Positions 1 through 64,000 of a stretch of 64,000 nucleotides of DNA are shown piece by piece. This DNA is from Cellulosimicrobium protaetiae (GTDB lineage Bacteria; Actinomycetota; Actinomycetes; Actinomycetales; Cellulomonadaceae). The DNA is taken from positions 868,001-932,000 of the forward strand of contig NZ_CP052757.1 in assembly GCF_009708005.2 (NCBI RefSeq), in the 5' to 3' direction. A program made the position numbers and the translations under genes. How positions within the stretch are numbered: position 1 is the stretch's first letter; the number at the start of each line of letters is the position of its first letter. Under the pieces are notes generated by a model. That model saw nothing but the letters and a program-made list of their open reading frames with translations, was not told the DNA's origin and did not search any database.

Positions 1-2
1 TG

Positions 3-668
3 ACGATCGGCGCGGCGCAGGCCGAGCGGATCGCCGCGGCGGACGTCGTGCTCGCGCAGCTCGAGATCCCGCTCGACGTCGTGCGCGCCGCCGCGGCGGC
101 GCGCCGCCCCGGCGCGCTGATGGTGCTCAACGCCGCGCCGTCGCGCGGCCTGCCCGACGACGTGTGGGACACGATCGACGTCCTCGTCGTCAACGAGCAC
201 GAGGCCGCCGACCTCGCGGGCGTCCTACGTGCGGGCGCGTCTCCCGGTGACGCAGGATCGGCCGACTCGCTGGACAACGACGGCGCGCCGGGCGCTCCGG
301 GTCCCGAAGAGGCGAGGGCGCACGAGAACGACCCGAGCGGCCTCGCGAGTCTCCTGCTCCTGCGCGTCCCTGCCGTCGTCGTGACGCTCGGCGGCCGGGG
401 CAGCCTCGTGGCCGAGCGCCTGCCCGGCGGAAAGCTGCTCACCGACGTCTCGGCGATCGCTGTGGAGGCCGTCGACACGACCGGCGCGGGCGACACGTTC
501 TGCGGCGTCCTCGCCGCTGCCCTCGCGCGCGGCGCGGACCTGCCCGACGCCGCGCGCCTCGCCGCCGCCGCGGGCGCGCTCGCGGTGACCCGGCCCGGGG
601 CGCAGGACGCCGTGCCCGACGCGGCGGACGTCGTCGCGCTCGCGCACCGGGCCGAGGGCCTCACCTGA
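3..668 (+). CDS. PfkB-family sugar kinase, C-terminal part (5' end outside window)
   Basis: The reading frame is open from base 3, so the N-terminus lies outside the window. The C-terminal half carries the PfkB/ribokinase signature DTTGAGDTF (about bases 472-500), where the Asp is the catalytic base and GAGD forms the anion hole. NEHEA, upstream, is also typical of ribokinases. The family phosphorylates sugars or nucleosides with ATP in the cytoplasm; the substrate cannot be read. An acidic, Gly/Pro-rich stretch of about 40 residues (bases 225-345), between the NEHEA strand and the VVTLGG strand, looks like an inserted surface loop. The gene is followed after 61 bp by a same-strand gene with a good RBS, so it probably belongs to the same catabolic operon. 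Confidence 0.88.
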   Translation, partial: TIGAAQAERIAAADVVLAQLEIPLDVVRAAAAARRPGALMVLNAAPSRGLPDDVWDTIDVLVVNEHEAADLAGVLRAGASPGDAGSADSLDNDGAPGAPGPEEARAHENDPSGLASLLLLRVPAVVVTLGGRGSLVAERLPGGKLLTDVSAIAVEAVDTTGAGDTFCGVLAAALARGADLPDAARLAAAAGALAVTRPGAQDAVPDAADVVALAHRAEGLT

Positions 669-729
669 CCGACCTGAGCCACTTCGCAGCACGACCGAGC
701 GCGGGCCCGCCCGCCGAGGGAAAGGCACC

Positions 730-2862
730 ATGACGTACACGTTCGACCCGCTCGTCCCGCGACCGATCGACAAGCCGACCGAGGTCGCGCTCGACGGGGC
801 GTTCACGCCCGAGCAGTCCCTCGCGCTCGACGAGGCGAAGATCTTCGTCGGCCCGGCCGACCCCGCCCACCGCCCCGCGTGGCGCGAGCGGCTCGCCGCC
901 TGGCGCGACGACGCGCGCCGCCGGCACGGGTACACGGGCGCGGCGTACGACCGCCCGGAGGCGACGTGGGCCGCGGGCTGCTCGACGGTCGCGCAGGTGT
1001 GGCTCTGGGACGAGCTGCTGTACTCGTTCGACGAGCACCGGTTCACGCCCGAGCGGTTCCTCGCGGACGCGCGCGAGCGGTTCGGCGGCCTCGACGCGGT
1101 GGTCCTGTGGCACGCGTACCCCGTCATCGGGATCGACGACCGCAACCAGTGGGACTTCTACCGGGACGTCCCGGGGATCGTCGACCTCGTGCAGACGTTC
1201 CACGACGCGGGCCTGCACGTGTTCGTCGACTACAACCCGTGGGACGTCGGCACGCGCCGCGGCGACGACGACCTCACCGAGCTCGCCGCCGTCGTGCGCG
1301 ACCTCGGCGCCGACGGCGTCTTCCTCGACACCCTGAAGAAGGCCGAGCCGGAGCTCGTCGCGCGGCTCGAGGCGGCGCGTCCCGGCATCGTCCTGGAGGG
1401 CGAGTCCAAGCTGCCGGTCGAGCGCATCGAGGACCACTCGTCGTCGTGGGCGCAGTTCTTCGCCGACTCGCCCGTGCCCGGCGTGCTGCGCGCGCACTGG
1501 TACGAGCGCCGGCACATGCAGCACCACGTGCGCCGCTGGCACCGCGACCACTCCGAGGAGCTCCAGTCCGCGTGGCTCAACGGCGTGGGCGTCATGGTGT
1601 GGGAGGTCGTGTTCGGCGTCTGGGTCGGCTGGTCGCCGCGCGACGCCGCGACGGTCAAGCGCCTGGTCACGGTGCAGCGCGCGGCGCGGCCGCTGCTGCT
1701 CGACGGCGAGTGGACGCCGCTCGCCGAGCTCGCCCCCGAGGCCGAGGCGGCAGGCGTGTACGCGTCGCGCTGGGAGCTCGACGGCACCACCCTGTGGACG
1801 CTGGTGAACCGCGGCGACTCGGACTACGACGGCCCGCTGCTCCCGGCCGACCAGCCCTCCCGTCGAACCCTGGGTCCCTCCCCAGCCGGGGCGGTCGGTG
1901 GGGAAGAGCCCCGGGCTCGGCGCGACGTGCGGGTGCCGGGGCGGGGGGTCGCCGCGGTGCTGCACGTGGCCGACGGCGCCGGTGAGCCCGACTGGCTGCC
2001 GCACCTGCGCGACGTCGTCGCCTCGCTCGACGAGTCCGCGCCCCACGACCCCGACGCGCGGTTCCCGTACCGGATCGCGCGACGGCTCGCATCGGGCGGC
2101 GACGTCGGGCTGGGGACGGCCGGGGTGACGGACCGGACCGGGCCGAGCGCCGCCGTCGGGCAGGGCGGGACCGCGGCGACGGGCGCGCCCGAGCCAGGCG
2201 CCGTCGTCGTCCCCGCGGGGCCGTACGTGCTGACGGTGCGGTACCGGGCGCGCGAGACGGGCATGTACCAGGGCGCGCCGTACGTCGACGAGTGGAAGCC
2301 GCTGCCGCCGCGCCTGCACGACGCGCGGACCCTCCAGCGCGACGGCGAGCTCGCCGCGCCGGTCGCGGTCGGGGGCGACGTGACCAACGCGGAGTTCGCG
2401 GAGTTCCTCGCCGCCACCGGGTACGCGCCCGCGGTCGCGCACCGCTTCCTCGCGCACTGGCCGGACGGGCGTCCCACTCCGGGCACGGAGGACGAGCCCG
2501 TGACGTTCGTCGACCTCGACGACGCACGTGCGTACTGCGCGTGGCGCGGCGGGCGCCTGCCCACCGAGGACGAGTGGCAGCTCGCGGCCGAGCAGCCCGG
2601 CTGGACGCGCCGCGAGCCTGCCGTGTGGAGCTGGACGGGCTCCGAGCACTCCGACGGCCGCACGCGGTTCGTCATGCTCAAGGGCGGCAGCGACTACCGC
2701 GCCGACGGCTCCGACTGGTACGTCGAGGGCGGGCGCCACGCCCCGGACTACGCGGTCAAGCTCCTCGTCCCCGGCCTGGGGCTCGCGCGCGGCGCGACCG
2801 TCGGGTTCCGCTGCGCGTGGGACCTCGCCGCCGACCAGCCCGCCGAGGAGGTGACGGCATGA
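730..2862 (+). CDS. Glycoside-hydrolase-like protein with C-terminal SUMF1/FGE-type domain
   Basis: 710 residues, ATG start with GAGGGAAAGG eight bases upstream. Residues 1-370 look like a TIM-barrel carbohydrate enzyme: repeated beta-strand/acid patterns such as VVLWHAYP, VFVDYNPWDVG and GADGVFLDT. I could not assign a GH family. Residues about 540-710 are a formylglycine-generating-enzyme/SUMF1-like fold (VTNAEFAEFLAATGY, AYCAWRGGRLPTEDEW, LKGGSDY, final GFRCAWD). SUMF1-like domains often serve as sugar- or protein-binding C-type-lectin-like folds when catalysis is lost; that role here is inference. A poorly conserved Pro/Gly-rich stretch (bases 1855-1925) separates the parts. No signal peptide is visible, so it is probably cytoplasmic. 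Its stop overlaps the next start (ATGA), implying translational coupling. Confidence 0.75.
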   Translation: MTYTFDPLVPRPIDKPTEVALDGAFTPEQSLALDEAKIFVGPADPAHRPAWRERLAAWRDDARRRHGYTGAAYDRPEATWAAGCSTVAQVWLWDELLYSFDEHRFTPERFLADARERFGGLDAVVLWHAYPVIGIDDRNQWDFYRDVPGIVDLVQTFHDAGLHVFVDYNPWDVGTRRGDDDLTELAAVVRDLGADGVFLDTLKKAEPELVARLEAARPGIVLEGESKLPVERIEDHSSSWAQFFADSPVPGVLRAHWYERRHMQHHVRRWHRDHSEELQSAWLNGVGVMVWEVVFGVWVGWSPRDAATVKRLVTVQRAARPLLLDGEWTPLAELAPEAEAAGVYASRWELDGTTLWTLVNRGDSDYDGPLLPADQPSRRTLGPSPAGAVGGEEPRARRDVRVPGRGVAAVLHVADGAGEPDWLPHLRDVVASLDESAPHDPDARFPYRIARRLASGGDVGLGTAGVTDRTGPSAAVGQGGTAATGAPEPGAVVVPAGPYVLTVRYRARETGMYQGAPYVDEWKPLPPRLHDARTLQRDGELAAPVAVGGDVTNAEFAEFLAATGYAPAVAHRFLAHWPDGRPTPGTEDEPVTFVDLDDARAYCAWRGGRLPTEDEWQLAAEQPGWTRREPAVWSWTGSEHSDGRTRFVMLKGGSDYRADGSDWYVEGGRHAPDYAVKLLVPGLGLARGATVGFRCAWDLAADQPAEEVTA

Positions 2863-4079
2863 CGGACGCACCGCGCGTCTCGCGCGACCCCGCCGCGGGC
2901 GCGCTCGCGGGCCTGCGCGTCGTGGACGCCTCGACGCTGTTCGCCGGGCCCATGGCGGCGATGCACCTCGGCGACCTGGGCGCCGACGTCGTCAAGGTCG
3001 AGCACCCGACCAAGCCCGACCCGTCGCGCACGCACGGCGCCGCGAAGGACGGCGTGAACCTGTGGTGGAAGACGCTCGGGCGCAACAAGCGCACCGTCAC
3101 GGTGAACCTCGGGAGCGACGGCGGCCGCGAGGTGTTCCTCGCGCTCGTCGCCGAGGCGGACGTCGTCGTCGAGAACTTCCGGCCCGGCACGCTCGAGCGC
3201 TGGGGCCTCGGCTACGACGAGCTGTCCGCGCGCAACCCGCGGCTCGTGCTCGCGCGCGTGAGCGGGTTCGGGCAGGTCGGGCCGTACCGCACCCGCCCCG
3301 GGTTCGGCACGCTCGCCGAGGCGATGAGCGGGTTCGCCGCGATGACCGGCGAGCCCGACGGCCCGCCGACCCTCCCGCCGTTCGGGCTCGCCGACGGCGT
3401 CGCGTCGCTCGCGACCGCGTTCGCCGTCATGGTCGCGCTGTCCACGCGCGAGCGCACCGGGCACGGGCAGGTCGTCGACACGGCGATCATCGAGCCCATC
3501 CTCGCGATGCTCGGGCCGCAGATCACGCGCTGGGACCAGCTCCGCACCGTGCAGCCGCGCACCGGCAACCGGTCCGCGAACAACGCGCCGCGCAACACCT
3601 ATCGCACGCGCGACGGGCAGTGGGTCGCGGTGTCGACGTCGGCGCAGTCCATCGCCGAGCGCGTCCTGCGCCTCGTGGGTCGCCCCGAGCTCGTCGACGA
3701 GCCCTGGTTTGCGAGCGGCGTCGAGCGCGCGCAGCACGCCGACCTGCTCGACGAGGCCGTCGGCGGCTGGATCGCGCAGCGCACGCGCGACGAGGTCGTC
3801 GCCGCGTTCGAGGAGGCCCAGGCCGCCGTCGCGCCGATCTACGACGCCCAGGACATCGTCGACGACCCGCAGTTCCGCGCGCTCGGCACGATCCACGAGA
3901 TCGAGGACCCCGAGCTCGGGCCGATGCTCATGCAGGGCCCGCTGTTCCGGATGTCCGAGAACGACGGCGTCATCCGCTTCACCGGCCGCGCGCACGGCGC
4001 CGACACCGACGCCGTGCTCGGCGAGCTCGGCTTCTCGACCGAGCGCGTCGCGGAGCTCCGGGCGGAGGGGGCGGTATGA
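2859..4079 (+). CDS. CaiB/BaiF family III acyl-CoA transferase
   Basis: 406 residues. The ATG overlaps the preceding stop. The N-terminus LRVVDASTLFAGPMAAMHLG and DLGADVVKVEHP, then NLGSDGGREVF and VVENFRPGTLERWGL, are classic for family III CoA-transferases, which move CoA between carboxylic acids through an aspartyl-CoA intermediate. Asp179 in PFGLADGVAS fits the catalytic Asp position. Length is normal for the family (about 400). The next gene, a CitE-like lyase, overlaps by ATGA. A CoA-transferase paired with a C-C lyase suggests activation and cleavage of a small dicarboxylic or hydroxy acid (for example a malate- or citramalate-like substrate); the substrate is inference. Confidence 0.9.
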   Translation: MTDAPRVSRDPAAGALAGLRVVDASTLFAGPMAAMHLGDLGADVVKVEHPTKPDPSRTHGAAKDGVNLWWKTLGRNKRTVTVNLGSDGGREVFLALVAEADVVVENFRPGTLERWGLGYDELSARNPRLVLARVSGFGQVGPYRTRPGFGTLAEAMSGFAAMTGEPDGPPTLPPFGLADGVASLATAFAVMVALSTRERTGHGQVVDTAIIEPILAMLGPQITRWDQLRTVQPRTGNRSANNAPRNTYRTRDGQWVAVSTSAQSIAERVLRLVGRPELVDEPWFASGVERAQHADLLDEAVGGWIAQRTRDEVVAAFEEAQAAVAPIYDAQDIVDDPQFRALGTIHEIEDPELGPMLMQGPLFRMSENDGVIRFTGRAHGADTDAVLGELGFSTERVAELRAEGAV

Positions 4080-4939
4080 CGGGCCGGGACGACCGGTCGG
4101 GCGGCGCGCCGCCGCTGACGCTGCTGTACGTGCCCGCGGACCGGCCGGACCGGGTCGCGAAGGCGCTCGCGTCCGCGGCCGACGTCGTGCTCGTCGACCT
4201 CGAGGACGCCGTCGCGCCGGCGCGCAAGGACGAGGCGCGGGCGCACGCCGTCGCGCTGCTCGACGACGCGGCGGCCGCGCGCGGGGTCCAGGTGCGGATC
4301 AACCACCCGGCGACGCCGTGGCACGCCGACGACGTCGCAGCCCTCGCCGGGCTGCCGCTCGCCGTCGGGGCGCGCGTGCCGAAGGTCGAGTCCGCCGACG
4401 AGGTGCGGGTGCTCGCGGCGGCGCTCCCGGGGCGGGCGCTGCACCTGCTGGTCGAGTCGGCGCTCGGCGTCGAGCGGGCGTTCGAGCTCACCACGGCGTC
4501 GCCGCAGGTCGCGTCGCTCGGGCTCGGCGAGGCGGACCTCCGCTCCGACCTGCGGGTCGACGACGAGGCGGGGCTCGCGTGGGCACGGAGCCGGGTCGTC
4601 GTGGCTGCCCGGGCGGCGGGGCTGCCCTCGCCCGCGATGTCCGCGTACACGCACGTGCGCGACCTCGACGGGCTCGCCGCGTCGTGCCGCGTCGGTCGCG
4701 CGCTCGGGTTCTGCGGCCGCACCGCGATCCACCCGCGCCAGCTCGACACGATCCGCGACGCGTTCCTCCCGACCCCGGACGAGGTGGACCGCGCGCGCGA
4801 GGTCGTCGAGCGCGTGGGCGACGCCGCGGCGTCGGGCACGGGCGTCGTCGCGCTCGCGGACGGCACGTTCCTCGACGTCGCGATGGTCGAGCGAGCCCGC
4901 ACGGTCCTCGCGCTCGCGGCGCAACACCCCGCCGGGTAG
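4076..4939 (+). CDS. HpcH/HpaI-family (CitE-like) acyl-CoA lyase
   Basis: 287 residues, starting in an ATGA overlap with the CoA-transferase. Motifs follow the CitE/MclA type: LLYVPADRPDRVAKAL, VVLVDLEDAVAP (metal/CoA region with Glu-Asp), VRINHPATPW, RVPKVESADEV, LLVESALGV, GLGEADLRSDL, and GFCGRTAIHPRQLDTI near the C-terminus. The family cleaves or forms C-C bonds in beta-hydroxyacyl-CoA thioesters (citryl-, malyl-, citramalyl-CoA) with Mg2+. The coupled CoA-transferase upstream would supply the thioester. It is the last gene of the operon; a palindromic element follows at 4971-5023. Confidence 0.88.
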   Translation: MTGRDDRSGGAPPLTLLYVPADRPDRVAKALASAADVVLVDLEDAVAPARKDEARAHAVALLDDAAAARGVQVRINHPATPWHADDVAALAGLPLAVGARVPKVESADEVRVLAAALPGRALHLLVESALGVERAFELTTASPQVASLGLGEADLRSDLRVDDEAGLAWARSRVVVAARAAGLPSPAMSAYTHVRDLDGLAASCRVGRALGFCGRTAIHPRQLDTIRDAFLPTPDEVDRAREVVERVGDAAASGTGVVALADGTFLDVAMVERARTVLALAAQHPAG

Positions 4940-4970
4940 TGCCCGGCAGAGCACGACCCTGCCCGCGGTC

Positions 4971-5023
4971 GAGCACGACTTGAAGGTCGCTGTCGGCCCG
5001 ATCACGACCCTCAGGTCGTGCTC
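4971..5023. repeat. Dispersed palindromic element, copy A (possible terminator)
   Basis: Left arm 4971-4989 and right arm 5005-5023 pair at 17 of 19 positions around a 15-base loop. It begins GAGCACGAC and ends GTCGTGCTC. A second GAGCACGAC half-unit precedes it (about 4949-4957). It lies just 3' of the lyase gene and 52 bp before the next gene, so it could end the operon. The same core recurs at 7697, 8661 and 34191. Confidence 0.75.
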
Positions 5024-5074
5024 GGCGGGCGGGGGAGGGGGCAGCACATCACCGGATCTCGACGAGGAGACACG

Positions 5075-7660
5075 ATGGACGCAGCACCACGAGACGTCGC
5101 ACCACGAGGTACCGCGCCGCGCGACGCGGCACCACGGCCGGGCCGACGGCCCGGGACGACGGCGGTCGGGACCGCGCTGGCCCTCGCCGTCGGGCTGGGC
5201 GGGCTGGGGCTCGCGCTGCCCGCGACGGCCGCGGAGCAGGGCACGGTCGAGCCGGGGCGGGTCGCCGACTCCGCGGCCGGGCCGATCGACTACACGGTCT
5301 ACCTGCCGCCCGGCTACGACGACGCCGAGCAGGAGTACCCGACGCTCTACCTGCTGCACGGGCGGGGCGACACGCAGGCCGCGTGGCAGCAGGTCACGGG
5401 CGACCTGGACGAGCTCATCGGGGCGGGGGAGATCCAGCCGATGGTCGTCGTCATGCCCGACGCACCGTGGAACGACCGCGGCTCCTGGTACACGGACTCG
5501 CCGTACACCGGGGACGCGACGGGCGCCGGTGCCGGCACGGCGGTCGAGACGGCGTTCACGCGCGACCTCGTCGCGCACGTCGACGCCACGTACCGGACGG
5601 TCGAGGACAGGGAGGCGCGCGCCGTCGGCGGCTACTCCATGGGCGGCGCGGGCGCGCTGCGGTTCACGCTCGCCCACCAGGACACGTTCTCCGCGGGCAT
5701 CGTGCTGAGCCCTGCGGTCTACGTGCCGCAGCCCCCCGCGGACTCGTCCGCGCGGGACTATGGCGCCTACGGCGTCGGCACGGCGCTCTTCGACGCCGAC
5801 CGGTACACCGAGCTGTCGTACCCGGCGTCCCTTGCGGCGCTCGACCCGGCGCTCTCGGTGCACCTGTTCGTCGCCGTCGGCGACGACGAGTGGGCCAACC
5901 CCGACCCCGCGGAGGCCACGCACGACATCGACTTCGAGTCCGCGCGCCTCTACAACCAGGCGCGTCGCGTGCCCGGCGTGACGGCCGAGCTGCGCGTGCT
6001 CGACGGCGGCCACGACTGGGACGTGTGGCGACCCGCGTTCCGCGAGGGGATCGTCGACGTCTCGGCGCGCCTGCGCACGACCCCCGCGACGCCGTGGGAC
6101 GCCGAGCTCGTCGGCTCCGCGGGTGACGACCGCGCGGGCGGCGTCACGGCCCTGCCCGACGGCGGCACCGCCGTCGCGCTGAACCTCGCCGGGGCGTGGG
6201 ACGGTTACGAGCCCGCGGGCGGGCTGGACGCGGTGGTCGTGCGGCGCGACGCCGCGGGCGCCGAGGTCTGGCGGCACGCGGTCGTGACGGGCGCGGACGA
6301 CCGGGCCTACGGCGTCGTGCCAGGCGCCGGCGGCGGCGTGCTCGTCGCCGGGTACACGCGCGGGGACCTCGACGGCGAGCACGCCGGGGCGTCACGCGAC
6401 GACGGGTTCGTCGCCGCCGTGACCGCCGACGGCGAGCGGGCCTGGACGCTGCAGACCGGCGACCCGGGGTCTGCCGACCGCTTCTACGCGGTCGCGTCCG
6501 TCGGCACGGGCGGCGCCTACGTCGCCGGGTACACGAGCGGTGCGGTCGGTGACGTCCCGAGCGCGGGGGACAAGGACGCGCTCCTGGGCCGGGTCTCCGC
6601 CGACGGCGAGCTGCTGTGGCTGCGCCAGGTGGGCGGCCCCGGCGAGGACAAGGCGCTCGCGGTCGCGGCGTCGCCCGACGGCGCGGTGTACGTGGGCGGG
6701 GTGTCGGGCGGCGGGATGCCCGGTGCCGAGCATGCCGGTGCGAACGACGGCTGGGTCGCGCGGTACGACGCCGACGGCGGGCAGGCGTGGCTGCGGGCCG
6801 TCGCGACGAGCGAGAACGACCAGGTCAACGGCCTCGTCGCGCGCTCGGACGGGTCGGTCGTCGCGGTCGGGCACACGCGCGGCGGGCTCGGCGAGGACGG
6901 CAACCTCGGGGACAACGACGTCGTGGTGCGGGCGTTCGACCCTGCGGGCGAGGTCCTGTGGACGACGCAGGTCGGCACGTCGACCGACGACCGCGGCGTC
7001 ACGGGCATCCTCGGCGCGGACGACGCCGTGCTCGTCGTCGGCACGACGTACGGCGCGCTGGGCACGGCCGTCGGCGGGGTGGACGTCGTGACGTTCCCCG
7101 TCGCGGCCGACGGCACCCCGGGCGAGGCGACGCAGACCGGCTCGCGCGAGCGCGACGGCGCCGACGAGTGGGACGACGCGAACCTGTTCGCGGCCCCGGC
7201 CCCGGCCTCCTTCGGTCCGGGCTCGGCCAACTCAGCCGACTCAGCCGACCCGGTCGGCTCGACCGGCGAGGGAGCCGCGTTGCTCACCGGGCTCACGTAC
7301 GGCGCCCCCGCGGGCACGACGAACGCGGGCGCTGCGGACGTGTTCGTCGCGCGCGTGGCGTGGGACGCCGTCGTGCCGGGCTCCGGCCCGGGCGAGCCGC
7401 CGGCGACCGTGACGGCCGAGGCGAGGTGCCTCGCCGGGAAGGCGTACGTCGCGGTGCGCGCGACGAGCACGGCCGTCGTGCCGGTCGACGTCGAGCTCGC
7501 CACGCCGTACGGCACGCGGCTCGTCGCGGACGTCGCCCCGGGCGCGAGCGCGTACCAGTCGTTCCCCGTCCGCGCCGCGACCGTCCCCGCAGGCGAGGCG
7601 ACCGTCACCGCGGAGGGCCGCACCGCCGTCGTCCCGTACGCGGCTCTCACCTGCCGCTGA
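5075..7660 (+). CDS. Secreted alpha/beta-hydrolase esterase with beta-propeller and Cys-paired C-terminal domain
   Basis: 861 residues from the ATG preceded by GAGGAGACAC. A longer open frame exists upstream, but it runs through the palindromic element. A Pro/Arg-rich head leads into a hydrophobic signal segment ending ALPATAA (about residue 52). Residues 60-330 are an esterase D/feruloyl-esterase-like hydrolase (DYTVYLPPGY, LYLLHGRGD, nucleophile Ser188 in GGYSMGG, C-terminal His in DGGHDW). Residues about 355-740 carry SBBP-like propeller repeats (VAGYTRGDL, VAGYTSGAV, VGHTRGGL, VVGTTYGAL). The last 85 residues (RCLAGKAYVAV ... LTCR) are an Ig-like domain bracketed by two cysteines that resembles the asparaginase C-terminus at 8735. 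Substrate unknown; a secreted polysaccharide-acting esterase is plausible. Confidence 0.82.
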   Translation: MDAAPRDVAPRGTAPRDAAPRPGRRPGTTAVGTALALAVGLGGLGLALPATAAEQGTVEPGRVADSAAGPIDYTVYLPPGYDDAEQEYPTLYLLHGRGDTQAAWQQVTGDLDELIGAGEIQPMVVVMPDAPWNDRGSWYTDSPYTGDATGAGAGTAVETAFTRDLVAHVDATYRTVEDREARAVGGYSMGGAGALRFTLAHQDTFSAGIVLSPAVYVPQPPADSSARDYGAYGVGTALFDADRYTELSYPASLAALDPALSVHLFVAVGDDEWANPDPAEATHDIDFESARLYNQARRVPGVTAELRVLDGGHDWDVWRPAFREGIVDVSARLRTTPATPWDAELVGSAGDDRAGGVTALPDGGTAVALNLAGAWDGYEPAGGLDAVVVRRDAAGAEVWRHAVVTGADDRAYGVVPGAGGGVLVAGYTRGDLDGEHAGASRDDGFVAAVTADGERAWTLQTGDPGSADRFYAVASVGTGGAYVAGYTSGAVGDVPSAGDKDALLGRVSADGELLWLRQVGGPGEDKALAVAASPDGAVYVGGVSGGGMPGAEHAGANDGWVARYDADGGQAWLRAVATSENDQVNGLVARSDGSVVAVGHTRGGLGEDGNLGDNDVVVRAFDPAGEVLWTTQVGTSTDDRGVTGILGADDAVLVVGTTYGALGTAVGGVDVVTFPVAADGTPGEATQTGSRERDGADEWDDANLFAAPAPASFGPGSANSADSADPVGSTGEGAALLTGLTYGAPAGTTNAGAADVFVARVAWDAVVPGSGPGEPPATVTAEARCLAGKAYVAVRATSTAVVPVDVELATPYGTRLVADVAPGASAYQSFPVRAATVPAGEATVTAEGRTAVVPYAALTCR

Positions 7661-7696
7661 CCGCAGCCGCTGCCGACCACGACCCTGCGCGCTGCC

Positions 7697-7749
7697 GAAC
7701 ACGACCTGGGGGTCGTTGTCCGGTCGACAACGACCCCCAGGTCGTGCTC
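7697..7749. repeat. Dispersed palindromic element, copy B, between convergent genes
   Basis: Arms 7697-7720 and 7726-7749 match at 23 of 24 bases around a 5-base loop, giving a very stable hairpin. It lies between the 3' ends of the esterase (+) and chitinase (-) genes, so it would work as a bidirectional terminator. It shares the GAACACGAC/GTCGTGCTC ends and the upstream half-unit with copies A and C. Confidence 0.8.
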
Positions 7750-7811
7750 GGCGCGGGGTGACGGGGCGGCGGGTGGCGGGGGCGACGACGTCGGGCGGGC
7801 GGCGGGGATGC

Positions 7812-8498
7812 TCAGCAGGTGAGGTGGTCGCCCGTCGTGGTGCCGACGATCTCGACGTAGTGGCGGAAGAGGCGGACGCGGTTGTTCATCTGGCGGGGGT
7901 TGCCGCCCTCGCACTCGAGCGGGCCGTTGATGGAGCGGATGGTCTCGGCGAAGCCGTGCTCGCCGACGATCGCGTCGTGGCACGTCATCGACGCGGTGCC
8001 GGGCTGCGTGTTCCAGTACCAGAGCGCGGTCTGCCACGCGACGGTCGGGTCCTGCTCGACGAGCCACGGGTCGGCCAGGAGGTCGATCCCGAGGGCCTCG
8101 CCGGCCGCCCGGTAGTTGAAGTTCCAGGAGAGCTGGAGCGGGCCGCGGCCGTAGTAGGCGTCCTGCCCGGCCGGGCACCCGTACGGCTGCGCGGGGTCGC
8201 AGTAGTGCGGGTAGTTCGCGGTGTTCACCTCGACGACGTGCACCAGCCCGTGCGTCTCGTGGCTCACGTTCGCGAGGAACGCCGCCGCCTCGCGCCGCGC
8301 GACCCGCTCACCGCCCGTCGTCGCGAACTCCGGGTACGCCGCCGTCGCCGCGACCAGGCCGGCGTAGGTGTAGAACGGGCTCCGCTCCGGGAACATCGCC
8401 TCGAACTGCTGCTCGGTCACGACGAACGTCGGCGAGCGGTCCGACGCCGGTGGCGAGGCGTGCGTCGTCGGGATGAGCGAGGGCGTCGGGTCGGCCAT
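7812..8498 (-). CDS. GH19 chitinase catalytic domain protein, no signal peptide
   Basis: 228 residues from an ATG with GAAGGGGAC upstream. The GH19 fold is clear: AFLANVSHETHGL with general acid Glu81, Glu90 as second acid, then YYGRGPLQLSWNFNYR, the family hallmark. GH19 enzymes hydrolyse chitin beta-1,4 links or act as endolysin-like muramidases. Length matches a lone catalytic domain. The N-terminus (MADPTPSLIPTTHASPP) has no hydrophobic signal and no chitin-binding domain, unusual for a bacterial chitinase. Either export is non-classical or it works after lysis or as a phage-type endolysin. Upstream extension in frame runs into the palindromic repeat and is not credible. Confidence 0.85.
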   Translation of the reverse strand: MADPTPSLIPTTHASPPASDRSPTFVVTEQQFEAMFPERSPFYTYAGLVAATAAYPEFATTGGERVARREAAAFLANVSHETHGLVHVVEVNTANYPHYCDPAQPYGCPAGQDAYYGRGPLQLSWNFNYRAAGEALGIDLLADPWLVEQDPTVAWQTALWYWNTQPGTASMTCHDAIVGEHGFAETIRSINGPLECEGGNPRQMNNRVRLFRHYVEIVGTTTGDHLTC

Positions 8499-8660
8499 GG
8501 GGTCCCCTTCGTCGGCGGCGGGCCGCGGCGTCGCGACCACGGTCCACCCTACGGGATTCGTGAGGACGCCTGCGTAAACCCGAAGGCCGGGAGGACCGAC
8601 CGTCGTACCGCCTGAGCGACACACCCTCCGCCCGCGCTCGACCACGACAGTGCCCGCATT

Positions 8661-8715
8661 CGAGCACGACATGAGGGTCGCTATCGACGCGATGACGACC
8701 CTCATGTCGTGCTCG
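8661..8715. repeat. Dispersed palindromic element, copy C
   Basis: Perfect 20-base inverted repeat, arms 8661-8680 and 8696-8715 with a 15-base loop. It lies between the chitinase 5' end and the 3' end of the asparaginase gene (both minus strand), so it most likely terminates the asparaginase transcript. The half-unit upstream (CCACGAC near 8642) is conserved with copies A and B. Confidence 0.8.
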
Positions 8716-8734
8716 GCGGGGTGTGGTCAGGAGG

Positions 8735-10354
8735 TCAGCCGCAGGTCGTCTCCGGGTACGGCGCCGTCGACTCGGTCTGGACGCCCTGGCCGTCGACGTT
8801 CTTGTACGCCGTGAGCGTCGCCTCGCCCGCGTCGAGCGTCTTGCCCTTGACGGAGAACGTCTTCTCGACCGTCTCGCCGACGGGGATCTTCGAGAACTTG
8901 TGCTCGCCCGAGACGGTCTTCACCCGGACGTCGATCGGCACCGTGTCCGTGTTCGTCACGGACGTCGTGAGCCAGAGCTGCTTGCCCGCCGCCTTGCACG
9001 ACGGGGTCGCCGTGCCGGTGAAGAGGACGGCGGTCGCGCCCGGCTCGGCGCCGATCTCGTCCGCGGTCGCGGACTGGTCGAACGACGCGTTGCCGTAGGT
9101 CGCGAACCAGCCCTGGGCCGTCGCGAAGTCGTCCGTGAACGCGCGGGACAGGAGCAGCAGCAGGCGCGCCTTGACGGCCGTGAGGTCGCCCCCCGCGAGG
9201 ATGCCGTTGCCGCTCCCGTACGACGACCCGGACCCGGTGCGCGTCGTCGACACGAACCACATCCCCTTGTCGCGGATCGCGGCCGAACGGGCCTGGCTCA
9301 TCGCGGACGAGATGCCGCCCGCGCCCGTCCCCGCGGTGACGATCCCCGCGACGCCCGCGTTCGCGAACGCCGTCACGGCCTCGCCGCCGGCCTGCTGGTA
9401 CGACATGAGGATCTCGACGCGCGGGAGCGACTTCGGGTCGGCCTCCGCGAGGTCGAAGGGCGTGAACCACTCCTCCGTGTCGCACGACATCACGCGTGCC
9501 GGCGCGCGGCCGAGCGTGATGTTGTCGCCGTCGATCCAGCCGAGCACGCCGTACTCGCGCGTCTGGAACGTGTCCGTGCGGTACGAGTTCGACTTGGTGA
9601 CCTCGCGGGCCGCCTGGATCTCGTCGTTGAGCATGAGCACGGTGCCGAAGCAGAAGGTCTGCTGGGACGCCGCGACCTTGATCGCGTTGTACAGGTTCGC
9701 GGGCGCGTCGGTCCCGAACACGAGGCTCGAGTCCGGCCCGGCGCCCGACCCCCACGGGCGCATCGAGCCGGACGTGACCACGGGCTTGCGCGACTGGACC
9801 GTGAGGTCGAGCCAGTAGGCGAACTCCTCCTGCGTGTCGGTGCCGGTCGTCACGACGACGGCGTCCGCCGTCTCGAGCTGCTTCTCCACCTCGAGCGTGA
9901 GCGCGTGGAACTGCTCGATCGAGTAGCCGGACGAGCCGGCGTTGCCGAACTGGACGGCGGTGACGTCGGCGACGGCGTCGAGCTCGGGCCGCAGCGTGTT
10001 CAGCATGTCCTCCATGAGGTACGTGCCGGCGCGGTAGCTCGTGAACGTGTCGCGGCCGGTCGCCTTGCCGGCCATGGTCCCGCCCGTCGCGACGACCACG
10101 ACCTTCGGCTTCTCGGCCGCGGCGGTCGCCGTGGCCGTCGTGTACCGGGCGGACGTGATGCCGAGCGGGTTGGCCGCGGCCGATCCGGACGCGAGGACCG
10201 GCGCCGCGGCGCCCGCGGCACGCGCGGCGGCGGCGGTCGCACGGGAGTCGGCGACGGCGTACGCGACTGTCGCGGCGAGAGCGGCGCACGCGAGCACGAG
10301 CGCGACGACGGCCGCGACGGCGCGGCCGGACAGGGTCAGTGTGAACGTTCTCAA
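8735..10354 (-). CDS. Exported type II L-asparaginase with C-terminal Cys-paired domain
   Basis: 539 residues from a TTG start at 10354, with GGAAGG seven bases upstream. No better ATG or GTG lies close. Residues 11-36 form an N-terminal membrane or signal segment, followed by an Ala-rich linker. The asparaginase core starts at residue 83: VVVVATGGTMAG (Thr nucleophile motif TGGT, 90-93) and VVTTGTDTQEEFAYW (second motif, 169-174). This class hydrolyses asparagine to aspartate and ammonia outside the cytoplasm. After the catalytic domain comes about 85 extra residues, CKAAGKQLWL to the final TTCG, similar to the tail of the esterase at 5075. A divergent PLP decarboxylase lies upstream. Confidence 0.88.
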   Translation of the reverse strand: MRTFTLTLSGRAVAAVVALVLACAALAATVAYAVADSRATAAAARAAGAAAPVLASGSAAANPLGITSARYTTATATAAAEKPKVVVVATGGTMAGKATGRDTFTSYRAGTYLMEDMLNTLRPELDAVADVTAVQFGNAGSSGYSIEQFHALTLEVEKQLETADAVVVTTGTDTQEEFAYWLDLTVQSRKPVVTSGSMRPWGSGAGPDSSLVFGTDAPANLYNAIKVAASQQTFCFGTVLMLNDEIQAAREVTKSNSYRTDTFQTREYGVLGWIDGDNITLGRAPARVMSCDTEEWFTPFDLAEADPKSLPRVEILMSYQQAGGEAVTAFANAGVAGIVTAGTGAGGISSAMSQARSAAIRDKGMWFVSTTRTGSGSSYGSGNGILAGGDLTAVKARLLLLLSRAFTDDFATAQGWFATYGNASFDQSATADEIGAEPGATAVLFTGTATPSCKAAGKQLWLTTSVTNTDTVPIDVRVKTVSGEHKFSKIPVGETVEKTFSVKGKTLDAGEATLTAYKNVDGQGVQTESTAPYPETTCG

Positions 10355-10409
10355 CAGGGGGCCTTCCGTCGGGGGAACATCTGGCCCGCCTGACGCTAGG
10401 CACCGTGTG

Positions 10410-10427
10410 TTGCCTGATGATTGCCTG
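10410..10427. promoter_or_regulatory. Direct repeat TTGCCTG x2 in divergent promoter region
   Basis: Two TTGCCTG copies start at 10410 and 10421, an 11-base spacing that places them on the same helix face. They lie in the 214-bp region between the divergent asparaginase and decarboxylase genes. Two-component regulators of the OmpR family often bind 11-bp spaced direct repeats, so this could be an activator site. No regulator is identified. Confidence 0.3.
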
Positions 10428-10568
10428 GGCGTAAGAAGTACGCGCGTCCAAGATCGACGCCACGGCGGTCGAGTGGCCGGTCCCGGTCCACCGCGGTTGA
10501 CCCGCGCCCGACGCGGGTCCAGCCTGGCGGGAGGGGCCGGCGTCGGTCCGGCCCGGTCAGGAGCGGTC

Positions 10569-12002
10569 ATGGACGATCGCGACACCGCCCTCCTGCGGGC
10601 GCACGAGCACGCGGCCGCGTGGCTCGACTCCCTCGCGACACGGCCCGTCCCGCCCCGGGCGACCGTGGCCGACGTCGTCGCCGCCCTGGGCACCGACCTG
10701 CCGGACGGCCCGACGTCGGCCGCGGACGTCGTCGACCTGCTCGCCACCGCGTGCGGGCCCGGGCTCACGGCCATGCCGTCCGGCCGCTTCTACGGGATGG
10801 TCATCGGCGGGAGCCACCCGGCGGCGCTCGCGGCCGACTGGCTCACGAGCGCGTGGGACCAGAACTCCGCGCTGCGCACCGTGACCCCCGCGCACACCGC
10901 CGTCGAGGACGTGACCAGCGCGTGGCTGCTCGACCTGCTGGGCCTCCCGCCGTCGGGCGCGGTCGGGTTCGTCACCGGCGCGACGACCGCGAACTTCACG
11001 TGCCTCGCGGCCGCGCGCGGGGAGGTCCTGCGGCGCGCCGGGTGGGACGTGCGCCGCGACGGCCTGACCGGGGCCCCGCGCGTCCGCGTGCTCGTGGGCG
11101 CCGAGCGGCACGAGTCGGTCGACCTCGCGCTGTCGTACCTCGGGCTCGGCGCGCCCGAGGTCGTGGCCGCCGACGACCAGGGCCGGATCTCGGTCGCCGC
11201 GCTCGAGGAGGCGCTGACCGACCAGGGTTCTACCTCGGCGGACCACGGTTCTACCTCGGCGGACCGGGGTCCTGCCTTGCGGGACCAGGGTTCTCCCTCG
11301 CGGCCCACGATCGTCGTGCTGCAGGCGGGGAACGTGCACTCGGGCGCGTTCGACCCGTTCGGGGCGGCGGTCGAGGTCGCGCACCGGCACGGGGCGTGGG
11401 TGCACGTCGACGGCGCGTTCGGGCTCTTCGCCGCCGCGTCGCCGACGCACCGGGGCCTCGTCGCGGGGTACGAGGGCGCGGACTCGTGGGCCACCGACGC
11501 GCACAAGACCCTCAACGTGCCGTACGACTGCGGGCTCGCGATCGTCGCGGACCCCGCCCCGCTGCGCGCGGCGATGGGGATGCACGGCGACTACCTCATC
11601 CAGAGCGACACGGGCGACCCGTTCGAGAAGGTGCCGGAGCTGTCGCGCCGCGGGCGGGCGTTCGCCGTGTGGGCGGTGCTGCGCGCTCTGGGTCGCTCCG
11701 GCGTCGCGGACCTCGTGGACGGGTTCTGCCGGCACGCGACGACGTTCGCCGCCGGGATGCGGGCGCTCGACGGCGCGGTCGTGCTCAACGACGTCGTCTT
11801 CACCCAGGTGTGCGCGACGTTCGGCGACGACGCGCGCACGCGGGAGGTCGTGCGGCGCGTCCTCGACGACGGCACGGCCTGGATGTCCGGGTCGCGCTGG
11901 CACGACCGCGCGGTGCTCCGCGTGTCGGTGAGCTCGTGGGCGACGACGGACGCGGACGTCCGGGCGAGCCTCGACGCGCTCGCCCGGGCGTCCGCCGTCT
12001 AG
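10569..12002 (+). CDS. PLP-dependent amino acid decarboxylase family protein
   Basis: 477 residues from an ATG at 10569. Group II decarboxylase features: GRFYGMVIGGSHPAALAADW, DQNSALRTVTPAHTAVED, GFVTGATTANFTCLAAAR, AWVHVDGAFGLFA (Asp for the PLP ring nitrogen) and TDAHKTLNVPYDCG with the Schiff-base lysine Lys313. Family members decarboxylate aromatic amino acids, glutamate, diaminobutyrate or related compounds; the substrate is not deducible. Residues about 219-246 consist of four degenerate 7-residue repeats encoded by 21-bp tandem repeats, inserted in a loop after the ALEEAL helix. No strong RBS is visible. Confidence 0.85.
   Translation: MDDRDTALLRAHEHAAAWLDSLATRPVPPRATVADVVAALGTDLPDGPTSAADVVDLLATACGPGLTAMPSGRFYGMVIGGSHPAALAADWLTSAWDQNSALRTVTPAHTAVEDVTSAWLLDLLGLPPSGAVGFVTGATTANFTCLAAARGEVLRRAGWDVRRDGLTGAPRVRVLVGAERHESVDLALSYLGLGAPEVVAADDQGRISVAALEEALTDQGSTSADHGSTSADRGPALRDQGSPSRPTIVVLQAGNVHSGAFDPFGAAVEVAHRHGAWVHVDGAFGLFAAASPTHRGLVAGYEGADSWATDAHKTLNVPYDCGLAIVADPAPLRAAMGMHGDYLIQSDTGDPFEKVPELSRRGRAFAVWAVLRALGRSGVADLVDGFCRHATTFAAGMRALDGAVVLNDVVFTQVCATFGDDARTREVVRRVLDDGTAWMSGSRWHDRAVLRVSVSSWATTDADVRASLDALARASAV
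11224..11307 (+). repeat. In-frame 21-bp tandem repeat (four units)
   Basis: Units start at 11224, 11245, 11266 and 11287. Units 1 and 2 differ at two bases; units 3 and 4 are more degenerate. The repeat encodes QGSTSAD, HGSTSAD, RGPALRD and QGSPSRP inside the decarboxylase. The period is a multiple of three, so copy-number change would keep the frame. Confidence 0.85.
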
Positions 12003-12009
12003 CGACCCG

Positions 12010-13230
12010 TCAGCGCTTCCCGCGGTCGAACCACGACCCCGGTCCGTGCCGGTCGTCGTCGCCCCAGCCGCGGTGCCAGCCGCCGTGCCCGTGCCCGCGG
12101 CTCGGGCCGGTCGTCACCGTGACGAGGTGCCCGTCCGGGGGTGCGCCCTCGCCCGGGAGGGCGTTCGTCGTGGCGACGAGGCCCTTGCCGGTCCACTCGA
12201 CGGCGCCCGGGAGCGGCACGTCGACGAGCGTGCGCGGGGCCCCGCGCTCGATCACGGAGATCTTGCCGCCGAACATCTCGGCGACGTACACCGTCCCGCG
12301 CTCGGTGACCGCGAGGTCGGTCGCGCCGACGAAGCCGCTCGCGAGCTGGCGCACCTTCCCGCGCCACGGGTCGACCGTGTAGACGATGCCGCGACCTCCG
12401 AGCGTCGGGTCCTCCGGGCCCCCGGGCAGCACCGAGACGTAGAGCTGACCCCACGGCCCGACCTCGACGTCCGTCGGGACCGACTCGAACCAGTACGTCT
12501 CCCCGACCGTGCACTCCGGCCAGCCGACCTCCGCCGCCAGGGCCGCGGTGATGACGTACGGCTGGGAGGGCAGGACGGCGACGGTGCGCACACCGCGCCG
12601 GTCGATCGCGAGGATCGCGTTCGCCCCGGCGTCGGCGACGTAGGTCGTGCCGTGCGACGAGGTCGTCGCGTACGGGTGGGAGTCGAGGTGCCCGGTGTAC
12701 AACGGAGAGACGGGTTCGGCGGGCACCTGGGCGACGCACGCCGGGTCGGTCTCGAGCAGGCCGTAGGACACTCCGCCGTCGGGGTTGTTCGCCGTCTCGT
12801 ACGCGTGGATGTCGGCGAGCACGGTCGGTTCCCCGACGGGATTGCCTGCCCGGTCGGTCCGGACCGTCTTGACGACCGCGGACTCCGACACGGGGCTCGT
12901 GCCGTAGAAGGTCTCGGTGAACGTCAGGGTGCGGTCGGCGTAGGAGACCCCGGCGGCCTCCGCCCCGCCCTCGGCGGCGTGCAGCACCGTGGTGGTGCCG
13001 TCGGGCCGGACGGCCGTGACGAGCGCGGCGAAGTCCTGCGTGACGTACGTGGTGCCGCGTGGGCCGACGGCGGCGCTCAGCGGGCCGACGAGCCCGCCGA
13101 CGACGTCCGTGACGGCCGGGGGCTTGGGGTCGGGTCGGCCGCCGCCGTGCGCGACGGCAGGACTGGCGACGAGGACGAGGGCGGTCGCTGCGGCGAACCC
13201 TGCGGGCAGGGCGGTGCGGAGTCTACTCAT
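12010..13230 (-). CDS. ScyD/ScyE-like secreted beta-propeller protein
   Basis: 406 residues from ATG 13230, preceded by CTGGAGCACC. The start is chosen because MSRLRTALPAGF leads straight into a signal peptide ending ASPAVAHGG. The mature part has propeller-like repeats (LSAAVGPRGTTYVT, TDVEVGPWGQLYVS, TDLAVTERGTVYVAEM) resembling the ScyD/ScyE family. A His/Gly/Asp-rich tail (SRGHGHGGWHRGWGDDDRHG) may bind metal. It is probably exported and of unknown function; bacterial homologues are generally uncharacterised. The stop lies 7 bp from the end of the convergent decarboxylase gene. Confidence 0.78.
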   Translation of the reverse strand: MSRLRTALPAGFAAATALVLVASPAVAHGGGRPDPKPPAVTDVVGGLVGPLSAAVGPRGTTYVTQDFAALVTAVRPDGTTTVLHAAEGGAEAAGVSYADRTLTFTETFYGTSPVSESAVVKTVRTDRAGNPVGEPTVLADIHAYETANNPDGGVSYGLLETDPACVAQVPAEPVSPLYTGHLDSHPYATTSSHGTTYVADAGANAILAIDRRGVRTVAVLPSQPYVITAALAAEVGWPECTVGETYWFESVPTDVEVGPWGQLYVSVLPGGPEDPTLGGRGIVYTVDPWRGKVRQLASGFVGATDLAVTERGTVYVAEMFGGKISVIERGAPRTLVDVPLPGAVEWTGKGLVATTNALPGEGAPPDGHLVTVTTGPSRGHGHGGWHRGWGDDDRHGPGSWFDRGKR

Positions 13231-13539
13231 GGGTGCTCCAGGTCCGGCGGTCCCGGGGCGCGGCAGGGGTGTCGTCGCCGTGCTGCGGGGCAGCACGCGA
13301 GCGCGTCGCGCCGGGGACGTGGGTGTGGTGGTCGTCGGGCCGGACGACGTGGCGCGCCACGGGTGTGTGCCGAGGGCGTGCCGTGCGGTCGGCAGGGTGC
13401 CGGCCGGGAGTCTCCTGTGCGTCGGCGGTGAGCACAGACCTCCGAGTGTGCACCCGGCGGGCGCAGCGGTCCAGCACCGTCGCCCCGGGCGACGGCCCGT
13501 CCGCCCCGCCGGTGCGCGGGCGGACGGGCTCGGTACCCG
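13231..13539. other. 309-bp intergenic region with terminator hairpins
   Basis: No credible gene. It holds the promoter side of the ScyD-like gene, a small perfect hairpin at 13280-13296 (GTGCTGC, 3-base loop) and a strong terminator at 13495-13529. Confidence 0.6.
13495..13529 (-). terminator. Hairpin terminator of the endonuclease/phosphatase-fold gene
   Basis: Perfect 12-base stem (13495-13506 with 13518-13529) and 11-base loop, 10 bases after the minus-strand stop codon at 13540. No T-run, as is common in high-GC actinobacteria. Confidence 0.65.
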
Positions 13540-14835
13540 TCAGCGGCGGACGGCCAGGTCCACCCACACGAGCCGGTGGTCGCTGCTCGGGAACGGGTAG
13601 ACGCCGGTGAGGCGCGACAGCGGGTCCGCCTGGACGGGCCAGAACACGCCGGCGTCGCGCACGCGCAGGTCGCGCGACGGCAGCACGTAGTCCGCGCGCA
13701 GGTTGCCGGGCGCGGTGTCCGCGAAGTCGGCCGTGTCGAGCGCGGGGTCGCCGAGGTGGGCCGCGTTCGCGCCGCCCTGGAGGGTCGCGGCCTCGGCGCC
13801 GCCGTCGGAGCGGGGGGCCGGGTCCTGGACGCGCCGGTGGTCGAGGAGCTGGTCGATCGCCGCGTCCACGGAGTCGCCGTCGAGCGGGTCGGCGTTCTGG
13901 TCGCCCAGGACGACGAAGCTCTCGCCGGGCTTCAGCCCGCCGCGACGACCGTCGTCGTCGTACACGTACCGCGACGCCTTGCCTGGCGTGACGTAGTCGG
14001 CCCAGAACCGGATCTCGTCGTGGTTGCGGCGCCCGTTGCGGTCCTCGGGCCCGTCGAACGTCGGCGGGGTCGGGTGGGACGCGAGCACGTGCACGGTCTC
14101 GCGGCCGACCCGCACGGGCACGTCCCAGTGCGACTTGCTCGACAGCCGCACGACCTCGAGCTCCTCGGGCGTGAACCAGTCCGCGGGCGCGGCCGTCGCC
14201 GGGTCGTCGGGGAGCAGCGCGCCGGGCATGTCCTTCCAGAGGAAGTCCTGGAACGTGCGGACGCCGCGCGTGTCGATCGGGTACCGCGAGAGGACGACCA
14301 TGCCGTACTGGCCCTCGAACGTCCCGAAGCCGAGCGCGTCGTCGCCCCCGCCGACCGTGCCGTCGTTGTTGAGGTCGAACCCGCTGGGCACGCCCGTGTT
14401 CGACGGGGCGACGTACGCGTACCGGTACTCGATCGCCTGCGCGCCGCCCTGCGGGACCTCGAGGTAGTGGTCGCGGAACAGGTCGACCGCCCGGCCGTCG
14501 GGCACGAAGTCGAACTCGTTGAGCAGCACGACGTCGGGCCGCGTGCGCTGGAGCACCTCGGCGATCGTCGCGGCCTGCGGGTCGTCGGGGGTCGAGAGGT
14601 CGGCCTCGAGCTCGCCCGCGGCGGCGCGGTTGAGGCTCGCGTTGTACGTCGCGACGCGCAGCGTCCCGCGGTCGTGGTCGTGGCCGTGGCCGCCGCCGTT
14701 GCCGTGGCCGCCGTGCGCGACGGCGGGGCTCGCGGCGGCGCCGACGCCTCCCACGGTCAGGGCGAGGGCGAGGGCGAGGGCGGGGACCAGTGCGGTCCGG
14801 GCCGCGCGGTGGTGGGGGACGGGTCTCGTGGACAC
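13540..14835 (-). CDS. Secreted endonuclease/exonuclease/phosphatase-fold protein
   Basis: 431 residues from a GTG at 14835 with GAGGAGCC upstream. The N-terminus (MSTRPVPHHRAART then a hydrophobic stretch to AASPAVAHGG) is a signal peptide, followed by a His/Gly-rich stretch. The EEP fold is shown by LRVATYNASLN, PDVVLLNEFDF (metal-binding Glu), VVLSRYPI, HVLASHPTPP, FVVLGDQNADP and FPSSDHRLVWVDL (catalytic Asp-His). The family includes extracellular nucleases and phosphodiesterases, so a secreted DNase or phosphatase is likely. The mature N-terminus and His-rich stretch resemble those of the ScyD-like neighbour (both carry AxSPAVAHGG). Confidence 0.85.
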   Translation of the reverse strand: MSTRPVPHHRAARTALVPALALALALTVGGVGAAASPAVAHGGHGNGGGHGHDHDRGTLRVATYNASLNRAAAGELEADLSTPDDPQAATIAEVLQRTRPDVVLLNEFDFVPDGRAVDLFRDHYLEVPQGGAQAIEYRYAYVAPSNTGVPSGFDLNNDGTVGGGDDALGFGTFEGQYGMVVLSRYPIDTRGVRTFQDFLWKDMPGALLPDDPATAAPADWFTPEELEVVRLSSKSHWDVPVRVGRETVHVLASHPTPPTFDGPEDRNGRRNHDEIRFWADYVTPGKASRYVYDDDGRRGGLKPGESFVVLGDQNADPLDGDSVDAAIDQLLDHRRVQDPAPRSDGGAEAATLQGGANAAHLGDPALDTADFADTAPGNLRADYVLPSRDLRVRDAGVFWPVQADPLSRLTGVYPFPSSDHRLVWVDLAVRR

Positions 14836-15021
14836 GGTGGCTCCTCGTCGTCGGGGACGGTGGTCGTCGAGAGGTTCCCCGCCACCGTACGCACACGCGT
14901 CGCGCGCGGGAAGGACGGGCGGGTGACCGGTGGGCGAACGTGCGGGGGTGCCGGTCCGGGAGCGGCCGGGCTGTGGCCTGTGCGGGGGTGACGATGTCGG
15001 CGGCCGGTGGGACGGTGGAGC

Positions 15022-15861
15022 ATGGACACCACGCCGCAGCCCCGGGACGAGATGCGTACCTACCCGCACGGCGTGCCGTGCTGGGTGGACACCGAGCAGC
15101 CCGACGTCGACGCCGCGCTCGCGTTCTACGGCGCCCTGTTCGGGTGGGAGTTCGAGGAGAGGCTCCCGCCCGGGTCGGGGGAGCGGTACGTCGTGGCGTC
15201 GCTCGGCGGGAAGGACGTCGCCGCGGTCGCGTCCGGGGCCGGCCTGCCGGAGTGGATCACGTACGTCGCGGTCGACGACGTTGACGCCTCGTCGCGCGGC
15301 GTCCCTGACCTCGGCGGAGAGGTCCTCGACGGACCGACGACGGTCGGCCCGCCCGGCCGGACGGCGTCCGTGCGCGACCCGCAGGGCGCGACCTTCCGGA
15401 TGTGGGAGCCCGGCACGCGGCTCGGGGCGCAGCGCGTCAACGATCCCGGCACGTGGAACTTCAGCGTCCTGCGCACGCCCGACGTCGCGCGCGCCCTGCA
15501 CTTCTACGGCCCCCTGTTCGGGTGGGAGGTCGACCCGGACCTCGGTGCGGGCATGGCCCGGGTCGAGGGGTACGGCGACCATCTCGCCCGGACGGTCCGG
15601 CCCGAGATCGACGTGGACCAGAAGAACGCCCCACCCGGCTTCCGGGACGTCGTGGCGGGAGTCCTGGAGGCTCCCGGCCCGGCCCGGCACGACGTCGTCT
15701 TCGCCGTCGTCGACCGTGACGCGTCCGCCGCGACCGCCGAGCGCGCGGGCGCCACCGTCCTGTCGACCGAGGACGGGGAGTGGACGCGCGAGGCCACGGT
15801 CCGTGACCCGCAGGGCGCCGTCCTCACCCTGTCGCAGTTCACGCCGCCCGAGGGCTTCTGA
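15022..15861 (+). CDS. VOC-family protein with two glyoxalase-like domains
   Basis: 279 residues from ATG 15022; an in-frame GTG at 15007 and an ATG at 15052 are alternatives. Two tandem VOC modules: CWVDTEQPDVDAALAFYGAL and FGWEFEE (about 15-45), then NFSVLRTPDVARALHFYGPL and FGWEVDPD (about 140-170). Each closes with VRDPQGA-type segments. The fold chelates a metal and serves in glyoxalases, dioxygenases or antibiotic-binding proteins; this two-domain type is common in actinobacteria and uncharacterised. The next gene starts 55 bp downstream behind its own promoter. Confidence 0.8.
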   Translation: MDTTPQPRDEMRTYPHGVPCWVDTEQPDVDAALAFYGALFGWEFEERLPPGSGERYVVASLGGKDVAAVASGAGLPEWITYVAVDDVDASSRGVPDLGGEVLDGPTTVGPPGRTASVRDPQGATFRMWEPGTRLGAQRVNDPGTWNFSVLRTPDVARALHFYGPLFGWEVDPDLGAGMARVEGYGDHLARTVRPEIDVDQKNAPPGFRDVVAGVLEAPGPARHDVVFAVVDRDASAATAERAGATVLSTEDGEWTREATVRDPQGAVLTLSQFTPPEGF

Positions 15862-15871
15862 GCCTGCGGCA

Positions 15872-15909
15872 AATATTCCTTGACAGGAATATTCCTGGCA
15901 GCGAATACT
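15872..15909 (+). promoter_or_regulatory. Promoter with overlapping palindromic operators upstream of the ArsR fusion gene
   Basis: AATATTCC (15872-15879) and GGAATATT (15886-15893) form a perfect inverted repeat whose 6-base spacer is TTGACA, a consensus -35. A second, imperfect copy (AATATTCC 15888-15895, CGAATACT 15902-15909) follows with a 16-base offset. AATACT (15904-15909) is a candidate -10 with an 18-base spacer. The ATG at 15917 lies just beyond it, implying a leaderless mRNA. The AT-rich palindrome stands out in 70+% GC surroundings and is the expected site for ArsR self-repression. Confidence 0.75.
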
Positions 15910-15916
15910 TGTCGCC

Positions 15917-16765
15917 ATGGACGCCCTCCTCGCCGCGCTCGCCGACCCGGTCCGGTGGCGGCTCGTCACGCTCCTCGCGGAGCGTCCCCGCGCGGTGGGC
16001 GTGCTCGCGCGGCTCGCCGACGCGCGCCAGCCGCAGACCACCAAGCACCTCCAGACGCTCGAACGCGCCGGCGTCGTCGTCTCGCAGCGCTCCGGGCAGC
16101 GCCGCGTCTACGCGCTGCGCCCGGAAGCGCTCCGTGAGGTCGCCGCCACGCTCTCCGCCCTCGCCGCGACCGCGGACCACGCGCCGTCGCTGGAGACCTT
16201 CGCGCGGTACGGCGCCACCATGGACGACGAGCGCGAGGCCGCCCGAGCGGCCGGGTGGGCGGACGGGCGCACGTTCGGCTTCACCCGGGCGCTCGCCGCC
16301 ACGCCGGACGTGGTGTGGCGCCACCTCACCGAGGCCGCGCTCCTCGCGCGGTGGTGGACGCCGGACGACCTGCGGGTGTCCGAGCTCGTGTTCGAGGCCC
16401 GGCCGGGCGGCCTGATCGTGCAGGAGTACCGCGACGCGGAGGACGTCGACGCGTCCGGCGAGGTGGTCGGGCGCGCCGAGGGCCGGGTGGTGGAGGCGCG
16501 GCCCGCGGAACGCCTGGCGTACCGGCTCTCGCCGGTGCTCCCCGACGGGAGCGTGGCCTTCACCGCGCACGTCGACCTCGACCTCCGCCCCGACGGGGCC
16601 GGCACCACCCTCGACGTCCGCTTCCGGGTCTCCGACAGCACGGTCGGCTCCGCCGACTTCGTCGCCGGGATCGAGATCGGCTTCGGGCAGAGCCTCGACA
16701 CGCTCGTGGCGACCGTCGCGGGCACGCACCAGAACGACACCGACACCGACAGGAGCACGTCATGA
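15917..16765 (+). CDS. ArsR-type regulator fused to an SRPBCC/AHSA1 domain
   Basis: 282 residues. Residues 1-95 are a winged-helix ArsR domain (MDALLAALADPVRWRLVTLL, then QPQTTKHLQTLERAGVVVSQ as recognition helix). Residues about 120-270 are an AHSA1/SRPBCC domain (FTRALAATPDVVWRHLTEA, LLARWWTPDDLRV, RLAYRLSP, FGQSLDTLVATV), a hydrophobic-ligand pocket. A small molecule bound there could release the DNA-binding part, but the ligand is unknown. The stop overlaps the next start (ATGA), so the dihydrofolate-reductase-like gene is co-regulated. The upstream palindromic promoter supports autorepression. Confidence 0.88.
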   Translation: MDALLAALADPVRWRLVTLLAERPRAVGVLARLADARQPQTTKHLQTLERAGVVVSQRSGQRRVYALRPEALREVAATLSALAATADHAPSLETFARYGATMDDEREAARAAGWADGRTFGFTRALAATPDVVWRHLTEAALLARWWTPDDLRVSELVFEARPGGLIVQEYRDAEDVDASGEVVGRAEGRVVEARPAERLAYRLSPVLPDGSVAFTAHVDLDLRPDGAGTTLDVRFRVSDSTVGSADFVAGIEIGFGQSLDTLVATVAGTHQNDTDTDRSTS

Positions 16766-17361
16766 CCGCACCGACCGGACGACTCGTCACCGCGAACCTC
16801 GCCCTCACGCTCGACGGGCGCTACCACGGCCCCGGCGGGCCGGGCGACCTCAGCCCGATCGGCCCCTACGTCGCGTCGGACACCGCGCGCGACCAGATGG
16901 CCCGCATGTGCGCCGGAGCGACCACGGCGGTGCTGGGCCGGGGCAACGCCGAGGGTTTCCTGGGCTACTGGGGGCCCGTCGCCGAGGACGACTCCGCCGA
17001 CCCGCGGGACCGCGCGTACGCGCGCTGGCTCGTCGGCACCGAGAAGGTCGTCCTCTCGACCACGCTGACCGAGGCCCCGTGGGACCGCGCGCGCGTCGTG
17101 AACGGTCCGGCGGCCGACGTCGTCGCCGACCTCCGCCGTTCCGGGGAGGGCGACATCCTCGTCAACAGCAGCCCGGGCGTCATCAAGGACCTGCTCGCGG
17201 CCGACCTCGTCGACCGGCTCTACCTCGTGGTCGTCCCCGAGATCGCGGGCAGCGGGGGACGGCTCTTCGAGGACGGCCTGCCGTCCACCCGCTGGGCCGT
17301 CGCGTACCAGGAGGCGGGTCCGACGGGCGAGCTCGCCCTCGTCTACGACCGGGTCCGCTGA
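16762..17361 (+). CDS. Dihydrofolate reductase / RibD C-terminal domain family protein
   Basis: 199 residues, ATGA-coupled to the ArsR fusion. The Rossmann-like RibD_C/DHFR fold is seen in LVTANLALTLDGRYHG, TTAVLGRGNAEGFLGYW, KVVLSTTLTEAPWDRARVV, GDILVNSSPGVIKDLLAADLV and DRLYLVVVPEIAGSGGRLF. Family members are NADPH-dependent reductases of pterin- or pyrimidine-like substrates; many such proteins sit beside an ArsR-SRPBCC gene with no known substrate. It is likely the enzyme controlled by the fusion regulator. Confidence 0.85.
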   Translation: MTAPTGRLVTANLALTLDGRYHGPGGPGDLSPIGPYVASDTARDQMARMCAGATTAVLGRGNAEGFLGYWGPVAEDDSADPRDRAYARWLVGTEKVVLSTTLTEAPWDRARVVNGPAADVVADLRRSGEGDILVNSSPGVIKDLLAADLVDRLYLVVVPEIAGSGGRLFEDGLPSTRWAVAYQEAGPTGELALVYDRVR

Positions 17362-17426
17362 CCCGGCACCCGTTCGCCTGGCGGTGAGCGCGCCGCGGGG
17401 GTGCCGTCGTCCGGCATCATGACGCC

Positions 17427-18782
17427 GTGAACGTCGTCACCCGCACCCCGCACGACCAGGTCCTCGCCCGTCTGCGCGCCGCGGACCTCGAGCACGGGCG
17501 GGTCGGCCCCACGGACGAGCGCGGCTGGACGTTCGCCGAGGTCGACACGGAGCCCAGCACCGACGAGCGGCCCGCGCCCGCGTCCGTCGCCGAGGCGCTC
17601 GCGCGCGTGGACGGGCTCGTCGCGGCCCCGTGGGTCGTGCAGCTCGACGCCGGGTCGGACGAGCTGCCCGACGGGGTCAGCGCGATCCTCGCCGCCCGAC
17701 CCGACCACGTCGCGGCCCCCGTCGCCGTCACCTGGGTCCCGCTCGACCCGGGCGGCACCGACCACACGATGCGTCTCGACGGCGACCCGGCCGGAGTCCT
17801 CGCGGCCGTCGCGGCGCTCGTCGGGCTGCGCGACGCGACGTCCGCGCCGGACCGGCTGCGCGAGCTGGACCACCCCGACGACCTGCTCGACGCGTTCGTC
17901 GAGGTCGCCCACCTTCCGACGACCGACTCGGCCGCCCCGGACGCCGTCGTGCAGCTCGTCCGTTCCGACGCCGGGTTCGTGCGCGCGGTCGTGCGGCGTG
18001 CCTCGTCGGCATGGGTGCGCGCGACGGACGAGCGCACGACCGTCTGGGCGACGTCCCGTCCTTCCCCGCCGGTCCCGGGGTCGACCGACGAGCGGGTGCT
18101 CGACGAGTTCACCGCGGCCCTCGCGGGCGAGTTCCGGGCGCGCAGCACGATCGAGCGCGGCCTGCGTCCCGGCGAGGCCGTCGTCGGCATCGAGCGCGCG
18201 GGCACGGCGGTGTCCTGGACGGTCGTCACCCCCGGGCGACCCTGGGCCTACGGGGTGTGGGACGACGGCTGGACCGATCTGTCGACGTCCGGGTCGGAGG
18301 GCGCGTACGAGGCGCTCGTCGAGGCCTTCGGCGAGCCCCGCGACCCGGCGCGGCTGCGGGCGCTGCTCACGGCGTCGACCTGGCCCGGCGACCCGGTCGC
18401 CGAGCTCGCCTACCTGCTGGGTCTGCCCTCGGCCCTCGTCGAGGCGGTCGGAGATCCCGAGCGGTTCCGGCACGGCGCGGAGCGCGTCCAGCCCCTCGGC
18501 CCGACGGCCCCGCTCACCGCTGCCGAGCGGGCAGCGGTCGAGGCGCGCGCCCCGCGGCGGGCGACGGGGAAGACAGCCCGCGACGTGGTCCTGCTCGTGC
18601 TCGGACTGGTGTTGCTCGGCCTCGGGACGGTGACCTTCATGACGGACGGCGCCGTCGTCGGGCAGGACGGCTCGCCCGGATGGGAGATCGTCGCGTGGGT
18701 CGCGGGCGGCGTGCTCGCGCTCGCCGGCTGGGCGGGGCTCGGCTCGGCCCGGTCGGACCGCCGCCGCTTCCTCGACCTCTGA
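17427..18782 (+). CDS. Uncharacterised protein with two C-terminal membrane helices
   Basis: 451 residues from a GTG at 17427. A CATCAT -10-like hexamer ends six bases before it, so the start may be leaderless. Residues 1-370 are acidic and soluble with no motif I recognise. Residues about 386-408 and 420-440 are hydrophobic (VVLLVLGLVLLGLGTVTFM and WVAGGVLALAGWAGLG), so it is a tail-anchored inner-membrane protein. Codon use fits a native gene. No function is inferred. Confidence 0.6.
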   Translation: MNVVTRTPHDQVLARLRAADLEHGRVGPTDERGWTFAEVDTEPSTDERPAPASVAEALARVDGLVAAPWVVQLDAGSDELPDGVSAILAARPDHVAAPVAVTWVPLDPGGTDHTMRLDGDPAGVLAAVAALVGLRDATSAPDRLRELDHPDDLLDAFVEVAHLPTTDSAAPDAVVQLVRSDAGFVRAVVRRASSAWVRATDERTTVWATSRPSPPVPGSTDERVLDEFTAALAGEFRARSTIERGLRPGEAVVGIERAGTAVSWTVVTPGRPWAYGVWDDGWTDLSTSGSEGAYEALVEAFGEPRDPARLRALLTASTWPGDPVAELAYLLGLPSALVEAVGDPERFRHGAERVQPLGPTAPLTAAERAAVEARAPRRATGKTARDVVLLVLGLVLLGLGTVTFMTDGAVVGQDGSPGWEIVAWVAGGVLALAGWAGLGSARSDRRRFLDL

Positions 18783-18792
18783 CCCCATCTCG

Positions 18793-18872
18793 CTGAGACA
18801 GCGACCTCCGGTCGGGAGAGCGGCACTCGGCGCGCGGCACGTCGCTCTCTCGGCCGGGCGTCGCTATCCCGG
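18793..18872. terminator. Imperfect long inverted repeat between convergent genes (AGCGAC type)
   Basis: Arms 18793-18822 and 18843-18872 pair at most of 30 positions. They overlap the last codons of the MerR gene and lie 3' of the forward gene. The motif GAGA(C/T)AGCGAC is shared with the hairpin at 20157. Probable bidirectional terminator. Confidence 0.55.
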
Positions 18873-19655
18873 GGGCGTACCGGGGTCGGTGTCGGCGTGC
18901 GCGAGGAGGCGCGCGACGTCGGCGCCGGCCTCCAGCAGGGCGACGGTGCGGCGGGCGACGGCGACGAGCCGGCCGTCGAGCGCGGCGAGCGGGTCGGCGA
19001 CGTCCTCCGGCCCGGTGGTGCGGCGGAGCGCCTCGATCGCGCCGCGCACCTCCGGGACCCGGTACCCGGCGGCGCGCAGCGCGACCGTGACGCGGGCCTC
19101 GCGCACCGCCGACGGGGGATAGAGGCGGGCGGAGACCGAGCCGCCGCGGGTCGCGACGCGCTCCGGCGCCACGAGTCCTTCCGTCTCCCAGAAGCGCAGC
19201 GTCGACGTGCGCACGCCGAGCGCCGCCGCGAGCTGCGTGATGGTGAGGGCTCCGGCGTCGCCGCGCGCGTCGGGGTCCGCCGTCCCCGGCTCGGCGCCGA
19301 TCGCGAGGAGCGCACGCCTCGCGGTGAGCGCCTCCTCCCGTTCGCGCGCCAGGGTCACGTGCAGCCCGCCGACGAGCGCGGCCGCCTCGTCGAGCGGGAG
19401 CGCACGGACGTCCCGCAGCACCCGGCGCGCGACGACCGGCCCGACGGCGGTCGCGAGACCGCGGTACGCGCGCAGGGCCAGGACGTGCTCGGCACCGAAG
19501 GTGCGGTACCCGTTCGCGGACCGGCCGGTGGGCGGCAGGACGCCGAGCGCCTCCAGGTCCCGCACCTGCTGCACGGACCAGCCGGTCGCGCGCGCGACGT
19601 CGGACGTCCGCAGCGGTCCCGTCGCTCCCGAGCGCCCGCGCCCCGACCCGGCCAT
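18864..19655 (-). CDS. Double MerR-type transcriptional regulator
   Basis: 263 residues from ATG 19655 with GGAAGG seven bases upstream. Two separate MerR DNA-binding heads: LRTSDVARATGWSVQQVRDL with GYRTFGAEHVLAL (about 17-65), and LTITQLAAALGVRTSTLRFW with RLYPPSAVREA (about 135-185). Most MerR proteins have one head and act as dimers; a two-headed chain can give a pseudo-dimer in one polypeptide. It is divergent from the DUF6194 gene with only 50 bp between starts, so it likely controls that gene and itself. Confidence 0.82.
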   Translation of the reverse strand: MAGSGRGRSGATGPLRTSDVARATGWSVQQVRDLEALGVLPPTGRSANGYRTFGAEHVLALRAYRGLATAVGPVVARRVLRDVRALPLDEAAALVGGLHVTLAREREEALTARRALLAIGAEPGTADPDARGDAGALTITQLAAALGVRTSTLRFWETEGLVAPERVATRGGSVSARLYPPSAVREARVTVALRAAGYRVPEVRGAIEALRRTTGPEDVADPLAALDGRLVAVARRTVALLEAGADVARLLAHADTDPGTPPG

Positions 19656-19705
19656 GGCCAACCTTCCGCAACCCTCCACAAGGACTTCAAGCACACACTC
19701 GAACC

Positions 19706-20164
19706 ATGAGTATGGAGCAGATCCTCGGAACGGTCCGGTCGTTCGACGGCGTCCTCGTCCTCTCGCCCGGTCCCGGCAGCGAGTTCCCCGACCTGGCGTG
19801 GGGCGACCACTTCTTCTACTTCGCCCCCGACGGCGTGATCCCGCACGGGCAGCCGTACGGCACGGTCGTCACGAAGAACTACCCCGACGACACCACGTCA
19901 CGTCTCGACGAGGAGGGCCGGTGGAGGGTCAACGTGCACGTCGGCCGCGACCGGTTCCGGGCGCTCCTCGGCACCGACCCGCGCGACGGGGAGGCGTCGG
20001 AGGCGGAGACGACCGACGTCGTCGTGCCGCACCCGGTGTACGGGTCGCTCGGGTGGGTGTGCGTCGTGAACCCGGGCGAGCGCACGACGGCGCTCGTCCT
20101 CGACCTGCTGCGCGCCGCGCACGACGACGCCCGCGCCCGCGCCGCCCGCCGCACCGCGAGATAG
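19706..20164 (+). CDS. DUF6194-family protein
   Basis: 152 residues from ATG 19706 (second ATG at 19712). Sequence features such as LSPGPGSEFPDLAWGDHFFY, TVVTKNYPDDTTSRLD and HPVYGSLGWVCVVNPGERT match what I recall of DUF6194, a small actinobacterial family of unknown function. The double MerR regulator lies divergently 50 bp upstream; the spacer holds a near-palindrome TTCAAG-N6-CTCGAA (19688-19705 region). It is followed by a terminator hairpin and a convergent phosphatase gene. Confidence 0.75.
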   Translation: MSMEQILGTVRSFDGVLVLSPGPGSEFPDLAWGDHFFYFAPDGVIPHGQPYGTVVTKNYPDDTTSRLDEEGRWRVNVHVGRDRFRALLGTDPRDGEASEAETTDVVVPHPVYGSLGWVCVVNPGERTTALVLDLLRAAHDDARARAARRTAR

Positions 20165-20187
20165 CGACGCCCGGTGTCGCTGTCTCG
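20157..20187. terminator. Hairpin terminator between convergent genes (AGCGAC type)
   Basis: CGAGATAGCGAC (20157-20168) pairs 11/12 with GTCGCTGTCTCG (20176-20187), loop 7. It overlaps the stop of the DUF6194 gene and lies 15 bp from the convergent stop at 20203. Confidence 0.6.
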
Positions 20188-20202
20188 GGGTAGGGGTGAT
20201 GC

Positions 20203-20877
20203 TCAGGCCGGGACCGGGGTGCCCGACGGCGCGGGGCGGGCGGCCACGTGACCGTGCCCGGCGACGTCGACGCCGACCGCGAGGACGCGCGGGACGCCGT
20301 CGGTCACCTCGACGGTCGAGACCGACGCGTTCGGCAGGGCGACGAGACCGGAGGGGTCGAGCGTCGCGAGCCACGCGCCGAGCGTGAGCCCGTGCCCGAC
20401 GACGAGCACGTGCCGGTCGAGCGCCGCACCGGGGCGGGACGCGTCGTCGTGCGCGGCGACGACCCGCGCGAACACGTCGCGCACGCGCGCCATGAAGTCC
20501 TTGCCGGGCTCGCCGCCGCCGACGCCGGGGTGCGTGCCGGCGAGCACGCGCGGCACGAGCTCGGCCCACGGCTCGACGGCGTCGAGGTGCGACTCCGGTC
20601 GCCGCTCGTACGAGCCGAACGACAGCTCGCGCAGGTCGGGGTCGACCGTGAGCGGGAGGTCGGGGTGGTGGCGCAGGATCTCCATCGCCGTGAGCACGGC
20701 GCGGCCCTGCGGCGAGGAGTACACGGCCGCGAAGTCGTGGCGCGCGAGGTGCTGCGCGGTGACGCGCACACCGGCGCGGCCGGTGCGGGTCAGGGGGGAG
20801 TCGCACGACCCCTGCAGGTGGCGCCGTGCGTTGAGGTAGGTCTGCCCGTGCCGTACGAGCGTGATCGTCAGGGTCAT
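20203..20877 (-). CDS. Histidine phosphatase (phosphoglycerate-mutase-like) family protein
   Basis: 224 residues from ATG 20877, with GGAGGG ten bases upstream. The catalytic RHG motif is in ITLVRHGQTYLNARRHLQG; SPLTRTGR, VYSSPQGRAVLTAMEIL, LRELSFGSYE and the second His in VLVVGHGLTLGAWLATL follow the family order. Such enzymes remove phosphate from sugars or other small molecules through a phosphohistidine. Length is typical. Confidence 0.9.
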   Translation of the reverse strand: MTLTITLVRHGQTYLNARRHLQGSCDSPLTRTGRAGVRVTAQHLARHDFAAVYSSPQGRAVLTAMEILRHHPDLPLTVDPDLRELSFGSYERRPESHLDAVEPWAELVPRVLAGTHPGVGGGEPGKDFMARVRDVFARVVAAHDDASRPGAALDRHVLVVGHGLTLGAWLATLDPSGLVALPNASVSTVEVTDGVPRVLAVGVDVAGHGHVAARPAPSGTPVPA

Positions 20878-21010
20878 CGTCGCTGTGCCCTCCGGTCGTC
20901 CCGGTCTTCTGGTCACCGCCGAGGCTAGGGCGCGCGGGTTTCGGGACGGCGACCCACAGGTGACGATCGCGTGGCCGGGCGCGGAACCTCCGGTCCGTAC
21001 GATGTGGCCC

Positions 21011-21559
21011 ATGCCGGACGCCGCAGACCTCGCCGCCGCCGTCGGACAGCGCCTGGAGCAGACGCCGTACCGGGTCGTCGACCTCCGCCCGGACGGGTTC
21101 ACGATGGTCCTCGACCTCGCCGACGCGCGCTGGTGGGGAGTCCTGTCGGCGAGCGGGCTCCGCGAGTCGTTCGAGCACGTCGTGCGCGTGACCCCGGACG
21201 GCAGGTACGCGACGACCGACCGGCACAGCGAGCTCGAGTGGACCGTGGGCCCGCAGGGCGGCCCTGTGCCGCGCGTCGGGGCGCGACTGCGGGCGTCGTC
21301 GTTCCAGGGGAGGACCTGGTCGTTCTCGACCCGGACCGTCGTGGGCGGGCGGGAGGGCGGCACGGTCGGGCCGGTCGTGGCGTACGCCTACTCCTCCGCG
21401 ACCGGGCGCCGGATCATCGATGACGCGGCGCGGGGTCTAGGCCTGCGGGAGCGGATGGCGCCCGCGACGAAGATCGGGCTCGTCGCGGCGATCTTCGGCG
21501 GCGTCGTCGCGGTCGGCGGGGTCGTCCTCGCGGTCGTCGTGGGCGCCACCGGCGGCTGA
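21011..21559 (+). CDS. Small C-terminally anchored membrane protein, unknown function
   Basis: 182 residues from ATG 21011; ATG 21002 is also possible. TACGAT at 20998-21003 is a good -10 placed seven bases before ATG 21011, and no RBS is visible, so a leaderless transcript is likely. The soluble part (MVLDLADARWWGVL, YATTDRHSELEWTVG) is beta-rich without a recognised domain. Residues about 155-182 (IGLVAAIFGGVVAVGGVVLAV) form one C-terminal membrane helix. It ends 8 bp from the convergent membrane-protein gene. Confidence 0.6.
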   Translation: MPDAADLAAAVGQRLEQTPYRVVDLRPDGFTMVLDLADARWWGVLSASGLRESFEHVVRVTPDGRYATTDRHSELEWTVGPQGGPVPRVGARLRASSFQGRTWSFSTRTVVGGREGGTVGPVVAYAYSSATGRRIIDDAARGLGLRERMAPATKIGLVAAIFGGVVAVGGVVLAVVVGATGG

Positions 21560-21567
21560 GCGGTCGG

Positions 21568-22776
21568 TCAGGCGTTCGCCGGCACCTCGGTGCGTTCGCG
21601 CGCGTCCTCCCGGGGAGCGTCGTCCCGGGGAGCGTCCGCGGCCGCCGGGGCGGGCTCGTCGGTCGGCGGCTCCTCCGTGGGGGCGGGTTCGCGCGTGTCG
21701 TCCGCGGCCGTCGGCGCGGGCCACGGTTCCTCCACCTCCCCGTCGTCGTGCCGGACGGTGCCCGCGGCGCGGTGCACCACGACCGCGAGCGGTGCCACGA
21801 GGACACCGCACACCAGGCCCCAGGCCAGCCCGGCCTGGAGGACGGGGAGCGTGCGGCCGACGTCGGGCAGCGCGCCCCCGGCGTCGAGGGTCGAGACGAC
21901 GACCGGCACGGCCGCGGCGAGCGCCGCGCCGAGCACGCACGCGCACCACGTCGCGAGCAGCAGCGCCCCGGTCCCCTCGACCGGGGGCAGCCGGCGTGCG
22001 GCGAGCGCGGTGAGCAGGGCGACCGTCAGTCCGACGGCGAGCGGCAGCGCGAGGTGCACCGGGTCGGCGAGGAGCGCGTCCCGGTCGACGGCGAGACGCG
22101 CGGAGGGCAGCAGCACGACGTCGCGGGCCACGCCCCACGGCGACTGCGGGTCGGCCGAGCCCGGGAGCGTCGTGCGCCCGATCCCCGCGGCGGCCCAGAG
22201 CACGGCCGTCGCCGCGCCCGCGACGAGGGCGGCGGGCCAGGCGCGCACCGTCCGCGGGCCGCGGGTGTGGCGCGTGCCCGCCGGGTCGTCGCGCCGGTCC
22301 AGCAGGGCCCGGGTCACCACGACCGCGAGCCCGACGAGCAGCCCGTTCACGAGTCCCCACCAGCCGCCGAGCGCGGTCGCGACGAGCTCGGTGATCGTGT
22401 CCGCCCGCCAGGGCAGCGTGACGCCCGCGAACCAGACGGCCGTGGCGGCGAGCGCGGACGCCGCCACGGTCGAGAACCAGACGGCGAGGAACGTCGCCCA
22501 GCGGCCGGTGCCGGACGGCAGACGGCGCAGCGCGACGTGGGTCCCGAGGGCGACGAGCGCGCCCGCGAGCGCCGCCGCGAGCAGGGTGCTCCCCGAGACG
22601 GGCTCACCTCCCGCGACCGGACCGGTCGGGTGGGGGAGGAGCGTGCGGACGAGGCTGCCGGGCAGGGTGTGCGCGGCGCCCGAGAGCCAGTCGGCGAGGC
22701 GTCCCGTCACCACCCACAGGACCGCGCTGAGAGCTCCGGCGACGACGACGGCGGGGACGGTCCTCGATGACGGCAT
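21568..22776 (-). CDS. Polytopic membrane protein, unknown function
   Basis: 402 residues from ATG 22776. About eight hydrophobic segments are seen (for example VPAVVVAGALSAVLWVVTG, LAAALAGALVALGTHVAL, WATFLAVWFSTVAASALAAT, LPLAVGLTVALLTALAA, GLAWGLVCGVLVAPLAVVV). The two halves look weakly duplicated: both contain RRLP followed by a TWxxxxxxA-rich helix and a GLVxGxLV segment. The C-terminal 75 residues are a Pro/Glu/Asp/Ala-rich cytoplasmic tail. No transport motif is recognised. Confidence 0.65.
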   Translation of the reverse strand: MPSSRTVPAVVVAGALSAVLWVVTGRLADWLSGAAHTLPGSLVRTLLPHPTGPVAGGEPVSGSTLLAAALAGALVALGTHVALRRLPSGTGRWATFLAVWFSTVAASALAATAVWFAGVTLPWRADTITELVATALGGWWGLVNGLLVGLAVVVTRALLDRRDDPAGTRHTRGPRTVRAWPAALVAGAATAVLWAAAGIGRTTLPGSADPQSPWGVARDVVLLPSARLAVDRDALLADPVHLALPLAVGLTVALLTALAARRLPPVEGTGALLLATWCACVLGAALAAAVPVVVSTLDAGGALPDVGRTLPVLQAGLAWGLVCGVLVAPLAVVVHRAAGTVRHDDGEVEEPWPAPTAADDTREPAPTEEPPTDEPAPAAADAPRDDAPREDARERTEVPANA

Positions 22777-22914
22777 CCTGCGAGGGTAGTGGCAGGGCGC
22801 GCCCGGCCGCACGGACCGGTCCGCCCGGGCTGTCATCCTGGGCGCGCTGCCGGACATCCCCTTGCGGAGCGTCGCGAGGGGCGGCGTCGAGGACGACGAC
22901 AGGAGCGAGGGCCG

Positions 22915-23532
22915 ATGTCCCCACCCCCCGAGGCGAAGGCGCGGGCGCGTCTCGACCGCCTCTACCGCGACCACGCGCGGTCGGTGTACCGGTGCGCGGC
23001 GACGCGGCTGTCCCCGCAGGACGCGGAGGACGTCGTGTGCGAGGTGTTCGTGGTGGCCTGGCGCCGGATCACGGAGGTCCCGCCGTACGAGCTCGGCTGG
23101 CTCCTGCGGGTCACGCGCAACGTCATGGCGAACCACCTGCGTGCAGGGTCGCGCCGGGCCGCGCTCGTGCGCCGCGTCACGGGCGTCTCCCCGCTGAGCG
23201 TGCCCGACCACGCGGGCGACGTCGTCGGGCAGGACGCCGCCGAGAGGCTGCTCGCGCGACTGCCCGCGCGCGACCAGGAGGTCCTGCGGCTCCTCGTGCT
23301 CGAGGACCTCTCCGTCCCCGAGCTCGCCGAGGCGCTCGGGTGCCGCCCCAACACCGCGTCGGCGCGGGTGCGGCGCGCCAAGGAGCGCCTGGCGCGCCTG
23401 TACGCCGAGCACGACCGGTCCGCGGAGACCCCGAGCCGGACCCCGAGCCCGCCCGCGTCGCCGCCACCGGCCGCGCCGTCGTACGCCACCGTCGGTGCCA
23501 CCGCCTCGACCCGAGAGGGGACAACCCCGTGA
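22915..23532 (+). CDS. ECF-type RNA polymerase sigma factor
   Basis: 205 residues from ATG 22915 with AGGAGCGAGGG upstream. Region 2: LDRLYRDHARSVYRCAATRL and SPQDAEDVVCEVFVVAWRRI. Region 4: LPARDQEVLRLLVLEDLSV, PELAEALGCRPNTASARVRR with KERLARL. It directs RNA polymerase to a stress or envelope regulon. A Pro/Ser/Thr-rich tail of about 35 residues follows region 4. Its stop is inside the GTGA start of the next gene, a membrane-anchored protein in the position of an anti-sigma factor. Confidence 0.9.
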   Translation: MSPPPEAKARARLDRLYRDHARSVYRCAATRLSPQDAEDVVCEVFVVAWRRITEVPPYELGWLLRVTRNVMANHLRAGSRRAALVRRVTGVSPLSVPDHAGDVVGQDAAERLLARLPARDQEVLRLLVLEDLSVPELAEALGCRPNTASARVRRAKERLARLYAEHDRSAETPSRTPSPPASPPPAAPSYATVGATASTREGTTP

Positions 23533-24641
23533 ACGACCCGATCCACCGCCTGCGCACCGAGAGCACCCGCCCGGACGCCGACGTCCCGCTCGACGCCGTC
23601 CTCGCCGTGATCCACGCCCGGACGGCGGGCGAACGGCCGGGGGTGCTGACCCGGCGACGGCGGACCGTGCGGGTGGCTGCCGTCGGCGGCGCGGGCGCCG
23701 TCGTGCTCGCGAGCGCGCTCGCCCTGCCCGGCCTCGTCCCGGGGACCGGGCCCGACGTGCGGCCCGCACCCGTGGCTGCCCCGTCGCCGACCGCCGAGGT
23801 GCGGGACGGCGTCGTCGGCGAGGACCCGGACGACGAGGGCACCGTGGTCGCCGCCGTCGCGTACGTCGAGAGGGCGCGCACCGCCGTCGAGGAGATCGAC
23901 CTCTCGACCCTGGTCCTCGAGGTCGGGTCGACGTTCGGCGTCCAGCACCCGGGCGAGCCCGCGCTCGACACGTCCGCGAGCCGGGAGTTCACGGCGGGCG
24001 ACGGGAGCGCGACGCGGTGGGTCTCCGAGAAGGACTTCGTGGCGTCGGTCGCCGCCGGCACGGTGGGCGTCGAGGAGGTCAAGCACGCCGACCCGGCCGG
24101 CCCGGAGGGACAGATGACCTACTGGTGGGTGAGCCCCGCGGCCGGCGTCTACACGCGGTTCACGCTGCCGGTGGAGAACTGGGACGACATCCCCTCGGGC
24201 ACCATCCGGGAGCAGCTCACCGCGCAGCTGACGGAGCTGGCCGCGCAGATGGACGCGATCCGGGCGCTCGCGGACCAGCCGGACGTCGTGACGAGCGGCC
24301 CCGAGGCGCGGACGGTCGGCGGGCGCCCCGCGACGTGCTTCGAGATCTCCGGTCCCGGGTCGGCCGCCCCGAGGAGCGAGACGTCGATGTGGGTCGGCGA
24401 CGAGCCGGGCACCGTGGACTGGACGCGGGCCGCGTGCTTCGACGACGAGACGCACCTGCCGTTGTCGGACGAGCGGACCGAGCACTACTTCATCGACGGA
24501 GCCACCGAGACGAGCCTCGCGGTCACGACGTCGGACTACACCTGGCACCCGAGGGACGACGCGTCGCTCGCCCTCCTCGCGCCGTCGGTCGAGGGCCTGC
24601 GGGAGGTCTCCCAGGACGAGTTCACGCGCCTGACGAGCTGA
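23529..24641 (+). CDS. Membrane-anchored partner of the ECF sigma factor (CU044_5270-like)
   Basis: 370 residues, GTG start overlapping the sigma-factor stop. A short cytoplasmic N-terminus (residues 1-45) is followed by one membrane helix (VAAVGGAGAVVLASALALPG) and a large outer domain of about 290 residues (GQMTYWWVSPAAGVYTRF, RPATCFEISGPG, WTRAACFDDETHLPL). Layout and position match proteins encoded next to ECF sigma factors in actinobacteria that may sense the envelope and hold the sigma factor. No zinc anti-sigma (HxxxCxxC) motif is present, so direct anti-sigma activity is not shown. Confidence 0.7.
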   Translation: MNDPIHRLRTESTRPDADVPLDAVLAVIHARTAGERPGVLTRRRRTVRVAAVGGAGAVVLASALALPGLVPGTGPDVRPAPVAAPSPTAEVRDGVVGEDPDDEGTVVAAVAYVERARTAVEEIDLSTLVLEVGSTFGVQHPGEPALDTSASREFTAGDGSATRWVSEKDFVASVAAGTVGVEEVKHADPAGPEGQMTYWWVSPAAGVYTRFTLPVENWDDIPSGTIREQLTAQLTELAAQMDAIRALADQPDVVTSGPEARTVGGRPATCFEISGPGSAAPRSETSMWVGDEPGTVDWTRAACFDDETHLPLSDERTEHYFIDGATETSLAVTTSDYTWHPRDDASLALLAPSVEGLREVSQDEFTRLTS

Positions 24642-24764
24642 CGTGCCCCGTGCGGCGGCCGGGCCGGGCGCCCGGCCGCCGCCGATGAGTTCTCGGCACG
24701 GTCGTCGTCTGCACGCTCGGAGCCCGCGGTGCACGGCCGCGGGCACGACGACGCGGAGGACGCC

Positions 24765-25631
24765 ATGAGCGAGCGCAAGACCTACACCCTGGACGTGCCC
24801 GGCGCCGTCGTCGCCTACGACGTCCGGACGCCGGACGTGGCGGGCGACCGGCCGCCCGTGGTGGTCATGGGCTCGCCCATGGCGGCCTCGGGGTTCGAGC
24901 AGCTCGCGGGGCTGCTCGACGACCGGGTGGTCGTGACGTACGACCCGCGCGGCACCGAGCGCAGCACGCTCGCGGCGGACGGCGAGGTCTCGGTCGAGGC
25001 CCACGCCGACGACCTGCACGCCGTGGTGTCGGCGGTCGGCCTGGGGCCGGTGGACGTCTTCGGGTCGAGCGGGGGCGGCGTCGTCGGGCTGTCGTGGGTC
25101 GAGCGGTACCCGGGGGACGTGCGGACGTTCGTCTCGCACGAGCCGCCGATCACGCCGCTGCTCGAGGACGCCGCGACGGCGACGGCGGTCCAGGCCGACA
25201 TCGTCGAGACGTACCGCCGCGAGGGGTTCGGGCCCGCGATGGCGAAGTTCGTCGCGCTCGTGAGCCACGTGGGCCCGCTGCCGGCCGACTACCTCGACCG
25301 TCCCGCGCCCGACCCGGCGATGTTCGGGTTCCCGACCGAGGACGACGGTGGGCGCGACGACCTGCTCCTCGGCAAGAACCTCGCGACCATGCCGTCGTGG
25401 TCCCCGGACGGGGACGCGCTGCGGGCGTCGGCGACGCGGGTCGTGCCCGCCGTGAGCGCGCAGGGCGAGGGCACGCTCGCGTGGCGTGGCGGGGCCGCGC
25501 TGGCCGCGCTGCTCGGGGTCGACGCGGTCACGTTCCCCGGGGACCACGGGGGCTTCATGGTGAGCGAGTGGTCGCCGGACAACGACCCGGCAGCGTTCGC
25601 CGCGGCGCTGCGCGCGGTGCTCGACGCCTGA
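24765..25631 (+). CDS. Alpha/beta-hydrolase
   Basis: 288 residues from ATG 24765, RBS GCGGAGGACG. Oxyanion region VVVMGSPMAASGFEQL, VVTYDPRGTERSTL, nucleophile Ser in VDVFGSSGGGVVGLSWVERY, and C-terminal His in FPGDHGGFM with Asp/Glu partners. This fits the soluble alpha/beta-hydrolase superfamily; substrate unknown. The stop is followed by a hairpin at 25656-25731. Confidence 0.88.
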   Translation: MSERKTYTLDVPGAVVAYDVRTPDVAGDRPPVVVMGSPMAASGFEQLAGLLDDRVVVTYDPRGTERSTLAADGEVSVEAHADDLHAVVSAVGLGPVDVFGSSGGGVVGLSWVERYPGDVRTFVSHEPPITPLLEDAATATAVQADIVETYRREGFGPAMAKFVALVSHVGPLPADYLDRPAPDPAMFGFPTEDDGGRDDLLLGKNLATMPSWSPDGDALRASATRVVPAVSAQGEGTLAWRGGAALAALLGVDAVTFPGDHGGFMVSEWSPDNDPAAFAAALRAVLDA

Positions 25632-25655
25632 CCGGGCGCGCGTCTCGCGCGCGCC

Positions 25656-25731
25656 GCACGACACCTGAGCGCGGGGTGGCTGCCCGGGTCCCGCGGGACC
25701 GGGCTGGCCACCCCGTGCTCGTCGTGCTCGG
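25656..25731. terminator. Nested hairpin terminator with GCACGAC/GTCGTGC ends
   Basis: Outer ends GCACGAC (25656-25662) and GTCGTGC (25721-25727) enclose CGGGGTGGC (25672-25680) paired with GCCACCCCG (25707-25715), with a further hairpin inside (about 25684-25703). It resembles the dispersed element only at its ends, so membership is uncertain. Confidence 0.55.
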
Positions 25732-25760
25732 CGCGAGTCCAGGGCGACGTCGCGCGAGAA

Positions 25761-25798
25761 GTGTCGACTGACCGGGGACTTTTGCTTGTTGTCGACAC
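25761..25798. promoter_or_regulatory. Inverted repeat GTGTCGAC ... GTCGACAC
   Basis: Perfect 8-base arms separated by 22 bases, in a locally AT-richer stretch 17 bases upstream of a TTGACA (25815-25820). Position and symmetry suggest an operator for the multicopper oxidase cluster. No regulator gene is adjacent. Confidence 0.45.
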
Positions 25799-26206
25799 AA
25801 CTTTCGCCTACCTGTTGACATGTCCCTCTGACTGCGGTGTCATAAACCTCGTTGCCCCTGGAACCGACCAGGGGACCGGACGTCGGCGCAGGGGAGCTCG
25901 TCGTCCGGACCGACAGCCGAGGGCGCACACCGACGCGCGTCCCCGGCGGGGCCACGGTGGCCCCGGACCTCGCCCCGCGGCGGTTTCCCTCCGCCCGCGT
26001 GTCGAGCCCCGCACGACCGAGAGCACGCCTCGTTCCGCAACGACGCGGGGACGTCCCCCGCGTGCACGCACCTGCCCGACCCCCGACCCGGGGTTCCGTC
26101 CGCGCGCCCGCAGGGCGCCGACAGGCGCGGCGCCGTGACGCGCCGCGCCGGTCCGGCGCGCCCGCGAGCGGCCCGGACGGCCCCTCGCGCCCCCCGAAGG
26201 AGACCC

Positions 26207-27352
26207 ATGTCCGAGCCGACGACCGAGACCGAGGCCCCACCGCGACCGCTCTCGCGCCGCACCCTGCTCGCCGGGGTCGGCGTCGTCGCCGCGAGCCCGG
26301 CGGCAGCGCTCCTGCTCGGCGCCGGCGGCAGCGTCAGCCCCGCTTCCGCTGCCGCCCCCTCCCAGGCGGCCGCGGCCGTCCCCGCCGCGACGGGCACGGT
26401 CCGCAAGATCACGATGTACGCCGAGCGCATCTCCGACACGCTCGTCGGGTACGGCCTCGAGCGCGGCAAGGCGAGCGTCCCCGGCCCGATCCTCGAGATG
26501 TGGGAGGGCGAGACGCTCGAGATCACGCTCGTCAACACGACGGACAAGCGCCTCTCGATCCACCCGCACGGCGTGAACTACGACGTCAACAGCGACGGCA
26601 GCGCGTTCAACAACTCGTTCAACGAGCCGGGCGAGACGCGGACCTACACCTGGTCGACCGTGAAGATGGCGCGCGACCGCGGCATCTGGATGCCGGGCAG
26701 CGCGGGCTACTGGCACTACCACGACCACGCGTGGGGCGACCACGGCACGCAGGGCCTCGCCGCCGGTCTCTACGGCGCGCTCGTCGTGCGCCGCGTGGGC
26801 GACGTGCTGCCGCAGAAGCAGTTCACGATGGTCTTCAACGACATGACCATCAACAACAAGGTCGCGCCGGACACGCCGATGTTCGAGGCGAAGCTCGGCG
26901 AGCGCGTCGAGTTCATCTGCATCGGCCACGGCAACCAGCTCCACACGTTCCACCTGCACGCCCACCGGTGGGCGAACAACCGGACCGGGCTGCTCGCCGA
27001 CCAGTACGACCCGAGCCAGGTCGTGGACAACCGGGACCTCAACCCGGGCGACGCGTTCGGGTTCCAGGTCGTCGCCGGTCTGGGCGTCGGGCCGGGCGCG
27101 TGGATGTACCACTGCCACGTCCAGTTCCACTCCGACGGCGGGATGGCGGGCATCTTCCTGGTCCGCAACGCCGACGGCTCCATGCCGCCGGGCGCGCAGG
27201 AGTCCATCGACCGGTTCCAGGGCCACGGCAGCCACACGATGTCGGCACCCTCGGGCGCCGCCCCGTCGGGGGCCACCCCCACCACCGGGGGTGCCGTCGC
27301 CGGCGGGACCGGACCGGCCGTCGTCGACCTCACGGGACACGCCGGCCACTGA
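26207..27352 (+). CDS. Tat-exported two-domain multicopper oxidase (small-laccase type)
   Basis: 381 residues from ATG 26207, strong RBS GAAGGAGA. Residues 16-21 (SRRTLL) plus a hydrophobic run form a twin-arginine signal, consistent with export of a folded copper enzyme. Copper ligands: HPHG (119-122), GYWHYHDHAW (168-176), HTFHLHAH (246-253), YHCHVQFHSDGGM (301-313; Cys and His of the type 1 site and trinuclear His). Two cupredoxin domains with the trinuclear site at domain interfaces match small laccases, which work as trimers and reduce O2 to water. A Gly/Pro/Thr-rich tail ends in HAGH. It heads a cluster with a sugar-dehydrogenase-like protein and a cupredoxin. Confidence 0.9.
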   Translation: MSEPTTETEAPPRPLSRRTLLAGVGVVAASPAAALLLGAGGSVSPASAAAPSQAAAAVPAATGTVRKITMYAERISDTLVGYGLERGKASVPGPILEMWEGETLEITLVNTTDKRLSIHPHGVNYDVNSDGSAFNNSFNEPGETRTYTWSTVKMARDRGIWMPGSAGYWHYHDHAWGDHGTQGLAAGLYGALVVRRVGDVLPQKQFTMVFNDMTINNKVAPDTPMFEAKLGERVEFICIGHGNQLHTFHLHAHRWANNRTGLLADQYDPSQVVDNRDLNPGDAFGFQVVAGLGVGPGAWMYHCHVQFHSDGGMAGIFLVRNADGSMPPGAQESIDRFQGHGSHTMSAPSGAAPSGATPTTGGAVAGGTGPAVVDLTGHAGH

Positions 27353-27397
27353 CGCGGGACTCACGGGCCTCCCGCCCGACCCGCACCAGCACCATCG

Positions 27398-27418
27398 GCT
27401 CCCGGCCCACCCGGGAGC
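27398..27418 (+). terminator. Short hairpin between multicopper oxidase and ThuA gene
   Basis: GCTCCCGG pairs with CCGGGAGC around a 5-base loop. The next gene starts 28 bp later with no obvious promoter between, so it may be a partial terminator that sets expression ratios in one operon. Confidence 0.5.
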
Positions 27419-27446
27419 GTCGCACCGATGACGAAGGAGTTGGAGA

Positions 27447-30400
27447 GTGCTGTCCAGACGATCGACACCCCCTACGAGGGGGCGCTCCCGACCGGGAGCA
27501 CTACGGGCCTTGACGGTCGGCCTGACGGGCGTCGCGCTCGTCGCGAGCGCGGCCGTGATCCCGGCGGCGGCCCAGCCCGTCGCCACGACGCCGGCGAGCA
27601 CGGTCGCCTCGAGCGGGGCCCCCACGGCCGGGTCCGTCGCGGCCGCGGCGGCCACCGCTCCCGTGCGCGTGCTCGTGTTCCACGGCGCGCCCGACGAGCA
27701 GACCGACCCTGTCGTCGCCGCGACCGCGGCGCTGACCGAGCTGGGTGCCGCCAACGGGTTCGACGTCGAGGCGACGTCCGACCCCGCGATGCTCAGCGAG
27801 GCGACGCTCGGCGAGTACCGCGGCGTCGTCATGCTCTCCGCGGAGGGCATCGAGCTGAGCGGCGAGCAGGAGGCCGCGCTCCAGGCGTACGTCAACGGCG
27901 GCGGCGGATTCCTCGGCGTGCGCGACGCCGCGCGCGCCCAGGAGGCGTCGAAGTGGTTCGAGGGCCTCGTCGGCGCCCGGATCAAGGGCGCGACGATGAC
28001 GGCGGAGAAGGTCGCCGAGGCGACCGGCACCGGCCGCAGCCCGGCCGCCGAGACCCCGGCCAAGGCCGTCGACGGCGACCCCGGCACCAAGTGGCTGACG
28101 TTCGCCCGCACGGGCCAGCTCACGCTGCGCATGGAGCAGCCCGTCGCGGTCGTGAAGTACGGCATCACGTCGGCGAACGACTCCGCGGGCCGCGACCCGA
28201 AGAACTGGAAGCTCCAGGGGTCGACCGACGGGCAGACGTGGGTCGACCTCGACACGCGCACCGACGAGGACTTCCCGCAGCGCTTCCAGCCGCGCACGTT
28301 CGACGTCGCGAACGAGACCGAGTACGGCTGGTACCGGCTGGACGTCACCGCCAACTCCGGCGACGCCGAGATCCAGCTCGCAGAGCTCTCGATCTTCGGC
28401 CCCGACTCCGTCGAGCAGCCCGACCCGGAGATCCCGCTCGAGGAGCGCACGGTCGACCTGGTCGACCGCCAGCACCCCGCGACGGCGGACCTCCCGCTCA
28501 CGTGGGACCGCGAGGACCGGTGGCTCGACTGGGCCGAGGACCCGACCGGTGACGTGCACACGGTCGCGACGCTCGAGCCCGGCCCCGACGCCGGCCCGAC
28601 GACCAACCCGTTCCAGCCCCTGTCCTGGTGCCGCGACTACGACGGCGGCCGCTCGTTCTTCACCGGCATGGGCGGCACGCCCGAGAGCTGGCAGGACGAG
28701 ACGTTCCGCGAGCACCTGCTCGGTGCGCTCCAGTGGACGACGGGCGTGGTGCGCGGCGACTGCCAGGCGACCATCGCGTCGAACTACAAGGCCGAGCGCC
28801 TGTCCCAGGTGAACACGGCGGGCACGCTGGACCAGAACGGCGAGCAGCACGGCCTGACGATCGCGCCCGACGGCACGGTCTTCTACATCGGCCGTGGCGC
28901 GTGCGCCACCGGCCCGATCGTCCCGTGGAGCGACCCGAACGTGGGCCTCGGCTGCGGCACGATCCACCAGTGGGACCCGGAGACGGGTGAGGCGAAGCTG
29001 CTCACGACGCTCGACGTCATGGGCAACCGTGGTAGCGGCGACGAGCTCGTGAAGAACGAGGAGGGGCTGCTCGGCATCGTGCCCGACCCCGACTTCGCGA
29101 CGAACCACTGGCTCTACGTGTACTGGATGCCGCACGAGAACATCGACCGCGAGCGTCGCGTCGGCTACCGGACCGTCTCGCGGTTCACCTACGACCCCGC
29201 GACGCCGACGATCGACCAGAGCACGCGGGTCGACCTGCTCGAGTGGGAGACGCAGATCCACAGCTGCTGCCACGCGGGTGGCGGCATGGCGTTCGACAGC
29301 GAGGGCAACCTCTACATCGGCTCGGGCGACAACAACTCGTCCGGCGGCTCGAACGGGTACTCCGGCAACAACTGGACGCAGGAGTACGCGGGGATCAGCT
29401 TCCAGGACGCGCGCCGCACGTCGGGCAACACGAACGACCTCAACGGCAAGATCCTGCGGATCCACCCCGAGGACGACGGCACCTACACGATCCCGGACGA
29501 CAACCTGTTCCCGGTGGGCGAGTACCCCGCGGACAAGACGCGTCCCGAGATCTACGTCATGGGCGTGCGCAACATCTCGCGCCTGCAGATCGACCCCGAC
29601 ACGGACTGGCTGACCGCGGCCTGGGTGGGCCCGGACGCCGGCAGCCCCAACCCCGAGCTCGGCCCGGCCAAGTACGAGACCGCGACGATCATCACGTCCG
29701 CGGGCAACCAGGGCTGGCCGTACTGCATGGGCAACAAGCAGCCGTACCGTGACCGGAGCAACGAGGACGCGAGCGTCCTCACCGGCTGGTACGACTGCGA
29801 CAACCCGAAGAACACGTCGCCGCGCAACACGGGCCTCGTGGACCTCCCGCCGGTGCGGGACAACATGATCTGGTACTCGCCCTCGGGCGGCGGGCCGGTC
29901 TTCCCGGACCGCGGGAACGGCATCCCGACGTACGAGGACGACGACGCGACGTACACCATCCCGTGGCTGCGGGGTGGCGGCCAGGCCGTGATGTCCGGCC
30001 CGACCTTCCGGCAGTCGCAGGTCGACCCGGAGTCCGACGTCGCGTGGCCGTCGTACTGGGAGGGCAAGTGGTTCGTCGGCGACCAGTCGAACTCGAACAA
30101 CCGCGTCGCGGTGACGGTCGACCCGGAGAACCTGGACGCCCCCGTGTTCATGGAGGACCTCCGCCAGATCATCCCGGGCGGCCGCGGTGACGGGCTGCTG
30201 CAGAGCTGGATGGACGCGAAGTTCGGTCCGGACGGCGCGCTGTACCTGGTCGACTACGCGGGCGGCTTCTTCAGCCTCGACCCGAACCAGAAGCTCATGC
30301 GGATCACGTACCAGGGCGGGGCTCCGACCCCGGCCCCGGCGGCGTCCGCGACGAGCATCCAGGGCGACCCGCTGACGGTGCAGTTCACCGGCGAGCGTTC

Positions 30401-31442
30401 CGGCGGCGTCTCCTACCGCTGGGAGTTCGGCGACGGCTCGACCTCCACGAAGGCCAACCCGAAGCACAAGTACCCCCGCATCGGGACCTACGAGGCCAAG
30501 CTCACCGTGACGTACGCGGACGGGTCGACGGCCACGGTCACGACCGACGGCTCGCCGTCGTGCACGCTGCCCGACGAGCGCGAGACCGTGTTCTTCGGCG
30601 ACGTCGACTCCACGGTCGAGAACCTCGACCTGGGCGCCTGCAACATCGCCGACCTGTTCCAGGACGAGAAGGAGTGGCGCACCCACGCCCGGTTCCTGGC
30701 GCACGTCGAGTCGGTCGCGAAGAGCCTGTACGACGACAGCCGGATCGACGAGCGCGAGCGTGCTCGCCTCGTCGACGCCGCGGCGCGCTCGCAGATCGGC
30801 GTGGACCCGGGCGGGTACCGCACGATCTTCGACGGCACCGAGGCGTCGCTGTACGACTGGTTCCAGGCACCGGGCGGGAAGTTCACGCTCGAGCCGGGCG
30901 GGTCGATCCGCTCGCAGGGCGGGCTCGGGATGCTCTGGTACGCGGGCGAGGAGCTCGGAGACTTCTCCGTCAAGCTCCTCTACCGCGACGTCTCGGCGGG
31001 TGACCACCACGCGAACGCGGGCGTGTTCACCCGGTTCCCGAACCCGAACCAGCCCGGCGACGCCGAGTGCGCCGAGGGTCAGTCCCCGGCGTGGGTCGCG
31101 ATCTCGTGCGGTCACGAGATCCAGATCTACGACGGCCCGACGGGCGAGCCGCAGAAGACCGGCTCGGTCTACAACTTCGACCCGCTCGGCCTGAACACCG
31201 GCGGCGAGAAGCCGAAGGGCGAGTGGAACGAGTACGAGATCCGGGTGGTCGGCCAGCAGTACACGATCATCCGCAACGGCGTCGTCATCAACGAGTGGGA
31301 GAACACCCCGGGACAGCAGTCGTCCCGGGCCGGTGACCCGCCGACGGACCTGCGCCAGTTCGACAGCGGGTTCATCGGGCTGCAGAACCACGGGAACTCG
31401 GACCTCATCGAGTTCCGCGACATCCGGGTGGCGGACCTGTAG
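27447..31442 (+). CDS. Secreted multidomain ThuA / discoidin / sugar-dehydrogenase propeller / PKD / DUF1080 protein
   Basis: 1331 residues, GTG start with GAAGGAG upstream. Signal peptide about 1-42. Residues about 70-185 start a ThuA-like domain (VRVLVFHGAPDEQTDPV, VVMLSAEGIELSGEQEAAL, GGGGFLGVRDAA). An F5/8C-type domain (about 185-325; FDVANETEYGWYRLDVTANS) interrupts it; ThuA resumes with DRQHPATADLPLTW to about 430. Residues about 450-960 are a PQQ-type glucose/sorbosone-dehydrogenase propeller (EEGLLGIVPDPDF, SCCHAGGGMAFDSEGNLYIG, NDLNGKILRIHPEDDG, GPDGALYLVDYAGGFF). A PKD domain (962-1030) is followed by a Cys-containing helical module (1035-1112) and a DUF1080 lectin-like fold (1120-1331). 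It likely oxidises a polysaccharide-derived sugar outside the cell. Confidence 0.88.
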   Translation: MLSRRSTPPTRGRSRPGALRALTVGLTGVALVASAAVIPAAAQPVATTPASTVASSGAPTAGSVAAAAATAPVRVLVFHGAPDEQTDPVVAATAALTELGAANGFDVEATSDPAMLSEATLGEYRGVVMLSAEGIELSGEQEAALQAYVNGGGGFLGVRDAARAQEASKWFEGLVGARIKGATMTAEKVAEATGTGRSPAAETPAKAVDGDPGTKWLTFARTGQLTLRMEQPVAVVKYGITSANDSAGRDPKNWKLQGSTDGQTWVDLDTRTDEDFPQRFQPRTFDVANETEYGWYRLDVTANSGDAEIQLAELSIFGPDSVEQPDPEIPLEERTVDLVDRQHPATADLPLTWDREDRWLDWAEDPTGDVHTVATLEPGPDAGPTTNPFQPLSWCRDYDGGRSFFTGMGGTPESWQDETFREHLLGALQWTTGVVRGDCQATIASNYKAERLSQVNTAGTLDQNGEQHGLTIAPDGTVFYIGRGACATGPIVPWSDPNVGLGCGTIHQWDPETGEAKLLTTLDVMGNRGSGDELVKNEEGLLGIVPDPDFATNHWLYVYWMPHENIDRERRVGYRTVSRFTYDPATPTIDQSTRVDLLEWETQIHSCCHAGGGMAFDSEGNLYIGSGDNNSSGGSNGYSGNNWTQEYAGISFQDARRTSGNTNDLNGKILRIHPEDDGTYTIPDDNLFPVGEYPADKTRPEIYVMGVRNISRLQIDPDTDWLTAAWVGPDAGSPNPELGPAKYETATIITSAGNQGWPYCMGNKQPYRDRSNEDASVLTGWYDCDNPKNTSPRNTGLVDLPPVRDNMIWYSPSGGGPVFPDRGNGIPTYEDDDATYTIPWLRGGGQAVMSGPTFRQSQVDPESDVAWPSYWEGKWFVGDQSNSNNRVAVTVDPENLDAPVFMEDLRQIIPGGRGDGLLQSWMDAKFGPDGALYLVDYAGGFFSLDPNQKLMRITYQGGAPTPAPAASATSIQGDPLTVQFTGERSGGVSYRWEFGDGSTSTKANPKHKYPRIGTYEAKLTVTYADGSTATVTTDGSPSCTLPDERETVFFGDVDSTVENLDLGACNIADLFQDEKEWRTHARFLAHVESVAKSLYDDSRIDERERARLVDAAARSQIGVDPGGYRTIFDGTEASLYDWFQAPGGKFTLEPGGSIRSQGGLGMLWYAGEELGDFSVKLLYRDVSAGDHHANAGVFTRFPNPNQPGDAECAEGQSPAWVAISCGHEIQIYDGPTGEPQKTGSVYNFDPLGLNTGGEKPKGEWNEYEIRVVGQQYTIIRNGVVINEWENTPGQQSSRAGDPPTDLRQFDSGFIGLQNHGNSDLIEFRDIRVADL

Positions 31443-31448
31443 CACCCG

Positions 31449-31479
31449 GGCGGGGACGGCCCAGCCGGCCGTCCCCGCC
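31449..31479 (+). terminator. Strong hairpin after the ThuA-propeller gene
   Basis: A 13-base perfect stem (31449-31461 with 31467-31479) and 5-base loop, seven bases past the stop. A second GC hairpin follows near 31488-31515. The downstream gene may then need its own promoter or read-through. Confidence 0.65.
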
Positions 31480-31600
31480 GACCCGGGGCCGTCGTCGTGC
31501 CGCACGACGGCGGCCCCCGGGGCGGGCCGCACGGCCCGCCCCGACCAGCGCCCGACCAGCCCGACAGAACTCTCAGACACCCCCGGAGGAGTGCACCCTC

Positions 31601-34072
31601 ATGGAACGACGTACCAGTCCCGGCGGCTCCCGCCGCCGCGGCGCGCGGCGGTTCCTCGCCGCCACGGTCGCCGGACTCACCGCGACGACGGTCCTCACCG
31701 TCGCCCCGGCCTCGGCGACCCCCACCGCACCGGCGTCGGCGTCGTCCGCCGTCGTGTCCGCAGCCGACGCCACCGTCGCCGCCGAGCAGGTCCTCACCTG
31801 GACCGCGGACAACAGCGTGTCCGACTACAAGGCCTTCCCCGCCACGGCCGAGGCAGGGCCCGCGACGATCGTCTTCGAGAACAGCCTGGCGACCGGCAGC
31901 ACGTTCGGCATGAGCCACACGCTCACGTTCGACACGTCGACGCCGGGCTACAACCACGACGTGAACCTCAACATCCTTGCGAGCCCGTTCGACGCCAACG
32001 GCGGTCTCCACGAGGCGCAGGTGACCCTCACGCCCGGGACGTACCGCTACTTCTGCGCCATCCCCGGGCACGGCGAGATGTGGGGCGAGCTCGTCGTCAC
32101 CGACGGCGGCGGGGGCGAGGACACCACGGCACCGTCCGTGACCGCCCAGGTCACCGGCGAGCAGGACGGCGACGGCGCGTACGTCGGCGGTGCCACGGTG
32201 ACGCTGGACGCGACCGACGACGACTCCGGCGTGGCCGGCGTCGAGTACGACCTGGACGGCGCGGGCTGGCAGGCGTACACCGAGCCGTTCGTCGTCGACG
32301 CGGTCGGCGCGCACACCCTGCAGTTCCGCGCGACCGACGCCGCGGGCAACACCTCCGAGGCCCAGACCGCGCAGTTCACCGTCGTCGAGGGCGACGTCGA
32401 GGAGGACACCACCGCCCCGACCGTCGAGCCCATGGTCATGGGCCAGCAGGACGAGGACGGCGCGTACGTCGGCACCGCCGCGTTCATGCTCCACGCCTCG
32501 GACGAGGGGTCGGGCGTCGCGTCCGTCGTGTACGCGGTCGACGGCGGCGCGTGGCTGCCGTACACCACGACCGTGCCGTTCACCGAGCTCGGCGAGCACA
32601 CGGTGACGTTCCGGGCGACCGACGTCGCGGGCAACGTGTCCGAGGTCGGCTCCGTGACGTTCACCGTCGTCGCCGACGGCGAGGAGGACACGACCGCCCC
32701 GACCGTGACCGCCGAGGTCACGGGCACGCAGGACGACAACGGTGCGTTCGTCGGGTCGGCCACGGCGACGCTCACCGCGACGGACGACGGGTCCGGCGTC
32801 GAGAGCGTCGAGTACGACCTCGACGGCGCCGGCTGGGCCCCGTACACCGAGCCCGTCGTCGTCGACGAGCCCGGCGAGCACACGCTCGTCTACCGGGCCA
32901 CCGACGTCGCGGGCAACGTGTCCGAGGACACCGTCACGGAGTTCGTCGTCGTCGCCGACGCCGGCGAGGACACGACGGCACCGACCGTCGCCCACGAGGT
33001 GAGCGGCACGCAGGACGAGTCCGGCGCCTACGTGGGATCGGCGTCCGTGCTGCTCACCGCGACCGACGAGGCGTCGGGCGTCGCGTCCGTCGAGTACGAC
33101 CTCGACGGCGCGGGCTGGACCCCGTACACCGAGGCCGTCGTGGTCGACGAGCCGGGCCAGCACACCCTCGCGTACCGCGCGACCGACGAGGCGGGGAACG
33201 TCTCCGAGGCCGCGAGCGTCACGTTCTCCGTCGTCGAGGGCGACGGGAGCGACACCGTCGCCCCCACGGTCGACCACCGCGTGATGGGCGGCGAGAAGAA
33301 CGAGGCGGGCGAGTACCTCTCGACCGTCTTCGTGCGCCTGCTCGCGAAGGACGCCGACTCGGGCGTCGCCTCGGTCGAGTACCAGGTGGACGGCGGCGAG
33401 TGGACCCCGTACGCGAAGCAGATCTCGGTGCGGACCCCCGGTGCGCACACCGTGACCTACCGCGCGACCGACGTCGCGGGCAACGTCTCCGCGCCGCAGA
33501 CGGTCTCCTTCGTCATCGCGGGCGGCGAGGAGCCGGGCGACACCGACGGCCCCGTCGTCACGGCGGGCGTCGGCGGCAGCCGCACCCGCGACGGCGACTT
33601 CGTCGCGAGCGCGCGCGTCACGCTCACGGCGGTCGACGAGGAGTCGGGCGTCGACCGCATCGAGTTCCAGGCCAACGACGGCGCGTGGCAGCGCTACGCG
33701 GCCCCGGTCGCGTTCGCGGCCGACGGCCAGCACGTCGTCCGCTACCGCGCGGTCGACGGCGTCGGCAACGTGACGACGGGCGAGGTGACCTTCACGGTCC
33801 TGCAGCTCGTCCGCGACCGCTGCGTCGGGTCGGACATCCGCCCGACGGTGATCATCGGCGGCCACGACAGCACGGTGCAGAACTACGACGACGGCACCGG
33901 CTGCACGGTCAACGACCACGTCGCCGAGACCGACGAGTACTCGACGCACCGCGAGTTCGTGGACCACGTGAGCCTCGTGACCGAGGACCTCGTGTGGGAC
34001 GGTGTGCTCGACGACGCCGAGCGTGAGCTCGTCATCGCCGCTGCCGAGCTGTCCGACATCGGCCGCAGCTGA
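31601..34072 (+). CDS. Secreted cupredoxin with six Ig-like (OmpL47-type) repeats
   Basis: 823 residues, ATG with CGGAGGAGTGC upstream. Signal peptide about 1-40 (ends APASATP). Residues about 60-168 are a plastocyanin/azurin-like cupredoxin: N-terminal His in GMSHTLTF and the Cys-His-Met set in YFCAIPGHGEMWGELVV, so a type 1 copper site is intact. Six repeats of about 94 residues start at bases 32120, 32405, 32687, 32969, 33251 and 33539, each opening D(T/S)xxP and closing VAGNVS. Residues about 735-823 match the helical module in the preceding protein (DSTVQNYDDGTGC, THREFVDHV, LSDIG). It is a candidate electron carrier between sugar dehydrogenase and multicopper oxidase. Confidence 0.88.
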   Translation: MERRTSPGGSRRRGARRFLAATVAGLTATTVLTVAPASATPTAPASASSAVVSAADATVAAEQVLTWTADNSVSDYKAFPATAEAGPATIVFENSLATGSTFGMSHTLTFDTSTPGYNHDVNLNILASPFDANGGLHEAQVTLTPGTYRYFCAIPGHGEMWGELVVTDGGGGEDTTAPSVTAQVTGEQDGDGAYVGGATVTLDATDDDSGVAGVEYDLDGAGWQAYTEPFVVDAVGAHTLQFRATDAAGNTSEAQTAQFTVVEGDVEEDTTAPTVEPMVMGQQDEDGAYVGTAAFMLHASDEGSGVASVVYAVDGGAWLPYTTTVPFTELGEHTVTFRATDVAGNVSEVGSVTFTVVADGEEDTTAPTVTAEVTGTQDDNGAFVGSATATLTATDDGSGVESVEYDLDGAGWAPYTEPVVVDEPGEHTLVYRATDVAGNVSEDTVTEFVVVADAGEDTTAPTVAHEVSGTQDESGAYVGSASVLLTATDEASGVASVEYDLDGAGWTPYTEAVVVDEPGQHTLAYRATDEAGNVSEAASVTFSVVEGDGSDTVAPTVDHRVMGGEKNEAGEYLSTVFVRLLAKDADSGVASVEYQVDGGEWTPYAKQISVRTPGAHTVTYRATDVAGNVSAPQTVSFVIAGGEEPGDTDGPVVTAGVGGSRTRDGDFVASARVTLTAVDEESGVDRIEFQANDGAWQRYAAPVAFAADGQHVVRYRAVDGVGNVTTGEVTFTVLQLVRDRCVGSDIRPTVIIGGHDSTVQNYDDGTGCTVNDHVAETDEYSTHREFVDHVSLVTEDLVWDGVLDDAERELVIAAAELSDIGRS

Positions 34073-34106
34073 CCGACACCTGACGGTCCGACCGAACCAG
34101 TCCGAT

Positions 34107-34154
34107 CGACGACGGCCCGGCCCCGCACCCAGGTGCGGGCCCGGGCCGTCGTCG
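34107..34154 (+). terminator. Long hairpin terminator after cupredoxin gene
   Basis: CGACGACGGCCCGG (34107-34120) pairs with CCGGGCCGTCGTCG (34141-34154), with GCACC/GGTGC pairing inside. It lies 35 bases past the stop. Confidence 0.7.
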
Positions 34155-34190
34155 TGCGCGGACCACCCGCCCCGCGCCTCCCCCCCGCGC

Positions 34191-34245
34191 CGAACACGAC
34201 ATGAGGGTCGTTCTGGGCGGTATGACGACGCTCATGTCGTGCTCG
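34191..34245. repeat. Dispersed palindromic element, copy D, between convergent genes
   Basis: Arms 34191-34210 and 34226-34245 pair at 18 of 20 bases. The left arm is nearly identical to copy C. It lies between the 3' ends of the cupredoxin (+) and lipoprotein (-) genes; another GTCGTGCTCGG half-unit follows at about 34257. Confidence 0.78.
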
Positions 34246-34272
34246 AGGGCGGGTGAGGTCGTGCTCGGCCGG

Positions 34273-34809
34273 CTACTCGCCGAGAGACACCAGCACGACG
34301 GTCGCGTCGTCCACGTCGAGGTACGCCGTCGCGACGAAGCCCGACTCGGCGAACCGCGCGTCGAGCGCGTCACCGGCCAGGAGCGGGCCGTCGGGGAGGT
34401 CGCCCCTCAGGTCGTCGACGACGGCGGGAACCTCGGTCGTCTCCTGCGGCGCCGTCTCGTCCGCGAGGGTCTGGGCGACCGCCGGGTCGAGCCGCACGAC
34501 GGCGTCGATCCAGTACGTCGTCGGGCCCGGCACGCCCTCGTCCCCGACGGTGCCGGACAACCACGTCGCCGCCACCGGGGCACCGAGCGCGGAGAACCGC
34601 TTCGTGAGCGGCTCCAGGTCCGTGCGGACCTCGCCGGTCCCGTTCTTCGCGGGCTCGTCGGCCATCGTCGTCTCCCTCGTGCCGTCGGTGGTGCGGTCTC
34701 CCGGTCCGGTCCCCGGCGAGCAGGCCGTGAGCGCGAGGACCGCGGCGAGCACCGCCGTCGGGCCGGCGAGGCGCGGGGTGCGTGCGGTCGCGGTGCGTGC
34801 GGTGCTCAT
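34273..34809 (-). CDS. Putative lipoprotein
   Basis: 178 residues from ATG 34809 with GGAGGACC upstream; the start overlaps the stop of the WXG100-like gene (ATGA), so the two are translationally coupled. Lipobox LALTAC gives acylated Cys30. The outer domain of about 145 residues (TKRFSALGAPVAATWLSGTV, TYWIDAVVRLDP) is unrecognised. Coupling to a possible type VII substrate suggests a partner or immunity role; this is inference only. Confidence 0.65.
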   Translation of the reverse strand: MSTARTATARTPRLAGPTAVLAAVLALTACSPGTGPGDRTTDGTRETTMADEPAKNGTGEVRTDLEPLTKRFSALGAPVAATWLSGTVGDEGVPGPTTYWIDAVVRLDPAVAQTLADETAPQETTEVPAVVDDLRGDLPDGPLLAGDALDARFAESGFVATAYLDVDDATVVLVSLGE

Positions 34810-35909
34810 CGGTCCTCCGTGACGGGCTCGACCACGGCCGACCCCGCGTCGCCGACCGTCCACGTGACGGTGAGCTGGACGCTGCCGCTGCTGTCGAACG
34901 GCTGGGCCCAGCCGAGCTCGGTGAAACGTCCGTTGACGTCGTCCGGCGTGCCCGACGCGATGTCGGACTGGCCGGCGTTGAAGTTGTAGCGGTCCTCCGC
35001 GTGCACGGTGATGACCATCGTGGCCTGGTCGCCCACCACCGTCACGTCCGAGCTGGACCACTGCTGGTAGCCGCCGATCGTCTTCTGCCAGTTCTCCGTC
35101 TGGGCGTAGTTCGGAGCCTGCGACGCGTCGCCCGTCATGGAGAAGTCGGTGTTCCCCCGGGCGATGAGCTCCTCGGCCCCCGCCTGGGCGCTCGCGATCT
35201 CCGCGTCGACGTTGGCCGCCACGCCGGAGTCGTTCGCGTACGCGGCCGCGTAGTCGAACTCGTAGTCCTCGCCGGAGTTCCCCAGGTAGTGCCGGTAGAT
35301 CGACCCCGCGTCCTGCAGCCCCGGGTGGAGGCGGGTCGCCTCGGCCTTGGCGTTCCACTCGACCCACGAGGTGCGGTCGTCCCACGTCGGGTCGTCGTCG
35401 GAGTCGTACTCGAAGTCCTCGTCCCACTCGATCTCGGGGCGCGTGGGTGGCCCGAGGACGTACTGCTCGCCGCCCGGCTCTCCCGGTGCGTCGCCGGGAC
35501 CGGTGGTGCCCGGGCCACCGGGGTTCGCCGGCGCGGTCGGCGTGAAGGTGACGGGCACCGCCATCGCGAGCGGACCACCGCCGCCACCACCACCGCCGCC
35601 ACCGCCGGACGTCCCGCCGGGGCCCGCGCCGTCGGTGTCGCCGGAGCTTGCGGAGTCCTGCTGGTCGGCGTCCCGGCGCAGCGCACCGGCCGCGTCCGTG
35701 AGCGTCGCCGCGCACGACCGCAGCGCCCCGACGCACATCCCGTCCCAGGCGCCCCGGAAGCCGTCGCCGTCCCGCCCGGTCCACCCGGTCGACGCGACCA
35801 CGGACGACAGGTTCGCGGTCAACGACGTCAGCGACTGCGCCGCGCCCTCGACGTCCTGCGCCAACCGGCGCAGCCCTGCGACGTCCGCACCCCACATGCC
35901 TGCGGTCAT
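34806..35909 (-). CDS. WXG100-like N-terminus with polyglycine linker and unknown C-terminal domain
   Basis: 367 residues from ATG 35909 with GGAGGGGG upstream. Residues 1-90 are helical with a WxG turn at 43-45 (ASTGWTGRDGDGFRGAWDG), as in ESX/type VII substrates. A Gly/Ser/Asp linker with an uninterrupted glycine run follows (about 105-118), then a Pro-rich stretch and a C-terminal domain (about 180-367) with WVEWNAKAEATRLHPGLQ, YNFNAGQSDIASG, NGRFTELGWAQPF. The layout (secretion head, linker, variable tail) resembles polymorphic-toxin substrates, but I see no known toxin motif and no type VII machinery here. Confidence 0.6.
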   Translation of the reverse strand: MTAGMWGADVAGLRRLAQDVEGAAQSLTSLTANLSSVVASTGWTGRDGDGFRGAWDGMCVGALRSCAATLTDAAGALRRDADQQDSASSGDTDGAGPGGTSGGGGGGGGGGGPLAMAVPVTFTPTAPANPGGPGTTGPGDAPGEPGGEQYVLGPPTRPEIEWDEDFEYDSDDDPTWDDRTSWVEWNAKAEATRLHPGLQDAGSIYRHYLGNSGEDYEFDYAAAYANDSGVAANVDAEIASAQAGAEELIARGNTDFSMTGDASQAPNYAQTENWQKTIGGYQQWSSSDVTVVGDQATMVITVHAEDRYNFNAGQSDIASGTPDDVNGRFTELGWAQPFDSSGSVQLTVTWTVGDAGSAVVEPVTEDR

Positions 35910-35985
35910 GGATCCCCCTCCGTCCGCCGAGCAGCGTAGCCCGGGCCCCTTTGCCCCGACCATGGGGACCGCTCCCCGGCCTGGG

Positions 35986-36621
35986 TCAGCCGGCCGGCTC
36001 GCCGTAGACCGGGCGCACGAACGCGAGGACGATGCCCACGCCGCCGCGCTGCGCGAGACGCGCACGGTCCTCGGGGTGGTCGATCAGGTGCCGCAGCACG
36101 CGGGCGACCGCCTCCGCGTCCGTGACGGCGACCGTGTCCGGGTCCGGCCCGTGCGCGGGACGGCCCTGGAGGAGGTCCTCGCCGTCGGCGTGCCGGGCCC
36201 GCGCGCCGTCGTGCAGCTCGACCCGCAGGGTCGGGCGCCGCTCGCCCGTCACGACCCGCACGGCCGCGACGTCGTCCCACCGCACGACGACCCGGACCAC
36301 CTCCGCACCGCCCACGGGCAGCTCGACCTCGTGCGGCCGCAGCACGACCGCCGCCTTCGACGGCCCGCGCACGTAGGCCACCAGCCCGCCGCCGAAGGCG
36401 ACGGCGACGATGCCGATCAGGGCCGCCGCGAACCCCTCGTCGTTCCGCAGGAGCCACACGGCGAACCACACCGCGCCACCGCACAGCGCGATCAGGATCA
36501 GCAGCACCGCGAGGTAGTCGACGGCCGGCGTCAGGCGCTCGCGCCCGCGCACCCCGCCGCGCACCGCCGTCCACACCATGCTCGGCCGGTACGGCTGCCG
36601 GGGTCGGCGGTCGCTGCTCAC
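35986..36621 (-). CDS. Membrane protein with two N-terminal helices and a PH-like domain
   Basis: 211 residues from GTG 36621; ATG 36579 is an alternative. Two hydrophobic helices (YLAVLLILIALCGGAVWF and FAAALIGIVAVAFGGGLVAY, about 30-80) precede a soluble beta-rich domain (VVLRPHEVELPVGGAEVVRV, VRWDDVAAVRVVTG) resembling bacterial PH-like proteins. Function unknown. It is divergent from the HhH protein gene with only 51 bp between starts. Confidence 0.6.
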   Translation of the reverse strand: MSSDRRPRQPYRPSMVWTAVRGGVRGRERLTPAVDYLAVLLILIALCGGAVWFAVWLLRNDEGFAAALIGIVAVAFGGGLVAYVRGPSKAAVVLRPHEVELPVGGAEVVRVVVRWDDVAAVRVVTGERRPTLRVELHDGARARHADGEDLLQGRPAHGPDPDTVAVTDAEAVARVLRHLIDHPEDRARLAQRGGVGIVLAFVRPVYGEPAG

Positions 36622-36672
36622 GGTGGACAGTCTGCCGGACCGACGGTCGGAAGCACGTGGCAGGGTGGCGGC

Positions 36673-37191
36673 ATGACGACGCTCTCCCAGGTCCGTGCGG
36701 CCGCGCTCGCCCTGCCCGAGACGGCGGAGGACGCGCCCGCCGGGACGGTCACGTTCACCGTGCGGGGGCGACGGTTCGCGACGGTGACGAGGACCGCCGT
36801 CGTGCAGCTCCGGCTGGGGGACGACGACGTCGCGCGGCTGCTCGCCGAGCACCCGACGGCCTCGCGGGTGACGCGCGGCGACCACCTGCTCGGCGCGGGC
36901 GTACCCCTCGCCGACCTCGACGGCCAGCAGGCCAACCACTGGGTGCGGCGCGCGTGGCTCGCCCGTGCGCCCCGGCGCCTGGCCGCGGCCCTCCTCGCGG
37001 CCGACGGCGCGGAGCCGGGGTCGGTCGGCGACCTCCCCGCCGCCATCGGTCGGCCCGCTACGCGCGCGCTCGCCGGGGCGGGCATCACCACGCTGTCCGA
37101 CGTCGCCCGGCTGGGCGACGCGGACCTGCTCGCCCTGCACGGGGTCGGGCCCCGGGCCGTGCGGATCCTGCGCGACGCCGCGAACGGGTGA
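36673..37191 (+). CDS. MmcQ/YjbR-like domain with C-terminal helix-hairpin-helix
   Basis: 172 residues from ATG 36673. The N-terminal 105 residues resemble the MmcQ/YjbR DNA-binding-like fold (TTLSQVRAAALALPETAED, FTVRGRRFATV, QQANHWVRRAWLARAP). Residues about 135-170 form a helix-hairpin-helix (GITTLSDVARLGDADLLALH then GVGPRAVRILRDA), a non-specific DNA-binding motif. Likely a cytoplasmic nucleic-acid-associated protein; role unknown. Confidence 0.7.
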   Translation: MTTLSQVRAAALALPETAEDAPAGTVTFTVRGRRFATVTRTAVVQLRLGDDDVARLLAEHPTASRVTRGDHLLGAGVPLADLDGQQANHWVRRAWLARAPRRLAAALLAADGAEPGSVGDLPAAIGRPATRALAGAGITTLSDVARLGDADLLALHGVGPRAVRILRDAANG

Positions 37192-37207
37192 CGAGAGGGC
37201 TATGGTG

Positions 37208-37227
37208 CCGATAGCATCGGCTATCGG
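37208..37227 (+). promoter_or_regulatory. Palindromic operator before the MNT-HEPN pair
   Basis: CCGATAGC and GCTATCGG form a perfect 8-base inverted repeat with a 4-base spacer, directly before the RBS (GGAGG at about 37226-37230) and ATG 37236. It could be the binding site of the HTH head of the downstream antitoxin, or an mRNA hairpin touching the RBS. Confidence 0.6.
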
Positions 37228-37235
37228 AGGTGGCG

Positions 37236-37772
37236 ATGGTGGAAGGGTCGTCCGTCGAGGCCGCGTTCGAGGCGTATCTCGGTGGGCTCGCGACGAGGGC
37301 GCGCGCCCTGCGGGACGAGGCGAGCGCGACGCTCGAGCGAGGTGCGCGACAGGCGGCTGAGCTCGGATGGAGCCAGCGGCGCATCGCCGCAGGCCTCGGG
37401 AGGAGTCAGCCGGAGATCAAGCGACTGCTCGACCGGTCTGCCGAGTCAGGTGCCGCGGCGCACGTCGAGGCGAGCACGGGACCGCCGACGGTGCTCGACA
37501 CCGTGCTGCGGGGGAAGCGCGATGCGGTGGTCTCTGCGGCTGCTCGGCACGGAGCGGGGAACGTCCGTGTGTTCGGGTCGGTCGCGACGGGCACCGACAC
37601 GCCCGAGTCGGACGTCGACCTCCTCGTCGACGTGGACGACGCGGTCGGCCTCATGGGGCTGGCCGCCCTCCAGCTCGAGCTCGAGGAGATCCTGGGTCGC
37701 GCGGTGGACGTCGTGCCGGAGCGATCGCTCCGGCCGGAGGTGCGCGCCACCGTCCAGGCGATCCCCTTGTGA
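37236..37772 (+). CDS. MNT nucleotidyltransferase antitoxin with N-terminal HTH
   Basis: 178 residues from ATG 37236 (GTG 37230 is in frame but lies inside the RBS). Residues about 40-68 are an HTH (AELGWSQRRIAAGLGRSQPE). Residues about 85-178 are a minimal nucleotidyltransferase: VRVFGSVATGTDTPESDVDL with the GSx10DxD active site. MNT antitoxins of MntA/HepT systems add AMP to the HEPN toxin. The HTH fusion adds transcriptional control and fits the palindrome just upstream. The stop overlaps the HEPN start (GTGA). Confidence 0.85.
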   Translation: MVEGSSVEAAFEAYLGGLATRARALRDEASATLERGARQAAELGWSQRRIAAGLGRSQPEIKRLLDRSAESGAAAHVEASTGPPTVLDTVLRGKRDAVVSAAARHGAGNVRVFGSVATGTDTPESDVDLLVDVDDAVGLMGLAALQLELEEILGRAVDVVPERSLRPEVRATVQAIPL

Positions 37773-38098
37773 CGCGGACCGACGCCGACCACGCGCGTGA
37801 CGCGCTCGAGCACCTCGCGATGATCGGCCACCACGTGGCCGAGGGTGGGTGGGGTCGTCAGGTCGTCGTCGACGCGGTCTGCCTGCGCCTCGCTGCGTCG
37901 ATCGAGGCGGCGTCGCACCTGAGCGCGGAAGCGCGGGCGTCGGCGTTCGGTGCGACCTGGCGCGTGATCTGGGCGACGCGAAAGCGGATCGCTCACGGGT
38001 GCGCGACGGTCGACCCGCAGATCGTGCGCGCGACCGTCGAGAACGATCTCGTCGAGTACGCCGCAGCCCTGAGGAGCGTCGCGGCGAGGGGTGGCTGA
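37769..38098 (+). CDS. HepT-like HEPN ribonuclease toxin
   Basis: 109 residues, GTG start overlapping the MNT stop. All-helical HEPN protein: HARDALEHLAMIGHHVAEGG, VCLRLAASIEAASHL, and the RNase motif R-x4-H in TRKRIAHG near residues 74-81. It is predicted to cleave RNA when not neutralised by AMP addition from the upstream partner. Gene order (MNT first) and overlap match the known MntA/HepT type. Confidence 0.82.
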   Translation: MTRTDADHARDALEHLAMIGHHVAEGGWGRQVVVDAVCLRLAASIEAASHLSAEARASAFGATWRVIWATRKRIAHGCATVDPQIVRATVENDLVEYAAALRSVAARGG

Positions 38099-38185
38099 GC
38101 GCTCGAACCTCGCTGGCTGAGCCTGGAACTCCGGCGCCGGGCTGCGTCTCCAGCGGGGGGTGCGAGCACGATGTGCGCGCACCTC

Positions 38186-38214
38186 TTGCGCATGTGCAGT
38201 TACTGCGCATAGGT
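38186..38214 (+). promoter_or_regulatory. Promoter for leaderless gene at 38222
   Basis: TTGCGC (38186-38191) and ATAGGT (38209-38214) with a 17-base spacer; the ATG is seven bases downstream, so the transcript probably starts at the start codon. TGCGCAT is repeated at 38187 and 38204, a possible regulator site. Confidence 0.5.
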
Positions 38215-38221
38215 TCGCTGC

Positions 38222-38608
38222 ATGACCACGAACGCGTCGCGACACGCTCGACCTCGCCTCGACGCCGCACGCGCGGCGCTCGACGAGGCCTCGACCGCCG
38301 CGCCGGGCGAGGCGGTCGAGCCGCTGTCGCGAGCGCGCGCGCTGCTTGACGTCGCGCTCGACGAGGCGATGGCCGAGGCGCTGCTCGCCGGGTCGTCGAT
38401 GCGGTCGGTCGCCGAGGCGGCCGGCGTCGCCCCCAACACGGTGCCGCCCCGCATCGCACGGACACCGGCGCTCGCGGGCTACTCCGGCCCCGACGGCCGC
38501 GTCTCCGCCGAGGGCGTCACGCGCGCCCGCTATGACCGCGAACGCGGGACACCGCCGCCCGAGCCGACGACCGCCGTCGAACCCCTGAGGTTCCGCCGCC
38601 GCACCTGA
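38222..38608 (+). CDS. Small HTH-containing hypothetical protein
   Basis: 128 residues from ATG 38222 without an RBS but with a well-placed promoter. A helix-turn-helix-like segment GSSMRSVAEAAGVAPNTVPP (about 57-76) is followed by a short conserved-looking tail (GYSGPDGRVSAEGVTRARYD). The first half is Ala/Arg-rich helix. Possibly a small regulator; function unknown. It is followed by the vWA gene on the same strand. Confidence 0.55.
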   Translation: MTTNASRHARPRLDAARAALDEASTAAPGEAVEPLSRARALLDVALDEAMAEALLAGSSMRSVAEAAGVAPNTVPPRIARTPALAGYSGPDGRVSAEGVTRARYDRERGTPPPEPTTAVEPLRFRRRT

Positions 38609-38654
38609 CCGCCCGCCGCACCGTCCGTCCAGCAGCACGACGAAGGGAACCGCT

Positions 38655-39740
38655 ATGCCTGACCAGACCCTCACCCACCTCGCCATGCTGCTCGACCGGT
38701 CCGGCTCGATGCAGTCGATCAAGCAGGCCACCGAGCAGGGCTTCGACCTGTTCCTCACCGAGCAGCGCGACGCGCCCGGCCGCTGCACGGTCACGCTCGC
38801 GCAGTTCGACAACGAGTTCGAGGAGGTCTACACCGACCTCGACGTGCGCGAGGTCCCCCCGCTCGACCTGCGCCCGCGCGGCATGACCGCGCTGCTCGAC
38901 TCCATCGGGCGCCTCGTGCAGACGACCGCGCTGCGTATCGCTCAGCTCCCCGAGGAGCAGCGGCCCGGCGCCGTGATCGTCGGCATCATGACCGACGGCC
39001 TCGAGAACGCGTCGAAGGAGTACACGCACGCCGCGATCAAGGCGCTCGTCACCGAGCGCGAGGAGCAGTTCGGCTGGACGTTCCTCTACATGGGCGCCAA
39101 CCAGGACGCGATCGAGGTCGGCGCGTCGATCGGTGTGAAGCGCGAGCGGTCGCTCACGTACGACACGGCGAACGTCGACCAGGCGTACGCCGCGACGTCG
39201 CGCAGCATGGCCGCGATGCGCGGCGCCGTGTGGGCCGGCGCGGCGCCCGCTGCGGCACGCGACCAGCACGCCGCGTACACCGAGGCGGACCGCGCGGCGG
39301 CCGGTGGCTCCGCGCCTGAGCGCGCGAGCACTCCGACCGGTCGTCGCAGCCCTGCGCCCGCACCGGTGCGGCCCGCCCCGCGCGGGACGAAGGACGACCC
39401 GTTCGACGAGCGGCACCTGCTGGACCACGTGCGGTCGGTGCTCGCGTCGGGCGCGCCGACGCTCGCCGACGTGGGGACGTTCGGTGGACGCGCTGTCGTC
39501 TGGGCGACCGTGTGCGGCGTGCCGGTCTACCTCAACGCGGACTCGTCGCGCGCGGCGCTGCAGCAGCTCGTGGATGCGGCTGCGGGTGGACCTCTCCCGT
39601 GGACCGTCATCGCGAGCCAGAGTGGCCAGCTCAACAAGGTGACGTTCCGGTCCGGAGCGCGCGTGCCCGGGTTCTACTGCTACGCGCGCGAGACCCAGCC
39701 CACGGCAGGCCCGCTGGGAGGCGCCGTCGTCGCGCACTGA
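38655..39740 (+). CDS. von Willebrand factor A domain protein
   Basis: 361 residues from ATG 38655, RBS GAAGGGAACC. Residues 5-190 are a vWA domain with an intact MIDAS: DRSGSM at 14-19, the Thr in GMTALLDSIG and the Asp in VGIMTDGLENASKEY. A Pro/Ala-rich linker (about 215-245) leads to a second domain of about 100 residues (RAVVWATVCGVPVYLNADSS, VPGFYCYARETQP) that I do not recognise. Probably a cytoplasmic protein-protein interaction or chaperone-type role. Confidence 0.75.
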   Translation: MPDQTLTHLAMLLDRSGSMQSIKQATEQGFDLFLTEQRDAPGRCTVTLAQFDNEFEEVYTDLDVREVPPLDLRPRGMTALLDSIGRLVQTTALRIAQLPEEQRPGAVIVGIMTDGLENASKEYTHAAIKALVTEREEQFGWTFLYMGANQDAIEVGASIGVKRERSLTYDTANVDQAYAATSRSMAAMRGAVWAGAAPAAARDQHAAYTEADRAAAGGSAPERASTPTGRRSPAPAPVRPAPRGTKDDPFDERHLLDHVRSVLASGAPTLADVGTFGGRAVVWATVCGVPVYLNADSSRAALQQLVDAAAGGPLPWTVIASQSGQLNKVTFRSGARVPGFYCYARETQPTAGPLGGAVVAH

Positions 39741-39829
39741 AGGTCCGACGCCGTGGGACGGGCCGCGAGGTGCGGCCCGTCCTGCGGTGCAGCTCCGGCT
39801 GTGGGCCGCCGAGGCGAGCCGACGCGGTC

Positions 39830-39857
39830 GTCGACTCTCTGCCTCAAGAGAGTCGAC
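39830..39857. repeat. Perfect inverted repeat GTCGACTCTCT / AGAGAGTCGAC
   Basis: 11-base perfect arms with a 6-base spacer (39841-39846), in the 179-bp gap between the vWA gene and the next gene. It could end the vWA transcript or be a regulator site for the gene at 39920; there is no T-run. Confidence 0.6.
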
Positions 39858-39919
39858 TACCGTGCCTCCAGAGACGACGGGTGAGTACCCGACGCACGAC
39901 GTGAGCAGGGGGCTGCTTC

Positions 39920-40834
39920 ATGGAGGATCCGCGCGCGGCGGCGAGGGCGGGACGAGTCCGGCGGCACGCACGATGGGTCGTGCCGCTCGTCGCCGCACCC
40001 GCCGTGTTCCTCGCTTGCGTCCTCGTCCTCGACGCGCTCAACCGGCACGAGCTCTACCACGGGGCGTGGGCGTTCCTCGTGCTCCTGGTGGTCGCCGTGG
40101 CGTTCCTCGGGCCGGTCGCCCTGCTCGCTGTCGCGATCGCAAAGGGCGCCAGGACATTCCGGGAGCACCGGCGCAGCCGCGGTCGGTTCTCTGCGACCGA
40201 GCGTGCCGAGATCGGCCGGCGCGACGCCGCCGCGCACGCGTGGGCGAAAGCCCAGGGCCTGCACCGGCAACTCCTCGCGCGGGAGGTTCCGCCCACGCTG
40301 CGGGTGTGGGACGTCGTCCCGTACGCGGGCGAGGAGTTCTTCTGCGACGTGCCCGCCGGGTACGCGCGCTACTACGGGACGACCGTCAGCTACACGCAGA
40401 CGTCGGGGTTCTACTACGGGCGGCCGTCGTTCGTCCTCACCGGCCTTGCCGTGACGGCGATCGCCAACGCCGCCGAGCGTAGCGCCGCCCAGGCGCAGGC
40501 CCGAGAGCAGTGGCGTGAGCGCTGCGTCTCCCGGCTCGTCGTGAGCAACCACCGGCTGCTGGTCCAGGTGCATGGGCGATGGCTGTCGTTCGACTACTCC
40601 GCGATGACGGCGGTATTCCCCGAACCCGGCGGGTGGGCCCTCGTCTGCCAGTTCTCCTCGACCGAGCCGCTCTTGCTCACTGGCGACCACGCCCCTTTCG
40701 CCGCGGTGATGACCCTGTACAGGACGCACGGCGAGCAGGCGCTGAGAGATCACCCCGGTCTGGAGCCACTCCGGCCGGTGCACGGCCCGGCCAGCCCGGG
40801 GAGCGAGGTTGCTTCCGATCAGCGGGTGAGGTAG
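39920..40834 (+). CDS. Membrane protein with two N-terminal helices, unknown function
   Basis: 304 residues from ATG 39920. Two hydrophobic helices (WVVPLVAAPAVFLACVLVL and FLVLLVVAVAFLGPVALLAV, about 19-75) are followed by a cytoplasmic part with an Ala/Arg/Glu-rich helix and a beta-rich region (RLVVSNHRLLVQVHGRWLSF, AVFPEPGGWALVCQFSSTEP) that looks PH-like. No known family assigned. Three of its motifs are Tyr-rich (YARYYGTTVSYTQTSGFYYG), which is unusual. Confidence 0.55.
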   Translation: MEDPRAAARAGRVRRHARWVVPLVAAPAVFLACVLVLDALNRHELYHGAWAFLVLLVVAVAFLGPVALLAVAIAKGARTFREHRRSRGRFSATERAEIGRRDAAAHAWAKAQGLHRQLLAREVPPTLRVWDVVPYAGEEFFCDVPAGYARYYGTTVSYTQTSGFYYGRPSFVLTGLAVTAIANAAERSAAQAQAREQWRERCVSRLVVSNHRLLVQVHGRWLSFDYSAMTAVFPEPGGWALVCQFSSTEPLLLTGDHAPFAAVMTLYRTHGEQALRDHPGLEPLRPVHGPASPGSEVASDQRVR

Positions 40835-41027
40835 ACAACTGCCCAGGTCACGAGTGACTGGCGAGACGCCCTCCGCGTGCCGGTCCGGCAACCGCGCCCC
40901 TCGCGCACGGTGCCCCAGGAGGAAGACCGGCCCTGGCCGAACGGTCAGGGAAGTGCGAGGTCGACGTCCGCCTCGGTGCGTTGCTGCGCGCCCGGGTGCC
41001 GTCGGCCCTGACCGAAGGGCTGCTCCG

Positions 41028-41633
41028 ATGAACCCGACCCCGACCATGACCCTGTGGGTCCGTACCGACGACGCGTGCCAGCTGCTCGTGAGCGACGAGG
41101 GGCACCTCGTGTGCCCGGTCCACACCGGGCACCCGCGCCCGGTCCCGTCGCGCGGGTGCTCGTTCAACCCGTTCCTGCGTCTCTGCCACGTCTGCCTGAG
41201 CGAGCGCGTCCAGATGACGAGCCGCTTCCACATCGAGCGACGCGTTTGCGACGCGTGCCAGAAGGTCGACGCCTCGCTCGCCAAGTCGCTCGGTGCCGAA
41301 CCCCTGACCGGGATCACGCAGGACCACCAGACCCTGCGGCGCATGGAGGCCTACGTCACGCTCGTCTTCCCGACGCGGTGGCGGCGCGCGCGCGAGAGCG
41401 GCCTCGGCGTCGTCGAGCTCGACACGAGCGCACCGTTCTGGGGCAGGAAGCGCGACGGCCGGGTCGAGCCCCAGCCATCCACGACGGTGCGGCACTTTGC
41501 GCGACTCGACCACTGGCGCCACCGTGGTGGTGGCGGGCCGGACTCCGTGTCCCGCCGCGCCGCGTTCCTCGCGTGGGCACGGGCCGTGCACCCCGCGAGC
41601 CCCGTGGCGGTCGCAGCGGGTGAAATCCCGTGA
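41028..41633 (+). CDS. Hypothetical protein with Cys-pair zinc-finger-like motifs
   Basis: 201 residues from ATG 41028, RBS GAAGGG. Cysteines occur as CPVHTGH, CHVCLSER and CDACQK between residues about 25 and 80, consistent with one or two zinc sites. The C-terminal 110 residues are basic (FPTRWRRARESGLGVVELDT). Function unknown. Its stop overlaps a GTG that could start the NERD helicase gene, so they may be coupled. Confidence 0.5.
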   Translation: MNPTPTMTLWVRTDDACQLLVSDEGHLVCPVHTGHPRPVPSRGCSFNPFLRLCHVCLSERVQMTSRFHIERRVCDACQKVDASLAKSLGAEPLTGITQDHQTLRRMEAYVTLVFPTRWRRARESGLGVVELDTSAPFWGRKRDGRVEPQPSTTVRHFARLDHWRHRGGGGPDSVSRRAAFLAWARAVHPASPVAVAAGEIP

Positions 41634-41660
41634 CGCGCGAGACCGCAGGTCGTCAGGCCC

Positions 41661-41689
41661 GTGACGTCGTCGGCACGGTGCGGTACGAA
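41661..41689 (+). promoter_or_regulatory. Possible promoter for the NERD-UvrD gene
   Basis: GTGACG (41661-41666) and TACGAA (41684-41689) with 17-base spacing, seven bases before ATG 41696. It supports a leaderless start at 41696 instead of the coupled GTG at 41630. Confidence 0.4.
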
Positions 41690-41695
41690 CGGCAC

Positions 41696-43381
41696 ATGCC
41701 GCTCGCGTTCCCGCCCGACCCGACGTTCCCCGACGACGGCGGCGCCGAGCGCGCCGTGTGGGACGCTCTGCGCGAACAGCTTCCCGACGACGTCGTGCTG
41801 TTCCACGGGGTGCACGTGCAGGAGGACGAGCAGGAGTACGAGATCGACGTGCTCGTCGCCTGGCCAGGGGTCGGGCTCGCCGCGATCGAGGTCAAGGGCG
41901 GGCACGTCGACCGGGTCGACGGCACCTGGTTCCAGGGCAACGGTCCCCGGCGGCACCGCATCGACCCGGTGCGCCAGGTCCAGGGTGCACGGCACGCGCT
42001 GCAGGCCCTGCTGCGCCGTCGCGACCTGTGGGCCGCGGAGGCGCGCACCGCGCACCTCGTGGCGTTCCCGCACCGGTACGTCCCGCGCGACTGGGAGACG
42101 GTCGACCTTCCACGGGACATGCTCGTGGACCGCGGCGACCTGGAGCGGTCGGGCGGCGTCGCCGAGCGGGTGAAGCGCGCCGTCGAGCGTCACGGCCAGG
42201 GCCATGCCGGGCTCGCGGCCGACGACGTCCCCGCCCTCGTGGACTCGCTCGCCAGCGGCTTCCCCAGCCAGGCGGAGCACCTGTCGCTCGCCCTGGAGCA
42301 CGAGACGCGCCTGGAGCAGATGACCCGCGACCAGGCCCGCGTCCTCGACGCGCTCTCCGAGGTGCGCAGGATGCGGGTCGTCGGCGGCGCGGGGGCGGGC
42401 AAGACGTGGCTCGCGCTCGAGCAGGCGCGACGGCGTGCACGGGCGGGCGAGCGCGTCGCCCTGCTCTGCTACTCGCGGGGGCTCGGACGCTACCTCGAAC
42501 GCGTCACCCAGACGTGGCCGGCGCGCGACCGGCCCGCCTACGTGGGACTGTTCCACGACCTGCCGCTGAGCTGGGGCGCCGAGCGCGGCGCCGACGACGA
42601 CCCGGACTACTGGGAGCGGCACCTGCCGACCGAGCTCGGCCGGCTCGCGGGCGAGCGTCCGTCGACGGACCTGTTCGACGCCGTCGTCGTGGACGAGGCG
42701 CAGGACTTCGGCGACCTCTGGTGGCCGTCGCTCCTGCGGTGCCTGCGCGACCCGGACGACGGTGGGCTCTACGTCTTCCTCGACGACGCGCAACGGGTCT
42801 TCCCTCGGGGTGTCGACGTACCGCTCCAGCTCGTCCCCGTGACGCTGCGCGAGAACCTGCGCTCCACGAAGCAGATCGCCCAGGTGTTCGGCGCGCTCTC
42901 ACCCGACACCCTCACCCCACGAGGGATGAACGGCCCCCGCGTGCGGATCGTCGACGTGCCCGCCGCCGCAGCCGTGGAGGCCGCCGACGACGCCGTCGAG
43001 GCGCTGCTCGACGAAGGGTGGAACCCCGGCCAGGTCGCGCTCCTGGCCACGGGACGCCGCCACCCCGCCCAGGTCAACGAGGTCACCGTCGGCGGGTACG
43101 CCGCCTACTGGGACGCGTTCTTCGCGGAGGAGGACGTGTTCTTCGGGCACGTCCTCGGGTTCAAGGGCCTCGAACGTCCCGCGGTCGTGCTGTCCGTCAA
43201 CGGCGTCCGGGACGAGGCGCGAGCCCGAGAGATGCTCTACACGGGCCTGTCACGCGCCCGCTCGCTGCTCGTCGTCGTCGGCGACCGGTCGTGGATCGAG
43301 GGCGTCGGAGGAGAGGCCGTGCGACGACGGCTCACGGAAGCGCAGGCCTGGGCTCCCGTCGGTTCGGGGGCGGACGCCTGA
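41696..43381 (+). CDS. NERD nuclease-related domain / UvrD-type helicase protein
   Basis: 561 residues from ATG 41696; an in-frame GTG at 41630 would add 22 residues and couple it to the previous gene. Residues about 15-130 are a NERD domain (ERAVWDALREQLPDDVVLFH, EYEIDVLVAWPGVGLAAIEV then KGG, PD-(D/E)XK-like). Residues about 215-555 are a superfamily 1 helicase: Walker A GGAGAGKTW, Walker B VVVDEAQDFGDLWW, LRENLRSTKQIAQV, GHVLGFKGLERPAVVL, YTGLSRARSLLVVVGD. Such proteins are common in defence and DNA-repair loci. It is convergent with the RelE-UvrD gene (28 bp between stops). Confidence 0.85.
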   Translation: MPLAFPPDPTFPDDGGAERAVWDALREQLPDDVVLFHGVHVQEDEQEYEIDVLVAWPGVGLAAIEVKGGHVDRVDGTWFQGNGPRRHRIDPVRQVQGARHALQALLRRRDLWAAEARTAHLVAFPHRYVPRDWETVDLPRDMLVDRGDLERSGGVAERVKRAVERHGQGHAGLAADDVPALVDSLASGFPSQAEHLSLALEHETRLEQMTRDQARVLDALSEVRRMRVVGGAGAGKTWLALEQARRRARAGERVALLCYSRGLGRYLERVTQTWPARDRPAYVGLFHDLPLSWGAERGADDDPDYWERHLPTELGRLAGERPSTDLFDAVVVDEAQDFGDLWWPSLLRCLRDPDDGGLYVFLDDAQRVFPRGVDVPLQLVPVTLRENLRSTKQIAQVFGALSPDTLTPRGMNGPRVRIVDVPAAAAVEAADDAVEALLDEGWNPGQVALLATGRRHPAQVNEVTVGGYAAYWDAFFAEEDVFFGHVLGFKGLERPAVVLSVNGVRDEARAREMLYTGLSRARSLLVVVGDRSWIEGVGGEAVRRRLTEAQAWAPVGSGADA

Positions 43382-43408
43382 CGGCGCCCGTCCTGGGCCG
43401 GGAACGGG

Positions 43409-45688
43409 TCAGGAGACGGTTGCCGCCTCGGCGTGGGCGGGGAGCAGATCGCTGCGGCGGCCGTTCCACAGGACCGCGAGCTCGTCGCGTGCACGGGTCG
43501 CCGCGACGTAGAGCAGGGACCGTTCGCGCAGCTCGCCGTCGGCGCGATCGGCCTCCGGCAGGGCCGACAACCCGTAGCCCCAGCCCTGCTCGTCCGACGA
43601 GACGCCGAACAGGATGACACGCTTGAACTCCATGCCCTTGGAGCGGTGCATGGTCATGACGAGCACGCTCCCGGTCCCGGTCGAGGCGTCGTCCTGGATG
43701 AACTTCGCCTTGACGCCACGCTCGCTCAGCGCGTGGACGACCTTGTCGCCGGTGTTCTTGGTGCGGACGAGCACGCCGATCGTCTCGGGGGCGTCCCCGG
43801 CGTCCCCGGCGTCGCGCCAGCCGCGGACGAGCTCGGCAGCCTGTTCGTACTCGTCGAGGAGCGAGGACGCCCGGACCTCTCGGGGCGCGGGCCCGGACCG
43901 CGCGGAGCGGTAGCCGGTGGCGGCCGCGTCCCCTGCCTCCATGTCGACCCAGTCCTCCCCGGCCAGCACGCCGACGGCGTAGCGCAGCACTTGTGCGGTC
44001 GTGCGGTAGTTGAGGGTGAGGCGCCGGGACCGGCCGACGATGTTGATCCCGTACCGGGACAGCACGACCTTCTGCCCGTAGATACGCTGCTGCGAGTCCT
44101 CGGCGAGGAAGAGGTCGTCCGGTCCCTGGGCGACGAGTGCCCGCAGGAAGACGAGGCGGGCGGGTGCGAGGTCCTGCGCCTCGTCGACGAGGACGTGGTC
44201 CGCGACGCGCGGCACCCCGGCCGCGGCCTGGGCGTCGAGGTGCGTCGCGGCGACCATCGCCTTCTCGTCCCAGTCGGTCGATCCCGCGGCGTCCGCGGAC
44301 GCGCGGTAGGCCTCGACGACGCGCCACACGGCCATGCGCTGGACCCTGCTCAGCGCGACGCCGCGCCCCGGACGGCGGACGCGCAGGTACTCGTCCCGTG
44401 TGGTGATGCGGTGGGGGACGACGATCGTCGTGTACTCGGCCTGGAGGAACGCCTGGCTCCGCAGCTCAGGTGCGAGGTCGGCGCCGGCGGACGCGAGTGC
44501 CGCCTCCCACCGGGCCGCCGGGGTGAGGTCGAGGACGTAGGGCGAGCGCGGGCCGAGGACGGACGCGACCGTCTCGCCCCAGGCGGCCGACGCGACGTGG
44601 ACGTCCTCGGCCTTCGCGATCACGCGGCGGGAGAGCGCGTCGACACCGGCGACGTACACCCCGGGGTCCCCGAGGTTCTTCGCGATCGGGAGCGTCGGGT
44701 CGAGGAGCCGGAGGGTCTCCTCCAGCGACGACGCCAGGGTCCGGTTGTACGTGGTGAGGACGACGCGGGCCGCCGGGTTCTTCCTCGCGAGGTGTCGTGC
44801 GCGGTGGAGGAGGACCACCGTCTTCCCGGTTCCGGCTCCGCCCGAGAGCCGGAACGAGCCGGACCGGTTCTTGAAGGCGTGGTCGCGCTGCTCGGGGTGG
44901 AGGAAGACGCGCCAGCGGCCGAAGTTGTCGTCCTCGATCGCTGCACGCAGGGCCGCGTCGTCCTCGATGAACGCGAAGTCCATCTGCGCCGCGGGCTGCT
45001 TGAGGGCGTCGAGAAGCTGGTCGTCGCTCTCGGGGTCGGGCTCGACGGCGGGGACTGTCAGGCCGAGCTTGTCCCGCACGGTCGCGAGGCCTGCACCGGT
45101 GGCGAGGTCGAGCAGGGCGTCCCCCTGCCAGGTCGCGGGCGCCCGTCCCGCGAGCGCGAGCAGCTCGTCCTCGGTCTCGACCGTCAGGGCGGCGTCCGCG
45201 ATCGTGGCGTCGATCCCGAGGTCGACGAGGTCGGCGACGGCCACGCCCTGCGTCTGGAGGAGCGGGTACGTGGTGAGGTCGACGTCGTCGGGCTGGGGCC
45301 GGGTGCGTCCGGTCCGGGGTGCGGCGGGCTCCGCCACTTCGGTCGCGGTGTCGGCCGCGGCGGCCTCGACCAGCTCGGCGATGCCGTTGCGTGGGTTGAC
45401 GCGGACCACGGCGGTCTTGGCGCGGGCGATCGCCTCGTCGTGCGGGTAGGTGCCGAGGTAGACGTAGTGCGCCTCCGCGGCCTGACCCTGGACCTTGACG
45501 AGCAGGGCACGCCAGAAGTCGTTGACCCGTCCGGTGCGGACGCGGGGGTCGGCCGAACCGTTGATCGGCTCGATGTGCAGGCCCGCGGTGGCGTCGCTCT
45601 CCTGGAGCTTCTCGAGGAACGCGTACGCGGCCTTGCGCACGGCGCCGTCGAGCTTGCCGAACGACGGTCCGAGGATGATCTGCGGCAT
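43409..45688 (-). CDS. UvrD-type helicase with N-terminal RelE-like domain
   Basis: 759 residues from ATG 45688. Residues about 12-97 resemble a RelE/ParE toxin fold (AVRKAAYAFLEKLQES, GLHIEPINGSADPRVRTGRV, YRALLVKV-like strand and YVYLGTYPHDEAIARA). Residues about 255-745 are an SF1 helicase: Walker A GGAGTGKT (283-290), VLVDEAQDLAPARLVFL, LTLNYRTTAQVLRYAV, VMTMHRSKGMEFKRVILFGV, LYVAATRARDELAVLW. It follows the giant helicase gene by 65 bp on the same strand and is probably co-transcribed. The toxin-like head may serve in RNA or ribosome contact instead of cleavage; this is inference. Confidence 0.85.
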   Translation of the reverse strand: MPQIILGPSFGKLDGAVRKAAYAFLEKLQESDATAGLHIEPINGSADPRVRTGRVNDFWRALLVKVQGQAAEAHYVYLGTYPHDEAIARAKTAVVRVNPRNGIAELVEAAAADTATEVAEPAAPRTGRTRPQPDDVDLTTYPLLQTQGVAVADLVDLGIDATIADAALTVETEDELLALAGRAPATWQGDALLDLATGAGLATVRDKLGLTVPAVEPDPESDDQLLDALKQPAAQMDFAFIEDDAALRAAIEDDNFGRWRVFLHPEQRDHAFKNRSGSFRLSGGAGTGKTVVLLHRARHLARKNPAARVVLTTYNRTLASSLEETLRLLDPTLPIAKNLGDPGVYVAGVDALSRRVIAKAEDVHVASAAWGETVASVLGPRSPYVLDLTPAARWEAALASAGADLAPELRSQAFLQAEYTTIVVPHRITTRDEYLRVRRPGRGVALSRVQRMAVWRVVEAYRASADAAGSTDWDEKAMVAATHLDAQAAAGVPRVADHVLVDEAQDLAPARLVFLRALVAQGPDDLFLAEDSQQRIYGQKVVLSRYGINIVGRSRRLTLNYRTTAQVLRYAVGVLAGEDWVDMEAGDAAATGYRSARSGPAPREVRASSLLDEYEQAAELVRGWRDAGDAGDAPETIGVLVRTKNTGDKVVHALSERGVKAKFIQDDASTGTGSVLVMTMHRSKGMEFKRVILFGVSSDEQGWGYGLSALPEADRADGELRERSLLYVAATRARDELAVLWNGRRSDLLPAHAEAATVS

Positions 45689-45753
45689 CGGTGCTGGTCT
45701 CCGGGGTCGGTGGGTCGGGTGTCGCTGGCAGTGCGGTCGAGGCAGGTGGCCGG

Positions 45754-48700
45754 TCAGCCGGTCAGGGCGGTGCGGATGACGTCGGCGTCGGGCTCAAGCA
45801 CCGTCCACCCCTCGGCGTCGAGCTGAGTGAGCGTCGCGGCGTCCAGAGCGTCCGTCTGCACGGTCACCCTACGGTCCGGCCACGACAACGACAGGGGGAC
45901 ACCGTCTCCGAACTCGTCGCCGATGGTCGGGGCTTCCACGCCGTCGGCCGCGAGCGGCAGGAGCTGCTGGAGCAGCTCCCGTTCGACGGCGGTCGCGATC
46001 GTGTGAGCCGTCTGCCAGGCCGGGTGGGCTTCGAGGAGGGCGGCCAGCGCGGACTCGACCCGACTGCTCTCCTCCGCCTCTGCGGCGGACGGCAAGGTAG
46101 CGACGCCAGCCGCGAGCATCGAACGCGTGGCGATCCGCAGCGGCAGGTCCCCACGGAAGTTCAGCAGGTTGGACAGGCGCAGCCACTCACGCCAGGACTC
46201 CTTGTGCTCCTGACCCAGCGCCTCGGGGTCGTCGTCGAGGACGACGGCGATCTCCAGGGCGTCCCCCACGAACGGCCGAACACCAAGGCCCAGGGATCCC
46301 TGGCGCCCCGTGGCGGCGAACCGAGGGCCGGCAGGCGGTGTCTGGCCGTCGATCGCGGCGAGCGAGAGATGTGCGAGGCTCACGTCGCTCGAGTGCATCG
46401 CCGGGGACAGCTTCATCCCGGCAAGTGCCGGCAGCCACCTGGAGAGCATGGCGCGTGCGGGCCGGTCGGGTCGCTCGACCCAGTCCAGCAGGAGGTCGAG
46501 CGGCGGTCGCGAGACCAGCCCGACGGTCGCGGGGGAGAGCTTGTCCTTCGCCTCGCTCAGCACGGCTGCGGGTGCCTGCGGGTGCAACCAGGGCACGGGG
46601 ACGGCGGAAGCGTGCGTGCGGTCGAGGTCCTCCCACGTGAAAGCGAGCACCTGGTACCCGAGGTCGCGCAGGGCCTGGCGCTTGGTGGCGTCGTCGGCGA
46701 GGCGGTTGACGGCGGGGGAGGCGTGGAACTGCCAGCCGTCGGTGTAGATGGCGGTGGGCGGGACGTCGGGCCGGTCGCTGCGCAGGACGAAGTCGGGCTT
46801 GGTCCCGGCGTCGTGGACGAGCACCTGTGGTTCGAGCCGCCAGTGTGCGCCGCCGGGCATGGTGACCGACCAGGTGTTGCCCTGGGGCCCCGGCTTCTCC
46901 GTGATGGTCGCGCCCATCTTCTCCAGGCGCTCGCGGAGCACCTTGCGGAAGAGCAGCTCGATGTGGGACTCGGGGTCGGTGACGTCGGGCTCGTCCACCG
47001 TGACCGTCCACGGGCTCGTCGCGGGGACCTCGTCGTCGCCGACCTGCGACGTGCCGAGCAGGATCGACCTGAGGTGGCGCGCGGCCGTGGCCCGGGAGAC
47101 GTGCCCGACCTGGTGCGGCGCGGCGTGCGGCAGGAGGCACCGGTCGCACGCGAGCCTGCCGTCGTGCTGGCACGCGCAGTCCTCGAGGTGTCGCCAGGCG
47201 TCGCGCAGCATGGTCCACACGGCGTCGTGGTCGGAGAGCTCGGCGAGGTAGCCGGTGCCGCCGCGCACGACGTCGTGCAGGAGCAGGGCCTCGGCCGGGC
47301 TGCCCGCCGCGGGGCTGGGGTCGACGACGTCCGTGACCTCCAGGTGGTCCGGGTCGCCGCCGATCCGGATTCGCAGCGCGAGGAGCAGGGCTGCACGCAA
47401 CGACGGGAGCGAGAAGTCGTCCCCCAGCGTCACGGACTCGGGGAGCCGCAGCACCAGACCCTCGGTGGTGAGCGACCGCGACAGGGCGACGGTGCGGACA
47501 CTCTCGTCTCGTGCCCGTCGCAGGGGGCACCAGGGGCGGTGCTCCGACGCGCGGTTGGCACCGGTGGAGGTGTCGAGCTTGCCGCACCGTTCGCAGACGC
47601 GGAACAGCGCGACGTCGTGGGGCTGCCCTGCGAGCTCGAGGGTCGCGCCCTGTGCGGAGGACCGGCCGAGGTTGAGCCAGCGGATGGTCATCTCGCGCTG
47701 GTAGCGGGCGCCGAAGCCGTAGCCCTCGACGAACCACTGCCGGGTGACGGCGGCGGGGTCGACGTCGGCGAGGGTGCGGATGGTGAACCGCTCGCGCTCG
47801 CGTTCGTCGCTCCGGTCGTCGATTGTCGCCTCCTCGCGCCGGATCACGGACGAGACGCGCTTGAGCTCGACGACCTCGATCTGCTGGGCCACGTCCGCGA
47901 GGGCCGGACTGCCGCAGCGCGGGCAGGCCGCGAGCGCGGCCGTGCCGCCCGGTGCCGAGGCGTCCGTGACGTCGTGCGTGAACCCGCAGTGGGGGCAGCA
48001 GGCCCAGGTGCGGACGGCGTCGTCGTCCCGCCCGAGGTCGAGCGCGTCGACCGCGATGGCGTACCCGCGTGCGTAGAAGGTGGAGCCGGGCGCGAAGTCG
48101 CGCAATGCCTGGGCGGATCCGCGGCCCAGCTCCATGAGCTCGGTGCGGAACTCCTGGGAGTCGGGGTCCACCCAGGACAGGGAGACTTCGAGCGCGACGG
48201 AGTCGTCGAGCAGCGTGTAGTTGGGGAGCAGCCCGTGCTCCTCGAGCACGCCTACCCAGTGCACGGTCGCGGCCCGCGCCTGCTGGTACTGGGTGAGCTT
48301 GAGCGCGGCCTGCGCGGTGCGCAGCGCGCGTTCGTCGTCGCTGGTCGCGGCGGGAGAGTCGGCCTTGATGCGCAGCCCGTCCGCGGCGTTGATCGCGGTC
48401 TGGATCTCCTTCTCGCGGTGCGCGAGGGTCTCCATCCGTCCCCGCCACGCGAGGGAGGCGGTGTGCGCGCGCCGGGCGAGCTCGGACGGGACGCTCTCGC
48501 CCGATGCGGTCACCGTGGGCAGCGCCCACGCGCGCAACGTCTCCTTCACCGGGTCGGAGACGTCGACGAAACCGCACAGGAACCGGTTGAGAAGGGCGGG
48601 CCCCTCCGCCTCGGACAGCGCGACGAGCTCTCCGAGGAACGAGCCCGGTTCGCTGCTGCCGAGCGCGTCGGACGCGGTGCGCGGGTGCGGTGCGTCGGCA

Positions 48701-51700
48701 CGGCGGGCGAACTCGTCGGCGACGGAGGCCACGTACTGGCGGCGCAGGATCTCCTCGGCGTCGAGGTAGGTGGCGGGCGGTCGTACGGCACCGTTGATGA
48801 CGCTGCCGGGGTCGGCGAAGCGTGGCAGCTGGTCGCCGCGGGCAGTGACGAACGCGATCGCGAGGGCGTTGCCGGTCGCGCGCCCGGCGCGGCCGACGCG
48901 CTGCAGGTACGACGCGACGGTGCGGGGCAGGGAGGACAGCATGACGGCGGACAGCTCGCCGATGTCGATCCCCATCTCGAGCGTCGGCGTGGCGACGAGG
49001 ACGTTCGGGGCGTCCGGCGCGGGCACCTCCTCCTTGAACGCCGTCTCGTACGCGAGGCGGACCTCGTCCTCCAGCATGCTGGTGTGCTCGCGTGCGACGA
49101 CGCGCGCCGGGTCGGAGTCCTCGTACATCCGGCGGTAGAAGTTGTCCGCGACGGCGTGCCGGCGCAGACGCCCGGTGCAGCGGGCGACCAGGCACGGTGC
49201 CCCGTCGAGCTGGTCGACGACGGTGGCCGTTGCCGGGACGGTGGATCCGCAGTCGCTGCACTCGAGGCACAGGGCACCGTCGCGGAGGGCGTCCGTCGTC
49301 GCGACCTGGACGATGACGTTCCGGGGCGCGAGGTGGTACGTCGTGGCGCCGGACGACGAGAGGAGACCGGCGACGACGTCGAGCCGCGCGAGGTGCTTCA
49401 TCAGCAGGCGCGCGAGCGTCGCCGCCTCCGTCTTGTCGACGTGCAGGCACTTGGCCGTCCAGGCCGCGTACCAGCCGCGTGCGGAGCCGACGGGTTCCAG
49501 GTCGTCCCCGGCGGCCTTCGCGCCGGCCCCGGTGGTGACGGAGCCGCCGACGCGCGGGTAGCCGGGTGCGCTGGCTCCCTTGCCGAAGCCAGGCATCCCT
49601 TCGTGACGTCGTCGGCCACCGGTGATCCACCACCGGTTGCCGTCCTCCTGCCTGAACGTGTGGAACCACTCGTGCTCGATCGCCCCCCGGGTACGCATGT
49701 GCTCGAGGACACCGCGGACCCAGGCGCGCAGCTCCGCGTCGGTGGGGGCGAAGCCGTCGAGCACCTCCTGCCGGTCGACCTCGTCGAGCGCGGCGCGTGC
49801 CGCGCCGAGCAGGGGGCGTGGGTCGACGCGCACCTCGGCGACGAGCGTCCCCGTGGCCTCGAGCGTCCGGCCGACGGCGGAGCGCAGACCGTGCTCGAGG
49901 AGGACGTCGAGCAGGAGCCGACGCCGCACCCGGTCCCGGACCTTGTCCTGGCCCTTGGCCCGCGGGCCCTTTTTCCAGAACGGCGCGAACGGCTCACGCT
50001 CCGCGAGGTCTGGCGGGAGCAGCCGGTACCGCTTCTTCCCGTCGTCGCCGGCGTCGGCGATCATCTTGTCCACAAGGGTGGCGAGGTCGACCGGGTCGTC
50101 GCCGACGGCGTGGCGCATCACCGCACGCAGGGTGAGCGCGTGCGAACGGGACTGGACGAACCCGGCGCGGTGCGCGGCGTCCTGCACCGAGTCGGTGAAG
50201 ACGAGGGCCCGCTTCTCCCGCGGGTCGAGCCCGGCCGTGCCGAACAGGCTGGACAGCGACACGGACAGCAGCGTCGCGATCGCGGACCCGAGGAACCGGA
50301 TGCCGTCCTTCTGCCCGCACGACGGGCAGTCGTCGTCCTTCGAGGGCTTCGCGCCGACGTCGTCCAGCGGGTGCACGAGGACGGGAAGGACCCCGGCGTC
50401 CGTGTCGTCCCCCTCCGGCAGGGAGGAGACGAGGCGGCGCTGGCCGACGAGGAACCACCGCAGTCCCTCGACCTTCTCGCCGCCCTCGGCCCGCTCGCCC
50501 TCGGCGGGGGCGTGGACGAGGGCCCGGAACCGGTCGTCGCCGCGAAGGTGCCGGCCGCGGATGTCGTCGTCGTGCGTGTCCAGGTCCGTGCCGGTCGGGG
50601 CGAGGGCGACGCCCCAGCCCGAGCGGCCGCAGTGGCGGCAGTACAGGGCGGGGAACGCGTGCGTCCCGCCGCCCGGGCCGTCCTCGTCCGCGTCCTGCAC
50701 GACGACGCCGTCGTCCTGCCAGCGGAACTGTGCCACTCCCGCGGTGGTCCTGTTGAGCCGGGTCAGCTCGCGCGTCCACAGGTGGACGTCGACGGACAGA
50801 GCGCCGCGACCGGTCCTCGCGCGCAGGTGCGACAAGGCGGAGAGCAGCGCGGTGAGGGTCTGTTCCGCGCGGACCGGCCACGACGGGTCGGACGACGGCG
50901 GGAACGCATCCCGGACGAGCACCGACAGGTCCACCGCCTGTGCGGCGAGCCGGACCAGACCACGTTCCCCGGTGACGATCGGGTGCGCCTTCGCGAGCCA
51001 GAGGAGGGCGTCGTGCGAGTCGCCCGAGAGATCGGGTCGGTCGGACGTCGGGTCGACGAACCCGGCGTCTCCGGTGTCCGTGCGGAACAGGTTGCGCAGC
51101 ACCGTGCGCGTGAGGGCGCCGACGTCGGTCACGTCGACCGCGGCGAGGTCGTCGAGGAGGAGCCGAGCGACGACGTCGTCCACCTCCACCGCCCGCAACC
51201 CGCGGGCAGCGGCGCGCTCCACGGCGTCGCCCACCCACTCGTCGAGCGGCAGGCGCGACTCCGTGACGACCGAGTCGGGCCCGAACGCCTCGCCGAACAC
51301 CGTCCGCGCGAAGTCGAGCATCGCCGACGGATCGCCCTTGTCGCCCAACGTCGCGGACGTCGCGACGGGTGTGACGATCCCCAGCGGGCGCGCGACGTCC
51401 GCGTCCGTGAGTCCCGCCGCCACGCGGTCGGCGGGATCCGTCGGCCAGTACGACTTCAGCGCGAGGCCGAGCCGCCGGATCAGCATCGCGACGTCCGTGC
51501 CCTGCGCGCCGTCGTACGTGTGGAACTCGTCGAGCACCAGGTACTGCAGGGACCGGGCGCTCGCGGACCACAGCTTTGCGTCGTCCCGACGCAGCAGCAG
51601 CTGGTCGAGCATCTTGTAGTTCGTCAGGAGGATGTCGGGCGGCGAGTCCCGGATCACCGGGCGATCCGTGATCAGCCCAGCCGTCGTCACCTTCGTCCGC

Positions 51701-52251
51701 GTGGGGCCCTCCTCGCCCGTGTACAGAGCCGCCGTGATGCCGCGCAGCTCCGGGTTCGACGGCGACGTCAGCAGCTCGGTGAGGCGCTTGGCCTGGTCGT
51801 TGGCGAGCGCGTTCATCGGGTAGAGGATGACCGCCTTGATACCGCCGAGCCCCGCCTTCTTCGCGCGCAGCACGTGGTCGAGGATCGGGTAGAGGAACGA
51901 CTCTGTCTTGCCCGAGCCCGTGCCCGTCGTGACCAAGGTGGGCTGCGGGCGGCGCAGCCGACCGTCTGGGGCGAGCGAGGAGAGCCGCCGGAACGCGTCC
52001 GCCTGGTGCCCGTACGGCTGCGGGTACCCGCCGTACCAGTCCAACGACTCACGCCAGCCGGGCTCGGCCGGCCGAAAAGGCAGCCGGAGTCGCACGTACG
52101 GACCGCGGAACAGACCGGTGCTCGGTGACCGGAGAAAATCCTCCAACGACGCCCGCGTGCTCGCGTCGGCGAGGGCGAACGTCGTGCCCAGGTACTCCAG
52201 CAGCGCAGCGCGCAAGGACTCGGCCTGGGACACGGGGAGGAGCTCACTCAC
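45754..52251 (-). CDS. Giant DEAD/DEAH helicase with DUF1998/zinc motifs and PD-(D/E)XK-like nuclease (DruE-like)
   Basis: 2165 residues, GTG start. Helicase motifs: TGTGSGKTES (about 109-118), VLDEFHTYDGAQGTDV, VATSATLGDKG, VATPTLEMGIDIGELSAV, YLQRVGRAGRATG. Repeated Cys pairs (CRHCGRSGW, CPSCGQ, CLECSDCG, CPHCGF, CPRCG, CERCGK, and CACQHDGRLACDRC near residue 1700) mark DUF1998/MZB-type zinc regions. Residues about 1755-1860 look like a Vsr/DUF559-type PD-(D/E)XK nuclease (ESHIELLFRKVLRERLEKMG, KPDFVL, YTDGWQFH, KRQALRDLGYQVLAFTWEDL). The last 90 residues (IGDEFGDGVPLSLSWPDRRV ... GWTVLEPDADVIRTAL) recur in the DUF262 protein at 60005. Size and layout resemble Druantia DruE. Probable antiviral effector. 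Confidence 0.85.
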   Translation of the reverse strand: MSELLPVSQAESLRAALLEYLGTTFALADASTRASLEDFLRSPSTGLFRGPYVRLRLPFRPAEPGWRESLDWYGGYPQPYGHQADAFRRLSSLAPDGRLRRPQPTLVTTGTGSGKTESFLYPILDHVLRAKKAGLGGIKAVILYPMNALANDQAKRLTELLTSPSNPELRGITAALYTGEEGPTRTKVTTAGLITDRPVIRDSPPDILLTNYKMLDQLLLRRDDAKLWSASARSLQYLVLDEFHTYDGAQGTDVAMLIRRLGLALKSYWPTDPADRVAAGLTDADVARPLGIVTPVATSATLGDKGDPSAMLDFARTVFGEAFGPDSVVTESRLPLDEWVGDAVERAAARGLRAVEVDDVVARLLLDDLAAVDVTDVGALTRTVLRNLFRTDTGDAGFVDPTSDRPDLSGDSHDALLWLAKAHPIVTGERGLVRLAAQAVDLSVLVRDAFPPSSDPSWPVRAEQTLTALLSALSHLRARTGRGALSVDVHLWTRELTRLNRTTAGVAQFRWQDDGVVVQDADEDGPGGGTHAFPALYCRHCGRSGWGVALAPTGTDLDTHDDDIRGRHLRGDDRFRALVHAPAEGERAEGGEKVEGLRWFLVGQRRLVSSLPEGDDTDAGVLPVLVHPLDDVGAKPSKDDDCPSCGQKDGIRFLGSAIATLLSVSLSSLFGTAGLDPREKRALVFTDSVQDAAHRAGFVQSRSHALTLRAVMRHAVGDDPVDLATLVDKMIADAGDDGKKRYRLLPPDLAEREPFAPFWKKGPRAKGQDKVRDRVRRRLLLDVLLEHGLRSAVGRTLEATGTLVAEVRVDPRPLLGAARAALDEVDRQEVLDGFAPTDAELRAWVRGVLEHMRTRGAIEHEWFHTFRQEDGNRWWITGGRRRHEGMPGFGKGASAPGYPRVGGSVTTGAGAKAAGDDLEPVGSARGWYAAWTAKCLHVDKTEAATLARLLMKHLARLDVVAGLLSSSGATTYHLAPRNVIVQVATTDALRDGALCLECSDCGSTVPATATVVDQLDGAPCLVARCTGRLRRHAVADNFYRRMYEDSDPARVVAREHTSMLEDEVRLAYETAFKEEVPAPDAPNVLVATPTLEMGIDIGELSAVMLSSLPRTVASYLQRVGRAGRATGNALAIAFVTARGDQLPRFADPGSVINGAVRPPATYLDAEEILRRQYVASVADEFARRADAPHPRTASDALGSSEPGSFLGELVALSEAEGPALLNRFLCGFVDVSDPVKETLRAWALPTVTASGESVPSELARRAHTASLAWRGRMETLAHREKEIQTAINAADGLRIKADSPAATSDDERALRTAQAALKLTQYQQARAATVHWVGVLEEHGLLPNYTLLDDSVALEVSLSWVDPDSQEFRTELMELGRGSAQALRDFAPGSTFYARGYAIAVDALDLGRDDDAVRTWACCPHCGFTHDVTDASAPGGTAALAACPRCGSPALADVAQQIEVVELKRVSSVIRREEATIDDRSDERERERFTIRTLADVDPAAVTRQWFVEGYGFGARYQREMTIRWLNLGRSSAQGATLELAGQPHDVALFRVCERCGKLDTSTGANRASEHRPWCPLRRARDESVRTVALSRSLTTEGLVLRLPESVTLGDDFSLPSLRAALLLALRIRIGGDPDHLEVTDVVDPSPAAGSPAEALLLHDVVRGGTGYLAELSDHDAVWTMLRDAWRHLEDCACQHDGRLACDRCLLPHAAPHQVGHVSRATAARHLRSILLGTSQVGDDEVPATSPWTVTVDEPDVTDPESHIELLFRKVLRERLEKMGATITEKPGPQGNTWSVTMPGGAHWRLEPQVLVHDAGTKPDFVLRSDRPDVPPTAIYTDGWQFHASPAVNRLADDATKRQALRDLGYQVLAFTWEDLDRTHASAVPVPWLHPQAPAAVLSEAKDKLSPATVGLVSRPPLDLLLDWVERPDRPARAMLSRWLPALAGMKLSPAMHSSDVSLAHLSLAAIDGQTPPAGPRFAATGRQGSLGLGVRPFVGDALEIAVVLDDDPEALGQEHKESWREWLRLSNLLNFRGDLPLRIATRSMLAAGVATLPSAAEAEESSRVESALAALLEAHPAWQTAHTIATAVERELLQQLLPLAADGVEAPTIGDEFGDGVPLSLSWPDRRVTVQTDALDAATLTQLDAEGWTVLEPDADVIRTALTG

Positions 52252-52429
52252 GGAGGCATGCTGTCAGATTCTCGGTCATCGCGAGTCGTTCCTTCGCGGA
52301 GGCGATCGCATGCCTGCTCGGGCGGAGCGGCTAGAGAGCTGTTGCCTGCACTTCTGCGTTCGGTCCGGGCGCGTGGATTTCACCCGTTCGGGGAGAATGT
52401 GCTGCGCGGTTGACCGGTAGCCTCCGGGC

Positions 52430-53689
52430 ATGAGTGAGAGCGACATCGCCGATGAGTTCCTCCGCCAGTGGCAGGAAGCCCAGGAGCAGTACGCGGAGAT
52501 GGGCGATCCCAGCGCTGCTCGCGCCCACGAAGCGTTTCGCCTCGACGACGTCGCGGACCTGAGCGAGGACGACGCTGCTGAACACCTTGCGGACGGGTGG
52601 GAGAAGCTCCATGAAGTCGTCCCGCGCTTCAACCTCGCCGTTCTGGGCAACACCGGGGCGGGCAAGTCCAGCCTCGTCAACGCGATCTTCGGGGAGGTCC
52701 GTGCCGAGGTCGGCGTCGGTGCTCCCGTGACCCAGGAGGTCAAGCCTCATGACAACGAGGCCGGCACACTTCGACTCTACGACTTCCCCGGTTTCGAACT
52801 GGGCAAACATGGCCGCGACCCAGTCTCGATCATCAAGGATGATCTGACCGCGATCCAGAAGGGGCCCGAGGAAGACCGTATCCATCTCGCATGGTTCTGC
52901 TGGGACCAGGGGACACGCCGAGTCGAGGATGCGCACCTCAAGGCGATCGCGGAGCTCGCGTCGCGGAACATCCCCGTCATCGGTGTGGTGACCAAGGTGC
53001 GCGACGACGAGATGGAGGACATCCTCGAGTTCGGCCGGTGGATCTGGAACAACGTCGACGGCCTGTGGATGCGTCACGACGGGAAGCCGGCCCTCTGCTT
53101 CACCCGTTCGAGGACTCCGTCCGCGGGGTTGCTCAAGCTCCTGGACGAGACGCGTGCCGCCGCTGATGCGACGTTTCGAGACGCGATCGACGCCGCGCAG
53201 AAGCTGGATGCGGAGAAGAAGCGTCGCGCGGCGCGCGGGCTGATCGCTGCCGCAGCTGCCTCGGCCGCAGGCGCAGCAGCCATCCCGGTGCCCGTCGCCA
53301 CCGCCGCCGTCCTGGCGCCGATCCAACTCGGCATGATGGGGCAGGTCGCCCGCATGTACGGGCTGAGCCTCAAGGGCGTGCTCGGTGGAGGTACGGCGCT
53401 CTTCCAGCTGGCTCTGCAGCTGACGGGCCGTGCCGCGGCCGCGAGCCTTGTCAAGGCCATCCCGGGCGTGGGATCGGTGATCAATGCAGCTGTCGCGAGC
53501 GCCTGGACCTACGCGGCCGGTGAGGCGTGGCTCTTCCTGTGCGACCGAATCGCGTCGGGAAAGATCGACCCCGACAAGATCGGGCCTCTGCTCAGCTACC
53601 TGAAGCCCATCATCATGGTCGTGCTCGAGTCGAAGCTCAAGGGCATGAGATCAACGGCTTCGGGGGCCTCCGCTGCGAGCTCGAAATAG
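52430..53689 (+). CDS. P-loop GTPase with hydrophobic C-terminal region (Era/YcjX/DUF697-like)
   Basis: 419 residues from ATG 52430. G1 motif GNTGAGKSSLVNAIFG (73-88), G3 LYDFPGFELG, G4 VVTKVRDDEM. Residues about 275-405 are Ala/Gly-rich hydrophobic segments (GLIAAAAASAAGAAAIPVPV, AVLAPIQLGMMGQVARMYG, GVGSVINAAVASAWTYAAGE) as in membrane-associated GTPases with a DUF697 tail. It probably cycles on or off the inner membrane. It lies divergently from the giant helicase and converges on the TAC module; a membrane-stress or defence role is inferred only from context. Confidence 0.82.
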   Translation: MSESDIADEFLRQWQEAQEQYAEMGDPSAARAHEAFRLDDVADLSEDDAAEHLADGWEKLHEVVPRFNLAVLGNTGAGKSSLVNAIFGEVRAEVGVGAPVTQEVKPHDNEAGTLRLYDFPGFELGKHGRDPVSIIKDDLTAIQKGPEEDRIHLAWFCWDQGTRRVEDAHLKAIAELASRNIPVIGVVTKVRDDEMEDILEFGRWIWNNVDGLWMRHDGKPALCFTRSRTPSAGLLKLLDETRAAADATFRDAIDAAQKLDAEKKRRAARGLIAAAAASAAGAAAIPVPVATAAVLAPIQLGMMGQVARMYGLSLKGVLGGGTALFQLALQLTGRAAAASLVKAIPGVGSVINAAVASAWTYAAGEAWLFLCDRIASGKIDPDKIGPLLSYLKPIIMVVLESKLKGMRSTASGASAASSK

Positions 53690-53700
53690 CTCGAAGCGCC

Positions 53701-54159
53701 TCACTCGCCAGCCATGCGGTCTGCTTCCACCGCCGCGAGGTCCAAGGACATCGGCAGGCCAAGGCTCTTGCCGGCGACGGGTGGGATGAGGTTGATCAGT
53801 TCTGCTCGGGCGTGCGGCCAGAGCGCGCTGACGAGCGATCCGTGGTCGTCCAGCTCGACATCCGGTGAGAGTGCCACCGCGTAGGCAGCGTGCACTCCGA
53901 ACACGCCACGGTCGGGGGAGTCGTCCTCGACGCGCTGGTCGCGGACGTCTACCCGGTAGTCGACCCGCCAGAGCACGGTCTGCTCGATCGGGTTGATCTC
54001 CATCCCGATCGAGATGTCGAGGGTCTCGGGGTCCGGGCCGATCCGACGCCGTTCGGCACCGAGGGCAAGCGTGAAGATGGCTTCGATGCCACCGAAGCCG
54101 CGTTCAGACAGTCGCACGTGTCGCGCCTGCGTAGGCCGCCAGGTCAGTGCCGCGCGCAT
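53701..54159 (-). CDS. SecB-like chaperone of a toxin-antitoxin-chaperone module
   Basis: 152 residues from ATG 54159; a GTG at 54117 is a shorter alternative. A beta-rich core (ISIGMEINPIEQTVLWRVDY, VFGVHAAYAVALSPDVELDD) is followed by the SecB-type helical segment LWPHARAELINLIPPVAGKS and LGLPMSLD. It overlaps the XRE antitoxin gene by 56 bp in another frame. In TAC systems such as Mycobacterium tuberculosis Rv1955-1957, a SecB-like protein protects the antitoxin from aggregation and proteolysis. Gene order toxin, antitoxin, chaperone is the same here. Identity rests on pattern and order. Confidence 0.72.
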   Translation of the reverse strand: MRAALTWRPTQARHVRLSERGFGGIEAIFTLALGAERRRIGPDPETLDISIGMEINPIEQTVLWRVDYRVDVRDQRVEDDSPDRGVFGVHAAYAVALSPDVELDDHGSLVSALWPHARAELINLIPPVAGKSLGLPMSLDLAAVEADRMAGE

Positions 54160-54610
54160 CGCCAAGCGACACGCGCATCTGGCGGGTAGTGCCGGTCCGA
54201 TGGTCTCGCGAGACTGCGTGCAAGATCTCGGATTCGTGCGGCGCGTTCTCTGTGTAGAAGCGAGAACTGCCCACGCCGGAGTCTCCGGCGACGACGAGGC
54301 GAACTTCGTGTCGGCCCGTCGACCAGCACCCCGGATCGGAGACGTCCGTGACCGTGTGCCGGACGACCTTTCCGACGGCGACGGCGTATCGGCGCAATGT
54401 CGACAGTCGGGGATCACGGTTCGCGGCCTCGATCCGTGCGACCGCTGCCTGCGAGATTCCCATGAGGTCGGCGACGTCGCGCTGCGTCGACGTCGCCCGC
54501 CGATGGCTGACGAGAGCATCGATCATCGCCTGGTCCTCTGCGACCTGTGCGGCAGCCCGCTCCTGGATGGGGTCGGTCGTGTCGATGCCGAGCATTGCTG
54601 CGAGATCCAC
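54104..54610 (-). CDS. XRE-family antitoxin of TAC module
   Basis: 168 residues from GTG 54610, with an excellent AGGAGGTG RBS, chosen over an upstream ATG that lies beyond the RBS. HTH at about residues 44-75: QRDVADLMGISQAAVARIEA with RDPRLSTLRRYAVAVGKVV. The C-terminal 85 residues (EVRLVVAGDSGVGSSRFYTE, TTRQMRVSLGDARGTDLAAY) are not part of a plain XRE domain and may hold the chaperone-addiction region. It sits 52 bp downstream of the toxin, with an AT-rich palindrome between them, and upstream of the SecB-like gene. Confidence 0.78.
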   Translation of the reverse strand: MDLAAMLGIDTTDPIQERAAAQVAEDQAMIDALVSHRRATSTQRDVADLMGISQAAVARIEAANRDPRLSTLRRYAVAVGKVVRHTVTDVSDPGCWSTGRHEVRLVVAGDSGVGSSRFYTENAPHESEILHAVSRDHRTGTTRQMRVSLGDARGTDLAAYAGATRATV

Positions 54611-54621
54611 TGCACACCTCC

Positions 54622-54639
54622 TATTACCTTTGAGTAATA
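54622..54639 (-). promoter_or_regulatory. AT-rich palindrome between toxin and antitoxin genes
   Basis: TATTAC (54622-54627) and GTAATA (54634-54639) with a 6-base spacer, 12 bp before the antitoxin start. In a 70+% GC genome it is a strong candidate for antitoxin binding and for an internal promoter giving surplus antitoxin. Confidence 0.55.
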
Positions 54640-54662
54640 CTCCCACCCGGTGGCTGCTGTGC

Positions 54663-55157
54663 CTAGACCTGTTGCCGTGTGATCTCCCACGCTTCTGCTC
54701 GGGATCGCGCCTCGAGTGCGTGCCGCGTCTGCTCGTCGAGACCGATGCGACCCGGTGACTTCGAAGCGACCTTCAGACCGAGGAGCAGGCGGTCGTGCCG
54801 CGACGGCTCGATGAAGTAGAACCGCACGTGGCGTCTCCCGTTCGAGGCGCCGGTCCGGGTGGTGAGCCGGAGCTCCAGGACGCAGCCCGTGGTCTCCATC
54901 AGGTCCACGTCACCCGAGCGATCACGTCCCGTCCCGCGGACGAACTCGAGCTCGCCGCTCTCGGCACGGTTGAGCAGGTGTGTCACCTCGGCGAAGAGCA
55001 CTGCCCTGTCGACCGGTGCGCATGCCGTGATGACGTCGCGCAGCTCAGCGATAGGGGTCGGCAAGGAAGGGTCGCCGACGTGCTTCCATGAGCCGCCGAC
55101 ACCTGGTCCGTCGCCGGAGCGACAGGAACGCGCGCCTGGAGGTTGGGCGATCTGCAT
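54663..55157 (-). CDS. RelE/HigB-like toxin of TAC module
   Basis: 164 residues from ATG 55157; TAGGTT six bases upstream may be a -10 for a leaderless start. The C-terminal 85 residues fit the HigB/RelE pattern: CVLELRLTTRTGASNGRRHV, RFYFIEPSRHDRLLLGLKVA, SKSPGR, HALEARSRAEAWE. Such toxins cleave mRNA on the ribosome. The N-terminal 30 residues may be overcalled. As first gene of the toxin-antitoxin-chaperone set it would be neutralised by the XRE protein. Confidence 0.7.
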   Translation of the reverse strand: MQIAQPPGARSCRSGDGPGVGGSWKHVGDPSLPTPIAELRDVITACAPVDRAVLFAEVTHLLNRAESGELEFVRGTGRDRSGDVDLMETTGCVLELRLTTRTGASNGRRHVRFYFIEPSRHDRLLLGLKVASKSPGRIGLDEQTRHALEARSRAEAWEITRQQV

Positions 55158-55248
55158 GGAGCGAACCTAGACCTGCCCACCGACAGGCTCTTGGCGGTCT
55201 GACCAGCACAGAAGCACGCACATGAACCACGTCGCACGTGGTGCATCG

Positions 55249-56022
55249 TCACGGTGTGTCAAGGTGCCCGGCATTCGAGGCTCGTGCCAGGATCGCCAGC
55301 GAACAGTCGTCCTTCGTCCGGTTCCGGATGGTGGTGTCGACGACCCGCCGCAGCTGCTTCTTGAAGGTGGGGTTCCGTACCTGAGCGGTGGGAGCCCTGC
55401 CCACAACCGAGATGAGCGTGGAGCAGGCTCGTGCGAGCGTCGCCGAGCGCGAGTTGTACAGGCTGGCTCCGGTGCCGTCACTCATCACGATGAAACCAGA
55501 GATCTCGTCAGTCTCACCGCGAAACAGGCGCGTGCTCGTGGCCGCTCCTCGCGTGGTGACGAAGGTCGTCTGGTTCGCGAACTCGGAGTTGTCGGGTGAG
55601 GACATCAACCGCAGCGTGCCGTCCTTCACATATCCGATCACACCGTCCCCGGTGTGCACGGCGATGAACCTGTCGCCCGAGACGGCCACCGCGAGAAACG
55701 TGGCTGCGAGGTCCGCGACCTGGCAGCCAAGGCGGTCCGCGGTTCGTGCGAGTACGCCCAGGAGGTGCTGGGAGACCGCCTCCTTGACGGCACGGCCGTC
55801 GTCGTTCGCGATGAGCTCCTCGAAGTTGTCGACGAGGAAGCGAGAACCTGCATCGGTGATCGCCTGTGCCCCGTACTCCGACCGGGTCGCCGTTCCCGCA
55901 CCGTCGGACAGGCAGATCGCCTGAACCCCTCCGCGCGACAGGTACTGGGTGCGGTCCTGGCACACGGTCCCGTCCTCGGCGTGACCCCGCCCCCGCACTT
56001 GGTGGTGGAACTCTTTGAACAA
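55249..56022 (-). CDS. PP2C-family protein phosphatase (TerY-P set)
   Basis: 257 residues from TTG 56022, with GGAG seven bases upstream and the vWA stop directly abutting. PP2C metal motifs: CLSDGAGTATRSEYGAQAIT, HTGDGVIGYVKDG, VMSDGTGASLYN and RTKDDCSLAILA. It would dephosphorylate Ser/Thr, countering the kinase encoded two genes upstream. PP2C, vWA and Ser/Thr kinase together are the TerY-P triad known from phage-defence and tellurite-associated loci. Confidence 0.85.
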   Translation of the reverse strand: MFKEFHHQVRGRGHAEDGTVCQDRTQYLSRGGVQAICLSDGAGTATRSEYGAQAITDAGSRFLVDNFEELIANDDGRAVKEAVSQHLLGVLARTADRLGCQVADLAATFLAVAVSGDRFIAVHTGDGVIGYVKDGTLRLMSSPDNSEFANQTTFVTTRGAATSTRLFRGETDEISGFIVMSDGTGASLYNSRSATLARACSTLISVVGRAPTAQVRNPTFKKQLRRVVDTTIRNRTKDDCSLAILARASNAGHLDTP

Positions 56023-56706
56023 CTACAGCTCCGCCCATCCGGCGAGACCCGCGAGGTCCAGCTTGACGGTGTCGCCAGGGCTCGACTGAGAGACGCGTGC
56101 CACGGACTTGGAGAGCCACTCGAAGAACTCCTTGAAGTGGAGACCCTGGAGGCGGAGTGGCGGACGCGTCGGGCTGAACCGTGCCAGGACGTCCATGTCG
56201 GCGCCTGCCCCGATTCCGATCGCGAAGACGGTGAGCTTCTTGTTCCCGGCGAGGTCCGTCACGCGCTGCACTGCGCGATCGAGCGCGGCGCGGTCACCGT
56301 TCGGTCCACCGTCGGTCATGAGGACGAGCCATGGCTGGTAGTAGAGGACGCCGTTGTCCGAGTAGAGCCGCTTGCGCGCATCGAGCGTGTCCAGGGCGAG
56401 GTTGACCCCTTCACCCATGTAGGTGCGACCTGTCGGCGCGATGGTCGTGATCCGCTGAAGACGTTCGACGCTCGCGAACTCCTGGATGACCTTCGCCCCC
56501 GAGTTGAACTCGACGATGCACACCTCGGCGGCGTCGTGGGCGTCGTCGTCCTCATCGATCGCGTCGTAGAACTGGTTGACACCGGCCACGAGCTCGCGGA
56601 TCGGGTCACCGGACATCGAGCCGCTGGTGTCGATGCAGATGGCGACCGGCACGCGGGGCGTCGGGTTCTCGACCAGGTCCTCTGTCTCAATGTTGAGCTG
56701 CGCCAC
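56023..56706 (-). CDS. TerY-like vWA domain protein
   Basis: 227 residues from GTG 56706, chosen because GAGGGAGA lies six bases upstream; a longer frame would overlap the kinase gene by 100 bp. MIDAS residues are intact: DTSGSMSG at 26-33, Thr in PTGRTYMGEG, Asp in LVLMTDGGPNGDR. The opening QLNIETEDLVENPTPRVPV is typical of TerY-like proteins. It overlaps the kinase end by 20 bp and touches the phosphatase start, so the three are one translation unit. Confidence 0.85.
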   Translation of the reverse strand: MAQLNIETEDLVENPTPRVPVAICIDTSGSMSGDPIRELVAGVNQFYDAIDEDDDAHDAAEVCIVEFNSGAKVIQEFASVERLQRITTIAPTGRTYMGEGVNLALDTLDARKRLYSDNGVLYYQPWLVLMTDGGPNGDRAALDRAVQRVTDLAGNKKLTVFAIGIGAGADMDVLARFSPTRPPLRLQGLHFKEFFEWLSKSVARVSQSSPGDTVKLDLAGLAGWAEL

Positions 56707-59365
56707 GTACGTCTCCCTCGGTCGGGTTGCCACCGGGTCGTCGAACTTCCGACCCGATGGGATCACGGTCTTGGTAGGGCTCGTCACCGAACCCGGATCG
56801 CTTGAGCGTCCTGACGACGCGGTTCAGCAGGTGGAGGACGGGGGTCGTGAACCACGGCTTCTCCCCGACATGAGCTACCAGAGGCGGGCTCCACCGGTAG
56901 TAGCAGCGGACGAACAGTCGTCCAGGAGCGGTCGTTCGGAGGCGAGTGTCCCTCCAGCGCCTCAGGACCCAGACCTCGGGGCAGTCGTATGAGCCGTAGA
57001 CGGCTGTCGCCACGAAGCACCCGCCGGAGCCCTCTGCCTTGCCGTCTGTCGACGGCTTCGGGGCCCCGGTGCCCGGACGCGACTGGACCGGTACGCACGC
57101 AGGGGCGTCGCGCCGGTGGGCAGTCGGTACGGGCTTGTTGTTCGTCTGATGCCACTCGACGTTGCCGTGGGTGATGAACGTCTTGCCGCAACGTGTGCAC
57201 AGGCGGGTCGGATCGATGGTCCGTCCCCTCTTCTGCTGCTCCGCTCGGCGAGCGGCGTCCGCGGCCCGACAGCGGGCACAACGGCCGGAAGAGAGCGTCG
57301 ACCTCTCGGACTCGAGGCCGCAGCCCTTGCAGGCGATCGTTTGACACGCGTTGCACCGACCGCGGACGAGGTACTGCTTGCGGATGCCGCGGCCGCAGGA
57401 CGCGCAGGTGCCCTGGTTGCAGTCGTAGCACCGCCCGTCCTTGAGCGACGATCGGCGCCGTCCGCAATCGGCGCACGCAGGTTGATGCTCCTTGCACTTG
57501 AGGCAGAGGGAGGGGGTCGCGTAGGACTTGGTGGTGTCGCTCCAGATGCCGGCCATCGACGCCCCGCACCCGGAGCACTCGTACAGGGGTGTGTCCGGAG
57601 ACATCGCCTTGAACCGCGTCGGATAGACGTCGTTCGAGAGCGGATCGAAGTTCGCGGGGCTGCCGAGATACCTCCTGTAACCACGGAAGGCCGTGAGCCA
57701 CTCCTGATCCGTGGGGCGGTCGTCGTAGCGGTCGCCGTCACGGTGGAAGGTGTGCCAGAACAGTCCCTTGACGCCGACTTGCAGGTGGCTCCACATGAAG
57801 CGCCAGTTCCCTGCGGGTTGGTCCTGGTTCGAGTTCTCCTTGTACTGGAAGGCAAAGTTGCCCTCCTTGATGAGTCTGACGATGTCGCCGTCCGAGCCGG
57901 ACCTGGCGTACGGGAACTGCCCCGTGATGAGGATCATGAACAGCATCGTCGCGACGGCGAAGCGCTCGTCCTCGATGGTGCGCAGGAAGTCCGGATAGCG
58001 TCTCCCGATCACCGATGGAGCGCTGAACATCTCGGTTCCGACGGGGCACGGGAATCCCTCGAGCTGCCACGAGTCGGCGTCGATGACCCAGACGTCCTTG
58101 TTGGCGTCGACGAGGAGGTTCTTGGGGTTGATGTCGCCGAGGAGGATGTTCTGGGAGTGCAGGTAGTCAACCTTCTCCAGGAAGGAGATCGCGACGTCGA
58201 CCAGATCCGACTTGGTCCAGCCGGGATACTCGTTCCTGAACCGTCTCGGGTTGAACAGGGACTTGGAGAACTCTCGCCCGCTCGCTCTCGGCATGAGGTA
58301 GCCGACGAACGCGCCGTCCAGGTCGGTGACGAACGCCTGGGGGAAGCAGATTCCCGGTTCGTCCAGCTGCCGACCGACGAGCAGCCGGATCTTCTCCTCG
58401 CGATGGACCGTGATGTGGTCGCCGTCGAAGATCTTCACGACGTGGGTGTCAGACACTGCGTAGACGCTGCCCTCGCCTCCCTCACCGAGCCTGCCGAGCA
58501 GCGTGCACTCGTACGTGTTCCCCGGCGACACCACGCGGACATGGTCGCCCTCGCTCGGGATGTCGCGGACGGGCAGCACCTCGTCGGGACCCTGGTACGC
58601 GGCGTCGGCAGCGAAGGGTGAGGGTCGGGGCCGCGGTGGGACGTCGCTGCTGGTGCCGTGGGACGTTCTCGGGCGACCGTTCCGCGAGTCCTCTTCCGCA
58701 GACAGGTCGAACGCGTCGCCGTACGCGAGGAGCACGGACTTCAGCGATGCCGCCTCGAGGTGGTCCTTGCGGGTTCCCCCACCAGTCTCCAGGGCGGTGC
58801 TGATGCGGCGGAGCTTGCGCTGCCCGCGCCCGTAGAGGACCCGAGGGTCTTCGCACTCCATCAGACCGTCGGGGGTGAGACTCCCCGCGCGCACCGGGTG
58901 TGTGCTGCTACGGCCCAGAAGGTTGATCCGGAGGAGCAGCGTGACATCGTTCGTGATCAGGAACATCGCGTACTTCGGCGAGTACGCCTCGAACAGATCG
59001 ACGAACAGGTCGTCGGCGTAGGGGTTGGACCCGTCGCCGAGATCGTTGCGGACGAGTCCGGCGGCCTCCGCCGAACGGAGGAAGACGAGCGCGTTCTTCG
59101 CCTTCCGGGTTGCAGCGGCGCCGGGCTCGTCGAGATCGGCGGTGCTTGCGCGGCTCTTCGCTGTGAGCTCGTCGATGACCTTCGTGGGGACGATCACCGG
59201 CCGGTCGTGCTGCAGGATCGCTGGTGCGATCCGCTCGAGGAGATTCCGGAGGCCGCCCTCGCGTCGTGGGTCGGTGTCCATGAAGACGTTGGTGTCGACG
59301 AAGAGCCGTGACTCTGCCCCCACGAGCTCGACGGGGTCGATCCGCGTGGCCTCGGGACTAGCCAT
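56687..59365 (-). CDS. PIN domain - Ser/Thr kinase - zinc ribbon - CFI-box fusion protein
   Basis: 892 residues from ATG 59365, overlapping the stop of the upstream gene. Residues about 18-150: PIN nuclease (LFVDTNVFMDTD, VPTKVIDELT, FLITNDVTLLL). Residues about 285-560: kinase with G-loop GEGGEGSVY (294-302), Lys in VVKIFDG, GDINPKNLLVD (410-420, catalytic Asp) and DAD (429-431) in place of DFG. Residues about 600-720: Cys-pair zinc ribbons (CSGCG, CLKCK, CADCGRRR, CYDCNQ, CASCG, CNACQ, CKGCG, CARC, then CTRCGKTF). A C-terminal CFVATAVYGSYDCPEV and FVRCYYRWSP segment is the CFI-box. It combines an RNA- or DNA-cleaving head with a signalling kinase. Confidence 0.87.
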   Translation of the reverse strand: MASPEATRIDPVELVGAESRLFVDTNVFMDTDPRREGGLRNLLERIAPAILQHDRPVIVPTKVIDELTAKSRASTADLDEPGAAATRKAKNALVFLRSAEAAGLVRNDLGDGSNPYADDLFVDLFEAYSPKYAMFLITNDVTLLLRINLLGRSSTHPVRAGSLTPDGLMECEDPRVLYGRGQRKLRRISTALETGGGTRKDHLEAASLKSVLLAYGDAFDLSAEEDSRNGRPRTSHGTSSDVPPRPRPSPFAADAAYQGPDEVLPVRDIPSEGDHVRVVSPGNTYECTLLGRLGEGGEGSVYAVSDTHVVKIFDGDHITVHREEKIRLLVGRQLDEPGICFPQAFVTDLDGAFVGYLMPRASGREFSKSLFNPRRFRNEYPGWTKSDLVDVAISFLEKVDYLHSQNILLGDINPKNLLVDANKDVWVIDADSWQLEGFPCPVGTEMFSAPSVIGRRYPDFLRTIEDERFAVATMLFMILITGQFPYARSGSDGDIVRLIKEGNFAFQYKENSNQDQPAGNWRFMWSHLQVGVKGLFWHTFHRDGDRYDDRPTDQEWLTAFRGYRRYLGSPANFDPLSNDVYPTRFKAMSPDTPLYECSGCGASMAGIWSDTTKSYATPSLCLKCKEHQPACADCGRRRSSLKDGRCYDCNQGTCASCGRGIRKQYLVRGRCNACQTIACKGCGLESERSTLSSGRCARCRAADAARRAEQQKRGRTIDPTRLCTRCGKTFITHGNVEWHQTNNKPVPTAHRRDAPACVPVQSRPGTGAPKPSTDGKAEGSGGCFVATAVYGSYDCPEVWVLRRWRDTRLRTTAPGRLFVRCYYRWSPPLVAHVGEKPWFTTPVLHLLNRVVRTLKRSGFGDEPYQDRDPIGSEVRRPGGNPTEGDVRGAAQH

Positions 59366-59888
59366 CGAACTCGACACCACTCATGAACTGAGGCGCGGAG
59401 GATTCTTGTCGGGATGCGATCCCCTTGGAGAACCGGACGTTGCTCATGAACCGGACGCCGAGGACCGCGGCCTCCGACCACTCGGGATTTCTTACGACGG
59501 TCGACTCGAACGTAATGCGGGGTTCTGTCGGCGCGGACTCGTCCGGGACGACCGTGATCTCGATGGACTCGACGGGGTCGTCATCGGTCGTGGAGCGGCT
59601 CGACAAGTCCGGACCCTGGGCCGCGCCGATGAGCGCGTCGAGCTCGTTCGGCACCTGCAGGAGATCCGCGAGGAGCCGCGCGGTGGAAGTCGGGAAGGCC
59701 GGAGCGTCCCAGGAGCGCGGGGCGGAGGTGCTCACGCCCGACGAACCGCGGACCGATCGGCTGATCGTCTGGCTCGCTCGGCCTGCCGAGTAGTACTTGC
59801 CGTCGTAGTTCCCGTGCGCTTTCAGCGCTGCGATCTGGCGGCCTGTAGCGGGGCGCGACCAGCTGCTCGTGACGGACCGACGTGCCAT
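59358..59888 (-). CDS. Hypothetical protein with small N-terminal helical motif, heads TerY-P operon
   Basis: 176 residues from ATG 59888, RBS GAAGGAG. The N-terminus has SRPATGRQIAALKAHGNYDG with a following KYYSAGRASQTI, like small ATxKQ-type helical domains that recur at ends of nucleic-acid proteins. The rest (ITVVPDESAPTEPRITFEST, VRNPEWSEAAVLGVRFMSNV) is unrecognised. The end overlaps the kinase start by 8 bp, so it belongs to the same operon. It may be an adaptor for the kinase. Confidence 0.6.
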   Translation of the reverse strand: MARRSVTSSWSRPATGRQIAALKAHGNYDGKYYSAGRASQTISRSVRGSSGVSTSAPRSWDAPAFPTSTARLLADLLQVPNELDALIGAAQGPDLSSRSTTDDDPVESIEITVVPDESAPTEPRITFESTVVRNPEWSEAAVLGVRFMSNVRFSKGIASRQESSAPQFMSGVEFDG

Positions 59889-60004
59889 GTGGCTCCTTCT
59901 TCCCGGACGCGCCCCAGCCTCGTCCACCGACGACGGGTCGAACCTACACACGACGCATTCCGATATGAGAGGTGCGAGACGATTTTCACCCGCTCATGAA
60001 GCCG

Positions 60005-62770
60005 TCATCTCGACGTGGCGGCGAGAACGGCCGCCTTGACCGCCCGCTCCACGGCGTCGGCGTCGAACGGGACCAGGACCCATCCGGACGACTCGATCAG
60101 ATCCCGGTCGGCGGCGGCGAGGGTGTCGACGGTGGCCGTCAGCCTGAGATTCGGCCACGAGAGCGACACGGGAATGCCCTCGACGAGCTCGTCGCCGACC
60201 GCCGGTACGGGCATGCCGTCGATCTCGGAAAGGACGCGGAGGAGTGCTGCCTCGTCTTCCGTGCCGGATCGGATCGCCTCGGTCCAGTCGTCGGAGAACT
60301 CGGGCAGCTCCGCGCGCTCCTCCTCCACCGCATTGATGACGGCCGCGAAGGTCTCGGCCGTCGACTCGTCCATCCAGTACGAGCTCGGGTTGCCTTCGAC
60401 GAAGCGGGACGGCATGCGGTGCCCGCGCTTCGCCGCCGCACGGTCCGTGAACGCGAGCGCGCCGGCCAGGGATCGGACGCTCTCCTCTCCCACCCGTTCG
60501 GCGAGGACGGGCGCGGGGACCGGCTCGGGAGCGGCGGCGACCAGTGCGGCGAAGATGCTCCGTGCCCGGTCGCCGATCTCCGCCCAGTACTCCGACGCGT
60601 CGTCGAGGTCGGTCTCGGGGTCCCAGTGGCGGGCGGCCTCGTCGGGTGCCGACGGCGCCTCTGGTCGAAACTGCTGCCGGACGTCCGCGAGCCGACGCCC
60701 GTCCTCCAGCGACCAGAACGTCCAGCCGTTGGTGACCCCGCCGCGCACGTAGCGGCCGGCGCGTGACGGGGTGTCGAACGTCTGATCGTCCACGACGATC
60801 AGTCCGGCCTCGGTCACGACGGCGGTCTTGGCGCCCCAGGTCCCGGACCGCGGCCGCAGGATGGTGCCGGCTGCGATCATCCCGGCATGGACGAGCTCGG
60901 CCACCGTGACGCTCACCTGACCGCTCGTCCGGGCGTCCGTGACCTCACCGGTATGGGCGTCTGGTACCGGCCACACCGCGAGCATCCCGTCGAGGAGGAT
61001 CTGGGTCCGGACGTCGATGTGCTCCTCGTCCCAGCCGGTCTCGCTCATCGTCAGCAGGCGGCTGTTCAGCAGCAGGACGTCGTGCTGCGCGATCTTCGCG
61101 CGCTTGCCGCCGCGGCCGAGCCACGCGGCGTTCGACGCGGACGAGTTGAGCTTGCCCGTCAGGAGGGTGAGGTTGCCCAGCCGGTGCACGTGGGCGTTGC
61201 GCGCGATCTCGTCCTGAAGGTTGTCGACGGGCCACTTCCTCTCCCAGGACTGCGGGAGCAGGTGCTCGATCGGGTACGCGCCGCGTGGTACCTGCTGCGC
61301 GTCGTACTCGCCTCGGAGCTGGTTCTCGGCGGCCTCGAGGAACATCCGCAGCCGGGTCCGCGAGAAGCGTCGGTAGGCTCGCTCCTCCTCGAACACCTGG
61401 CGGATCTCGGCGTCGCCCGGCCAGTAGGTGGAGGTGACGCGGAAGGACCGCAGGGTGTCCTCGACGCGCTCGACGAGACCCTCCGCCGGGACGCCTCGCA
61501 TCGCTCGGAGGACCTCGGCGACGGCGCGGCCCAGGGATGTCGAGGTGAGCCGCAGCAGGGTGCGACGCACGAGCCAGCTCTCGACGAGGCGCACGACGCC
61601 GAACACGACGTCGTCGGGCAGGGTGTCGTCCGCCGGGTGCAGCCTGAGCAGGATCGGAGTCAGCGCCGCCGATCCGATCGCGCGCGACCGGTACATGCAC
61701 ATCTCGACCGGGTCGAGGCTCCGGCGGGTGTCCCCGACGGCGCGGGTCCAGCGTTCGTAGAGCTCGGCTTGCGCGCGCATGTCCATGAGGACGTCGAGCA
61801 TCGGGCGCCCGGCCTCGTGCTCCATGTAGTGCTTGAACCGCGTGAAGGTCGCCCTCGGGCGCACTTCCTCGGCGACCGTCGCCGCGAGCCACTGGTTGAT
61901 GAACAGGGCCGCGTGCGTCGACGTCGCACGCCCGACGGTGATCTCGGAGTCCCAGAACGCGGAGTCGAAGGGCCACACGTCCCGGTACGCCGATCGTGCG
62001 TCCGCACCCTCCTTCGCGAGGCGCTGGAAGACGAGGTTCTTGACCAGGTCGGCGGCCGTCAGGGGAGTACCGCGAGCGTTGAGGGTTTCGAAGATGGCCT
62101 GGGAGTCCTCGTTCGCCTGCAGGTCGATGACGACGAACTGGATGCCGTTCGACAGCACGCCGGCCAGGAGCTCTGCCCGCTGCGTGACGTCGTCCGGCCG
62201 TGCCCCGGCACTGACGTCGCCCTCCCCGTCCAGCCACTCGCCGACGCAGCGGGCGAAGTACGCGTGCGCCGCCGTGATGCGGGACGTCGAGTGCGGCAGG
62301 TCGTCGTGGGTGACCGGCGGTTCCGCGTTCATGACGTCGTCGAACGCCGCACGGTCGCGGTTGGTGTGCCGCACCTTGAGGCGCTGCTCCTCGTCGTCCA
62401 CGAACGCGGGATTGTTGTGCGTCAGGGCTTCGAGCTGGGTGCTGTACCGGTCGAGCCCGCGCTCCTCGAAGGCGGCCCCGGCGGCGTCCATGAGGAGCTG
62501 AAGAGTGGTCAGCCGCTGCTGGCCGTCGATGACGTTTCGCACGATGAGGTTCCCCATCGCGGACTCCTCCGCCTGGACGACCACGGCCCCCAGAAAGTGG
62601 CTCGCCCCGATCGAGCCGCTGTGCCGGATCGACGCGATCCGGACCACGTCCTGCCACAGCGGCTCCCACTGGTCCTCCTCCTCCCACACGTACGGGCGCT
62701 GGAAGAGAGGGACCACGATCTGCTGCGGCTGGATGAAGATCTGCTGCGGGGTCCGGACGTTCGTTTCCAC
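60005..62770 (-). CDS. DUF262-DUF1524-RAMA restriction-like protein with shared C-terminal domain
   Basis: 921 residues from GTG 62770, RBS GAGGAACG. N-terminal DUF262 (ParB/GmrS-like): VPLFQRPYVWEEEDQWEPLW and VIDGQQRLTTLQLLMDAAG; FETLNARGTPLTAADLVKNL follows. DUF1524 HNH-type nuclease near 495-545 (YPIEHLLPQSWE, HVHRLGNLTLLTGKLN). Residues about 640-695 are a RAMA domain (TWGAKTAVVTEAGLIVVDDQ, FDTPSRAGRYVRGGVTNGW), seen in proteins linked to modified-DNA restriction. The last 90 residues (VGDELVEGIPVSLSWPNLRL ... SSGWVLVPFDADAVERAV) match the C-terminus of the giant helicase. Type IV-like restriction of modified DNA is the likely role. Confidence 0.87.
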   Translation of the reverse strand: METNVRTPQQIFIQPQQIVVPLFQRPYVWEEEDQWEPLWQDVVRIASIRHSGSIGASHFLGAVVVQAEESAMGNLIVRNVIDGQQRLTTLQLLMDAAGAAFEERGLDRYSTQLEALTHNNPAFVDDEEQRLKVRHTNRDRAAFDDVMNAEPPVTHDDLPHSTSRITAAHAYFARCVGEWLDGEGDVSAGARPDDVTQRAELLAGVLSNGIQFVVIDLQANEDSQAIFETLNARGTPLTAADLVKNLVFQRLAKEGADARSAYRDVWPFDSAFWDSEITVGRATSTHAALFINQWLAATVAEEVRPRATFTRFKHYMEHEAGRPMLDVLMDMRAQAELYERWTRAVGDTRRSLDPVEMCMYRSRAIGSAALTPILLRLHPADDTLPDDVVFGVVRLVESWLVRRTLLRLTSTSLGRAVAEVLRAMRGVPAEGLVERVEDTLRSFRVTSTYWPGDAEIRQVFEEERAYRRFSRTRLRMFLEAAENQLRGEYDAQQVPRGAYPIEHLLPQSWERKWPVDNLQDEIARNAHVHRLGNLTLLTGKLNSSASNAAWLGRGGKRAKIAQHDVLLLNSRLLTMSETGWDEEHIDVRTQILLDGMLAVWPVPDAHTGEVTDARTSGQVSVTVAELVHAGMIAAGTILRPRSGTWGAKTAVVTEAGLIVVDDQTFDTPSRAGRYVRGGVTNGWTFWSLEDGRRLADVRQQFRPEAPSAPDEAARHWDPETDLDDASEYWAEIGDRARSIFAALVAAAPEPVPAPVLAERVGEESVRSLAGALAFTDRAAAKRGHRMPSRFVEGNPSSYWMDESTAETFAAVINAVEEERAELPEFSDDWTEAIRSGTEDEAALLRVLSEIDGMPVPAVGDELVEGIPVSLSWPNLRLTATVDTLAAADRDLIESSGWVLVPFDADAVERAVKAAVLAATSR

Positions 62771-62856
62771 TCGAGCGTTCCTCGTCCTTCATGGTCTCGC
62801 GGGGCGGTTGATGTCGCTGGCGTGCGGATTGCTGATTCGTGCGTTCCTGCTGGCGT

Positions 62857-64000
62857 CTACTCCGGCGTGGCCGGCTCGGCTCGTGCCGCGAGGCGGCGCT
62901 CGAACTCGGCGTAGGCCTGGCGCATGTGGGCCTCGCGGTCGAGGGTCTGGAACGGGAGGTCGTAGGTGTAGGCGACGCCGCTGCCCGGGTGGACGGCGGT
63001 GAGGTCGTCCTCCGAGAAGCGGCCGTCGTTGCCGCCCTTCTTGCGCCACGTGGTCAGGACGGTGTTCGGGACGAGGCGGCCGTTGTCGTCGTAGTGGTCG
63101 CGGTTGCGGTCGTAGCCGTACAGCACCGGGAACTGGGTGCGGTAGATCGTGCACAGCTCGTCCGCGGTCAGGCCCAGCGACAGCGCCACCAGGGCGTCGA
63201 TCTCCAGCAGCGCCTGCCGACGGTCCTCCGCCCGGCGCAGCGGCGTCTCCGGCGTCCACTCCGGGCCGACGTCGCCGAGGTCCACCCAGCCCGTACGCTC
63301 CGGCAGACCGGTCCACGAGTCGTCGCGGAACGCCGTGTCGTAGCACTCGGCCCACAGGTCGGCGTAGGCGCCAGTGACACAATTGAGGCGAAGGGCTCTC
63401 AGCCGGATCTCTCGGTCGAAATGGCTCGACACAAATGGGAGGCGCTCCAACTGTGCCGCGCGAATGTGCTTCTTCGGCACCACTCGGGTTGTCGCATCAA
63501 GAACCAGTGAACTCGCAAATCCAGCGACGTCAACGAGGGTCCGATAACTTCCCGCCGGGAGCCCAGCGCTGAATCCGCCATCCACATGGGTGACACCGGG
63601 CGGTAGCAGGGCGGGGATTAGCGTGCGTTCGCCAGTGGGCGCAGCCATCGTCCGCCAGGCAATACGGTAGAAGGCGCGGGCGGAGACGGTCTCGGTGCGG
63701 ACGGCGGTGCCGTCGGCGCGGCTGGCGGTCTCCACGTGGCGGACGTACTTCGGGTCTACGGCGGGGGAGCCGTCGATGGGCTTGCTGTCCGGGCCGACGA
63801 CGACGTCGCGGGTCCAGTGCGTGTACGCCGCGTCGTAGGTCTTGCGGTCGCCGCGCGGCTTGTACGACGTCGCCGGGATCGCCCTCGCGCCGAGCGCTTC
63901 GAGGTCGACGGCGGACCAGTCGAGGTTGTTCGCCATCGTCTCGTTGGGCGTCTTGTACGCGGGGTTCGCCACGTGGAGGTGCGGCCCCTGAATAATCGCG
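62857..64000 (-). CDS. DNA methyltransferase-like protein, C-terminal part with target-recognition region (5' end outside window)
   Basis: The frame stays open to the window edge, so the N-terminal catalytic part is not visible. What remains (381 codons) matches the C-terminal region of large N6-adenine methyltransferase / type IIG-PglX-like proteins: NPAYKTPNETMANNLDWSAV, ALGARAIPATSYKP, FYRIAWRTMAAPTGERTLIP, ALLPPGVTHVDGGF, HIRAAQLERLPF, RALRLNCVTGAYADLWAE. The segment at about 63395-63650 has rare codons (AGA, TTT, CAT, AAT, TGT) unlike its flanks, as if the recognition domain was exchanged. It lies 86 bp upstream of the DUF262-RAMA gene, likely the same operon. Confidence 0.68.
   Translation of the reverse strand, partial: AIIQGPHLHVANPAYKTPNETMANNLDWSAVDLEALGARAIPATSYKPRGDRKTYDAAYTHWTRDVVVGPDSKPIDGSPAVDPKYVRHVETASRADGTAVRTETVSARAFYRIAWRTMAAPTGERTLIPALLPPGVTHVDGGFSAGLPAGSYRTLVDVAGFASSLVLDATTRVVPKKHIRAAQLERLPFVSSHFDREIRLRALRLNCVTGAYADLWAECYDTAFRDDSWTGLPERTGWVDLGDVGPEWTPETPLRRAEDRRQALLEIDALVALSLGLTADELCTIYRTQFPVLYGYDRNRDHYDDNGRLVPNTVLTTWRKKGGNDGRFSEDDLTAVHPGSGVAYTYDLPFQTLDREAHMRQAYAEFERRLAARAEPATPE

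Follow-up and report, generated by a model that had tools for sequence, protein, structure and literature searches.

The locus described here raises the question of why a giant helicase and a putative nuclease end in what appears to be the same sequence, and whether this common end makes them parts of one system. Both are encoded in the window, the 64,000-nt stretch of Cellulosimicrobium protaetiae DNA that was analysed (contig NZ_CP052757.1, 868,001-932,000). An earlier note had proposed that the two enzymes have a common C-terminal domain, that this tail might dock both onto one partner and that they would form one undescribed defence system. The features are listed below; coordinates are positions in the window unless they carry a prefix.

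43409..45688, minus strand: ArmD-like UvrD/GajB-type helicase, 759 aa (Pfam UvrD)
45754..52251, minus strand: ArmC-like YprA/DruE-type helicase, 2165 aa, GTG start (Pfam DEAD, Helicase_C, MZB)
45757..46059, minus strand: helicase tail, very probably an inactivated Vsr/DUF559-type C-terminal domain, about residues 2065-2165
46597..46974, minus strand: separate Vsr/DUF559-like segment of the helicase, about residues 1760-1885 (by eye)
52430..53689, plus strand, opposite to the others: GTPase, accessory (Pfam)
55249..56022, minus strand: PP2C phosphatase, accessory (Pfam)
56023..56787, minus strand: von Willebrand A protein, accessory (Pfam)
56687..59380, minus strand: protein kinase with a CFI-box C-terminus, accessory between armB and armC
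60005..62770, minus strand: DUF262 (GmrSD-type)-RAMA-DUF6416 protein, 921 aa (Pfam)
60008..60328, minus strand: tail of the DUF262 protein, about residues 815-921, same domain as the helicase tail
62857..64000, minus strand: ArmB-like PglX-type methyltransferase, C-terminal part (full length 1648 aa, L005:2857-7803)
L005:7803-10844, beyond the window: armA, BrxHII/RapA-like (DrmD-like SNF2) helicase, 1013 aa

The two tails are homologous. In BLASTP with the last 110 residues of each protein against all window frames of at least 30 aa, they match each other with 37% identity over 99 aa (E 2e-16), and the next-best matches of the two queries have E values of 0.43 and 1.1. The Smith-Waterman score of tail against tail is 164; over 2000 tail shuffles the mean is 32 and the highest score 67. 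When the whole helicase is compared with the whole DUF262 protein, the best local match is again formed by the tails (164; maximum of 200 shuffles, 75). A Glu-rich stretch upstream of the strands is present in both sequences and is helical in both models. The E value and the shuffle test thus bear out the common C-terminal domain, and the protein lengths, the motifs and the preceding Glu-rich helix were also described correctly in the earlier note; both genes lie on the minus strand. A third tail of the same genome is found outside the window, 30 kb past the DUF262 tail (G000:C1:958429-958764). It constitutes the C-terminal part of a ~216-aa protein that follows a DUF262 protein (L006:10283-12079 and L002:1108-1758), and the rest of this protein has no Pfam match.

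The locus itself has a published counterpart. By sequence, it is a locus of ARMADA type II, a system described in a 2025 preprint (Bell et al., PMC12458937, consulted in part), because the neighbours of the helicase gene match armA, armB and armD of E. coli ATCC 8739. ArmA and the PglX-like ArmB lie upstream of the YprA-type ArmC, which is followed by the GajB-like UvrD helicase ArmD. The window helicase aligns with E. coli ArmC (28% over 1459 aa and 44% over 310 aa), the methyltransferase with ArmB (33% over 1448 aa; PADLOC IIG 1395 bits, DrmMI 194 bits) and the helicase beyond the window with ArmA (36% over 860 aa; PADLOC DrmD 327 bits). The ArmD-like protein matches an E. coli ArmD fragment (28% over 601 aa, E 2.7e-61; PADLOC NERD+UvrD 2.5e-32). 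For the RelE-like domain that starts ArmD in the published system, Pfam gives no match here, but the N-terminal alignment to E. coli ArmD begins at residue 9. The genes follow the order armA-armB-armC-armD. Accessory genes separate armB from armC by about 10 kb; in many relatives these two genes adjoin. One relative (G118) also has a DUF262 gene between armB and armC, with one small called gene (182 aa) before armC. As the helicase gene is part of a published system, the locus is not undescribed, and the proposal of one undescribed system gives way to another picture: the helicase is ArmC and the DUF262 protein an accessory whose gene was inserted in the armB-armC interval.

This accessory has GmrSD_N (9.6e-34) and GmrSD_C (3.2e-22) in one protein, each above its curated cut-off, together with RAMA (1.1e-13) and DUF6416 (1.7e-10), and is predicted to be a type IV restriction nuclease of the GmrSD type. 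The kinase, von Willebrand A protein and phosphatase are encoded consecutively at 55249-59380, inside the ARMADA operon, a row that resembles the TerY-P triad. Assignment of the locus to Druantia III was rejected: the best PADLOC match of the helicase is DruE3 (E 1.8e-81), but the neighbours are ARMADA genes. The Druantia partners (DruH, or DruF/DruM, and others) are not found beside the helicase, where the adjacent genes are those of ARMADA and its accessories. A separate Druantia type II-like set is present on the same island, starting about 14-16 kb past the window edge (L005:17582-19000 and L006:2-10022; C1 about 945.6-956 kb). It comprises DruE2 (1464 bits) and DruF2 (745 bits), together with a cytosine methyltransferase recognized by eye. 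Divergent from armA is a gene for a 2091-aa DUF4011/AAA/MTES_1575 protein (L005:11153-17428; PADLOC PDC-S37, 795 bits), whose homologues adjoin tailed DUF262 genes in two relatives (G123 and G077).

The identity of the tail comes from its fold. The tail core has the order alpha-beta-beta-beta-alpha-beta and a profile similarity to the Vsr/DUF559-type PD-(D/E)xK fold, and the predicted folds of both window tails match the same solved nucleases, an outcome that favours the common domain. With DUF559/Vsr-type nucleases (3hrl, 3r3p, PvuRts1I, AbaSI and Vsr) the tail shares the helix/strand order, a WP..xVAV strand pair and a GWxV strand; unlike them, it is about 11 residues shorter, does not have the D and E-x-D acids and is nearly always acidic. 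All three catalytic acids are kept in 0 of 65 tails versus 12 of 12 DUF559 controls (columns assigned via alignment), and the tail is therefore rejected as an active nuclease. A Pfam scan of 29 tails (E<=10) returned no relevant family, a search of PDB sequences with the tail profile found nothing, and Foldseek with the helicase tail gave no match at E<=1e-3. Sequences or models show that the tails are homologous, which fold class they belong to, that they have lost the catalytic acids, that they are C-terminal on unrelated hosts and that they occur in two phyla; the tail is very probably a shrunken, inactivated domain of the Vsr/DUF559 type. The separate helicase segment at 46597..46974 displays intact-looking motifs (PDF...YTDGWQFH...D..KR...TW.DL, by eye); it is taken here to be Vsr/DUF559-like from the motifs of the family and from a passage in section 8 of PMC12458937.

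An inactivated Vsr domain has already been reported on the ARMADA type II ArmC helicase in passages of that preprint (PMC12458937). It agrees with the tail in protein family, fold class, inactivation and its place after a predicted active Vsr domain. It is described there for YprA helicases, whereas here the tail is found on at least six other kinds of protein. GmrSD and ZorD are not mentioned in the main text of the preprint, no paper found in the literature searches describes the domain on DUF262, DrmB or ZorD in its title or abstract, and the main text of PMC11890865 does not contain the word 'Vsr'.

Charge and conservation bear on what such a domain might do. Net charge is negative in 64 of 66 tails, with a mean of -10.9 per 90 aa, versus an average of +2.2 in DUF559 excerpts; two tails of the GIY/Schlafen type are slightly positive. 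The most conserved columns are W, P, G, E and hydrophobic residues, not basic ones. A non-catalytic domain that binds DNA or DNA structures, with its carriers acting on the same phage DNA intermediates, is consistent with a fold class of DNA-cutting nucleases and with the two slightly positive tails, and it needs no common protein partner, so genomes with a single tail would fit. Available parts of PMC13192584 also argue that Druantia-Zorya synergy works via shared DNA intermediates with no stable complex. The acidity of nearly all tails and the non-basic conserved columns speak against DNA binding, however, and this reading is unlikely. The same negative charge could instead mark an autoinhibitory flap, a DNA mimic that covers the DNA path of its own host until infection. 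Genomes with a single tail are accounted for in this way too, and neutralization of an acidic C-terminal patch raised DruE activity (PMC13192584, in part). But the hosts are structurally unrelated, so that one shape must fit many DNA paths, and no result obtained here shows a contact between tail and host, which leaves autoinhibition quite improbable.

The range of hosts was determined in 200 genomes of the family, with a tail threshold of E<=1e-4. Thirty tails are found in 23 of the 200 genomes. Host proteins, typed by Pfam and PADLOC on representatives with the remainder grouped by BLAST, are 14 ArmC, four DrmB, four DUF262-RAMA proteins, two DEAD/MZB helicases of ~1670 aa, two Schlafen-group-3 helicase-domain proteins with a GIY-YIG-like start (judged by eye), one ZorD, one further GmrSD, one DUF6416 protein and the protein of about 216 aa. 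Genes of relatives were taken from a codon-bias caller, or read as open frames in lower-GC genomes, where the caller fails. Defence-type families host 26 of the 30 tails, and in the neighbourhood survey the proteins with the tail cluster in defence loci. A ubiquitous fragment of unlinked proteins, which would have spoken against a meaningful common tail, would look different. In every counted case the tail ends at most 13 residues from the stop.

In an order sample of 396 genomes, searched with a tail-free ArmC fragment, 39 ArmC genes occur in 38 genomes and 36 of them carry the tail. Of the three without a detected tail, one is truncated where its contig ends (G471) and the other two are the most distant of all (G312 and G457); one ArmC has two tails in tandem (G535, L189:5610-12815). 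In a phylum sample, also of 396 genomes, the tail is on ArmC (G760, G831 and G932) or the ~1670-aa helicase (G817). Matches of any kind occur in 10 of these genomes; among the weak ones inspected, six are DUF559-like (L107, L108, L110, L112, L113 and L115) and two are helicase tails (L109 and L111). Weak order and phylum matches in frames of 209-589 aa were excluded from the tail counts, the order-level frames by length alone (G206, G224, G240, G255, G291, G309, G320, G356 and G480), as was an antisense-like frame (G119). By sequence comparison, the tail is a near-constant end of ArmC that is also found on unrelated helicase or nuclease subunits of other systems. No paper that was found describes it on DUF262/GmrSD enzymes, DrmB of DISARM, ZorD of Zorya I or a helicase beside an Hma gene.

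Several loci of relatives have further features. A DISARM-like set (UvrD, DrmA and tailed DrmB, with SNF2 in two of three) adjoins the ARMADA II operon in three genomes (L186, L187 and L188-L189). The ~1670-aa tailed helicase (L053 and L054) lies beside a 1098-1109 aa protein and an SNF2 helicase; in L053 the SNF2 protein has a NOV_C domain, and HmaC (309 bits) is present too. The tail is absent from six DUF262-like proteins encoded close to armC (G103, G084, G098, G164, G552 and G082). A tblastn search of plasmids with the helicase tail and the ZorD tail gave no match.

One tailed SNF2 protein (G014) is ZorD of a Zorya I set (1048 bits), with ZorA, ZorB and ZorC adjoining; its tail lies 13 kb from an ArmC tail and 20 kb from a GmrSD tail. 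The ARMADA-Druantia-Zorya island of E. coli ATCC 8739 (L206) was therefore examined. Of the nine proteins of the island, a profile of 66 tails matches two, namely ArmC (i-E 9.8e-6) and ZorE (i-E 6.6e-5); an older 29-tail profile is weak on both (0.0045 and 0.068), and DruE and DruH have no tail. Among 1053 frames from five stretches, the top four matches of the 66-tail profile are Pseudomonas putida ZorE, E. coli ArmC, Vibrio ZorE and E. coli ZorE (i-E 4.8e-5 to 0.0077). The E. coli ArmC and ZorE tails, the latter being the C-terminal ~90 residues, score 99 against each other, as high as in 0 of 5000 shuffles, and the other seven island proteins score 26-41. Vibrio and P. putida ZorE tails score 48 and 61 against the E. 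coli ArmC tail, and ZorE tails match one another best (103-137). Comparison of the three ZorE extensions with the actinobacterial tails gives 95.5% (P 1.4e-8), versus 0.1% for ZorE bodies. Counted per query in 5426 E. coli genomes, the ArmC body is found in 518, the ArmC tail in 518, the ZorE body in 580, the ZorE tail in 575 and DruE in 528.

As the tail ends both ArmC and ZorE of the E. coli island, it is probably, judged from its place, the ZorE extension left unassigned in a 2026 preprint (PMC13192584). There, in the parts consulted, 53 of 59 Druantia-associated ZorE leaves have a C-terminal extension to which no nuclease family could be assigned, and the authors interpret conserved residues of this 'nuclease-like' extension as a catalytic-like pocket. 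Here, in contrast, it is read as an inactivated Vsr-type tail that the island's ArmC also has. On plasmids of Vibrio (L207:15898-17025) and P. putida (L208:15711-16799), Zorya II-like sets with a tailed ZorE are present. No ArmC- or DruE-like helicase is among the annotated neighbours in these plasmid stretches, whose gene tables are incomplete. The ZorE tail as a mark of ARMADA neighbours alone was rejected on the basis of these two tailed proteins without listed ARMADA genes.

The tail seems to have moved between unrelated proteins, and some tails look copied from host to host, as suggested by placements in a weakly resolved tree (66 tails, 95 columns). The tail of the 216-aa protein is nested among the ArmC tails, in their clade (98/96). 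In the Zorya I genome, the tails of ZorD and GmrSD pair as sisters (100/94), and this pair is placed beside the DUF262-RAMA tails of two relatives, G123 and G077 (98/87). In an AU test, a single clade is not rejected for the DUF262-RAMA tails (p 0.33) or the DrmB tails (p 0.20), and thus replacement within these two families is not shown. Such movement could be passive, the tail being a recombination passenger among neighbouring defence genes with no common function. Its patchy presence on DUF262 and DrmB, and the nesting of the third tail in the ArmC clade, as expected of a recent copy, fit a passenger. A passenger is nevertheless hard to reconcile with near-constancy on ArmC (36 of 39) across diverged sequences, or with nearly invariant W and G columns (both W columns are also found in ZorE), which point to selection, and passive shuffling is accordingly a reading of low probability.

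Tails also occur together. In all seven genomes with several tails (G000, G118, G103, G014, G222, G292 and G535; G224, G240 and G889 were excluded for weak DUF559-like matches), the tails of two different proteins are at most about 36 kb apart. In the family, a tailed ArmC is found in four of 13 genomes with a non-ArmC tail versus 14 of 200 overall (hypergeometric p 0.008), and in the order ArmC is found in six of six such genomes versus 38 of 396 (p 5e-7); both tests are post hoc and make no correction for relatedness, and the window's own genome is among those counted. DrmB is present in 37 of 386 genomes (30 loci inspected), with ArmC in four of four that have a tailed DrmB versus five of 33 without the tail. 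Docking of the two window enzymes onto one partner is a proposal that sits uneasily with six tail-bearing genomes in which no ArmC was found, with the tail on DrmB (G064, G068 and G095), DUF262 (G077 and G123) or the ~1670-aa helicase (G088). The ArmC check of genomes with a non-ArmC tail alone covered these six, G031, G037 and G111 lying outside it. The tail thus occurs preferentially near ARMADA without being bound to it, given the tailed genomes free of ArmC, the tailed plasmid ZorE free of ArmC and DruE, and the tail-free DUF262 proteins near armC.

The best overall explanation, with a probability of about 0.48, is a non-catalytic tail derived from Vsr/DUF559 that serves as an assembly or recruitment module across defence systems. 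The tail would descend from, or share ancestry with, Vsr/DUF559-type PD-(D/E)xK nucleases and would act by protein contacts as an exchangeable module; that recruitment works through such contacts is given somewhat less than an even chance. It might unite effector subunits, or tie them to a common partner, at DNA under processing; in the window, the DUF262-RAMA type IV nuclease would thereby stay near the ARMADA helicase. A contact module would fit a fold kept without catalysis, the negative charge, the C-terminal place and the spread among effector subunits that deal with phage DNA. Small domains common to unrelated effectors, and proposed to unite them, are familiar as effector-associated domains or adaptor modules of bacterial conflict systems. 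Those have other folds, whereas the tail is an inactivated nuclease domain, placed at the very C-terminus of subunits that are helicases or nucleases. In the available parts of PMC13192584, DruE C-terminal domains form higher-order assemblies, and mutations there abolish defence and synergy; this precedent is an analogy alone, as those domains are of the PLD type, unlike the tail. A DruH-DruE contact is described in PMC13316683 (in part). Simple docking is counted against by the tailed genomes free of ArmC, the tail-free DUF262 proteins near armC in six relatives and the tail-free DruE and DruH.

A bolder possibility, and an unlikely one, is that the tail serves as a coupling tag between whole systems: effectors with this tail, from ARMADA, Zorya, DISARM, Hma and type IV restriction, would form joint complexes or meet on the same processed phage DNA. 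Synergies have been reported in E. coli preprints, between ARMADA and Druantia in one and Druantia and Zorya in the other, as far as the parts consulted go. Since both involve Druantia III, whose proteins are without the tail, confidence in the coupling tag and in the assembly module is lowered.

The tail may bear on the cooperation of co-located defence systems, as a candidate for a part that brings their proteins together. The finding proposes an identity for the ZorE extension and places the same domain on ArmC of the same E. coli island, and the pattern recurs in actinobacteria, where it involves enzymes of Zorya I, DISARM and GmrSD. If the coupling tag were true, there would be a direct link between ARMADA and Zorya, by ArmC and ZorE in E. 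coli and by ArmC and ZorD in actinobacteria.
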